This document shows, piece by piece, positions 1 to 64,000 of a stretch of DNA of 64,000 bases. The position numbers and the translations under genes are program-made. A model generated the notes under the pieces. It saw nothing but the letters and a program-made list of their open reading frames with translations. It did no database searches and had not been told where the DNA came from. Origin of the DNA: Mesostigma viride (taxonomy: Eukaryota; Streptophyta; Mesostigmatophyceae; Mesostigmatales; Mesostigmataceae). How positions within the stretch are numbered: the stretch's first letter is position 1; every line of letters begins with the position of its first letter. Location: the NCBI GenBank assembly GCA_009746045.1, contig RPFO01000015.1, forward strand, positions 1,954,998-2,018,997. Direction: 5' to 3'.

Positions 1-7887
<7,887 letters not shown>

Positions 7888-7956
7888 GGTCCCACGCGGA
7901 ATGGGGTCATTTTTGGCGCATTTTGCAAGAAAAAAACGCTAGTTTCAATCGTCCGA
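7888..7956 (+). repeat. Left terminal inverted repeat of the giant element
   Basis: Matches the reverse complement of 32,102-32,161 with one small length difference after the first 20 bases. The AT-rich, GCGCGAATTTGG-bearing DNA just inside (7,957-8,150) has a looser counterpart at the other end (GCGCCGAAATT motifs at 32,018-32,095), which could be subterminal binding sites. 7,957-8,177 holds no gene. Confidence 0.75.
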
Positions 7957-8177
7957 TATCTTTTTTTCGCGCGAATTTGGCGTCCGATCGCGTATTTTCG
8001 AGCTAATTTGGTGTCATAATGCTTAATTCATGTCAATTTGAGCGTACATTCCACATCGAGAGGCTTGAAAGTTAGTAATTCATGTAAATTTTACGTGGAG
8101 AGACTCGACATCATCCTAACCTTTGTATTAACCATAGGACGAGCATTGCCAGCGCATGTCCAAGTGCTAACTTTCCC

Positions 8178-8774
8178 TCACACTTTCGAGGGCCTCTTCC
8201 GTAATTTCGCTTCCGCGATCTGCTGTTCCGTTTTCGAGTTCCTCCTCTTCTTATCGATCTCCTTTGCAGGCGCCCAGACTTCCACATCCTTCCAGCTCTT
8301 GCCATCCGTCAGCTTTACCACCTTCATCGCGTAGTCCAGCGGCATCCACCACAACTTGTTCTTCAACTTCCCTCCCTTCTCCCCCTCAGCGAAAAACTTA
8401 AATGCGACGTCCCTCCACTTGGTGTCGTATCCAGACACCTGCCCATAAAGCATGACGTCTTCTAGCTTGGCATACATTGGCGTAGCCGTATCCTTGTTCC
8501 CTGCTTGCATAATGGCTGCAGTCCACCCATCACACCAAAAGGCCTCTGGTGCTCCGAACCCCATTTCCCCGTCCATAAGTCTCATTTCCAACGTGGGCTT
8601 GTCATCATCCTCATCGCCCGCCTGACTGTCTTCGGCCCCCTTAGGCTCCTCCCGTCCGGAAGTGTCAGCATGTACAGCCGCTGGTCCGAAGCCCACCGCC
8701 ACATTAGCCAAGCGAAGTAACTGCTCCACATCCTCATTACCTGCGTGCAAACCGATCATGCCATCAACGCATGA
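8178..8774 (-). CDS. Giant gene exon 9: C-terminus
   Basis: 199 codons including the stop. It follows a short intron of about 57 bp (8,775-8,831) with a CTAAC branch-like site and a TTTTAG acceptor. Contains MIGLHAGNEDVEQLLRLANV, a GAPEAFWCDGWTAA block, and a basic tail (KKRRNSKTEQQIAEAKLRKR). No family was recognised. Confidence 0.65.
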   Translation of the reverse strand, partial: SCVDGMIGLHAGNEDVEQLLRLANVAVGFGPAAVHADTSGREEPKGAEDSQAGDEDDDKPTLEMRLMDGEMGFGAPEAFWCDGWTAAIMQAGNKDTATPMYAKLEDVMLYGQVSGYDTKWRDVAFKFFAEGEKGGKLKNKLWWMPLDYAMKVVKLTDGKSWKDVEVWAPAKEIDKKRRNSKTEQQIAEAKLRKRPSKV

Positions 8775-8831
8775 CTAAAATCGAGTTAGTAGAAATCGGA
8801 CTGCCAACCGTAAAAAATCAAAACACTCTAC

Positions 8832-11800
8832 ATACCAGAATTCACTCGCAGATTTTTTCTTACCCTTTTTGGCCTTTTCCTTCGACCTCTGCTCGCAGGT
8901 AGACCCCGTCTGGTGGTGGGGGGCAGGCGCCGGGGCGGGTTTGGCGGGCTCGGCAACCTTGGCAGTCTTCGCGGTCTTGGGTAACTTCTTGGAAGCAACG
9001 CGCTCCTTTCCCCCGTCCTCCTCCTCTCCGCCGCCATCCTCCTCCTCCTTCTCCTCCTCATCGTCCGAATCTGAAAGCACAACTGCTTTTCGACGTCGTT
9101 TCTGAGGCAGGGCAGGCTTGGGAGGCTTCCCCACCTTGGCCGATTTCTTGGAAGCAACGTGCTCCGCAGCCTTCCCACCCTTGGCGGATTTCTTGGTAGC
9201 AACGGGCTGCTCCTCCTCCTCCTCCTCCTCCTCCTCCTCCCCCTCCTCCTCCTCAGCATCGTCGTCCTCCTCCTCCTCCTCCTCCTCCTCAGCATCGTCG
9301 TCCGAATCAGCCACTGCCACAACTGGCTTACGAAGCTGCTTCTTCGGTACCTGAGAAATGGCCAGAGTCGGCGGGGGAACCCGAAGCTGCTTCTTCGGTA
9401 CCTGAGAACTGGGAAGAGGCGCCGGGGTGGGCAGAGTCGCCGGGGGAACCCGAAGCTGCTTCTTCGGAACCTGAAAAACGGGCTGCGACGCGGCAGGCTT
9501 GGAAGGCCCACCTCCATCATCCTCAACAAGTGACACGACTGCCCGTCGAGTCACTTGAGAAGCGGGCTTCTTCGCCGCAGGCGGATCCGAATCACCTTCA
9601 GGCCCCGTCATCTGTTCGGCCTGCTGCGTTCTGACCTCGACGGGGGTCTCTCCGCGGTTAGACCCTCCTGCCGGACCTCCATCCCCTCCATCCCCTCCCT
9701 CCAACAACTGTTGGTCATCCCTCTCCACCACGGCGGACAATCCCCCAGCTTCGTGGGAAGCTTTTCGCTTCTTCGCCCTTCCGAGCCTAGGCCCCCCATC
9801 ACCTTCCCCCTGTTCAAGCCGCTCCCACAATTCACTCCCTTTCCCGATCCTTTCCACTATCTCTTGAAACCCCTTAATCTCCGTCTCGGTACCAAACACG
9901 ATCACCATCGGTTCGAACCTGGAGAAAAAGTCGTGGGCGCAAGCCTTCAGCACATGATCGTACATCCCGCCCGGTTGGGGAATGTCCGAAGCTTTCGGGC
10001 AAGGACCGAACGCCCACCACCCTCTCTGAAAGTTACTCCACTTATCACCCCAAATGTTCGCCAAGTTCAGCAGGCTCAGGCACGGAAGGGACCTGCCCAA
10101 GGGAAAGGGGCGGGCTGAAGCTGAGGCAACCTCGCCTGCCACCTGCTTGACGAGCGACTTGTCATCATCATCACCGTCTAGGGCCTGACAGCAAAACCAG
10201 ACCCGGCGACGGCCCCAGTCCACACTCTGCCACTCATACTTCACGTCCCACTCCTCCTCCTCCTTCTTCGCCTCCGTCTCCTTCCCCTTCCCCTTCCCCT
10301 TCGATCCCTTCTCCAGCCCCTTCGGCCGGGCCCACTTCAAATGTTCCGAAAAGTGTGACACTTTTGGTCGTTTTTTTGACTTTTTCGACGATCGTCACTC
10401 TGCAGAGTGATTCGTCGTGCGAAATCGTGCGAAATTGTGCGAAATTTGCTGAAATCGTGTGAAATTTGCTGAAATCGTGCGAATTTGTGCGAAATTTGCT
10501 GAAATTGTGCGAAATTTCATGTGAAAAATGTCGACGGTAAAAAATTTTGATGTGCACAACGTGTGTGAATTCATGCGAAATTTTGTCAAACGTCACTCCC
10601 CAAAACGACCCTTGGTTGAAATCCATGCGAAATTGTGCGAAATCATGCAAAATTGTGCGAAATCGTGCGAAATCGTGCGAAAATGTGTGAAAATTTTGCG
10701 AAAATCACGCGAAAATCACGCGAACTCGTGCGAAATTTTATTTTTTTTTTGCAAAAAACGACCAAAAGTGTCACACGCTTGGCTTGGACGGCGGAACATT
10801 TGAAGTGGGCCCGGCCCTTCACCGGCCCCTTCATCGCCGCCTCCTTCACCCCCCCTTCGAGTAATCCAACTTGTGGAGCGTACTTCCTGAACGCTTCCGG
10901 AGCAAAAAGTGCCAAACCCACCGTCTTGTCCTCGCTCTCTTTTAGCAGAATCTCCTGAAAGTCGATCTTGCCATTACTGATATCCTTTCTCGGAATCCTC
11001 AGATGTGCGGCGTGTTTTTTGGCTTTAAGAAGGTAGGCGATGTTCCTCGTTATGATGACGGCCACATCCCAAAATTCCCGGTATCTGGCCACAATCTCCT
11101 TCCTGCCGACCGGCCGAGCGAGAGGATGGAGATTGAAGACGAGTTCGAAAATATGAGACGCCACAAACTCCTTGCCATTTGCGTCCTTGCATCGCGCTTC
11201 CAGCGTCACATCCTCCTTGAATCTGGCGCAAATGGTCAGCCGCAGGCACTCCAGCACATCCTTGGCGATCTCCACCAACTTGGTGAGCTTTTCCGGTCCA
11301 ACCTGGCAGCTCATGATGCAATCGATCACGGCGTCCATCATAGGAAGGCTGGCCAAGTTCCTGAAAGAAGTCCAAGAGACCTTCTGGCCTTTCTTCTCCC
11401 CCTCTGCATTGGCGAATTTGCACCTTTGCATCATCACCTCCTCAGGCGCGGGTTTCGTTGAGGCAGGATCATCAGTCTGCTCCTGTGTCAGACGGAGAAA
11501 CGTGTTGGCCAGCGTGCGACTGTAAGCGGAATGCACTGAAGCAATGCTGTGGGCCGGCTTTTTCTTTCCTTCTGCTTCCTCCTCGTGTACATCCACCGCT
11601 GCCGGCTCCACATTCCCTTCCCTTCCCCCCGCTTGCCGCATAGCCGGGAGGATGTACGTGAGCAGATTGGTGTAGCGGCCATCCGCAATATAGTGGCCCT
11701 TCCCACGCGTGACTTTGCCGTATAGATATAGCTTGTTGTAGTTCCACACGTCAAGCAACGCCTGGCCCAGCGCACGATCCGCCACGGCTAAGTCCTCCGA

Positions 11801-11854
11801 ATTCGCCCCCTTGGCGATGTCGAACAGCTTCTCCAGCTTGCCGGTCAGCACCGC
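8832..11854 (-). pseudogene. Giant gene exon 8, split by a 493-bp MITE
   Basis: Starts at the TGTCGCAG acceptor (AVLTGKLEKLFDIAKG) and ends near 8,832. The donor is not certain: GTAGAG keeps phase, GTATGT four bases earlier does not. The MITE at 10,324-10,816 interrupts it; removal with one CTTC copy reads GPVK-GLEKGSKGKGK in frame, 842 codons. The first about 345 codons are globular. Then come Lys/Glu, a WWAFGPCPKASD block, three repeats of QVPKKQLR, and long Asp/Glu and Lys stretches (about 9,000-9,350). Confidence 0.7.
10324..10816. mobile_element. 493-bp MITE in exon 8
   Basis: Perfect 25-bp inverted ends starting GGCCGGGCCCACTTCAAATG. A second inverted pair of about 24 bp (GTGTGACACTTTTGGTCG...) lies just inside. 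The interior is two blocks of GTGCGAAAT-type tandem repeats. The duplicated CTTC (10,320-10,323 and 10,817-10,820) is the likely target site. There is no coding capacity. Confidence 0.85.
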
Positions 11855-12110
11855 CTGCGACATCAATTAACATCGAGCGAGCAACGACAAAACTCAGTCA
11901 TAAAAGGCCAGGGGTATAGCTGCGGATAGACCCTAACAAAATTCGAAAAAGAAACGGCCGACAATACGCAACGAAAACTCCAACAAAAAAAAGGAGAGGG
12001 TCTAGCTGCAGCGAGACCCTCGCAAAAAACTTGAAGCGCACACAAAAAACAACCACGACAAATTCCGAGGGTCTACCCGCAGCTAGACCCTGCCAAAATA
12101 GATAGCTTAC

Positions 12111-15100
12111 ATCTTCTTTTGCCTTAGGTAGATTTCGCAGCTCACTCCACGACGGGAGCAGGTCGCCACCCTTGAGAAGAATCGGATTTCTCTGAAAATA
12201 GTTTATTTAACAGCATGCGGGAAAGAAAGGGCCGCCACAACCTTGTGGCTGTACATGCAGAAAGGCTTGTTAGACGAATGGGGACGGCTTGTTGTTTACC
12301 GGGGAATCCTACTGGCAACTAGCTTTGCCTTTTGTAAGTCAGGCGCCGTTTGTTTGAACGGCCGGCCATGTGTTGAATGCTGACGGAAGTTGCGTCAAAA
12401 AGCTGTAATAAAATCTGATGTAACCAGCACTCACCAATTGATTGGTGTGCTGCTTGGTTGGGTAGTGTGTTCAGGGTTGCATTCGAAGAGTACACATGGC
12501 CTGACAGCTCAGACGTGTGACAGATGAGCTGGCTGGCTGAATTATTAAATTGTCAGCGTTACGATATTTCTGGTTTTGCCGTTTTCCATTTTGACGGTAG
12601 GCTTGATAAGCATGGTCGGCGGGTTGTGACCCGTAATTGTTTCTTTGAATGTGCTCACTGAAGCAGTATGCGCGGCCTCGCTGCTATGGCGGCGGGGCTA
12701 AAGAAAATTAGGCAAAGACCCCGTCCTTGCCTGCTATGAAGTCGCGGGCTTTGCGACTTCACGGCAGGTAGGGGCGGTTTGAACGGAACGGAAATTTCGC
12801 GTTACCAATGTGCCAAGTGGTTCTGGTTGGCACCTTGCTGGGCAGCGTCTCGGTGGTCATAGAAAGTGGGCTGGGCGCCCCGCCCCGGCTGCTGGTAATT
12901 CCAGCAGCGGAGCCAATCATGTCGACTAAGAAGTCCGCAGCTGATGCGGAAACTGTGCGAAGGTCAATAGATTAATTTGGATTCCATGAGACTGCGCTGG
13001 TAGTCAGTCAGCGGCCCACCGCCTAGGGCGCTGCATGGCGCTGCCTTCGGCTTGGTGCGCGGCCCTTTTTTGTTATGGGCCAGCGAGGGATATAAGGGTG
13101 ACGCGCGGCCGGCTAATTTCTTGCGTTCCGGAAGAAAATATATTTGCAAAATTCCCACAAAAGGAACCGAGTATCGGAAAGGCGTCTCGGCTGGCAGTGG
13201 CAGTGCCTGGCCTTGTCGTCTCTCCCTGCTCAGCACCCGGCAGGTAGCGGTTCAAACCCTGGTGGCGTCAGAATGCGAATTTTCTGGGTTTTTATCCGGA
13301 ATAATATTTTGCTGAGGCGGCTCCGCGGATTCGCTAACCTTTTATTGTCGGGCCCCTTAGGGGGTTATTATAGCCTTGTGCGGGCTGAGTCGCCATGAAG
13401 GAGATGTTGCGACACGCCCCACTTTGTGGTCTTTTATGGAAGCGGCTACCCTCGAGGCTGCTCGGAAGAGGGGGGGGGTCTTCTCCTTTTCTTTGTTCAC
13501 TGTTATTGGGGCAACAGTGATCCTATCAAGTTTTGTTTCCTGAGCGGCGACAGTGCGGGGGAGGAGGGTAATGGCGCCAGGGACTGGGGTGGATCGGGGG
13601 GCTCTTGCTCCTGCATGCGAGGGAGACGAGATGGCTACTTAAACCTGCCTTTGGCAGGGGCTCTACTCATTGTTTTCAATCAAATGCTGGTTTTCTTGGG
13701 AGCTCAAGTGTCATAATCGGATTTCTCTGAAAATAGTTTATTAAACAGCATGCGGGAAAGAAAGGGCCGCCACAACCTTGTGGCTGTACATGCAGAAAGG
13801 CTTGTTAGACGAATGGGGACGGCTTGTTGTTTACCGGGGAATCCTACTGGCAACTAGCTTTGCCTTTTGTAAGTCAGGCGCCGTTTGTTTGAACGGCCGG
13901 CCATGTGTTGAATGCTGACGGAAGTTGCGTCAAAAAGCTGTAATAAAATCTGATGTAACCAGCACTCACCAATTGATTGGTGTGCTGCTTGGTTGGGTAG
14001 TGTGTTCAGGGTTGCATTCGAAGAGTACACATGGCCTGACAGCTCAGACGTGTGACAGATGAGCTGGCTGGCTGAATTATTAAATTGTCAGCGTTACGAT
14101 ATTTCTGGTTTTGCCGTTTTCCATTTTGACGGTAGGCTTGATAAGCATGGTCGGCGGGTTGTGACCCGTAATTGTTTCTTCCCACCCATCCCACCCTTGG
14201 GGGGCTCTTGCTCCTGCATGCGAGGGAGACGAGATGGCTACTTAAACCTGCCTTTGGCAGGGGCTCTACTCATTGTTTTCAATCAAATGCTGGTTTTCTT
14301 GGGAGCTCAAGTGTCATAATGACGTTCGTACCCATGTAACCACCACGGAATTTCCGCAACAGGTCCTGGAATGCTTGCTCCGCCTCCTTAGGAGTATTTG
14401 CGAAATTGGACTCCGCCCCACCCTCGCACATCATTGCCCGAACCTCTCCCCACCCGCCATCCGGCCCCCTGAGAAACGACTTTAACCCCTTAAAGTAGTG
14501 GTTCCCATCCACCACCGCGTACCGGAGAACCAGATACGGTACCGGTACCCGTTCCTCAAAAAATTTCGGATCGTAGGACTTCATCGCAGTATTGCACAGC
14601 AGGTTGAACACAACCCGACTGCCCTCGATCTCCTGAGGCAAAACTGCGGCCACCTCGTCCACCCTGGCGTAGGTACGCCACTCAAGTCCTCTCGCGAGGA
14701 AAGAGGTGGTGGACTCCGTGTTAAGCCACACGTCGACTTCAGTATCCGAAAGGGGCCGGAAGTACCTGGACCCCACATCCTCCGCGTCAATCTTGGCGCC
14801 GTGGTAATGCTTCAGCCACTTGACGAAATCCGGCATGCACAAGATTTGCTTGTCGAACAGGTCAGGTTGAGATTCGGCAAGCGCCTGGAAAGGGAACTGC
14901 CAGACCGGGACAACAACCTTGAAGTGCAAGGCGTTGTCCCGCGCATTGAGGAGAATGCGGCCGTTCTCCTTAATGGTTTCAAGGTTTAAACGCCGCTGCC
15001 TCAAAGCTTCTGGCAAAATAAGCGCGTTGACCGTCTGGATCCGCATACTGAAACATCCGGTCTGCTGAAAATCGGCCGGCCGAATCCAACGCGTTTCCCT

Positions 15101-15415
15101 GAGAGAATTGGCCTTCCGGATGTTCTGGTCCCTGACCTCCTTGTTCGAGTCGACCTTTTTCGAAGGCTTCCAGCTTTCAATGATAGGGTCGGTGTCCGGG
15201 TTCCCACTGCTCGTGAGCACCCCCTCCTTAAAAAGCTTGTTGAGTGACCGGAGCAGCTCAAGAAAGGGGGAGAACTCGGGCCAGTTTGGCAGGTCATCGA
15301 CGTCCGCCATCCGCCTACTCGAGCAGTACTTGAGCATATCCTTCACCAGCGCGAACACGGCGTCATGACCAGGTAACTTCTTCTCCACCGTGGCGTCTTC
15401 GTCCCCCCCGTCATC
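12111..15415 (-). pseudogene. Giant gene exon 7, split by a 2.1-kb element
   Basis: The coding parts are 15,415-14,318 and 12,182-12,111. The insertion 12,183-14,317 with AAT duplications lies between. Removing it gives GYMGTNVILLKGGDLLPSWS in frame and a 389-codon exon. The acceptor is TTTTTTACTTCAG, followed by DDGGDEDATV; the donor is GTAAGC. The block has a folded look (e.g. VVVPVWQFPFQALAESQPDL, VEVWLNTES-like). No family was recognised. Confidence 0.72.
12183..14317. mobile_element. Tandem non-autonomous element, copy 1 (full unit plus deleted unit)
   Basis: Unit 1 is 12,183-13,714 (1,532 bp); unit 2 is 13,718-14,317 (600 bp, internal deletion). Both start CGGATTTCTCTG and end CTCAAGTGTCAT. 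AAT occurs before, between and after them, so the target duplication is 3 bp. The ends are not inverted. Contains hairpins (TGAAGTCGC / GCGACTTCA at about 12,738-12,762) and GGTTCAAACCC, which resembles a tRNA B-box, at about 13,250. No plausible protein. The same dimer is at 42,186-44,275. Confidence 0.85.
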
Positions 15416-15607
15416 CTGAAGTAAAAAATCGAAAAGGACCGCAGGATTTGCTCAAGTCAGTAATATTTAGGCCGACCACGACATCCTGTTCAGCCGGGAC
15501 GAACAAAGTTCTGTTGGAATAATACCTTACTGACACTCAACACCAAGTCCCGCAGCCAGTCAGCGTCTACCCGCAGCGAGAGGTCTAAATTTTCACAACA
15601 ATCGTAC

Positions 15608-17872
15608 CTGTCCAGTTTTCTGCTGCTTCTTGGCCTCCTTAGCCTTCTCCTTCTCCGCCTTCTTCGCCTCCTTCTCCGCCGCCTTCGCCTCCGCGTTCTT
15701 CTTACTGTTGGCCTTTGCCACCGCATTCAGCGCCCTTTTTCCCTCAGCGGCCCGACGACGAAAATCAGCCTTCATGAATTTCTCGATCTTCTCAACCTTT
15801 GCCTCTGAGTACTCCTTAGGCTGCCACTTGAAATTCTTGGTGGCTTTCGACCTCACCAGATTTACAAATTCATATGCCAATTCACTATTAACTCGTCGTC
15901 TGTCCCTGGTCCTCTACGGAGGACTGAGTTGAACTCAGTCCTCTCTAGAGGACCGAGTTTTTGGGTTTCGTAGAAAATTCGCCCCGGTCAGAATGTTTGA
16001 CAAAAAAATTCTCTCAAAATTTATTCAAATACTACGTGAAAAGATCTTTCTTGGACATATTTTTGGGATTTTTTTGGATTTGGTATGCGCGGCTAACTGT
16101 ACGGTCAAAGTACAGGTGGTAAGGGTACTTTTCCACGTGAAACGCGAGTTCCGGAAATGCACGACCTAGCCATGGCGGCTCGCGCCCATGCATGCAGTTT
16201 ACGTTTGCGGACGAGTTAGCCGTCCAAACTCAGTAAATAGATTTAAAATGCCCTAAAGATGATATAAATCAATTTTTAGCTCGCGGGGATGCGATTTACC
16301 CAGTGTCGGCACTGTTCTTGCTGGAAAAAACTGCGATAAGGCAGGTCGACGGAATTGATTACTGCGCTTGCTTTCCGGCGCAATTTCAATGGCTGATAGG
16401 TTTCTTTCTACATGTTAACATGAGTTGCATTAGAATATATTGAGTGACAGTATAGATTTGATGATCTCGACCATTCTGTCACGTCATGGTCTATGTGCCG
16501 CAAAGTGCCACTTTTGCGGGCACCGCCTGGGCCAAGGTAACGCCAGCCGTGCCAGGTAAAGCCGGATAATCGTTGCCTCTTCGTTCCTTGATGTTCGTAC
16601 ATGAGTTTAAGCTTGCGAGGCGTTGTCAGGTTCAAGTCTTGATGCTCTTTCTTGACCGTTGCCTGCCCCTCTCTAAAACCCCCTTTTCAGATGATGTTAG
16701 CAGGCATTTGCCTTAACCCAGTGTAGTTGTGCAGGGTTTTAGGAGCTGTGCAGGTTTAAACACCTTCATAGATGTTAGTTATTCTTTTGCTACGTTCATA
16801 CTGCATGATTGTGTGGCCACGGGCTGCGTCAAGGGTGCATTCAAGCTTTTACGGGTGAGTGAAAAGTCTTGGTGACAAACCACTGCCATCATGTGCCAGC
16901 AACTATGTTGGCCACATCATGGCAAGGCAAAACAGTTATAGCCATATCTATTGTTGTTTGAAACAATGGAAATATGCTTAACCTACCCATTATATTGGTG
17001 GTTGACACTTATAACATAACCCTTTGTTGGTAGGTATCCAAGCCCATTCCCTACATGCATGCATAGGCTCTCACTACATGATAAGGTATGATATACCTGA
17101 AGTATGATGATGCAAGTGTGTTGTCCTGTAATGCTTGAAGGGAAATGAGTTGATTGGGATGGTTGGTGGCCACGGTGATGTAGTATGACCGCACTTACAT
17201 GCTAGCAAAGTTAGCAAAAGCCCCATTCCTCTCCTGAGGACTGAGAGTTTTTTAATTGTTTCAGGCAGTTGCAGTGGCCAAATGGAGCCCAGTTTTTTGC
17301 CACGCTTCAAGAACTATGTTGTTTACATGCCTATATTTTTTCTTCATGCACCAGGATTTGATTAAATTTTTCCCACTCGTTCTTATCCCGAAAAATGCAA
17401 ATTCGCGAGGGGCGCCCAACGTCCGTGTAATTTTCAGGTGTTCGGGTCAAGTTTTCACATATGCAGTATTTTTGCCAACAAAATGATATCTAGTACACCC
17501 CAGATCCACATCAAAACATTTGGGATGGACCCCCCACCTAGTCGCTACACGCGGTTGAAAATTGTCAACTCAGTCCTCCTGTGAGGACTGAGTTGGGACA
17601 GACGACGAGTTAAGGGTAGCGACACCCAACACCTCCGTATCGAAATCGGCATCGACTTCCGCCTCAAGTCGTGTCAGGTACTTGCGAAACTCGGACCCCG
17701 CAGGTCCCTCCGAATCGACGCCATCGGGCGGAGACTTAAGCATGATCAGGCCAACAGCAATAATATGATCCTTCGCAACCTTCTTGCGGGAATCCAGCTT
17801 TTCCCTTTCATGCTCAGTCAATGGAGGCTTCGCCGCCTTCCCCCCCGCAGTACCCCCAGCGACAGCCCCCGC
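15608..17872 (-). pseudogene. Giant gene exon 6, split by a 1.7-kb TIR element
   Basis: The coding parts are 17,872-17,613 and 15,890-15,608. The element 15,891-17,610 and one TA copy lie between. Joining at TA reads ..GVATL-NSELAYEFV.. in one frame, 181 codons in total. The 5' part has a helical Lys/Glu segment (LTEHEREKLDSRKK). The 3' part is a Lys/Ala/Glu coiled coil (KAEKEKAKEAKKQQK) before the GTACGA donor. Confidence 0.7.
15891..17610. mobile_element. 1.72-kb TIR element with TA target site
   Basis: Ends are inverted: ACTCGTCGTCTGTCCC at the left and its complement at the right, flanked by TA on both sides. Near each end is a foldable AACTCAGTCCTC / GAGGACTGAGTT pair. The interior is AT-rich with no credible gene, so it is non-autonomous. 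The TA site suggests Tc1/mariner-type chemistry, by inference only. Confidence 0.82.
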
Positions 17873-17998
17873 CTGCATGACAAAAAAAAACGAACAAGAA
17901 GGGACTTCACCTCAGTTCGATTGTTGCACCATCGTCTCTCTGCGGAGATACCCCTCAGCACGAAAAAAATCACACGAACTCGCGGCGGATGAACGTAC

Positions 17999-18514
17999 CT
18001 GCACAGCCACTTCTCCCTCAGCGTCTCCCCCATCCTCATCTCCTCCAGCGTTTTCATCCCCCCCATCCTCATCTCCTCCAGCGTTTTCTTCCTCTCCGGC
18101 AGCGCCTGCTGAGGCCAAACCCCCCGCCTGTCAACACCGAATACGACAGCTCATTGGAAATCAAAATTAGTCGACATTTGTATATTTCGCATAATGCGCT
18201 CACTAAAACTTCAGGCGAAATGCAGACATCCGGATATCGTTTAATGCTTACCATTTCCATCTCGAGTCCAGACCAAAGACCAGCACTGTCAACAGCCATC
18301 GCCGCAGCCGCCCCCTGAAAAAAGAAAACAGATTGGTTGGGGGCACCGTTGAAATTAGCCGAACATGTCAGTCTCAATAAAAGGGTGAGGGTCTACCTGC
18401 AGCTAGACCCCATGTAAGATGCTCGTGGAAACCCGACGGACAAGCACCCACCTTATCAACCAAGTCTGACAAATTAGGTAAATCCTCCGATACGTCCCCT
18501 GGCATGGAGCCCCC
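17999..18514 (-). CDS. Giant gene exons 3-5: three small exons
   Basis: Exon 3 (18,514-18,452) has 21 codons, exon 4 (18,314-18,252) 21 codons, and exon 5 (18,127-17,999) 43 codons. Each is flanked by CAG acceptors and GTGGGT, GTAAGC or GTACGT donors, and each is a multiple of three in phase 0. Exon 5 holds a duplicated acidic unit, ENAGGDEDGGD. Small symmetric exons can be skipped without frame change. The intron between exons 3 and 4 contains one copy of the GGTCT..CTGCAG..AGACC palindrome (18,389-18,411). Confidence 0.65.
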
Positions 18515-18621
18515 CTGCATGATATGACAGGACAAACCATGAAGGTTGGTCAGCATATAGAGCCCTATTCAGGGAATGGAAACAACCCAAATCGATAAAC
18601 GATATCGGCAAGTTAACGTAC

Positions 18622-19674
18622 CGAAACGTAGAACTTCCACCTCCTCAAAATCTTCCCCAAAGGCCATATCGGAACTTGATGGGCTCTCTCCTTTTCCAGT
18701 TGCCGCCTCAATTCCGCCTCGAAGAACAACTCGAGGGACTGCCAATGGCCTCCCGCCTCTAAATCAGACCACTCCGTGTCTGTCTTGGTTCGGATACTCT
18801 GGAGACAATCAACCAACGAGATTTGATCCAACCATTCCTGGACGATTTCCCGGTATGGCTTATATGTCTGAATAACATGGAAGTCCTCCCGGTGCCGGAA
18901 ACTTTGGATCACCTGTCCAGCCCAATCCAAAAAGAAAGCGACCGCTTCCCGCGAAAGGCTGGCGTCCGGGCTAACAAGAAAGTCAGTCCGCCACTTAACA
19001 AAAGATTGCAGTAAGTGGTCTCTTGCCATGTCCAAATGCGCGATCACTTCATGTGCGCGCTCCTCCAATCCTCCTACGTCATTCATTCTTCCCGGCACAA
19101 TTACGATAAAGTCACTGTTGGACGTGTCAACAAATCCTTGCCTGACAATATCAAACACTTCATCTTCCGACAGTGAAGCCCTCGAATCCGCTCTCATATC
19201 TCCAGTCATGAGTTTAAAGAGCTGATGCAACGCAGTGGTTTTCAAGGTTTCCATATAGGAAGCCTCGATGCATGTGAAGCCAATGTGGACCTCGAACTTT
19301 TCAACCTCATCAAAGAGCGTCGACCATATTAAAGCACGACGGGGAAAGTAACGTCCGACATCCTCCTTCAGATTAAGGATGCACGACTGCGCGATCTTCA
19401 AAACCTCATACATGTCGTCACCAACGACCCTCTTCCCATGAATGGCTCGCAGTGTGGCTCCGAACAAAGCAAGCTGGCCGCAGCGGTCGTTCTTCCAAAT
19501 TACGTTCTGACTGGAGGACACTCGGTTGGCGACGACACCGGACTTCTCTGCAAACCCTATCTCGGCCGAAAGAAAGCGGATCAAGCCTCTCAAGCCCTTT
19601 TCGGCTTTACGACTCACCCCAGACTCAGACTCAGCCTGAGCCAGGTACTGTTTCAGAATGGCCAGCGTGTCGGG
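18622..19674 (-). CDS. Giant gene exon 2: globular block
   Basis: Open for 351 codons between a TTGTTGTCTGCAG acceptor and a GTACGT donor. Begins PDTLAILKQYLAQAESESG and is predicted mostly helical from its hydrophobic spacing. It includes GRYFPRRALIWSTLFDEVEK and FIVIVPGRMNDVGG. Codon use and lack of repeats suggest a real folded domain. I recognise no family. Confidence 0.7.
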
Positions 19675-19860
19675 CTGCAGACAACAAGAGTAAAAAAAAG
19701 GCCACACACCGTCGTCGTCAACAACCTTAACTCCTAGGTCAACGTCTCTCCGCAGCTAGACCCTTACGATCAATGTATGACATAAAATCCACCCTTTCTA
19801 CGATACACACACGCCGTTCAAGCCATCTGAAAAATGTACGTCTCACATTAATAAACATAC

Positions 19861-21054
19861 CTGATAATCGACTGAAAATCCTTCGTGAAGAAGGGGTGGG
19901 CTCCCGTTCTCGTCCTTCTCCCCCTCAACTGCCTTCGCAGCCTCCTCCTCCTTCCTCGCAGCCTCCTCCATCTTCCTCGCGGCCTCTTCCGCCTTCATCC
20001 TCTCCTGTCGCATCTGCAAAAAAAGAGCGGCCTCCTCCGCAAGAATGTCCTTCGCTGCCGCCTCCGTCTTCTTCTTCGCCTCCTCCTTCTGCTTCGCCAC
20101 CAGGATCCTGTGCTCCTTCTCCTGGGCAGCCTTTTTCTCCTTGTACTCCCTCTCCTCCTCCTCCCTCTCCGCCTTCTCCAGCCTCTCCTTCTCCTCCCTC
20201 TCCATCCACCCTCTCCCTCTCCGCCTTCTCGATGGCCTCCCTCTCCGCCTTCTCCTTCTCCTTGTCCTTCTTGTCGAGAGCCGCGTATTCGTCAGCAAAG
20301 CTTGCGGCCATTGCTAACAAATCGGACAACCGCTTCTGACGCGACTCCCGAACCGGCGATTCCGGGTCTTCAGGCCTCCCGTTAGTCTGATCGCGCTCGT
20401 CCTCCTCAACAAGCTCACTGATAGACTTCCTCAGCTTCCTGAGCTCTTTGGTGCGGTCGTCTTCCTCTACCCACTCGGCCGCAGGCTTACGCTTAGAACT
20501 GGAATGCTTGGGGGACGGCGAGCGGGACGCAGAAGCGGGGGACTTGGGTGGCGGCGAGCGGGACTTGGGGGAAGGAGAGCGGGACGGCGAGCGGGACGCA
20601 GTTGCGGGGTTCTTGGTTGACGGCGAGGGGGACTTGCGAGAAGGAGAGCGGGACGCGGTAGCGGGGGGAACTTTGGGCGGAGAGGGGGACTTGCGGTTCG
20701 GCGAACGGGTCGCAGTTGCGGGGGACTTGGGGGACTTGCGGGGCGGCGAGCGGGACGCAGTAGCTCCGGCCGACTTGGGGGGCCGCGATGGAGACTTACG
20801 GGGCGGAGAGCGGGACGGAGCGCGAGACGCAGCAGCGAGAGGGTTGGGGGGTATAATTCTGTCCAACTCGCTGGGGGGCAAGTTGGACTTGGAGGGCGAG
20901 GGGGACTCGGTGGGGGGGACCTCGCAAGAGCATTTACGGGACCGAACTGCAAAGGAGGAAACGCCTCCGTTGCCGTTCGGTCCGGCGAGGTGTTCGACGT
21001 CATCTTGGGTGAAACGGGAGTGGCCTTGACAGAATCGGAATAGGAGGACGACAT
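19861..21054 (-). CDS. Giant gene exon 1: SR-like and coiled-coil N-terminus
   Basis: Start chosen at ATG 21,054 (MSSSYSDSVK), right after TTCTGCAG, which could also be a splice acceptor, so an upstream exon is possible. About residues 45-150 are repeats of SRSPPRKSPS type with Pro, Arg and Ser. About residues 175-390 are charged Glu/Lys/Arg sequence typical of a long coiled coil. The exon ends in VDYQ at a GTATGT donor. Two frameshifts are needed to read it through: one at the C7 run (plus strand G7) near 20,918, and one at the GGTGG near 20,208. The two compensate. Both lie in low-complexity sequence, so consensus errors are as likely as real decay. Confidence 0.65.
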
Positions 21055-21194
21055 CTGCAGAACAATATCAAAAAAGCAAGTTTCACAAATGTCATTCAGA
21101 ATCTGAATCGCCGGCAGAAAAACGATGGGGAGGGTCTCGCTGCAGCTAGACCCTTTCGTGGATTCTAAAAGGGACATTTAGTTTAATGCAAAAC

Positions 21195-21590
21195 TTTGGC
21201 GTCTCGCTGCAGCGAGACCCTCACTTCAAGCAAAAACAAATCATTTTTAGGGTGAGCGAAAACAAGCAACCTCCCATCATGCAAACATAAAAAAGTATAC
21301 ATTCCTTGGGGTCTCGCTGCAGCGAGACCCTAACGTCAAACAAAAACAAATAATTTTTAGGGTGAGCGAAGAAAGCCCCCTCCCATCTTGCAAACATTAA
21401 AAGTCGACATTCGTAGGGGTCTCGCTGCAGCGAGACCCTAACACCGATACAAAAACAAATCGTGAGAAAAGAAAGACCCCCCCATCATGAAAACATGAAA
21501 AATTGACATTCCTTGGGGTCTCGCTGCAGCGAGACCCTTACGTCAATACAAAAACAAAATTCCGAGGGTCTACCCGCAGCGAGACCCTTA
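21195..21590. repeat. Tandem repeats of about 108 bp, each with a palindrome
   Basis: Four to five copies starting near 21,195, 21,305, 21,412, 21,512 and 21,562. Each carries GGTCTCGCTGCAGCGAGACC followed by CAAAAACAAAT and GGGTGAGCGAA. They sit directly upstream of the giant minus-strand gene, where a promoter is expected. No other function is visible. Confidence 0.85.
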
Positions 21591-21594
21591 CGAC

Positions 21595-22625
21595 CACGTA
21601 TAAATACATGTGGGGGGGGGAAGCTACGTATAAATACATGTGGGGGGGGGATGCTATGTATAAATGCATGTGGGGGGGTGCTGGCATTAATAATTAAATG
21701 TGGGGGGGTGATGGCATGAATAAATAAATGTGGGGGGGTGCTGCCATGAATAAAAGAATGTGGGGGTGTGATGGCATGAATAAATGAATGTTGGGGGGTG
21801 CTGGCATTAATCATTAAATGTGGGGGGTGATGGCATGAATAAATAAATGTGGGGGGGTGCTGCCATGAATAAAAGAATGTGGGGGTGTGATGGCATGAAT
21901 AAATGAATGTTGGGGGGTGCTGGCATTAATAATTAAATGTGGGGGGTGATGGCATGAATAAATAAATGTGGGGGGTGCTGCCATGAATAAAAGAATGTGG
22001 GGGTGTGATGGCATGAATAAATGAATGTTGGGGGGTGCTGGCATTAATAATTAAATGTGGGGGGGTGATGGCATGAATAAATAAATGTGGGGGGGTGCTG
22101 CCATGAATAAAAGAATGTGGGGGGTGATGGCATGAATAAATAAATGTGGTGGGGTGCTGCCATGAATAAAAGAATGTGGGGGGGTGATGGCATGAATAAA
22201 TAAATGTGGGGGGTGCTGCCATGAATAAAAGAATGTGAGGGTGTGATGGCATGAATAAATGAATGTTGGGGGGTGCTGGCATTAATAATTAAATGTGGGG
22301 GGGTGATGGCATGAATAAATAAATGTGGGGGGGTGCTGCCATGAATAAAAGAATGTGGGGGGGTGATGGCATGAATAAATGAATGTTGGGGGGTGCTGGC
22401 ATTAATAATTAAATGTGGGGGGGTGATGGCATGAATAAATAAATGTGGGGGGGTGCTGGCATTAATCATTAAATGTGGGGGGGTGATGGCATGAATAAAT
22501 AAATGTGGGGGGGTGCTGCCATGAATAAAAGAATGTGGGGGTGTGATGGCATGAATAAATGAATGTTGGGGGGTGCTGGCATTAATAATTAAATGTGGGG
22601 GGGTGATGGCATGAATAAATAAATG
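21595..22625. repeat. Minisatellite 1, 30-bp units, G-rich on plus
   Basis: About 34 units with variants such as GGCATGAATAAATAAATGTG followed by GGGGGGTG. They alternate between GATGGC, GCTGCC and GCTGGC spacers. The first units still contain TACGTATAAATACATGTGG, the reverse complement of the unit in minisatellite 2. As 30 is a multiple of three, the array has long stop-free frames that are not genes. Confidence 0.95.
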
Positions 22626-22669
22626 ATACGTAGCATCACCCCCCCACATGTCAAAGAGACAACATGTAT

Positions 22670-24093
22670 TGATACGTACGTAGCAGCACCCCCCCACATG
22701 TATTGATACGTAGCAGCACCCCCCCACATGTATTGATACGTAGCAGCACCCCCCCACATGTATTGATACGTAGCAGCACCCCCCACATGTATTGATACGT
22801 AGCAGCACCCCCCACATGTATTGATACGTAGCAGCACCCCCCACATGTATTGATACGTAGCAGCACCCCCCCACATGTATTGATACGTAGCAGCACCCCC
22901 CCACATGTATTGATACGTAGCAGCACCCCCCCACATGTATTGATACGTAGCAGCACCCCCCCACATGTATTGATACGTAGCAGCACCCCCCCACATGTAT
23001 TGATACGTAGCAGCACCCCCCCACATGTATTGATACGTAGCAGCACCCCCCCACATGTATTGATACGTAGCAGCACCCCCCCACATGTATTGATACGTAG
23101 CAGCACCCCCCCACATGTATTGATACGTAGCAGCACCCCCCCACATGTATTGATACGTAGCAGCACCCCCCCACATGTATTGATACGTAGCAGCACCCCC
23201 CCACATGTATTGATACGTAGCAGCACCCCCCACATGTATTGATACGTAGCAGCACCCCCCCACATGTATTGATACGTAGCAGCACCCCCCCACATGTATT
23301 GATACGTAGCAGCACCCCCCCACATGTATTGATACGTAGCAGCACCCCCCACATGTATTGATACGTAGCAGCACCCCCCCACATGTATTGATACGTAGCA
23401 GCACCCCCCCACATGTATTGATACGTAGCAGCACCCCCCCACATGTATTGATACGTAGCAGCACCCCCCCACATGTATTGATACGTAGCAGCACCCCCCA
23501 CATGTATTGATACGTAGCAGCACCCCCCCACATGTATTGATACGTAGCAGCACCCCCCACATGTATTGATACGTAGCAGCACCCCCCCACATGTATTGAT
23601 ACGTAGCAGCACCCCCCCACATGTATTGATACGTAGCAGCACCCCCCCACATGTATTGATACGTAGCAGCACCCCCCCACATGTATTGATACGTAGCAGC
23701 ACCCCCCCACATGTATTGATACGTAGCAGCACCCCCCCACATGTATTGATACGTAGCAGCACCCCCCCACATGTATTGATACGTAGCAGCACCCCCCCAC
23801 ATGTATTGATACGTAGCAGCACCCCCCCACATGTATTGATACGTAGCAGCACCCCCCCACATGTATTGATACGTAGCAGCACCCCCCCACATGTATTGAT
23901 ACGTAGCAGCACCCCCCCACATGTATTGATACGTAGCAGCACCCCCCCACATGTATTGATACGTAGCAGCACCCCCCCACATGTATTGATACGTAGCAGC
24001 ACCCCCCCACATGTATTGATACGTAGCAGCACCCCCCCACATGTATTGATACGTAGCAGCACCCCCCCACATGTATTGATACGTAGCAGCACA
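22670..24093. repeat. Minisatellite 2, 30-bp units, inverted to array 1
   Basis: About 47 highly uniform units of ACATGTATTGATACGTAGCA followed by GCACCCCCCC; a few have one C fewer (29 bp). Uniformity suggests recent expansion. The junction with array 1 (22,625-22,670) is an inversion point. Stop-free frames through it are artefacts of the period. Confidence 0.95.
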
Positions 24094-24095
24094 AT

Positions 24096-24815
24096 TTTAG
24101 TCAGCCTACCATCCACGTTGCGGCAAAAGATCACCTTTTTTTGTGTTTCGGCAAAATGAAGATTTCTTGCAAACTATCGTTATGCAGGCAGGTAGCAACG
24201 TCCGATGTTATAATCCGGCAGGTAGCATGCAAACGTCGAAACGATATGAAGGGGAAAAAAAGCATCAAACAGGAGCACCGATTAGAAACGCAGCAAATGC
24301 AGTATGTGCACATCTACACCTACAACCTAACCAGACCAAAGGCATAGCAAACATGGAAAGGGTGACCCAAGTGAAAGCCTAGCACCACCATGATCGACAT
24401 GTGCGAGACCAAGAAACGCTCCATGGCAACTAGACTAAAGGGATGGATGCCAGATGTGGATTAGGATCGGCTTAGCTGACTCTACCGAGATGTCTGCAGG
24501 GTTTCGCTAGCAACGAAAAGAAGGAAGCCAGACATTTTTATCACTCTTGCTGCAACATAGAGTTTCTTGCGATGGCAGCAAGGACATGTCTTCGCCCAGC
24601 TGGCTAACTGTGTCGTCGGCGTGCATGCGCTGTTTAGTTGCCGTTTTTGATAGAACGCAGTTTGTCAGCCTACCATCCACGATGCGGCAAAAGCTCACCT
24701 TTTTTCTTTATGCGGGAAAATGAAGACCGATTGCCTTAATTGCTTGAAGACCGATTTCCTTTCGTTATGCACAGGTAGCAAAGCGATGTTGTAAAAAAGC
24801 AGGTAGCATGCAAAC
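24096..24815. repeat. Direct repeat pair of about 150 bp
   Basis: 24,096-24,240 and 24,662-24,815 share GTCAGCCTACCATCCACG, GCGGCAAAAG.TCACCTTTTTT, then CAGGTAGCA and GCATGCAAACG. The spacer (24,241-24,661) shows no gene. They may be terminal repeats of a small element or a local duplication. Confidence 0.7.
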
Positions 24816-25918
24816 GGTTGCAGCTGGTTACTATTAGCTATGGGGTCTCTCTGCGGCTGCGCTTCTTTTTCGATGGGCGATGGGACGGTCGCAATTCGCA
24901 AACCGGACGCGGCGTCACAGGGCTGAACGGTATTGAAAAAATTGGAAACGTGGCATCCTCGTTCCTCCCCACGGAACTGAAAACTGGAAGCGCGGCGCTG
25001 GTGCAAAAGCTCGATCCCATCTTTTGGAACCAAGCTAGCGGATTGGACGACATCCAATATGCCGTCACCCGTGCTTGTGGCCGCAGGTATAAAAAGAGAC
25101 GACCTCCAGCCCATTTACCTGGGAACATTCGGATGTTTGGCTGACATCGTTACCATGCAGAAATGTTCAATGAGGTTCTGGGTTCGATTCCTGGTGTGGT
25201 CATGGAAATAAATTTTTTTCTGCACATCTACTGAAATCAGTCATAGCACCAAACGGTCACGCTGCAGCGAGACGCTATAGCCCTGGAGGCCGCTGATAAA
25301 CCTGACATCCGGTATGTCTTACTATCATAGATTGCCGAACTATATAATAATAATAGTCTATACCACTTTTTCTTGTAAATCATTTACTAAATAATGATTC
25401 TATATACTTTAACATACCATATTATTAAAGTATGTGGAATTTAACCATGCTATTCACAATATATTATAAAATCTTTTGCAAAATATACTGTAATTAGTAT
25501 ATATATTTTCTGATAAACAATTTTATCAATGCTACTGTGTTATTTTTGTTATTCTCGCCATGCAGGTATCTGAGTGTTCTGGGAGAACTAATAAGAGAAT
25601 GAGCCGCGAAGGTGAGGAAAACCTGAAATCTTTTCGTCCTTATTGGGGTCTCTCTGCAGCTAGACCATTTATAACCACAAGCAATAGCTTAAATTCAAGG
25701 GTCTCGCTGCAGCTAGACCCTCTTTATGGTTGCTATAAAATTAATGAATCAGAAGTCTGTGATTTAACAATCGCACGCCGCAATGAAGGGTCTAGCTGCA
25801 GCGAGACCCCAATCTTGGTCGGGGTATGCTAAGTTCACCACATCAGGTAATCTTTTCGTCTAACGGAAAAAGCCCCTCTAAGGGTCTAGCTGCAGCTAGA
25901 CCCCAATCGTGGTAAAAA
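24816..25918. other. Non-coding upstream region of the transposase-like gene
   Basis: 24,816-25,300 has no credible gene. It includes GGTTCTGGGTTCGATTCC near 25,175, a tRNA T-arm look-alike without a matching acceptor. 25,310-25,555 is strongly AT-rich. Four palindrome copies lie at 25,645-25,904, the last ending about 15 bases before the first ATG used for the gene. The divergent promoters are expected here and at 21.1-21.6 kb, but I cannot place them. Confidence 0.6.
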
Positions 25919-28900
25919 ATGATACACTTTCGAACTTTGTCTGTAATTGTCGCTTTTCCCAACGATACTCGATTTGCATGGATTTCGTTGTGCCGGTCGT
26001 CATGGCATGCAGCACGCGAACGGGTGGGAGTTTTCGCCCTTGCGTCCGGTCGTCCAGGATTCAGTGCAATTAAGTTGAACACCGGGACGAAGCAGTCAAC
26101 TGGCGCAAAAAGGGTTTTCGGAGATGAGAACCAGAATCCAGCGCAGCCTGAAGCCAAGGAAGTCAAGCGGCCGGGAGAATACTCGAAATCAAAGAGGGTT
26201 ATTGGGGAATATTTCGCTGACCAGGCGTTTGAAGCGGCTCAGGCGATGACAAAACCCGAGGGGCGGGGGCCGGCTTTCGACCAGATGATTGCTGGCTTTA
26301 ACTCTAGGGCCGCTGAACTAGGTCACGGGAAGTATCATGAGGAGGCGAAAAAGCTTTACAATCAGGAGCGGATGGCAGAACTGAACAGGTTCTGGGTGGC
26401 TCGGATTAACGGCTTTTTTGATGGTCTGACCAAAAGCGACGCAGACAGAGACGTCAGGATGGTGCTGATGTCCACGCTTTACTGTGGTGACGACTTGGAG
26501 AAGGAGTTTTCGGCCGCGGAGTTGGAGAACCTGACGGGGATGGACGCCAAGAAGATTCGCGGAATTCGCGCGATACGAAGGCAGCAGAAGTTGGACTACC
26601 TCAGACACGCGCAGGCTCGCAAGGGGCGCCCTTTGCCGCAATTCGTGATTGACGCGATAGTGGACGCGTGGATGCACGATGATGAGTCGCGCGCCTCCTC
26701 CCAGATGAAGGATGTCAAGCGCACTTACAGCAGGGAGGGTCATGGCAATCGCGGGGTGCTCGTCGCCGTTGAGGGAGCGCGCTATTACATGACCTCCAAG
26801 GAGGACATGTACAATCACTTTCTCGAAAAGCATGCGTACTGGAACAAAAGGAGTGACCAGTATGATAAGGACGTGGGCATTCACGTGGGCTACACGACCT
26901 TCTGCAAATACGCGCCCGATTGCATCAAGGGCAAGTGGAAGGAGAGGAACCTGTGCGCGTGTGAGAAGCACGTCACCATGCAGTCGGCCATGGGGGCGTG
27001 GACCAAGCACTGCAATGCGAACCACGGCAAGAACTGCAAGTGTGGCGCGGAGTGTGCGGGATGCTCCAAGTACAGACAGCCGGACGGTACTTGCGGAATG
27101 TGGAAAGCCATTCACTCGACGGACTGGATCAAGCACTTTCACTGCCCGGTGTCCGCCGAGACTGACGGCAGGGATAACGGGCTGCGTGAAGGGGGCGGAA
27201 TGGGCGGGGGGATGGAAGAGGGGGAGGGGGAAGATGAATGGCGGGGACGGGACCTGGAAGACCTCGACATTTCTGAGAGGCTGGTGGAGGACGAAGATGG
27301 GGTGCCGAGGACGGAGAGGGTTCACCGCATACTGAAGATGGCGTGTGTGGAGGGGTTCTGTCCTGAGGAATCATGCGGCATCCATAATAACTGGGTGCAG
27401 TGTGATCGGGACAAGAATTCCACGGAGATTCTGAATTGGTTCAAGTTCGAGATGGTGGAGCAGACTGTGACCCGAGGGGTGAGGGTGAGTAGGTTTCGAT
27501 TTTATTTCTCCGTTAAATGTTGTTGACTTTTTGTTTTTGTGACCTATAGCTGCAGCGAGACCCTTTGTGAGTTGCAGTTATGATCGAAATGCGATTTTAT
27601 TGCAAATCGAAACTGTCTGCGGACCTTTGCGAAACAGGGCGAGACCGATGGCAGGGCGGCGAAGAAGGTGAAGCGGCCCGAGCAAGTCCAAATGAGGTCC
27701 ACCCCAGCTGAGCTGCGGGACGAGATTCTTAAGAGGTGGGACAAGTTCACCGTGCACTGCTTTACGGCCTGGTCGCAGGCGGATACAATCAAGGATCGGG
27801 AGAAGAATCTGAGAGAGGGGGACGTGCTCGTGCACGGCGACTGGGCCGAGAACTACGAGAACAGCAGCTACGTCCAACTGCAGTCGCAGTACTTCCACAA
27901 GCGCAGCCACATCCTGATGCCCATGATCGTGCGTTATCGGCTCAACGGCGAGCTGGAAAAGCGCGTCTTCTTTTTCCTGGGGGATTCCAGTATCAAGCGG
28001 GGCGAGCGCGCACTCGTATACGCTCTTCGCAAGATTCTGGAAACCCTGCGGGTAGAAGTAGGGGTAGAGGTGCGAAACCTGTACATGTGCTCGGACAACT
28101 GCGCGGTGCAGTTTAAGTCCAGGTACGTGATTAACCAGATTAACGGTCTGCTCATGGGGGATCCCGACCTGCAGGCCTTTGAGTTCCACTACATGGGGGA
28201 GCAGCATGGGAAGGGGGAGGTGGATGGTCAAGGAGCGAAGTGCAAGTGCGTCTTGAGGGAAATGCAGAGGATTCCCGAAAACCAGCACATACTTGAGACC
28301 CACCAGCTAGTCGCCTACTTGAACCAGAACTGGCAGGGCGGCAAGACATCGAGCAGGGAGTCGGCCCGCGCGCGGGCCGAGAACGTCACTCGCCACTTCT
28401 TCCTTTTACCCCCGGTACGGAATTGTGTGTTATTTCAGGTTTTAAGACGTCAACTGCCGCTGTTCTATAAAAATTCAAACCCAATAAAGGTATCTCTGCA
28501 GAGAGACCCTATATACTGTCCATGGGTTGCTTTTCTTTTAGGTATGAAATTTCGCTTGTTCTTTCGGTATGAAGGGGTCTCTCTGCAGCTATACCCTGTG
28601 TCGAATTTCGATCACTTGATATCTTGTCGTACGTTGTTATTATGATTCGAATGGGGTCTCTCTGCAGCTATACCCTGTGTCGAATTTTGATCACTTGATA
28701 TCTTGTCGTACGTTGTTATTATGATTCGAATGGGGTCTCTCTGCAGCTATACCCTGTGTCGAATTTTGATCACTTGATGTCTTGTCGTTAATTTTTTTTT
28801 TAAGGGGTCTCTCTGCAGCTATACCCTGTTTTATTGGTTTTTGGTCAATTTTGCTAATTTGAACGGTATTCTTTTTGTCCTAACTATTTGATGACAGGAC

Positions 28901-30453
28901 GTCGAGTCCGGCCGACGCGCGGAGGTTGAGGAGGTGCCTGGCATCAAGAAGGCGCATTGGTGGCGACTGGACAAGTCCGACCCTGGCCTTTTGATGATTA
29001 GGCGCTATTCCTGCTACTGTCCGCCCTGTTTGGCTGGGCGGTTTGAGGGATGTCTAAGCGAGTGGTCGTTTATCATCGAGTTCAATGATGCAGGAAGCTC
29101 GATGAAAACTGTCCGTTTGCTGCCACCGAGCCAGCCCAACCCTCCGGTTCGCATGGTGACGCGGGGGGAGCAGCTTAAGGACAAGCGGGAGGCGATGGGC
29201 CGGCAGATGAGACTCCACGACTATGTGGCAGTTCCATCGGACAAGGACACGGATCACGATCCCATCCACCCGTTCTGGTTGGCTGAGGTTGTAAGCGAAG
29301 CCGGGCCGATCGTGTTAGACGAGAACTTCGAGAGGTGGGTCGAGGGCCGGAACGGACGGGAGAAGGAGCTGTTCCTCGCCGGGAACGGCATTCTTCCCGT
29401 TCGGATTTGGAAGCGGGATAAGCATGACCCCCTGCATTTCACGCTCAACGTTGAGGATTGGCCACCTGTTTGAATTGGGAGAGGAAACTAATGGGTTTTA
29501 CACAATGCCTTGTGCTTGGCCTTGCTACCCACACACCTTGCAGGTGCTGAAAGAAAGAGAGGTTGAAGACAATTTACGTGGAAGAATAAATGGCTTTATT
29601 AGAATATAATAGTTGGAGAAGAGCTTGAATGGAGGTTGAATGGAGGTACCTGCCCTTAGGGGGCAGTTTCCTTTTATAACTTTTAGGCTAGGAAGGATGA
29701 CATCAGCAATGACATCATCACAGAAGCTTGTAGAAACATCCTAGCATATTCCTAGCATATTCCCAGCATATTCTCAGTATATTCCAGGAATATTCCTGGC
29801 ATATTCTTAGAACATTCCTAGAACATTCTAGACATGATCCAATGAGCTGGCATAATAGCTAGATGCCAAGTGTCTACATAATAATGTGCCACATAACATG
29901 ATTAATAAAGTGACACATCTCTTCTCCTTGGAGTGACAAGTGTCATGCAATGAGTCTACCCACTTGTCATCATGTAAGTGATAACATGTGTCATCATGAG
30001 CTGCCAACACTTGTCAGCTCATGGACCAAACACTTGTCCAATAGGCCATAGCACCACCTGTCAATCAAATACGTGATGCTACTAGGCTGACTCAGGTTAC
30101 AAGTCATCCATGTCCAAGTATAGGACTATGGCACATGAATATTGATCAGCTCATTGAGCCCAATTCATCTAGCTTATCAAAGCTATCAAATTCCCAGTCC
30201 ATATGGAATAAATCCAACAAGAAATAAATCAGGCTGGGATATATTGTGGCCAGGTGGATATAATATCCCTAACACGTCACGCCAGCCCGAGCTTGTGAAT
30301 TGCTATCTCTGCGTCGCTCCGGCTCTCCGGCTAGAAGCACGCGTCCGCAGCGACGGAATGTGTGCCGACATCAGGATGAGCAAGGAGCTCGACAAGTGGC
30401 TTACTACGCTGGTGATCAAGGATGAAGCCCCGGAGGGGCCGGCACCGACTTAA
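25919..30453 (+). CDS. Transposase-like protein (AENY / HGKG family), four exons
   Basis: Exons 25,919-27,484; 27,638-28,414; 28,898-29,467; 30,286-30,453. All are in phase 0, giving about 1,026 residues. The family is known to me from uncharacterised, often repeated animal proteins with V-DFAENY, SDG..QYK and SHGKG..DG.G motifs, an RNase-H-like D/D/D arrangement. Here: GDWAENY at about residue 588, CSDNCAVQFKSRYV at about 675, and HYMGEQHGKGEVDGQGAKCK at about 711. N-terminal to this are a FCKYAPDCIKG..LCACEKH block (about 330) and a Cys-rich zinc-binding-type block, CNANHGKNCKCGAECAGC (about 365). Exon 3 has CYCPPCLAGRFEGC, then a HDYVAVPSD/FWLAEVV module. The start is uncertain. Intron 1 (153 bp) and intron 2 (483 bp) carry the palindrome. 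The copy is open throughout and may be intact. It is likely the mobility gene of the giant element (inference). Confidence 0.8.
28574..28825. repeat. 79-bp tandem repeats in intron 2
   Basis: Four copies (palindrome parts at 28,574, 28,653, 28,732 and 28,804). Each is GGGGTCTCTCTGCAGCTATA followed by CCCTGTGTCGAATTT and GATCACTTGAT. The repeats show that the palindrome can be amplified together with its flank. Confidence 0.85.
29468..30285. other. Intron 3 with probable inserted retroelement-like DNA
   Basis: Read as an intron it starts GTTTGA (weak donor) and ends CACGCCAG, joining DWPP to PELVNCYL in frame. Its length and composition differ from the other introns. It holds a TTTTATAAC sequence near 29,675 and an array of ATATTCC / GAACATTC motifs (29,735-29,835). 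It may be a solo LTR or similar; I found no matching ends or target duplication. Confidence 0.45.
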
Positions 30454-30744
30454 ATTAACAAGAAATTGGGGTCTCGCTGCGGGTAGACGACGCCCTAGTT
30501 TCGGCTCGTATTATATCTTTAGAGTGGGGCTTCAGTAGGGTGTAAAAAGGTGGCCGCATATATTGTATATATTTTTCGATATCTTTCTGTGGTCAAGTTT
30601 AAGGGTAGTTGATAATTTTTTGCGGCCTTCAATTAACAGTTATTTTTTACTGCAACATAATTTTATGCTGTATATTTAAATAATGATAAGGATTTCTATA
30701 TTTTTTTGCACAATCTATTCGACATTTGTTTCTGCATGTCGAGA

Positions 30745-30959
30745 ATTTATTGCTCCACCCCCACAAAAAAAATCGTTCCGGAACTGTTCGAAGCGAATAG
30801 CACTGACAGGATTCGAACCCGGGTCCACATTAATGTTCGGAGTGAGGTAGGCCAGCCATCATGTTCCGCACTCAAATCTGGCTCGGGTCCGATCCCTTCC
30901 ATTGCTCTTCGCTTCGAACAGCTCCGGAACAAGTTTTTTGTGGGGTTGGAGCAATAAAT
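30745..30959. mobile_element. Foldback MITE, about 215 bp
   Basis: Nearly complete inverted symmetry. Both arms read ATTTATTGCTCCA...CCCCACAAAAAA, then GTTCCGGA.CTGTTCGAAGCG, then a GATTCGAACCCGGGTCC / GATCGGACCCGAGCC segment. TA lies on each side of TTGCTCCA. The GGTTCGAATCC on the minus strand equals a tRNA B-box, but no A-box or cloverleaf fits. Confidence 0.75.
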
Positions 30960-31114
30960 ACTTATTTGCCGGGCGCAGTTGTCATTCCGCCTAGTACAAT
31001 TGCGTCACTAGTACAATTTTTGTCTGGGTACGGTACGAACCAATAACGCAATATTTAGTATCTAATCGCCGCTGCTCTTGCTGAATTTTATCCGGAAGCT
31101 GAAACAGGTGTCCG

Positions 31115-31717
31115 GTGAAGCGAATACTAGTGACTGGTGGTCGTGCCCTTCCATTACTCCTTATCGACAAATTTTGGGTTCTACCTGCAGTTATAACCCT
31201 TGCGCGTCTGGCTGTCGGGGTCACCAATTTCCTGTCGATTGCAAGCAGCCAACCTTGCCGAAATTTAACACTGTCACAAATGGAGCAGAGCAATATTTTC
31301 GGTTCTCAGCATACCTATGTGATGGTCGACAAAAATGAGCACGCTGCAAACATCAGAATTGATGTAGAGTTGCTCGGACCTTCTGCACAGTGGGGTGCAG
31401 GTGTCATTGCGTTCGGCAATGGCATGATCGATCTGGTGCCACCCGATTCAGATTTGAACCCTGCTTACCAATGCGTGCCTGACAATCAGGCGAGAGTGGT
31501 GGTGGAGAGCACGGAAATTCCGGGCTCTCCCAATGTATCAATGATGCGCCTGAGGGCCGAGGCCCAGCAGGAGTTCCTGGCTGCTGCGGAGAACGGCGGG
31601 GCCAAGTGGAACACCAAAATGTATACAGGCGAGCCTCCCAACTACAGGGGAGACCAGTACCAGGGAGTGTACTCCTTCGGCGATTTTGACATCGACGGAT
31701 GGGGCACCTTTTTCTAG
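31115..31717 (+). CDS. Unrecognised open frame inside the giant element
   Basis: Open for 200 codons, ending FGDFDIDGWGTFF. The upstream part overlaps a palindrome (31,177-31,199) whose CTGCAG could act as a splice acceptor, so the true exon may begin at about 31,187 (VITLARLAVGVTNFL). The later part (MEQSNIFGSQHTYVMVDKNE, MYTGEPPNYRGDQYQGVYSF) has protein-like composition and suits a small globular product. No family was recognised. It lies between the transposase-like gene and the right inverted repeat, so it could be a cargo gene or last exon. Confidence 0.5.
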   Translation: MKRILVTGGRALPLLLIDKFWVLPAVITLARLAVGVTNFLSIASSQPCRNLTLSQMEQSNIFGSQHTYVMVDKNEHAANIRIDVELLGPSAQWGAGVIAFGNGMIDLVPPDSDLNPAYQCVPDNQARVVVESTEIPGSPNVSMMRLRAEAQQEFLAAAENGGAKWNTKMYTGEPPNYRGDQYQGVYSFGDFDIDGWGTFF

Positions 31718-32101
31718 GCGCAATGCCTAAGTTGTCAAATACTCCGACAATGTCAAAATTGCGAATGATAAAATTACGGACATGTGCACATATATGTACT
31801 GATTCAATAAAAAATTTCGGCAATTTTGTTCCCGGCATTGATAATCAAAAGCTGCTAGCAAGCCAAGGACTTCAAAAGTGGCAATAGATCGATGTAGGTC
31901 GTCGATAAACTTGTCTAGTCGTCATATTTGGGTCGCAAAATTCGTGCGTGGCCTGCAGGCATCGGACAAAGTGCACGCAACAGCAGGAGTCGGTTGAGTT
32001 CGAAGCACGGCAGACACAAAATTTCGGCGCAAAGTCCGTCGGGCGAAAAATTCGCTCGGCTGCCAAATTTTCGGCAAGAATTTCGGCGCAATGTCCGGTT
32101 T

Positions 32102-32161
32102 TCGGACGATTGAAATTAGCGTTTTTTTCTTGCAAAAATCTACCCCATTCCGCGTGGGACC
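32102..32161 (-). repeat. Right terminal inverted repeat of the giant element
   Basis: Reverse complement of the left end: GGTCCCACGCGGAATGGGGT, then TTTTGCAAGAAAAAAACGCT and TTTCAATCGTCCGA. 31,718-32,101 between the open frame and this repeat has no gene. Confidence 0.75.
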
Positions 32162-33402
32162 ACCCTCGGACTATCAGCCAGCCCGCGGAAGGATGCTGTG
32201 GCAGCCTGAATGGCCCGCCACACTTGCTCATCCTTCAGGGTGATCATGTCACCACCTTCCAGATCACCCTCCAACACTTCTGGCAGCTGCCCCGCCTGGG
32301 TGGGACCCTCGGGCCCGCCCGGCCCTGCCAGGGCCTTGTCCTTGGGGCGCCTGGAGGGGGCCTGCCCTCCAGAGCCGCTGGAGGTGCCAGTGACACCCTC
32401 CATGGGAGTTTCCTCCCCCGCCTGCGCCGGAGGTGCTGGCGTCGCTGCCGGGGTCCCTGCAACCCCGGGAGCTGGCGTCGCCGCCGGGGTCCCTGCAACC
32501 CCGGTGGCCTCCTCAGTCACCTGGCCCCCCGCGCGGGGCGGGGGAGCCGGCTGCTGAGGCTGGACCCTCTGTCCTGCCAGAGGGTCCTGGGTGGTTTCAC
32601 CACCCGTTGGTGTGGTGGGGGCGACTGCCGCCGCGCGCCAAGCCGTAGGCGGCGTCGCAGCCGCCTCGCGCCTCTCGCTGCCCCAGCCAACTGGCGTGAC
32701 CTGGGGCCACTGAGGCAACGGGGTCAGCTCGATCTCCCGCTTGGCCACCACCTGCAGCGCCTCTCGCTGACGCTGCGCAGATGCCCACTGATCCACCGTC
32801 CCCGGATTCTGCCTCGCCCGGGTGGCGAAGCATCGCATCCAGACCACCACCTGGATCAGACTGAACGTCATCCGCAAGCGACGCTGGATCATCGCATGAA
32901 CCGGATTAACATCGAACGACGTCGCCTGCTCGTCAAAAGTCAGCTGAAACCGCTGACGAAGGACCCAGCCCGTTACGGAGATAAACTCCGGAATGTCATC
33001 TTCCCCGAGGGGGAGATGGTGGGGCTGAAGCCCGAACTCGACGGGCAACGGGACATGCTCGCCGTAGCGATCAATGTCCATAGTGGCCATTTGGCGGCCC
33101 ACCGACAAGTTGCCAGACGTCGCAGGCGTCTGAGAGGACAGCTCAAGCGAGGGCCGCGGCCTCGCGGGCGGCACCTCCCCGTCCTCCTCAGGGGAGTCGC
33201 TACGTTCACGTCCCCCGCCACCTGCGACGGGGGTGTCACGTGCCCGGGGTTCCTGCACCCCGGGTGCCATGGCGGACGAGCCGCCAGTGGCAAACGTGCG
33301 CCCTCTCGCCTGCCCCCGGGCGCCGGCCCCCACCTGCGGGGTCCGACGCCTTGGGTGGTCGGCAACCACCGTGCTGAAGGTGACGTTGGGCGTCACCCGC
33401 AC
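32162..33402 (-). pseudogene. Retrotransposon gag, N-terminal half, cut by the giant element
   Basis: Minus-strand frame starting MRVTPNVTFSTVVADHPRRR at 33,402 and open up to the giant element end (SFRGLADSPRV). Low-complexity Gly/Ala/Pro/Thr regions flank a central block (WVLRQRFQLTFDEQATSFDV). Downstream coding appears to resume at 7,887 (TQQLHIAEAGSLVCAII), in frame when 24,274 bp are removed. A piece of LTR lies just upstream at 33,473-33,536. I infer a copia-class gag because the downstream half matches the neighbouring element's gag. Confidence 0.7.
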
Positions 33403-33472
33403 GGTGGCGGAGGGCGAGCCCTCCGGCGAGAGGCGTGGGGAGGTGCGCCTGGTCGGCGCATTCCCCTTCTAG

Positions 33473-33536
33473 TTATGCAACACAAAGCTGGAATGCTCGG
33501 GCACTGCCAAATGGCGTGTGTGTGCGTGAACGACGT
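33473..33536 (-). mobile_element. LTR fragment in minus orientation
   Basis: The reverse complement of this stretch is nearly identical to 40,653-40,717 inside the 3' LTR of the copia element (CGTCGTTCACGCACACACAC to TTGTGTTGCATAACTAG). It is the 3' part of the 5' LTR of the minus-strand gag element. Confidence 0.8.
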
Positions 33537-33601
33537 CAAGGCTGAACGGGAGAAGAAGCAGCGGAGGCGGAACGTGATCGCGCAGAGGAAGCTGCGTGAG
33601 C
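33537..33601 (+). repeat. 65-bp duplicated segment of gag
   Basis: Nearly identical to about 34,512-34,576 (encoding KAEREKKQRRRNVIAQRKLR). It sits between the minus-strand LTR piece and the plus-strand element's leader, like templated filler at a repaired break. Confidence 0.8.
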
Positions 33602-33685
33602 TAACTAACTATAGACGACGAGCGTGCGAAACGTTCAGTTCGCAAAACACCCATTTCCATTTTTTTTTACCCATCTTTTGAACCA

Positions 33686-35323
33686 ATGGCTCCCAAGAAC
33701 AACAAGGGAAAGGCCCTTATGGGCGCGACTTCCTCGGAGGAGGAGTCGCCGTCGGTGACGAGGTACCAGTCTTCGTCGTCCCCGATGTCCGATGACTCGG
33801 GAACGTCGGACTCGATCCTGGAGAGTATGCGTCAGGAGTACCGGAACCGGGATGCTCAGGATCCCATGCATCCTGATGATGTGGCCATGGAGGCAGCGGA
33901 CCCAACGTACCGTGACGTTGTGGAGAACGTCGTGGTGCGCGTGCCCCTGATGCGTAGGGTGCGAGGGTCGACCCCGGTGGTGCGTCCGAGGGGACCACCA
34001 TATGCACCACGCGGTGAGGGGGCGGGGCCTTCCGGGTCAGATGAGCAGGAGAGTGGTGAGTCCGGCAGCGTGTCGGAAACCAGCTCGCTGGGTTTATTCG
34101 GCCTGCAGCCATCGTCGGCTGACGAGGCGCGCAGTGCACAGGTGGCAGCGGATGCTGCAATGGCGCAGAGCCTGCAGGAGCAGGAGTCCGCAGAAGAGCG
34201 GAGGTTGGCTGTGCGTGCACGTGAGCGCGCCCAACAAATGGAGGATGCTGCTCAGGTCCGCGCGGCATTGATGAGGAGGTCAGCGTCGCCGAGGTCAGAG
34301 TCTCCGACCTATGACGTGGTGAGGAGGGCGGACCTGGCGTGTTTCCAGCGCCTTCGACGGTCGGCAACGATCCCGAGGGAGATTGATGGGTGCTGCAGGA
34401 GTCGGAGTTTTCTTTGACGGGTCCGTCGGCGTCCGAAGCGGACGACCTGGTGGAGATGACGCCGGCTATGCAGGCGCGAGAGAAGGAGGCACAGAGGAGG
34501 CTCGCGGCCTTCAAGGCTGAACGGGAGAAGAAGCAGCGGAGGCGGAACGTGATCGCGCAGAGGAAGCTGCGTGAGCAGCAGGAGCGTGACAGGGCGGAGG
34601 CGCTCGCGGCCAGGATTCGGGTGAAGATGTCTCACACCAAGGTGAGGTGTGAGCGTCTCACCGCGACCTGAAGAGCTGGAAGTACCGGAAGGTCGCGGAG
34701 ATAGCACCTTTGCAGGGGCCGGCTCGCCGGGAGGCCGAGGAGCGGTACCGCAGGAAGCTGGCCGCCTGGGAGGAAAGCGTAGGTCGCCTGGAGAGGCGTA
34801 TGCTGAAGCAGCGACGCCGTATGTCGAAGAACATCAAGAAGGCTGCTGTGAGGGGATGCATGGGGGAGGCGGTAAGAGCTGAATTTGGTTTGATGCCGGA
34901 TGAACGCATTTCTACCGAGCAGCTTACCATTTTTTGTCGCAGCCAACGCATACCATCTCAAACCGAGATGGCACAGCGGCAAGGACCAGGGTGACGCACC
35001 GGGGCGAACCCGGTCCAGCGACCTTGTCGCACCGGGAAGACATCCGGAGGCAACTCCAACTGGCCCAGCAGATGCTGGACGAGGGGCGGGAGCTCACCCC
35101 GGGCGAGCATGGCCGCCTAGCAGACACGGTGGCGAGGCTGGTGGCCTCGCTGAAGCCAACAAAACGAAGGGCACCGGGGGAGGCGTGCCAGCCACAGCAA
35201 AAACGCAGGAGGGACGAGAGGGACGAGGGGGAGGATGACGGGAAGAGGGGGGGCAACCAGGGCGGGGGTGGACACGGCACCCAGGAGTCTGCACCAACAC
35301 GGCACGAGGGCGGGGAGCGGCAG

Positions 35324-35357
<34 letters not shown>

Positions 35358-36555
35358 CACAACCAGCAGGAACGACCACAACCTCCAACATGGCCTTGAA
35401 TAGGCCCAGGTTTGATCCAAAAAAGAAAGAGGACAAGCTAGTGTTTCCGGGTTTGCCAGAGGGCCACACCCAGGACGAAGCTAGGGAGTGGTTGTTTAAG
35501 TTGTCACATGCATATGCTAGCGACAATGTCCGTGATTGGTTTGCCTCTCTACGTGCGTCCACACCCATCCATCAATCTGCCAAGCCTATCCAGCAGTTGG
35601 TACAATTGTACCAAAAGCGTGCCAGCAGCGGGGTAGACGTGGCAGAAAATGTGTTGTGGGCGCAGTTCATGGTTGATCTTAGGGCACTTGTTACCACGGG
35701 GGAGCACTTAGAAGTGCTTAAGGGCTTCCAGTGGATAGAGGCCTATAAGGTCAATAAGCGTGACTATGTGAGTGACAACAAAAAATATGTCATGTACATA
35801 GAGGGAGATGAGGAGCTGAAGAAGCTCAATGCCAAGTACCTAGTACACCTATGGCTACAAAAGGCAGAACTGGACCCCACCACCCTGTCAGTAATCCTGG
35901 CAGGTCTAAGGATAAGTGGGAGGACTTTAGGAAGGCAATGGCCTATGTGCAGCAATGCCTAGAGCCGTTTGCTGCTGCAGCCAAGGAGGAAAGGTGAAGC
36001 AGGTAAAGGGGGAGGAAGCCTCAGGTACGGGGCTCTCCAAGAAGCAGATGCAGTCGCTGGTAGCCCAGGTAAAGGCGGTAATGGGGGGGATAAAAACAAA
36101 AACAACAAAAGTGGGGGAGGTGGAAACAAGGGGGGGGAAAGAACAATAACAATAAAAACAGAAAACAAAGTGGGGGAGCTAGCAAGCCAGGGGGTGCTAA
36201 GCCAGCAGGGGGGGACAAGAGGTTGCCTCATGACCCCACCAAGCATTGCACTAGGTGCCTTTGTAAGGGGCACCTAAAAGATGACTGCTGGAAAGGCAAA
36301 CCCGACTATGGTTCTGACGTTGATGTTTGTCCTGGATGCTGGAAAACACGTCACCCCATTGCAGCAGGAGCGCGCTGCACGGCACCCAGGCACAACAAGA
36401 CACGCCAGGGCGCTACAACCGCGCGGGGGCGGCAGACCAGGGTGACACCTGTAAGCTACCCTCACCATTTTTCACAAATGGTTTCCTGTTACCTTCTGTC
36501 TGCCAAGTGTTGCCTGAGTGTGATGATGTGGATTGGGAAGTGGCATATGACATGA
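33686..36555 (+). pseudogene. Copia-class gag, frameshifted
   Basis: The start used is ATG 33,686 (MAPKNNKGKALMG). It runs as several overlapping frames: 33,686-34,417; about 34,390-34,671; 34,710-34,994; 34,934-35,962; then further shifts at about 35,905 and 35,995, up to 36,555. The first part is acidic and Ser-rich, then helical (MAQSLQEQESAEERRLAVRA). A Gln-rich run (35,320-35,360) precedes the capsid-type block (LVFPGLPEGHTQDEAREWLF, 35,441 on). A CCHC zinc knuckle, CTRCLCKGHLKDDC, lies at about 36,248-36,289. Frameshifts mark it as a dead gag unless homopolymer errors explain some of them. Confidence 0.75.
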
Positions 36556-36573
36556 CACTGTCACACATGATGC

Positions 36574-39500
36574 GTGACCCACCATAGCTCCCTTAGTGCA
36601 GCAGCAGAAAAGGTAATCACGTATGGTGCTCTAGCAGAGCAACTGCACAAGGTTATGGGCCATGAGGCTGTGGCTGAAAGGCTAGCCAATAAAATACAAG
36701 GCCATGATCTGGAACAGATGTGCAGGCACGTACGTAAGCACTGTGAGCAATGTCAGCTATATGCTCCTAAGCCCAGAAAATGGCATGTGGCCACACCACC
36801 ACTGGCTAGAGGCAAACTGGTTGGGGATGTTATACACGTGGTGAAGGACACGGTATACTACCTAGTCATAAAGGATGCCTGGTCAAGGTTTGTGGTAGTG
36901 GAGCCCCTGCCTGGGATGGATAAAGAGCAGCTGCACAGAGCTTTACAGATAGCCTTGGCACGTTTTCACCCCATTGAAAAAGTAATGCTGGATCAGCAGT
37001 TTCTCTGCATCCAGGACAGGAATGACCTGCCCAAGATAGAAGTGTCTGGGGCTCAAGATCATGAACGTCAGGGGTTGGTAGAACGTACCATGAGAGCCAT
37101 CAGGGATGTGATAAGAAAAATGCCATCCAGGTTGGCTGACTCTGGTAGCTATGCTGACAGGGCATCTTGGGCAGCAGGGGTGACTACCCAGCTAAACGCC
37201 AAACCAATAATGTCCTCACCTTTTGGGGAAATCACCCCAACTGGCCTTCAGTCAGGCAGCTATGCTTCAGAGGTACACACTCACTACAACACACAAAGGC
37301 AGCACTTAGCCAAGTTGCTGGCAAAGAAAGACAAAAATAATGCCAGGCCTGTGTTTGAAGTGGGGGACCATGTGTTGTTTTTCAGAGAGGGTGACAGAGG
37401 AAGAGCACACTCTGCCAGATGGCACGGTCCAGCTGTAGTCACCAAAATTCATGAAGAAGGGACTGCAGTCACTATACAACATGACAGAGAGCGTGTGGTC
37501 AGCAAGCATAGACTCAAGCTTTATTACCCACCACTGGCAGACGTGTCAGGGGTAGAATTCTTGGACATGGATTCAGAGCAGGAGTCTGGTGGATTGATCT
37601 CACCCAATGAATTGGCTAAGGACGTCATTGATGCAAGCACTAGTACCACAGTAGAAGCTCCTGTGTTCCTCAGTAGTGCAGCCCCACTACAACCCAATAG
37701 TCCACCTGGGCAGGAGGACGGTGCACAGGGTGAGCAGCAGGTAGCACCTCCCTCACACCTGGAGGAGTCACAAAATAGAGCAGATCCTGTCGTTCCCAGG
37801 AAGTCATTTGCTGAGATTCTTAAGGCCTTGCACAAGGCACACAACACTAAAGCAGTTGTGGCAACAGGTACAGCACAGGTCAATGCTGTAGGGGATGCAG
37901 GTCAAGATCCTAGTATTTTGGCTGTAGACACCCAAGCACAGGTGAGTATCATCAGTGCAGAAGCTGTATCTGGTCTGAAAATGAAGGCCTCACCATGGGC
38001 TAGAGTGTCAGATTTTTCAGGCAAAACCAAAATGCAGGTCAAAGGTCAGGTGAGCATTCAAATCTTGGGTATGCCCACTCCATTTCAGGTGGTTGAGGGT
38101 TACTCAGGGAATGCCCTGTTAGGGGAACCTTTTGTATCTTACCCTGGTGTTGTCATCTCAGCTGGGAGGTTGAGTGTGGCAGGGGTAGGACAGGTGCCTC
38201 TAGATCATTTTAAAATCCCTTTGAGCCAGATTAGCACTGGGTTGGATGCTGCCATCAATGCAGTTAAGCCCAAGTACCTCCCAGGTCAGGAACCGTGTGT
38301 GGAGGACCTCATACACTCTCAAAAGCTACACCCTTCAGCGTTTGGGCTTGGTAGATGGGATGTTGCATCCATGTCTCCCCTGTCCTATGATGATATTGTA
38401 CGGGACTGCCAGACGCAGATTGGGTTTCTTAAGTGGCTTGAGGCTTTTACCAAAGCCAGGGAGGAGTGGGTTGTTCCAGATGCACGTAGTCCCACACACA
38501 CACCACCTGTGACTCCTCTTGATGCTATGCCAGCTGGAGCCAAGAAGCTAAGGTTAAAGTTTGTGTGCAAGCATAAACCTCAGGCTGATGGGGGACCACC
38601 CATTTTCCATGCTAGGCCATGTGTTACTGAGTTCAGGGGCTCTACAGAGCTGACAGAGGCTGAGCTTTATACTCCTGGTATTCAGCAAACGTCTCTCAAG
38701 GTGTTGCTTTCCTTGTTTTTGCATCAGCTTAATACAGGGAAGGATTATGTGTGTAAAGCCACAGATATCAAAAGAGCCTTTCTAAAGGGGGACCCTGCCA
38801 TAGCACAGCAGGTCTGGAGAGGTCAGGTATACGTGGTGAATACTCCTAAGGTGTGGCACAGGGATATTGTTCAACCCTTGTTGAGGCCAAACCTGGGGGT
38901 TGAAGGGTTGCAGTCAGCTCCAAAAATTTTTAGGCTGTCTGCACAGGAGGTATTCATGAAGCTAGGGGCCACCTATGATGACATTGACCCTTGCCTGTTT
39001 GTCATCCCACACCCTGATGGAATGATGATGTTTGTCTGGCATGGGGATGATCAGTTAATCTCAGGTCCTAGAGCTGCAGTGGATGCTTTCATAGCTCAGG
39101 TGTCTGCCAGTTTTGAGATTGGCAAGCAGCTAGAGCTGGGCAAGGAGCCAGTCAAGTTCTGTGGCATGATGCTTGAGTTGCTGCAGCAGCAGGGCAGCTG
39201 GGTTTGTTCCATGCAGGCCTCTGCTGAATACATTAAGTCTTGTCTGGATGTCCTGCCTGTTCACATCACCCCTGACATGTGCCCTACCATTAGAGGCAAG
39301 CTTGGTTGGCTATGTGCTACATGTGCACCCCACCTGGCTTTTGTGAGCAGGGTAGATGATGAGGTACTACAGGAGGTAGGAGCACGGGCAATCAAGCAGT
39401 TGTTGCATGATGGTCCACCTTTGATGCTTCACTCACTGGACCTGTTTACTCCCATTCACATCACGTGCATGATGGATAGTTCAATGGAGTCCAGGGTAGT

Positions 39501-39954
39501 TACCAAGGTTCAAGCCAGAGAGGCTGGATTGTTTTTCCTGCATAACCAAGGTGGGAAGAAGTCACTAGTCTCCTGGTTCAGTAGATTGCACAAGAGGAAA
39601 GCTGTGAGTAGCAATGTAGCTGAATGCAGGGCTGTGGTATCTTCTGTCTTGCATGCAAGGTATCTCAATCACTTGCTGGTCTGGCTTCAACACCAGGCTG
39701 GTAGCTCTGCAGGAGTGAAAGCACATTTGCTGACTGACTCTCAATCTATCATCTCTTTCCTTGCCAATCCTTTGGCTGTACACTCGGACCTGGATTGGAT
39801 TGTGCTAAAACAGGAATGCAAGTACCTGGAGTCTAAAGCCCACGTCAGGGACAAAGACAATGCTGCAGATGCACTGACCAAGGTGCCACAAGCAGCAGGA
39901 CCACAATACCAGGTCTTGTATGGGTTGATGAACCCTGGTTACAGTCTGAAGTGA
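36574..39954 (+). CDS. Copia-class pol: integrase-protease-RT-RNase H
   Basis: Open for 1,126 codons. Integrase: zinc site H-x4-H (HKVMGH) with CEQC at about residues 25-62, catalytic D in GDVIHV, D in VMLDQQF, E in LVERTMRA (about 90-180), and a C-terminal RWHGPAVVTKI module (about 285). Protease-like: VDTQAQVSIIS at about 450 (DTQ instead of DTG) with NALLGEPFV. RT: KATDIKRAFLKGD at about 727, then FVWHGDDQLISG at about 818. RNase H: CMMDSSMESR at about 963, VAECRAV and HLLTDSQSII. The RT and RNase H are copia-type. Protease after integrase departs from the usual copia order. The frame is intact although gag is broken. Confidence 0.88.
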   Translation: MTHHSSLSAAAEKVITYGALAEQLHKVMGHEAVAERLANKIQGHDLEQMCRHVRKHCEQCQLYAPKPRKWHVATPPLARGKLVGDVIHVVKDTVYYLVIKDAWSRFVVVEPLPGMDKEQLHRALQIALARFHPIEKVMLDQQFLCIQDRNDLPKIEVSGAQDHERQGLVERTMRAIRDVIRKMPSRLADSGSYADRASWAAGVTTQLNAKPIMSSPFGEITPTGLQSGSYASEVHTHYNTQRQHLAKLLAKKDKNNARPVFEVGDHVLFFREGDRGRAHSARWHGPAVVTKIHEEGTAVTIQHDRERVVSKHRLKLYYPPLADVSGVEFLDMDSEQESGGLISPNELAKDVIDASTSTTVEAPVFLSSAAPLQPNSPPGQEDGAQGEQQVAPPSHLEESQNRADPVVPRKSFAEILKALHKAHNTKAVVATGTAQVNAVGDAGQDPSILAVDTQAQVSIISAEAVSGLKMKASPWARVSDFSGKTKMQVKGQVSIQILGMPTPFQVVEGYSGNALLGEPFVSYPGVVISAGRLSVAGVGQVPLDHFKIPLSQISTGLDAAINAVKPKYLPGQEPCVEDLIHSQKLHPSAFGLGRWDVASMSPLSYDDIVRDCQTQIGFLKWLEAFTKAREEWVVPDARSPTHTPPVTPLDAMPAGAKKLRLKFVCKHKPQADGGPPIFHARPCVTEFRGSTELTEAELYTPGIQQTSLKVLLSLFLHQLNTGKDYVCKATDIKRAFLKGDPAIAQQVWRGQVYVVNTPKVWHRDIVQPLLRPNLGVEGLQSAPKIFRLSAQEVFMKLGATYDDIDPCLFVIPHPDGMMMFVWHGDDQLISGPRAAVDAFIAQVSASFEIGKQLELGKEPVKFCGMMLELLQQQGSWVCSMQASAEYIKSCLDVLPVHITPDMCPTIRGKLGWLCATCAPHLAFVSRVDDEVLQEVGARAIKQLLHDGPPLMLHSLDLFTPIHITCMMDSSMESRVVTKVQAREAGLFFLHNQGGKKSLVSWFSRLHKRKAVSSNVAECRAVVSSVLHARYLNHLLVWLQHQAGSSAGVKAHLLTDSQSIISFLANPLAVHSDLDWIVLKQECKYLESKAHVRDKDNAADALTKVPQAAGPQYQVLYGLMNPGYSLK

Positions 39955-40338
39955 CTGGCACGTTGTACATGTTAGCCCATGACCCCCTGCCTAATACTGC
40001 AGCTGAAAGGCTGCAGTGGCAGCTGGGTAGTTTTCTGACAGTGAGAAGCACTGGTCTAGAAAGTTGGGACATGATGAATGTGTTATTTATTGAATAAAAT
40101 TTTGTGAGACACTTGTTTGGATGACCATGACATGCTGGGGCCTGGAGCACCCATCTCACTCAGTTAAGAAACCATGCTTGAGACATGGGGCCTTTTTAAT
40201 GCATCTCTTGTACATGTGTGAGGTGACCTTTGGGTCCTAGTAGGTTATCTGACAGTTTTTTAAGGCATTGGGAATGGCTGCGTCCATTTGATGGCTATGT
40301 GTGTTTCTGTTGAAACCCAAAGAAAACTTAAAGTGGGA
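39955..40338 (+). promoter_or_regulatory. 3' untranslated part and polypurine tract of the copia element
   Basis: Non-coding between the pol stop and the LTR. AAAGTGGGAG at 40,329-40,338 directly precedes the LTR and fits a polypurine primer site. Confidence 0.65.
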
Positions 40339-40746
40339 GTTAGTCTAAGTCTCCCGCCTGTAGCCTAAGTGGACACGTGCCAGCACCGCCGGCGCCCAAT
40401 TGGGTACTGGGACGGTGCTGGACTAGAACAGTCGTGGCATGGACACGTGGCTGTACTCAGTATGTGATGAGCCGGTACCTCAGTACCGGGACTGTAGTTG
40501 TCATGTTAGGACTGACTAGATCAGGTTGTAACTGATAGGTTAGTCCGTCCAGGATCAGTAAGTTAGTTTAACTTACGCAAAGTCTGGCCAGCCATCGTTG
40601 ACGGCTGGCCAGCAGTATATGTGCCACATTATCCTAATGCCAAGGTGTCTCGTCGTTCACGCACACACACGCCATTTGGCAGTGCCCGAGCATTCCAGCT
40701 TTGTGTTGCATAACTAGTCGGCTACAGGCGGGAGACTTAGACTAAC
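40339..40746 (+). mobile_element. 3' LTR of the copia element, 408 bp
   Basis: Begins GTTAGTCTAAGTCTCCCGCC and ends with its reverse complement; the inverted ends are 27 bp long. Contains AGTATATGTG as a TATA-like site near 40,613. The usual TG...CA ends are absent. No matching 5' LTR is present on the plus strand; the 5' end was lost near 33,600. Confidence 0.75.
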
Positions 40747-42185
40747 TCTTCTTGTTGTCCTTTCCGGCATTGTTGTTTGAAGCCATGTCTAACGATTTCA
40801 GTCCAAGTTGGAATGAGATGAATGCGAGAGACAACTCACGAAAGCTGAGAATGATGAGGGAGATTGTATTAGCAAATAATACAATGATCGCAATGAACGC
40901 TGAGAGCTCAGAATGGAACTGGGCAAACTCGGGTGCTGCGGCACTCCCCAGTGCTACGCCTATATGCCTATGGCAGCGCTCCACTGCAGCGCCTACCAGT
41001 GGACAACTGTACACTGCAATGCCATGCGACCACGTCACTAGCAACAGCTACACTCGGCCCGTCAGACCCGGATACCCCGGATCTGGCGGGTCGAGCTAGA
41101 GCCTAGGAACAGTCTGGCACGCACTACACGTCAGCCCACATGACACCTCAGTACCGTACGACCTGCCGTACAGTACTGAAGTGTCCCGCTCAGCGGCGGT
41201 GGCAATACTCGGCGCGCAGGCCGGAAATCCGTGTGTCAGCCTAAGCATCTCATCTAACTGTAGGTATAGGCGACATATCAAAGAGACAACCAGCGCAGGC
41301 CAGAAATCGGGAGAATCCGGACCATGGTAGCTCGAGCCTGCCGTTATCTTTTCCGCCCTCTCTATAGGCGACATATCTCCACCCACTGGATCCATGTTTA
41401 ATTAATTAAAAGGAAAAGCAATGAAAATTGTCTTAAGAAAAAGGATAGGAACCTAAATTGAAACAAGGAAGGCAAAAGGAAAAACCTTGACTATCCTAAG
41501 CAACAAAAACAAGTAAAATCAATCCTTTTTAACCACAGTAATGGATAGGGAACCAAACTCTAAGGTGAGAGGAGTATCTGAACTAGATGAGGATGTAGCA
41601 CGTCTAGGGGGAGAAGAAGGAGGGGTAGCAAAGACTAGGGATTCCACGGGAGGACGACCATGAGGAATAGAGCGTACATGTAGGCCTAAATCTGATTCAC
41701 TATGGTCTATAAGGAACTGCTGAGCTTCTTCAAAGGTCACAAATTTCTTATACCTTAAACTACGTTATATATACGGTTCTGAACTATCTTCCTAGCGTCG
41801 GACCAAGAAAGGAAAATGGCGGACCATTGAGGCGTAATCACTACGTAATATTTGGCTAAGCTATTATCGCTGGAAGAATGGGAAGGAGCAGTAAAAGCAC
41901 GCCGCTGGCTCATGGTAACGCACCTGGTTGGTCTTGTGTAGTCACGATAGGAGTAGAAGGAGTAGGAGGCGACTTAGCTGGGTTATCCGGAGCACCGAAA
42001 GTACGAGGGCGGCAATAGTCCAGCGCTCGTCCTAAAATCAGCGACCCAGTATTTCTGCGGGTGCGGCCGTCTAATAAACAGCAGCACGAAGGAAAAGGTG
42101 TAGTCTACTCTACCGTAGAACCGAACAATTATCCTCTATCTACGACAGTAAGCAACCATTCTCAGGAAAACAAAGCGAAGGAAAT
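40747..42185. other. Degenerate spacer, no clear gene
   Basis: A 99-codon minus-strand frame (about 41,044-40,747) and a 73-codon one (41,740-41,519; MTFEEAQQFLIDHSESDLGL) are open, but neither has a recognisable domain. 41,400-41,520 is A-rich. Probably decayed retroelement sequence. Confidence 0.45.
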
Positions 42186-44275
42186 CGGATTTCTCTGAAA
42201 ATAGTTTATTAAACAGCATGCGGGAAAGAAAGGGCCGCCACAACCTTGTGGCTGTACATGCAGAAAGGCTTGTTAGACGAATGGGGACGGCTTGTTGTTT
42301 ACTGGGGAATCCTACTGGCAACTAGCTTTGCCTTTTGTAAGTCAGGCGCCGTTTGTTTGAACGGCCGGCCATGTGTTGAATGCTGACGGAAGTTGCGTCA
42401 AAAAGCTGTAATAAAATCTGATGTAACCAGCACTCACCAATTGATTGGTGTGCTGCTTGGTTGGGTAGTGTGTTCAGGGTTGCATTCGAAGAGTACACAT
42501 GGCCTGACAGCTCAGACGTGTGACAGATGAGCTGGCTGGCTGAATTATTAAATTGTCAGCGTTAGGATATTTCTGGTTTTGCCGTTTTCCATTTTGACGG
42601 TAGGCTTGATAAGCATGGTCGGCGGGTTGTGACCCGTAATTGTTTCTTTGAATGTGCTCACTGAAGCAGTATGAGCGGCCTCGCTGCTATGGCGGCGGGG
42701 CTAAAGAAAATTAGGCAAAGACCCCGTCCTTGCCTGCTATGAAGTCGCGGGCTTTGCGACTTCACGGCAGGTAGGGGCGGTTTGAACGGAACGGAAATTT
42801 CGCGTTACCAATGTGCCAAGTGGTTCTGGTTGGCACCTTGCTGGGCAGCGTCTCGGTGGTCATAGAAAGTGGGCTGGGCGCCCCGCCCCGGCTGCTGGTA
42901 ATTCCAGCAGCGGAGCCAATCATGTCGACTAAGAAGTCCGCAGCTGATGCGGAAACTGTGCGAAGGTCAATAGATTAATTTGGATTCCATGAGACTGCGC
43001 TGGTAGTCAGTCAGCGGCCCACCGCCTAGGGCGCTGCATGGCGCTGCCTTCGGCTTGGTGCGCGGCGCTTTTTTGTTATGGGCCAGCGAGGGATATAAGG
43101 GTGACGCGCGGCCGGCTAATTTCTTGCGTTCCGGAAGAAAATATATTTGCAAAATTCCCACAAAAGGAACCGAGTATCGGAAAGGCGTCTCGGCTGGCAG
43201 TGGCAGTGCCTGGCCTTGTCGTCTCTCCCTGCTCAGCACCCGGCAGGTAGCGGTTCAAACCCTGGTGGCGTCGGAATGCGAATTTCTGGGTTTTTATCCG
43301 GAATAATATTTTGCTGAGGCGGCTCCGCGGATTCGCTAACCTTTTATTGTCGGGCCCCTTAGGGGGTTATTATAGCCTTGTGCGGGCTGAGTCGCCATGA
43401 AGGAGATGTTGCGACACGCCCCACTTTGTGGTCTTTTATGGAAGCGGCTACCCTCGAGGCTGCTCGGAAGAGGGGGGGGGGTCTTCTCCTTTTCTTTGTT
43501 CACTAGCTGTTATTGGGGCAACAGTGATCCTATCAAGTATTGTTTCCTGAGCGGCGACAGTGCGGGGGAGGAGGGTAATGGCGCCAGGGACTGGGGTGGA
43601 TCGGGGGGCTCTTGCTCCTGCATGCGAGGGAGACGAGATGACTACTTAAACCTGCCTTTGGCAGGGGCTCTACTCATTGTTTTCAATCAAATGCTGGTTT
43701 TCTTGGGAGCTCAAGTGTCATAATCGGATTTCTCTGAAAATAGTTTATTAAACAGCATGCGGGAAAGAAAGGGCCGCCACAACCTTGTGGCTGTACATGC
43801 AGAAAGGCTTGTTAGACGAATGGGGACGGCTTGTTGTTTACTGGGGAATCCTACTGGCAACTAGCTTTGCCTTTTGTAAGTCAGGCGCCGTTTGTTTGAA
43901 CGGCCGGCCATGTGTGGAATGCTGACGGAAGTTGCGTCAAAAAGCTGTAATAAAATCTGATGTAACCAGCACTCACCAATTGATTGGTGTGCTGCTTGGT
44001 TGGGTAGTGTGTTCAGGGTTGCATTCGAAGAGTACACATGGCCTGACAGCTCAGACGTGTGACAGATGAGCTGGCTGGCTGAATTATTAAATTGTCAGCG
44101 TTAGGATATTTCTGGTTTTGCCGTTTTCCATTTTGACGGTAGGCTTGATAAGCATGGTCGGCGGGTTGTGACCCGTAATTGTTTCTTCCCACCCATCCCA
44201 CCCTTGGGGGCTCTTGCTCCTGCATGCGAGGGAGACGAGATGGCTACTTAAACCTGCCTTTGGCAGGGGCTCTAC
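42186..44275. mobile_element. Tandem non-autonomous element, copy 2
   Basis: Same two-unit arrangement as 12,183-14,317, nearly identical in sequence. Unit 1 is 42,186-43,721, AAT follows, and unit 2 runs from 43,725 until the match stops at GGGGCTCTACT (about 44,275). The right end is therefore truncated and no right-hand duplication is present. Small differences include CTAG inserted at about 43,505. Confidence 0.88.
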
Positions 44276-45633
44276 TTCATTGATCTATAAAAGGATTTTT
44301 CCGCTTCGAGCAGGTCTCACGTCTAGGCAGAGCGTGTCCCGAATCGGGCAGCACTACCCCCCCAGCTTGAAGGCGACCCGCCCATTACCTGTCAAGTACG
44401 TGTCGTCTTCATTTCCCTGGACGCGGAAGGGTTGATGCAAAGGCGTATGTGACAAGGGATCGTCGTCTCGCTCTCTACCTACGAAAGTTCCTCCGGAACC
44501 ATTGTTACGTCCTAAACCTCTACCGCCACCTCTACTACCTCTACCCGGCCTAATGCTACCTAAACTAGTAAGGCCGCCTCTAGTTAAACCCTTAGCGAAA
44601 GACGAACGAGACGATCCAGATCTCAATGCATTTACGTATGTACTACTATAATACGCCATAAGCCATTTACACAAACCCGTTTACTCCAGGAATAGAGGAA
44701 GGAAACACAACTACTACACTGCCATGACCCAAGCCTATATGTGTTAATTCATTAACACACGCCGAGTGCCAACACGAGGGGTAGAACGTGCATAAATGAT
44801 CACCAACGGTCCAGCATGCTCGGGCCGACCTGGCCCTCGCCTACAAATGTACAGATGCACGCTGGTCCACTACATTCTGCCCGAAGGATAAGGACCACTA
44901 ATAAAGTACGCGGCGCGACGCCCAAAAGCATCCAACGCACCACAGTACTGTTACGAGGACAACAGTGTCCCAGTACAAACTACACGTAAACCTAGGAACG
45001 ACCGAGGCAAAGGACCTAATTTACGTCCGTAACTACAACGAATTGTTACGCGACGTAACACCGGAATTAGGATTAATTCAAGGTGGCTTAATGTAGATTG
45101 CGCTTCACGACGTGAGTCGTGAGATATCTGGCACCGCGGCTTGATGCCAAGCTAATTGTACACACTTATATTGGCTAGCAATACCAATTACAAATGGATA
45201 ATTGCCCCGGGCTCAATGTGAAGGCGTTTTCGCACTTAACAATCATCAAACCAAGAGGACGAGACTCTCGTCCTCGGACTAATTTAACCTAGGTCGGTTG
45301 CGGCGCAGATACAACGCCAATCCCTCTAGAACACGTACTCCAAGTCAATCATTCCACGTAGGATCCGGGCCGACATCGACCCTCAACTACAGGATCCACG
45401 CATAGAACTACAGACGGACCCAGAACTGGCGCGGCGCCACTGCACCGGCCCCTAAAAGGTCAACCTAGGACCAAAATAACTAGTCCAATTCACACAACAG
45501 CCAATATCCAAAAAACCCCATTACAACAGACCGAACGGCCTTAGTAATTTATTCCATTGTTACGTCCGACCAAAAGGGCCGGGACGTAACACATACAATC
45601 TCCTTGGGGGAGGGATCTTGAGCTGTGGCCAAG
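44276..45633. other. Decayed retroelement-like region
   Basis: Short minus-strand frame 44,674-44,354 with an RGG-rich stretch (RPGRGSRGGGRGLGRNNG), possibly a gag remnant. TGTTACGTCC and GGACGTAACA occur close together at 45,551-45,583, like abutting LTR ends. No other feature is visible. Confidence 0.4.
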
Positions 45634-45755
45634 TGACGCTATTGGCGAGAAACTGGACTACGCATAGAAACTGGGTCTCGTAGATCAACCCCGAAATTAA
45701 ATTTGACTAGTGCAATCGACAGATCTCTCAAAGCAAATTCCAAATCTGCCCTCGG

Positions 45756-46349
45756 TGTTACGTCCGGACCTGTGATCAGACCCGGGCCGGGTCCTGATCA
45801 AGGTATCAGGAAAGAATCTTTAACCCGTTGGACAATGGGTTGCAACTTGGCAATTGCGCGTGCCAACGTCTTTATTTCATTAATAATAAACGGATCCGGG
45901 GCCAACTATAATCGGGACAAGAGGGGGAAGAACTAAATGGATGACGCAGGCTCAGGAAGCATGAACGCGTGGGAAGGTTGGGCCACCTTCCCCATCCATA
46001 TACTTTGACAACCGCGTGGCGTGCGTCGCCGCCACGCGCTACAACTTGTCTCTTGACCACACGAACAGACACCGGGCCAACCGGCCCTGAACAAACATAG
46101 ATCACACACTTAGGGTCGTTTGGCACACACACAAACTATCTGACGACTCTTGGTCGGCTCAGAAGTGTACAAAATAGTGTGCCACGACTAGACTTCTAAC
46201 ACACCAAACGGACAGTGACCGGGCCGGTCCCCTCCGATCGGCAAAAGCTAACTCTAAAAATACTTGTCCGTTTTGTCCGCTTCTAGCGGCGGACTGTCAC
46301 ACGTTGATCACTTTATCATGCTACAGTATTGTTGCCTTGGGATGCAACA
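45756..46349 (-). mobile_element. 3' LTR (minus orientation)
   Basis: Same length and nearly the same sequence as the 5' LTR; the polypurine tract lies immediately before it on the minus strand. Confidence 0.92.
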
Positions 46350-46380
46350 CACCTCCCCCTCGTCACAAGGCGGGAGTTAT

Positions 46381-48176
46381 TGTCTATTTGTCATGAAAAA
46401 GGCCTCAATTGAGGCCTTTTTTTTCAGCGGGTGTCGCATGTAATTACAATGAGCCAACAAACTTTATTCCAAATATGAGTGAAGGCCATGCATTATTATG
46501 ATTGTTTTGGGGTTCCCAGCGCTTAACATCAGTCCTATAGCCCCAATACCTATTTAATTATGATTTAATAAAACAGGGTGTCGCTGCGACGGCACCATCA
46601 ACACAACATGACCATAGATACAAGCGACAAAAAGGCGCCAGTACTCAGTTCCCTCTGCATGTAACGTGTCTTTTGGACCTTTCGAGGTTTCCCCACGACA
46701 TGGTAAGCATGGCATGACATGGCATGCTCCCCAAGGGACCCCTCACACACGCTTGCACGGCCGGGGCTGTCGCGCAGCACTGCAGGCAGCAATAGCCTGC
46801 CATGGGGATTGCACGTAAACATGAGGAATCCAATGCCTCTATTACAAACACGCACAAGGATCATGCATTATAATGATAGGTGTGACCTTCCAAGCGCTAA
46901 GCTTCACTCACAAAGCCCCAATATCTAGGTTAGTAAGGTATCTTCTGACAGGGGTTGCTGCCGCGGCAGCAGATGAACAGCACATGGCAAGATATACAAG
47001 CATAACTGGACACCATTTCCACACTCTTCTAGACCTCTTAGCTTGATTTTGGGCTTTGCAAGGGTTGCCTGAGACATGGCCAGCGTGGCAGGAACTGCCA
47101 TGCTTCTTATGGAAAGCAAACACGTCTACACGGCGGGGGCCAGCCGCAGAGCACTGCACGAAGTACTATAACCTGCATTACGTCACATCGGCACTACTAA
47201 GGCGCCGATATGCAGCTAAAAACTGACGATATCACAAGCAAATCGATGCCATTACCTTCCTACCACCAGGACGCACTTACATTTCACACCCCTCACACCC
47301 AGGACCACTAAGCACGCATGTGCGCTGGCGCGTTGAACGTGGCTGCATCAGAAAAGCTGTTCAAGCTCGGCGTTTTCAAGTTGTCCGGAAGCGATGCAGC
47401 CCGCTAATCTGGCCAGACAGACGCTCCATGCGTCGTCCATTGACGTATGAAAGCGGCTGCAGCGGCATCACCAGCGCTGTTCGCATAATGGCGCTCCCAT
47501 AGCTGGGGGCGCGCGCGCGTTTATTGTCCGCATCCCAGTTTTTCCTAGCTGAAAACACCCCTTCCTCTACCTACGGATCCACGCCAAAAGGCTCGAAAAT
47601 AGCCAGTGCCCCTTTAGCCACGGCTGCCCCAACATCCCCCCCAGCCGTTCCGCTAGTCTCCTTCCCAGCATATCGAAGCACCGGCCTGCTGGCAGGCGCA
47701 CTATCAACGCCGATTACGCCCCATCTGAATTTCACTAACCTGGCATTCAGCACACAAATAACGACCCCACGAATTCAGAAATCGACTTTTGACCCATTTA
47801 GCGATCGGGCTAGCTTCACGGATAATATATCTACCCGACGCGCTCCTTCCTGGTCGAAATGATGCACGAACGTGGCCATACGGTCTATTTTACTCGAGGT
47901 CGCCATGGTCGTGCATTCGTTAAAATTCGTCGTCCGGTTGCACGAAAGTGGCCAAAATAGGTACTTTCCTCCACCACATAATTTTCAGTAACCGTTGACC
48001 CCTGTCGACCCCAACGGGTCAGGACGCTCAGCACATATACCAGATTCGCGCCACTGGGCCCGGACGACCCATAGGACCGGTCCTTCCCGCCAAAATAACC
48101 GTCCCCATGTGACCTTGGTGAAAAAGGCCTCAATTGAGCCAAAAGGCCTCAATTGAGGCCTCTTGACAAATAGACA
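46381..48176. mobile_element. TIR element inserted in the LTR element
   Basis: Inverted ends TGTCTATTTGTCA with TTAT on both sides (46,377-46,380 and 48,177-48,180). Each end carries the 18-bp perfect palindrome AGGCCTCAATTGAGGCCT; at the right end one and a half copies are present. The interior has two diverged direct repeats of about 350 bp (about 46,490-46,850 and 46,860-47,170), each with an AGCCCCAATA motif. No transposase gene was seen; 1,796 bp. Confidence 0.82.
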
Positions 48177-48552
48177 TTATGGCGTAAGAGCCGAAGGGAC
48201 GAACAAATTCCTATCGCATGTTGGAGCTTCTAGACTTCGACCACAAGAGGTTCTCTGTAGGATCAAGCAGTCGCCAGAACCACGCGTCTCGTGTAACTTG
48301 GGCGTCAGGGGCGGGGGCCGGCCCACCTGACTAGAGATCGCATGAGGCGGCGGGGACTGTCCTGACACAGACGGTGCCGGGCCTCCTTCGGCCAAGGTGC
48401 GGGCGGGAACGCTACCTTGCCTGCTGGCTGCTCAATTCTCTCTAAAGAGTCATTCCCATGGTTTCCATCCTTCCAGTCCTCCATGCGGGCTATCTACCGG
48501 AAACCCTACACGAGTACAGGGTCATCCCGGGCGGCGTAAGGCCTTCTATGAT

Positions 48553-48897
48553 CTACTCCGGATCACCTTGAAACATTCCTCGGGCGTTGAGCACGGCACG
48601 AGTATAGTCGCGTTGCACGTCTCCGCGGACACCCAGGGGAGGGCGCTCGCTGCGGAGATAGACGTCCTCCCAGACGTTCTCAGGCAGCAGGCCCAGAAAG
48701 GCCCAAAGATACTGGTGGCGGGTAATCACCACGTGCAAGCGTGCCCAATCAATGAATCCACACTGAAACCTTTGCAGGAAGGGACGCACAACACGGACGA
48801 TTGCGAGGCGCATCGTATTAACGTCACTCATCGTCAGACCACGCACCATCTCAGGTGGGTACAGTACCTCGAACAATTGCTCTCCGGAACGTGGCAT
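48553..48897 (-). CDS. Short gag-like frame of the LTR element
   Basis: 114 codons, MPRSGEQLFEVLYPPEMVRG to GMFQGDPE, starting about 80 bp after the primer site. Its position and composition suit a truncated gag. No zinc knuckle and no family match that I can name. Confidence 0.45.
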   Translation of the reverse strand: MPRSGEQLFEVLYPPEMVRGLTMSDVNTMRLAIVRVVRPFLQRFQCGFIDWARLHVVITRHQYLWAFLGLLPENVWEDVYLRSERPPLGVRGDVQRDYTRAVLNARGMFQGDPE

Positions 48898-48987
48898 GTA
48901 TCTGAAGTCTCAGACGCGATGTCGATTGCCGTTCTCGGTGTAGACCCACATGATCCGAGGGAGTCGAGTGAAATCCTCCGATACCAA

Positions 48988-49581
48988 TGTTACGTCCGGA
49001 CCTGTGATCAGACCCGGGCCGGGTCCTGATCAAGGTATCAGGAAAGAATCTTTAACCCGTTGGACAATGGGTTGCAACTTGGCAATTGCGCGTGCCAACG
49101 TCTTTATTTCATTTATAATAAACGGATCCGGGGCCAACTATAATCGGGACAAGAGGGGGAAGAACTAAATGGATGACGCAGGCTCAGGAAGCATGAACGC
49201 GTGGGAAGGTTGGGCCACCTTCCCCATCCATATACTTTGACAACCGCGTGGCGTGCGTCGCCGCCACGCGCTACAACTTGTCTCTTGACCACACGAACAG
49301 ACACCGGGCCAACCGGCCCTGAACAAACATAGATCACACACTTAGGGTCGTTTGGCACACACACAAACTATCTGACGACTCTTGGTCGGCTCAGAAGTGT
49401 ACAAAATAGTGTGCCACGACTAGACTTCTAACACACCAAACGGACAGTGACCGGGCCGGTCCCCTCCGATCGGCAAAAGCTAACTCTAAAAATACTTGTC
49501 CGTTTTGTCCGCTTCTAGCGGCGGACTGTCACACGTTGATCACTTTATCATGCTACAGTATTCTTGCCTTGGGATGCAACA
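48988..49581 (-). mobile_element. 5' LTR (minus orientation)
   Basis: On the minus strand it starts TGTTGCATCCCAAGGC and ends CCGGACGTAACA. The primer-binding site follows after one spacer base. Confidence 0.92.
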
Positions 49582-50005
49582 CTCGGGTAGTCGAAGCCGT
49601 CGGTTTCGGACCAGGTGATAGTCTTGTTACGAGACTGGCAAAAATGGCTCTTACGTCATTCTCTTACGCCAAGTAAGCCAAAGTCAAGAATGGCAAGTAG
49701 GAGGTGGGGGGGTCTGATGTCAAGTTTAAGTAGCGCAATCGATAGATCTCGGCGAGGGCAGTCAGTCAGGATCTGCCATTACAATGCCAAACCACGGTCC
49801 AAAAATGGAAGACAGGGGTAAAAAATTGTCAGAATCTGATACATTTTGGGAAAAAAATTAAATAATTCGCCAAAATGTACATTTCTGCTACGGTAGTCCA
49901 GTTTCTCGCCAATAGCGTCAGTGCAGACGCGCCAGCATTTTCTTCTGTCATTTGTACTTACGCACCATAAGTTTACGCGCCGGTGCGCGTGCGATCGATA
50001 CAGTA

Positions 50006-51042
50006 CAGGCATTCACGCCTTAAGTTGGGTTGGCTTAAGTTGGGTTCACGCCTTAAGTTGGGTCGCAGTTGGCTGCATGGCGAACCCAACTTAAGGCTGA
50101 TGGCTGTACTAGGAAAAACCCAACTTAAGGCGTGTAGGGGCTTCTAGCGCGGTGTGGCACTGATTTTTTACTGCCGCGACTTGAGTTTTTTCCCGCGCCG
50201 GTAGTCCGACAGGGTTTCTGCGCCATCCAACACTAAGGATCTATAAAATTCACTGCATGTCTTGGTCAGTTGGGCGCTGAAATCCGTCAGTCATCATTGT
50301 ATTATATACATGGGCAAACGGCTTGCTGTTCAAACGCGTTCGTCACATTATAACCCATCATAAATGCGACACAATTTCCGACAAAACTGAAAAGGCCAAA
50401 TTGAACGCACTGTTTTCGGGCAGCGGGGCAGCGTCCAGCAAAAAGCAGAAACGAGACACCACAGGCGAGAAGGCAGGTGGCAAGGGCAAGCTGTCAAACC
50501 AGCAAAAATTGAACGGCTATGGCCTTCTTGTCGTAAGGGTTGCTGCGCTCTCTGACATGGCGACATATTTCGCCGGGATCAGCAACGTTGTTGGCATTCA
50601 CGTGCACTAAACCGTTCACCGTTATTAGACCAGTCCTGGCCGGTGACAGTGGCCATGGACGGGATTACTGTTTGAGTCCGGATGCTAGGGAAGACGAGGC
50701 TAGAGAGTAAATAGCCACGATTACCGCGCATAGAACGCGCATGCCCTATGCAGCACACGGCAAGTTTTGGCTAGCACGGTGGGGTGCTTCACCTGCCCAT
50801 AGCCGGTTTGAGGACTTGCATCTAAGTTCCGACCCGAAATACGACTTTGATCAGGCTTTGATGGTGAATTCTTTAGTGCAGTTCGATCGGCCTTGACGAG
50901 AGCTTTCAAAAGACACCCTGAAGTCCTTCAGCAGGGCTGGGGGTCGCAAGTTATGGTAACGTAACGGCTTAAGTTGGGTTCACGCCTTAAGTTGGGTTGA
51001 CCCCAAGAAACCCTCGAACCCAACTTAAGGCGTGAATGCCTG
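50006..51042. mobile_element. Non-autonomous Tc1/mariner-like element
   Basis: Inverted ends CAGGCATTCACGCCTTAAGT with TA on each side (50,004-50,005 and 51,043-51,044). CTTAAGTTGGGTT and its complement recur inside, so the ends can fold in several ways. A 95-codon plus frame (50,323-50,610) has a Lys-rich middle but no transposase motif. Confidence 0.85.
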
Positions 51043-51044
51043 TA

Positions 51045-52744
51045 CCTAGACTTCTACTAGACAGTTCGCACAGGCATCTGCGTCGGCGCCCTCAGTAGTA
51101 TGAGCCAGTAGGCTGCGCTTTCCGTTCGTTTCGTCCCTGATCACAATGTTTCCGGCTCATGCCGCCGCGTCTGCAAGCTTTACCCGTATTTATCGGTCCA
51201 CACCGTTCCTTTCGCAAGCGTTAATCGTATTTATCGACGCGTACCGTAGCCAAGCGTCATTGTCATCCGTCATCGGGTGTTTCCAACACCGGGTGTTATT
51301 TCCAAAAACCCGTGCGGCGTGGGCAAGTGGCAACAACAACAACAACCAGGCGGGCAGAAAATTTGCCAGCCGCGCTACCAATAGGGCACCGTACCGAAAA
51401 GGTGTTTATCCAAAACATCCGAGCTGATATTGTGTCATACAGTGCCACAGCACAGTGATCTTATCATTTGGCTTTCGTGGCAAGCGTACGGGCGTCGAAG
51501 TGCCGGCATATCGCCGACGACGCTCAGCCGTTTCCTAGTCATCAATGTCAGGCCGGCAGCACACAGGAGTCATCATTATTCGGTCGCGGGGTGCTCCCGA
51601 GGAAAAGGCTCGCTCACCAAAAAGAGGCTGAGTCACGCCCACCACGAAGCGGCGGGGATCTCGCTCGCCATTGCTGGGTCGGCCACCGTGACAGCAAACT
51701 GGCAATGAGCGTACGCAGCCATAGCAGCATTGGGAATATCCACGTTAGAAATCTACTGTGGAACTGCGTCATCTTGTCGCAAAGCTCGGTGCATTCTTTC
51801 ATTTCCCACGGCGTCAGACTGGGGAACTCTTTTTCATCCTGTTCAAACTGTTGGCCAATTGACGCCTTGGTATGTCACCCTTCATATCTAGGACTGTAGG
51901 CATGTTTTTCTTCTTTGTTCCAGCCAAGTTGTCCAAAAGTGTTATGTTTTCCAGCCCACCTTCACGGTATGATTGATGGGGTTGTTTCTGCCCATGCTCT
52001 CCAGCGTGCGCCCACGGTAGCAGTGCCAATGAAGGCAGCCGCTGTTGCATGTTAACATGAATGACACCGGGATTTCGCCGTCGTAGGACTACCAACCCTC
52101 CGGCATGGAAACGCGAGGATGACTCCTTTGCTCCACCGTCACTCTTTTCCGGTGGTTCACTGCTGTGGTCGACAGGATTTCCTTCCACAGGACGCTTCCA
52201 ATTCCGGCTAAAACGGCTCCCTAACATTGCCACAAGTATGACTAATACGGTGGAAACGGTAAGCCTCTAGCTTCATTTTTTTGGTCGTGGAAATGTGAGA
52301 GGGCACCCAAGGTAGCGCCTGCTGCTGTTTATGCATTATAGGGTCGGTTTACTGTCCGCGCTGGGCCACGTCGGCCAGGGTGGCGTTCACGACCTGGTTG
52401 GATACCCTCCGTCGCATGAACTCCCAATTGTGACGATGCTCGTCATTCTCCCTTGTGTTTTTGGTGCTGCCAGTGCTGCTTCCAAGTAACTCGTTAGTGG
52501 TTTTTCTTGTCAATTTCAAATCAACTTTTCTTCTCGAAAATAAATGAGTCTCACCTAGAAGCTTCAATTCCAACCAGATGAGGATGCCATGTGAAAGTAT
52601 AGTACTTTTATCCCAGCCCTTTTCCCACTGTGCTCATCACTCCTATTCATAGCTTCTCCCTCCTCCCCCCCGTGACCCCAGTTGGGCCCTTCCCAATGTT
52701 GAGCAATTGGCATACACAAAGGTCCTCGTTTTTTCTCGTCCCCC
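51045..52744. other. Upstream region of the bZIP gene
   Basis: Several short open frames on both strands show no protein-like conservation that I can recognise. The promoter and 5' untranslated region of the bZIP gene should lie in the right part, but no TATA box or start site can be placed with confidence. Confidence 0.4.
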
Positions 52745-54121
52745 ATGCACAACACTCGTCCACCAACTGACGTATCCGTCACGGTCTTCATCGTCCCCCA
52801 CCCCCGCAACAACATGCCCTCCCTACCCATGCGCCCCATAACCCCCCCCTCACCCATGCAGCAACCACCGCGGCCAAACAATGTCAAGTCCTGGGACAAT
52901 CGGCCCCTGATGCCCTGCTACGTGGCCCCAGGGACCAGCCCCAAACTGCTTGCCCCCTGGGGTGGTGCCGCCGATGCCCCCGCTTCCGCGCCCGCCATGA
53001 CCACGCCCAAGCTGGCCGCCAACGGGGCTGACAACGGGCTGGATGACCCCCCCATGGCCATCCCTGCCAGCTCCGGCCTCACGGGCTGCCTCAGCGCCAG
53101 CGCAGCGAGCGCCGCCAAGCCCTCCAACAGCAGCAACACCTCCGAGGGGACGCGGATAGTGCCAGGTGGGAGTATGGGGGGGGGTGCAGGTGACGGTGTT
53201 TTCGGCGACTGGCCTGCAGTCACCAGCGCGCACCCCAAGGGGGGGAACCACCACGCCGCTGCCCATACAGCATCCACCAGCCACCATCATGCGGCCAGCG
53301 GTGGTCACTCCCAGGCCAGCGCGCACGGTGACCAGCATAACAAGAGCAGCAGCAACGGTAGCAGCAGCGCTAACGAGACTGTGCCTGTGGAGCAGGCCAA
53401 GGGGGGGGATGCGCAGCAACACCCATTGGTCGCTACGGCCACCCCCGCCCCCGCGGCCGCCACGCCTCCGGTCCTGTGGCAGCTGTTCGGCGGTGTCAGC
53501 GCGGTCCCCTCCATCCCCTACGCCAATGGCAGCGCGCCATCTGGCAAGACCGCGCCTTCTGCGCGCGTGCCCCAGGGCTCGCCCGCCACGCCGCAAGCGA
53601 GCAAGCAAGCGGCTTTCCCGAGCGTGCAACCGTCGCAATCCGTGACGGGCGGCACGGCTGCTGCCCTTCCCTCCTCCCTGGCGTTGCCAGCATTCCCCCG
53701 CCCTTTGGTTGCGGCGCCTGCAGTGGGCACACCGGCAGCAGTGCCTGCGATAATATCTGTCACGGCCTCCGTCGCGCCCAACATCGTGCCCACCGGAACA
53801 ACAAGTAACCCCACCCCCTCCCCCACGTCCGCTGTTCGTGCCTTCGCGGTCGCTGCCCGCAGCGGCGGCACGTCCATTCCATCGGCGCCCGCCACGTCGC
53901 CACATGGCACCGGCAACAGCGGCCCCATGCCCAGCAGCAACGACGGCATGGCAGGGAATTCAAAGGCGGCCAACCGGTCCCCTTCGTTTTCTGCTGCCGC
54001 TGCCACCAATGCCGGTGGTCTGCACGTGGGGGGGGGCGCCTCGGTGGGGTCCTCCGTCCCGCACCCGTCACAAGGGGGCGGTGCCAGCAGCCGTCGTCAG
54101 AACAACAACAGCGGCAGCTTC

Positions 54122-54179
<58 letters not shown>

Positions 54180-57100
54180 GCAGCAGCAGCAGCATGAATG
54201 GCCACGACAGCAACCGCGGGAATAGCAACGTGAACGGCAACAGTGGTAATAATGCCAACAACGGCACCAGCACCGTGACCAGCGCGGGCGGGGCGCCAGG
54301 TGGCGGCCGGTCCAAGGAGCCCCGCGTGGATGTGGATCGGCGCAAGCGCGTGCGGCACATCAAGGGGTGGGTCGTCTTCAAGAGCAACAACAACAATAAC
54401 AATGGGTTTAACAACAATGGGCCGGAGGGGGCCAAGGGGGGGGTTGATGAGGCGGCTGCCCGAGGGGGTCGGCGCGAAGAACGGCCCTCCAACCATGCCA
54501 CGAAGAACCATACTTCTGGCGAAGCAGATCACGCCGGCACGTGTGCAGCCTCCTCTCAAGCGCAGAGCAAGGAGGGGGGGGAAGCCGCGGTGGCCCAAGC
54601 AAAGGTGGGCGCGGGCAACGGGGGTACCATTGCGTCGGCGGGCGCGGGCCGGCCGTCGTCGAGCGCGGTGGGCGGTGGCACAGAGGCGCAGGGCACGCAC
54701 GATGGCGCCGCACATGGGTCGAACGCGGGCGGCAGCAACCAGCACAACGGCAACGGCAGCAGCCACGGGAACAATAACCATGGGAATGGGGGGGATGGCC
54801 ATGAGCCGGGCGCCAGCAGTGACGGGGGGCATTCGTCGCACACCGCCGAGTACCAGCATGTGAGTTGCAGTGTTGCTAAATGTCGACATTGGTTCTTGTT
54901 TTCACAGTTGGCATCGCGGTTGGCATCGCGTTCCTGATCGTCCCACTTTCCATCCATCCAATTTTTCATTATTCATCCATCCAGTCCCCTTCACGAGTCA
55001 TCCATTCTCCGTTCAGGATTCCTCCGTCCATCCACAGATTGCACGTAAGGTCATGTCACCCATGTCCGTCTCTCTTTGGCCCATCCTTCCCGTACGCCCG
55101 CACCCAGCTAATGGACAAGGACCTTCCTCGCCCTTGCCGTGTGTCTCTCTCCTTGTTGTGTGGGCGCCAGCTGACCGACAAGGACCTTGCTTGTGCTTGC
55201 CTTGTGTTTCACTCCCTGTTGCATGTGTGCCAGCTGACCGACAAGGACTTACGGCTTCTCAAGCGCAAGCAGGCCAATCGGGAGTCGGCGCGCCGCTCCA
55301 AACTGCGCAAAAAGGTGAGGAAGAAGATCCGCTACTGTGCTATCTGTTGCGGTTGCTATCTATTGCTGTTGCTATCTGTTGCTGCTGCTATCTTTTGCGT
55401 GTTGCTATCTGTTGCTGTTGCTATCTATTGCATGTCTCAAGGCTGCTCGTCTTGTTGCTGCTTCTCTTATGTGCTGCTATTTCAGTCTCACAATTGCCTT
55501 TGCTGCTCATCGCGCTTTTGGCTGCTGCGCGCGTGCCCACAGGAGGAGAGCGAGGGCCTGAGCATGAAGGCCAAGTCGCTGGAGCTGGAAGGGCAGGCGC
55601 TGCGACAGGTGAGGGGGCGCGGTGATGCGGATGATGGTCATGTAAGAGTGTAAGATTGTTTCCCTCTTTCAGCCCCACGCTTGGCAAGAGATGCCCGCTG
55701 CTGATTCACCATGCGTGATGCATTGCCTGCCTTGTGTTGCCCTTCCCCCTGTTGTTCCTCGCCCATGTCCCCCTGTCGTTCATCGCTGGTGTCCATCGGT
55801 TCCATCCCATGCAGGAGCTGCTGTCCCTCCAGTCCCTCTGCAACTCGCTGGTGGTGGAGAACCGATCGCTGCAGCTGGAGGTGGGTGATTGTAACGGGGT
55901 GCCTTGCAAAGCAGCAGCACAGTGACGAGTGGTGGATGTGGGTGCCGTGCTTTGGTGGGTGTGAGGTAGGCTTGCGACCCGCACGCATGTGTCATTGCTT
56001 TTTCGTGCGTGTTCGACGGAAATAATCACCAACCCTGGCCGTTTCCCTGATGCTTCCACCCCCGTGCCCGAGCCCCCCCCCCAGATGTCCCCCGCCCCAA
56101 GATGCGTGGGTAAGGGGATTTTATCAACATCTACCCATTTCCCTACTTGTTGCCCCCCCACACACACACACCTCAACCCACAAGATGCGTGGGTAATTTA
56201 GTCCTCAATTCCCCTATTTGTGCCCCCCTCCCGTCCACACACACACACACACACACACAGACAGACAGGCACCTGCACACAAACACACACGCACAGGCTT
56301 GCACACACACACACACACACCAAACTAGGCATCAGCCCTAACCATTTTGGCCTCCTTGTCCCAACCACCCCATCCCCCCAACCACCCTTTTTGCACCCCA
56401 CCCCCCACCCCCCACCCCCACTCGCCCAGATGCGTGCGCGGTGCGGCGACCTGCTCCCCCCTGCCATCATGGAGAACAGCGTGACCGCCGCCATCGCCGC
56501 CACGCTGACCGGCAACGGGGGGCTCGCCAACAACCTCAGCAATGGCCCCTGCAACGATGTCCTGCGCATGCTGCTCGGCGCGGCCGCGTCCGGGACCGGC
56601 CCCGGTGCGGCGTCACTCCCCCCTCACCAGCACCAGCACAGCGCGAGCGACGGCAGTTCCACCAGCAGCAGCCACACCGCCCAGAGGGAGCACGAGCGGG
56701 GGGGGATGTCCAACCTGGGCGGCACCAGCAACAACAGCAATGCTTGCAACAGCGGGCTGACTGCCCCAGGCCTCCCCTATGCATCCTGCGGGAGCAAGGA
56801 GGCTATGGCCGGTGGCGCCAACAGTCACATCCATTCGGCCAACCCGATGAGATCGGCCTCCTCCCCCCGGTCTGCCTGCAAGCGTGAAGGGTCCCTGGGG
56901 GACGAACCCGCCGCCGTGTCCAGCGGCAACAAGCCCTGCGGGGGGGACTACAATAACAACAATAACGCCATCGACCGCAACTTTGCCGGTGACACCCACC
57001 ACCGGATGGCCCCCTCGGGCGGCTTTGTCGTCCGCCCCACGCCGGCGTCCTGCTCCGCTTCTGGCGGCCGAGGTGTTGGCCCCGTGGGCTCGCGCGTTGC

Positions 57101-58652
57101 GTTACCTGCTGACACACGCGATGCCCAGGAGGGGGCAGCCGCGGCTATTGCGTTTACCAGCGGAAACCGGGTTCCCGGTTCCCCCCTGGGGGCCGTGTCC
57201 GCGGTCCTGGCAACACCGTCACCCCTCGCGCGCATGGGCTCGTCCTCGTGCGGCGACGCGGTGGCGACGGCAATGGATCGCGATGCCTCCGCCGGCTCCA
57301 AGGCGCGGGATACTTGGGACGGATTCTCCTCGCCACCATTCGCGCCCGGGAAGGTGTTTGCGTGGGCTTTCTCCCCAGGGGGGCTACCTGCCAGCGGCTG
57401 CGTTGCTGCCACGGCTGTGTTGCCGATGCGAGGATGGGCACTGGGTGATGCATCGCGGCCGCGGGGGGCTGATAGCCCGGAGGAGGGTGTTGCCTGGGGA
57501 GGCAAGGGTAGCGGGAGGCAAGGTGCGGGGGGGCACGGTCATGAGGACAAGGCAGGCGGCGTCAGCTTGACGGCAGAGGATGCGGCGGCCGCGGAGGTGC
57601 TGATGTCAGCGTCCGGTAGCCGCAGTGGCGCGCTCCACTACGCCAACGGCCACAAGAGCAATGGCATGGGTGGTGGCCCGGAGGCAGGTGAGGGAAAGGG
57701 GCAGGACGGCAAGGGCGTCCACGCTAGGCAAGAGATGCACGCGTGCAGTGGGGGCGTGGAGGGTGCGGCAGCCCCGCCTGCGCGCAAGCGGCAGCGGAGG
57801 CGGTCGGGGTTGGAGGGGGATGCCGCCAGCATCAAAGCAAACGGACCCGTCTCAGCGAATGCATGCACCCAGGGAGTGACAACGTCAGCCCATGGAAATG
57901 CCACCGCGGCGACCAGCGGTGGCCTCGGTCGCCCGGTTGCGGGGGGTAGCGTCTCCGCGGCCGCACCCACCATGCTCGCTTGCGGGGGTGGCAGCGTGAC
58001 AGGTGGTGGCATCGGGGGCTCTGCTCTGTCCTCGCTGGCGCGCCAGCCGAGCGCCGCATGGGCGTGCGCCAGCAGCTGTGGCAGCGTCGGTGGTGCGGTG
58101 GCCCGAGCGGGATGCCATGACTCCTCGACTGGTGCCCTGGCCCACAATACCACCAATGGCCACGACAGCGGCAGCAGCAACCTTGGCCTTCATGCGATCG
58201 CTTTACACGGCCAAGATGGGTACAGTGCGAAGGAGGGCAGTAACCACGGGGGCTCGCTCTCGTCCCCCTCTGGCCCCAACCAAGCCGTGGAGGCAGCGGC
58301 AGCGGCGCGCCTCGAGCGCAGCATGGGCATGCCTTCGCAGCCCATGGGGTCCACCTCCAGCTGGATCGCGTCGGCCTGCAACGGGGATCCCGCCACGCAC
58401 GCAACCAGCAGCGGCGGCACCACCAGCAGCAGCAACGGGCAGCTCTTCTTCCCCACCCCTTGCCGCAGCGGGGGTGCCTTCTCCCCTTTTGTGTCGGGGT
58501 CGGTCGTTCGGCCGGTTGCATCGGTGGCGGTGCGGTGCGGCGAAGTGGGCGGTGTCGTCGCCAGTAGCCACGGTGGAGTGGCCCAGGGTTGTGCCGGGGA
58601 GGGCCAGGCGCTTTCTATGCCGATCGACAGGGACGCCAAGACGGGGGCGTGA
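52745..58652 (+). CDS. G-box-type bZIP transcription factor, about 1,516 residues
   Basis: Five exons: 52,745-54,859; 55,234-55,314; 55,543-55,608; 55,815-55,880; 56,430-58,652. All are phase 0 with GTGAGT, GTGAGG, GTGAGG and GTGGGT donors. The basic region KRKQANRESARRSKLRKK (exon 2) matches plant G-box-binding factors and would bind ACGT-core DNA in the nucleus. The zipper in exons 3-4 has six leucines in exact heptads. The N-terminal 705 residues are Ala/Ser/Gly/Pro-rich with a run of about 20 Asn (54,121-54,180). The C-terminal 740 residues are Gly/Ser/Ala/Asn-rich. Plant G-box factors are usually some 300-400 residues, so this one is several times longer, all in disordered flanks. Start: the first in-frame ATG of the open frame; MPSL at about 52,814 is an alternative. 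Confidence 0.85.
54860..55233 (+). repeat. Intron 1 with decoy copies of the exon 2 start
   Basis: Two upstream segments, near 55,085-55,115 and 55,168-55,186, repeat CAGCT(G/A)A..GACAAGGAC, the sequence of the real exon 2 border (55,231-55,251). The spacing is about 65-80 bp. Confidence 0.6.
55234..55880 (+). CDS. bZIP core: basic region and leucine zipper (exons 2-4)
   Basis: Exon 2 encodes LTDKDLRLLKRKQANRESAR and the rest of the basic region to RKK. Exon 3 encodes EESEGLSMKAKSLELEGQAL to RQ. Exon 4 encodes ELLSLQSLCNSLVVENRSLQ to LE. Each exon is a whole number of codons (27, 22, 22). The invariant Asn is present; the position nine on, usually Arg, is Lys. Confidence 0.9.
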
Positions 58653-59829
58653 GGGGAATTTCTTTACTACATTTACTCTTCCCTGCCCCATGGAGTCGGT
58701 CTGGGGGGAATCGGTTGGTCACATCATTCGATGGAACTTACTATCTCATCCCCATGATATCATCCCATGCCTCCCGAGGGGAACGGCTTTTGTTTCTCTG
58801 ACGGCCTGCCGATTTTGGAGCAAGGGGAACAGGCAGCAGCGGAGGACCAGGAGGGGTGGGCGATGCCAGGTGGAGTGGGCAAAATGGGGTGGGCACGTGA
58901 GCGGGCACCGCGGGATGGTAATGGGCCGTGTGGGTTAGAAAAGTGACCAGGCGAGGAAAAGGGGTGGCCCCCATGTGCTTGCTTGGAACCTGGGTCTCTC
59001 GCCTTGTCTCTCGCGCGGTCACGTCCATGCCCTCTCGTCCGGTCGAGCCCTCTTGCGCGGTCACGAGCAAGCCGTTCGCTTTTCATAATCGGCCCCGTCC
59101 CACAGGCAGCGAGATGAACGCTGCGACTTGGTGGTGTGGGAAACCGGCCTGTAAACACTGTACGTAGCGAGGAAACACGGTAGTCAGGGGTAGGGGCAGC
59201 GGGGGATGCTGTTCCGATGCGCAGCGTTGCGCGTGTGGCGTCCTAGCAGTTGTGTTTGCTTGCAGCCGGGGTGTCAGCGGAGCGGACACCTCAGAGATGG
59301 CAGCAGGACTAACTCTTGGGATTGCCAGCAGTTATGTACCACAAAAAAAAGGGGGCCTTGCGAAGCCGTAGCATGCCCACTGGGGACTTCTGCGGTTGAA
59401 AGGGTCCCGGTAGGATTAGAGCGTGGGACTTTTGGCGGTGGAAATGGCAGCGTTGCCAGGCATCCGATGTTGGATTGGGGAAGAGTGTTGATGCCCGTAA
59501 AACTGCGGCTGAATAGCTTGGATACTAGCTGGCAACCCTGCCTTGTCGTTGCTGCACTTTTAGATGAGGGTATATTGTGCGGGGCATAGGTCTGTACTTG
59601 TAATCCCCGGGTAGAGAGCAGTTGGTGTATCTGCTGATTAGAGACTACCCTCTATCCCTGGGTTAGTTAATCCCTGGGGTAATATGACTAACTTATTTGT
59701 GTAGGCTAGTTGTTTGCATAGCTCTAGGTATTTGATGAATGCATTTTCTAATTAGTATGTATCTCAATTCCAATGTGTATGACCTAATTTCATTCATGCA
59801 TGTGACTATCTCCAGGAATTAAATGAAAT
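58653..59829 (+). other. 3' region of the bZIP gene, no further gene
   Basis: Probably 3' untranslated sequence followed by spacer. Open frames here are short and lack protein features. Confidence 0.4.
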
Positions 59830-59988
59830 AGGAACATATCTCCGTTGGGAGTACATGTAGCACATATCCCTGACTGTCATGGCTGTATTTGTCGCGCGCC
59901 GGTTGATGGAGGAGGTGCGTCGCCTTCGCCCTGATGGTTTGCCGCTGGTCTTCATTTTTGTCGACTATATCAAGGCCTTTGACACGGT

Positions 59989-60121
59989 TGTTAGATAGAT
60001 GTAGTATTTAGCCAATGTAGATAGATTAGACCGGTAGGAATGTGTGCGCCCATCCATCCATTCATCGGGGTTAATGCTCCGTGACTCCCCAACGGGAGCA
60101 CGAGTCTAATTAATTAATTAA
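59989..60121 (+). mobile_element. 133-bp insertion with (TTAA)n tail
   Basis: Flanked by TTTGACACGGT at 59,978-59,988 and 60,122-60,132. Ends in ATTAATTAATTAA after ACTCCCCAACGGGAGCACGA, like the 3' ends of the local LINEs. A short retroposed copy. Confidence 0.85.
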
Positions 60122-60349
60122 TTTGACACGGTCCTCTGGGAGGCTCTTTGGGCCATCCTAGCTCTGGACCGGGTACCACCAGCGTTTATTGCTGCCATTC
60201 GTCGACTGTATGAGGGCTCACAGGCAGTAGTGTGGACTGCGGAAGGCACCACCCCACCATTCCCCCTTCCTTCACCACGGGGTGTGGCAAGGTTGTGTCC
60301 TGTCCCCATATCCGTTCATTATTGTCGTGGATCACGTCATGCGCCGGGC

Positions 60350-60608
60350 TCTTGCTTGGACTGCTATGCAGGACAAGCAGAGGTGGAAGACCATTGTCCA
60401 GGCTCATACGCCCGCCCCTGTGGGCAAGCCCCCTCCCCCCAAGCGGAAGGGGCGCTTTGCTGAGTAGAATAGGTAGGGTTTTCAAGATTAGATATTAGCT
60501 TAGAGTTAGATTAGTTCGGTTTTGCGGCTTTGTCCCCCCTCCATCCATCCACGGGAATACGTGCTACATGATCTCCCAACGGAGTCATGTTATAACTTAA
60601 TTAATTTA
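60350..60608 (+). mobile_element. 259-bp 5'-truncated LINE 3' end
   Basis: Flanked by ATGCGCCGGGC at 60,339-60,349 and 60,609-60,619. Encodes the LINE C-terminus (WTAMQDKQRWKTIVQAHTPA ... stop), then a 3' untranslated region with CATGATCTCCCAACGGAGTC and a TTAATTAATTTA tail. Confidence 0.88.
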
Positions 60609-60655
60609 ATGCGCCGGGCACGTGCGCATTTTACTGCTCTTAACCTGTGTTTTTT

Positions 60656-60710
60656 TACAACGCGATGTATCGCGTTGTAGGGTTAGAACGCGATGTATCG
60701 CGTTGTAATC
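60656..60710. repeat. Pair of near-palindromes AACGCGATGTATCGCGTT
   Basis: Two copies about 30 bp apart, each an 8-bp perfect stem around GT, between the LINE fragment end and AT-rich spacer. Function unknown. Confidence 0.75.
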
Positions 60711-60844
60711 TGACACGTGGCAGAAACAGTAGATACGAGATTTTCGGTCTGAAACTTGGTGGACGGCCTCCTTACATCCCGTAGAACTCAAGAAAAAATC
60801 CTGGTATTTTTTGGATTTCTTTTTGTGACAGCTGCAAACAAATA

Positions 60845-61200
60845 TTAATTAATTAATTAAATCAACATCACTCCGTTGGGAGTAAATGTAGCACATATCC
60901 CTGACTAGATATAGCTTAGAGTTAGGTTAGTTCGATTACGCGGCCTCCTCCACACCACCCATCCAACCTGGAATATGTGCTACATGATCTCCCAACGGAG
61001 ACATGTTATAATTTAATTTAATTTAATTTTTTTTAATATCCCTGAGAAGGGGCATTAAAAATTAAATTAAATTAAATTAAATTATAACATGCCTCCGTGG
61101 GGAGGTCATGTAGCACATATTCCATGATGGATGGGGTGGAGGAAGCCGCGTGATCGAGCTATACTAACTCTAAGCTATCTAGAAAATCCTAACTACACTA
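60845..61200. repeat. Tail-to-tail LINE 3' ends
   Basis: A plus-oriented LINE 3' end (about 60,905-61,044, ending in (TTTAA)n) faces the minus-oriented 3' end of the large LINE (from 61,050). Together they form an inverted repeat centred near 61,050. A further minus-oriented 3' end lies at about 60,845-60,904, and a similar scrap at 59,836-59,875. Confidence 0.75.
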
Positions 61201-63716
61201 CTCATCAAAACTCCTCCTCCGCTTGGGGGGAGGTGGCTTGCCCACAGGGTCGGGCGTGTGCGCCTTGACAATCTTCTTCCACCGCGTCTTGTCCTGCATG
61301 ACAGTCCAAAGACAGGAGAGAGAGTGGATGCGGTGCTCAAACTGGGCTGGGACCACTAGGTCGTCCAGCAACATCTGAACGTAGTTCGTGACAGGTTTCC
61401 CAACCCGTTTGGGAATGTCCGCGGGGCCAGGCCAGGTCAGAATGTGCCGCCCTGGCTGGCCAAGCCGCTGGGGGCCGGCCAGACCGAGGGTGGTGTCGAC
61501 CTGGCTGGTGCGGGCAAGGTGTCCTACAAATGCTATCCTACGCTGCCTAATCTCGTCCGAAACACGAGGCATGCCATGATACAAAGACTCTGATGACGGA
61601 CGCTCGGAAAAACCAACGTTAAGGACCTGTCGGAGCATCCTGTAAACCGTGCCGTCTAGCCTAGCTGCCAGTTTGGGTGGGAGGGTCCACGCCTCGGCGC
61701 CATACGTGAGCACCGTGAGGACGAGGACCTTGAAGAGCATGCGCTTGCGGTGCCCGCCCAGGCCCTTCGAGCGCCAGTAGGGTGTGAGCGAACGGAGCTT
61801 GGCCCAGGCAAGGCCGATGCGGGTGTCCACATCGTCGGCGGTGTCAGGAAGCCAGCTCCCCAACAGCTTGAAGCGGTCGCGGAACCGGACCTCCGTCCCA
61901 TCGAGCAGGCGCGGCAGCGGTGGTTTACTGGAGGCCCCAATCACCATCGCCTCGGTTTTGACACTAATCTCCAACCCCACCGCCCGCGCCTCCAGGCCCA
62001 GGCAGTCCAGCCAGGTCTGAATGTGCTCGGGGCTCTCGATGAGGGTGGTATCATCCGCATAAATCAGGTCGGCAAGGCGGTAACCAGGTCTAACCCCGCC
62101 GTGCTCTTTCACGTTAAGGATGTCCAAGCCTGGCTCAAACCCCTTAAGAGCAGTAAAGCGCGCACGTGCCCGGCGCATGACGTGATCCACGACAATAATG
62201 AACAGGTATGGGGACAGGACACAACCTTGCCACACCCCGTGGTGAAGGGGGAATGGTGGGGTGGTGCCTTCCGCAGTCCGCACTACTGCCTGTGAGCCCT
62301 CATACAGTCGGCGAATGGCAGCAATAAACGCAGGTGGCACCCGATCCAGAGCTAGGATGGCCCAAAGAGCCTCCCAGAGAACCGTGTCAATTTAGGCTTT
62401 GATGTAGTCAACAAAAATGAAGACCAGCGGCAAACTGTCAGGGGGAAGGCGACGCACCTCCTCCATCAATCGGCGCGCGACAAACACAGCCATGACAGTG
62501 TTACGACCACGACGGAAACCCATCTGAGACTCACTGGCCCAGGTGTGGGTCCAGCGCGGCGCGGAGCCTGTGCAGCATCATGCGCATGAAGACCTTCAGC
62601 GCGGCGCTCTGGAGGCAGACACCCCGGTAGTTACCGGGGTCAGCAGCAGAGCCCTTCTTGTACAGCATGACGCGGATGGCCGTCTGCCACTCAGCAGGCG
62701 GAGGCTCGTCAGAGAGCAGGACACGGTTGCAGAACGCCAGCAGAAGGGCCTTAACCGCCAGATCAGGGGTCTTCAGCAGCTCAGCAGAAAGGTGGTCGGC
62801 ACCGACCGCCGCATCGTACCGCAGGCGAGCAAGGGCGCCGTCCAATTCCTTCAAAGTGAAGGGGTGGACGACGTCGTCAGTGGCAAGGCAGCCCTCCTGC
62901 AAGGCGGGGACGTGGTAGTCCGCGGCCGAGGAGGGGGGCGCTGGCGGCGGCGGGGGTCCGGCGACTACCCGAGGCGGGCGGCCGTCTCGGGGTGAAGCGG
63001 CGGGGGGGGGCGCGAGCCCCACCGGTCAAGGAAACATTGTGGGCCAACCAGCGGTCAAGGCTGACCGGCGCCGTGCCGTCCCCCGTGTGCTCCACCGGGG
63101 TGCGCTGCCGCCGGCCGCCGAGCCGGTCGAGGTGGTACCACATGTCCTTGCCCTGGTTGCGAGCCTGGCAGGCCTTGGCATCCGCGATGCACTGGGCCGC
63201 CTCCGCGTCCTGAGCGTGCTCGTAGGCCTCCACAAGGGCGGCCTGGAGCAATGGTTTCTGCAGCGGGTCCCGGTTACGCTTGAGGCGGTGCCGGGCGGCC
63301 AAGACCTTGGGGTCCTGGCGGTAGAGCGGGCCGGGGCGGCGGCGGGGCATGACCGGCAGGTGCCGAGCCGCCAGCAACGGAGCACGGGCCGCAAAGCCCG
63401 CAAAAATGGCGGCGTTGGGGGCACCCTTGTCCAGCTCGTCGACGTCCGCCCGGGCGTCCAGGGCCGACAGGTACTCCTGGCGGCACCGGTTCCGCTCGTG
63501 CTCGGCGTCCGTCCAGTCCTCAGGATCTCCCTTGACCGGGCGTAGAGCAGACCAGTCAGGGCGGACCACTGGGGCGCGGCGCGCGGGGACGTGGAACCGG
63601 AGCCGAAGGGTCGCGCGCACCAACCGGTGGTCAGAGCACACCGTCGGCGTGTCAAACACTCGGGTGTCCAGGACCGAGGTGCACCTGGACTGCCGTACCA
63701 CCACGTAGTCCAAACA
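61055..63716 (-). pseudogene. LINE ORF2 (endonuclease C-terminus, reverse transcriptase), broken
   Basis: Reads from 63,713 to 61,198, followed by a 3' untranslated region and (TTTAA)n tail. Endonuclease end: DYVVVRQSRCTSV ... SDHRLV, the C-terminal motif of apurinic-type endonucleases. Reverse transcriptase: LYKKGSAADPGNYRGVCLQS, HGVWQGCVLSPYLFII and the catalytic LIYADDTTLI. The C-terminal part runs to KPPPPKRRRSFDE. Lesions: a frameshift at the G8 run near 63,005, a 4-base insertion near 62,538 (after DPHLGQ), and a 3-base insertion near 62,395 that makes TAA inside YIKAFDTV. The 5' end is truncated at about 63,716. Confidence 0.88.
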
Positions 63717-64000
63717 GGCCTGACGCGACGGGAGCTATGGCCGACCTACCTCCAGCTCCGGCAGACCAAGGCGGGGCAGCCGGTGTACTGGAAGGGGGCG
63801 GCCATCTACGTCGGCCACAAGCCCTGGCAGGCGACCCCCGCGGCCCCAGCGACTCCAGACGCCCCAGCTTAGGGGAATACAGCAGTAGTAGTGTAGAATA
63901 GATAGACCGTGACCATGTACATGTACGCCTCCTACAGGCACTATACCAGCTGAGCCACGAGCATTATTTAACCATGCATATGTGTGCCTATGATGTGCCA
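63717..64000. other. Unassigned DNA right of the LINE
   Basis: Plus-strand codons from about 63,740 read PTYLQLRQTKAGQPVYWKGA and on to a stop at 63,872, perhaps the end of another element's protein. On the minus strand near 63,935-63,960, TGGCTCAGCTGG fits a tRNA A-box, but no B-box or cloverleaf follows. Confidence 0.35.

Follow-up and report, generated by a model that had tools for sequence, protein, structure and literature searches.

The analysed window, a 64,000-nucleotide stretch of the Mesostigma viride genome, contains a real, young, high-copy giant DNA transposon that carries a predicted DDE-type transposase and an orphan partner gene on the opposite strand. Very probably it represents a giant, very young family of cut-and-paste DNA transposons with terminal inverted repeats. 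The ends of this family are defined and its near-identical copies are many; the two copies that were compared in full both carry the two genes, and 4-bp target duplications and an empty insertion site were found. The superfamily may be Sola-like or new, with Sola compared by description only. The interest of the element lies in its orphan gene pair and element-specific palindromes, whereas its layout is no surprise after the 2025 Ectocarpus paper.

The element spans positions 7884-32165 (24,282 bp) and is bordered by terminal inverted repeats of about 73 and 64 bp (GGGWGGTCCCACGCGGAATGGGGT):

7884-7956, plus strand: left terminal inverted repeat, beginning GGGAGGTCCCACGCGGAATGGGGTC, defined by pairwise end alignment and 166 genomic left ends
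32102-32165, minus strand: right terminal inverted repeat, defined by pairwise end alignment and 233 genomic right ends

In the pairwise alignment the two repeats are separated by one 10-bp indel and few mismatches, which bears out the matching inverted ends of about 70 bp reported in the original prediction. Inverted terminal repeats stand at both ends of complete copies, as in class II elements of the DDE/DDD type, and the termini of the element are GGG..CCC. All 21 left ends in the 20 fetched left-end loci begin with GGG[A/T]GGTCCCACGCGGAATGGGGTC, while the flanks of these loci all differ, except for two same-flank pairs; the shared start and the differing flanks place the left border at 7884. 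Read inwards, the right end is GGGTGGTCCCACGCGGAATGGGGTAGA, with its terminus at 32165, and GGG[A/T] is also present on the right ends of the other copies compared. The element is therefore located where it had been predicted (7888-32161), but its true borders lie 4 bp further out on each side.

Target duplications, which the original prediction had proposed to look for, are perfect and 4 bp long in all five other copies with both ends in hand (CCCT, TGCT, GGTT, GCCA and AGGC); the TGCT site is repetitive, so its duplication could be longer. The fixed length characteristic of class II target-site duplications is thus found here (five of five, with AGGA/AG(TCC)GA in the window copy). The raw flanks of the window copy read TCCT on the left versus TCGG on the right. 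The left-end flank is repeated in the genome (39 other places scored of 400 candidates, 87-98% identity), and four of the best-scoring flank relatives were fetched (L045-L048) as an empty-site test. All four run uninterrupted into the other flank at GCTGGCTGA[T/C]-AGGA-[C/G]TCAGCAG, whereas the window, in ORF sense, reads GCTGGCTGAT-AGTCCGA-element-AGGA-CTCAGCAG. Comparison of the four empty sites with the window indicates that the target was AGGA, which is intact on one side and carries three extra bases (AG-TCC-GA) on the other. The features at the insertion site are as follows:

7880-7883, no strand: left 4-bp target-site duplication, TCCT (AGGA on the minus strand, as in four of four fetched empty sites, L045-L048)
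32166-32172, no strand: right target duplication with three extra bases, TC-GGA-CT, from comparison with the four fetched empty sites
32173-33468, minus strand: upstream half of the interrupted gag-like ORF, no Pfam match
7353-7883, minus strand: downstream half of the interrupted gag-like ORF, no Pfam match

The true join is 32173/7883: once the element and the 7 bp at its right edge are removed, the minus-strand frame is continuous, and the ORF is open across the insertion point in the four fetched relatives. The join proposed earlier, 32,162/7,887, preserves the same frame but is displaced from the exact site. The anticipated empty sites exist, since all four relatives join exactly these two flanks. 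As for the claim of minus-strand gag sequence on both flanks, the continuous frame and the uninterrupted relatives uphold it, but the name does not follow: neither piece has a Pfam match to a gag family model. The interrupted sequence is a repeated gag-like ORF, the term "gag" standing without Pfam support. A search for a retroelement beyond one empty gag-like copy found no ORF of 150 aa in the downstream sequence.

Two divergent genes, one with a transposase-like core, are present inside the element as ORF blocks with presumed exon limits, in agreement with the original prediction. The plus-strand gene consists of the following parts:

25919-27480, plus strand: first block of the transposase gene (P0001), with a cysteine-rich cluster; 3′ limit presumed
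27641-28425, plus strand: transposase catalytic core (P0002), with HGDWAENY, CSDNC and HGKGEVDG
28899-29466, plus strand: third block of the transposase gene (P0003), its end interrupted in the window copy; another full-length copy, copy B, continues for about 60 codons
30275-30452, plus strand: displaced C-terminal coding part of the transposase, from comparison with copy B; end approximate

The acidic residues of the core are located in HGDWAENY (codon at 27839), CSDNC (28094) and HGKGEVDG (E at 28217, D at 28223), and are conserved in P0005 and, as far as it covers them, in P0006. The predicted structure of the core, a model of low confidence, has the order strand-strand-strand-helix-strand-helix-strand-helix, with the acidic residues following strands 1 and 4 and preceding the next-to-last helices. 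This low-confidence model matched RNase H, PIWI and retroviral integrase folds, with no family-model match. Judging from the model, whose topology and residue positions fit, an RNase H-like core of the DDE/DDD type is predicted for the plus-strand gene. The cysteine-rich region of the transposase is a feature shared with Kyakuja-Dileera-Zisupton (KDZ) elements, whose transposases have cysteine clusters. A protein search with P0002 retrieved one relative and a profile search two, the same one included; one of the two belongs to a dinoflagellate, Prorocentrum lima. By sequence, the core had no convincing match among solved structures (one at E 0.63), and two strict peptide patterns, which make weak evidence, detected no confirmed relative in viral contigs. 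No transposase stood at the top of the Foldseek and VIA lists, where absence excludes nothing. Between-copy changes in the three transposase blocks (synonymous/non-synonymous 10/30, 2/9 and 8/1) gave no clear sign of selection. Stops in some transposase exons were considered as a sign of mobilisation in trans, an idea that we dropped because the query includes intron-derived residues, where stops may lie.

The partner gene is made up as follows:

8181-21067, minus strand: partner gene, nine ORF blocks presumed to form a single gene, with presumed exon limits
21067-19928, 19755-18616, 18392-18072, 17911-17573 and 15913-15596, minus strand: partner ORF blocks
15451-14282, 11866-10780, 10394-8778 and 8774-8181, minus strand: partner ORF blocks, continued

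Its first part is low-complexity and charged, with SP/RS-like repeats. Five of the ORF blocks had no Pfam match above cut-off (only hits below it), and exon 14282-15442, the only partner exon searched for homologs, had none. Exon 18616-19755 gave no convincing match to solved structures by sequence, and structure prediction for a partner exon yielded no usable model. Three matches were set aside: 6dwx_A, an RNA-dependent RNA polymerase (E 0.0032 over 65 residues), and a second structure match (E 0.13), both of exon 14282-15442, are regarded as chance, and a weak PADLOC match to ZorG (E 0.0092) in a lysine/alanine-rich exon is taken as composition. The 3′ exon of the partner was found in all 19 of the other left-end loci; the gene's copy number is based on left-end loci only. 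The lack of a Pfam match in five ORFs and of a homolog of exon 14282-15442, combined with the presence of the 3′ exon in all 19 loci, supports the earlier description of a large unknown partner gene. Changes between copies in the last exon (synonymous/non-synonymous 21/44) show no clear selection.

Several repeats are found inside the element:

21132-21587, no strand: six clustered copies of the 22-bp palindrome GGGTCTCGCTGCAGCGAGACCC (with mismatches), on the partner side of the intergenic region
21594-22625, no strand: intergenic 30-bp tandem array containing G7 tracts
22662-24092, no strand: second 30-bp tandem array, with C7 tracts, inverted relative to the first, between the two genes
25254-25903, no strand: five clustered 22-bp palindromes (with mismatches), on the upstream side of the transposase gene

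The 30-bp minisatellite arrays are longer in some other copies, within the visible part of the comparison. The palindrome GGGTCTCGCTGCAGCGAGACCC occurs 24 times in the window copy at up to five mismatches (17 times at up to three), always inside the element, and 22 times in copy B at up to five mismatches. At the same threshold no palindrome was found in 33 kb of flank, in five shuffles or in 20 simulations. The En/Spm transposon carries repeated binding sites, and by analogy the palindromes are likeliest to be putative binding sites for one of the two element proteins. A somewhat unlikely alternative is that they are remnants of a small intron-generating (introner-like) element, or hairpin-forming RNA signals, rather than protein-binding sites. 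Most palindromes outside the divergent region do sit in the gaps between ORF blocks, the presumed introns of both genes, and 23 of 24 lie outside exons as set, the one at 19742, at the edge of an ORF block, being counted as outside by the chosen limits. However, 11 of the 24 are intergenic, and none occurs in the 33 kb of flank.

The element could work as follows. The plus-strand gene would produce a DDE/DDD transposase that binds and cuts the inverted ends of 60-70 bp, with their insertion at staggered 4-bp cuts. The large protein from the minus strand may be an accessory DNA- or chromatin-binding factor that is required for, or regulates, the movement of such a long element, and one of the two proteins would bind the 22-bp palindromes that lie between the genes and in presumed introns.

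Sola1 elements make 4-bp duplications. That the element is a giant Sola1-like transposon, representing a new family of the Sola superfamily, is a tentative but tenable reading. The 4-bp duplications match the size given for Sola2 in the available text of PMC3627910, but there the Sola2 duplications are AT-rich (AWWT), whereas ours are mostly GC-rich, and the ends reported there measure 12-21 bp against 60-70 bp here. According to the accessible part of PMC12477816, Ectocarpus harbours a 21.5-kb Sola1 family, Sola1-1_Ec32, likewise giant and with an accessory gene that runs opposite to the transposase gene. ParB-like and DNA methyltransferase domains occur in the protein encoded by that accessory gene, whereas the partner described here has no domain match above cut-off. 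It is doubtful that the element stands for a new superfamily, which would be characterised by a DDD/E transposase with HGDWAEN..SDNC..QFK..HGKGEVDG, 4-bp GC-tolerant duplications, GGGW ends and an obligatory large partner recognising dozens of dispersed internal 22-bp palindromes. Were it so, the partner and the palindromes would constitute a self-marking system for assembling and moving a 20-40-kb unit.

It is quite improbable that the transposase belongs to another described superfamily (Academ, Novosib, IS3EU, Dada, the EnSpm/CMCT group or similar) lacking a model in the libraries used. The recovery of just two relatives, one of them from P. lima, suggests that rare eukaryotic transposases are thinly covered, and the CMCT group as a whole makes duplications of 2-5 bp, 4 included, but its ends are mostly CA..TG (PMC12730594, available text). 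The same text gives duplications of 6 bp for IS3EU, with TAYGG termini in a rule for fungal families, of 7 bp for Kyakuja and of 8 bp for Zisupton, in contrast to the 4 bp found here. KDZ elements are comparable in size and have accessory genes (PMC12477816 and PMC12730594, as far as available); the Kyakuja families described have CA..TG ends without inverted repeats, unlike our element. En/Spm (CACTA) elements, including the 16-20-kb families of the red alga Chondrus, are alike in being large, with several ORFs and a two-protein logic (PMC6431247, in part), but the families described in PMC12730594 have CAC..GTG termini and 3-bp duplications rather than GGG..CCC and 4 bp. Kolobok inserts at TTAA only, by the rule in the accessible text of PMC9587614, which the duplications found here do not follow. 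Sola, compared by description, shares the 4-bp length, and KDZ, Kolobok, EnSpm and IS3EU are disfavoured by duplication length or termini.

In the ten element ORFs scanned, no Pfam match to a DNA polymerase B, integrase, protease or packaging ATPase was found. Polinton/Maverick elements have inverted ends. At 15-25 kb they are also of similar size, but they are self-replicating and encode these four proteins (PMC6431247, available text). The gene pair is not described in the available text of the open-licence literature searched (PMC8226300, PMC4455052, PMC12730594, PMC6431247, PMC9587614, PMC3627910 and PMC12477816). To this extent the earlier statement that no described element has this gene pair holds, but giant elements with an opposite-strand accessory gene have been published (PMC12477816, in part). 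That paper, in its available part, reports giant DNA transposons of >10 to >30 kb from KDZ, EnSpm and Sola-1 in Ectocarpus, with nested insertions and accessory genes, and cites an active 31.7-kb KDZ element in Chlamydomonas. Given the published giant two-gene transposons (Sola1-1, KDZ), the kind is already known and the layout is not unprecedented.

The number of copies was estimated in the 440-Mb assembly (2,243 contigs) using end patterns, of 40 bases for the left end, with up to three mismatches. By this count left ends number 166 (77 of them forward and 89 reverse) and right ends 233 (129 forward and 104 reverse), versus no genomic match for the reversed control patterns. By similarity, 40 places were scored of 461 left-end candidates (window included), at 97-100% identity. 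Pairing was examined among 100 left and 100 right ends listed, 57 of the left ends being on contigs with a complete right-end list. An inward-facing right end is found 16.1-58.4 kb away (median 24.4 kb) for 36 of these 57 checkable left ends, so that second copies with the predicted inverted pairs of ends do exist; other combinations of listed ends within 80 kb are seven same-strand and one outward. Neither miniature derivatives with both ends nor any unit shorter than 16.1 kb occurs among the 36 inward pairs. Among the 57 left ends, 21 have no partner within 80 kb, and the same holds for 64 of the 100 right ends listed; contig ends, decay, deletions or other left-end variants could account for this. 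Right ends (233) outnumber left ends (166), and with 64 of 100 listed right ends unpaired, subfamilies with other left ends perhaps exist. The transposase exon follows downstream on the same strand in 27 of the 40 scored left ends (26 of 39 without the window), at a distance of 14.3-37.2 kb, where about 0.008 per end would be expected. Of 996 candidates for this exon, 115 places were scored (window included; 89-100% identity), and the matched stretch is stop-free in 101 of the 115. Separately, at C557:402042-402596 in the host genome (L004), two transposon copies stand back to back, their oppositely oriented left ends separated by about 470 bp.

That the unit is instead a composite, either a pair of smaller elements or a segmental duplication bordered by copies of the same inverted repeat and mobilised by chance, is highly improbable: unpaired ends are many and nested insertions occur, but left and right ends are distinguishable (10-bp indel, separate patterns), 36 left-right pairs face inwards, none of them closer than the minimum given above, and the two copies compared in full have the same internal genes. 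The view of one giant element that moved as a unit is thus supported by the existence of further complete copies that share its ends, the duplications in five of five copies, the empty site in four of four relatives and the pairing of 36 of 57 left ends.

Copy B (C2:4443648-4466110; 22,463 bp) was assembled from neighbouring fetched pieces. It contains both genes, with 92-99% identity in the blocks that align. About 475 bp near 10340-10814 are missing from it, and the region near 15.9-17.6 kb did not align. Comparison with copy B revealed two insertions nested in the window copy:

12183-14320, no strand: nested insertion of about 2.14 kb with a 3-bp AAT duplication, absent from copy B
29467-30274, no strand: 808-bp insertion, lacking in copy B and in three other right halves (L025, L036 and L040); truncates the transposase C-terminus

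In view of these insertions, part of the 24.3-kb size is acquired baggage. In self-comparison the 2.14-kb insertion (12180-14275) has a second copy outside the element, at 42183-44282, 99.1% identical, and this repeat contains its own internal 466-bp direct repeats. Some 60 codons at the C-terminus of the transposase, kept in copy B, are replaced by the 808-bp insertion. With its transposase cut in this way, the window copy may not be autonomous, and it probably either depends on other copies for its movement or has lost mobility. Copy B has, at the place matching window position 25690, a TTAA-flanked insertion of 1.7 kb with CCCCTAAATGG inverted ends, upstream of the transposase; this is perhaps a piggyBac- or Kolobok-type element.

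A size limit has been assumed for eukaryotic cut-and-paste transposons. Here, units of mostly 20-40 kb have recently spread, with 166 left ends within 3 of 40 bases in one genome. The family offers a natural example of how a large cargo is transposed, together with a candidate helper protein, and its intact ends, empty sites and 4-bp duplications are clean material for testing which protein recognises what.

Outside the element, positions 1-6096 form a 6-kb near-perfect (CTG)n array, followed by an 87-copy CCCTTG array (6144-6664) near the gag-like ORF. On the plus strand, an ORF of 1126 aa (36574-39954) has matches to Copia-type reverse transcriptase and integrase below Pfam cut-offs; it lies on the strand opposite to the gag-like ORF and probably belongs to a separate retroelement. 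Two 595-bp direct repeats (45756-46350 and 48988-49582), 99.7% identical and 3.2 kb apart, are perhaps the long terminal repeats of a short recent element. Finally, a minus-strand ORF at 61201-62340, within an inverted-repeat region (60119-62394), has an RVT_1 match with E 1.4e-08.
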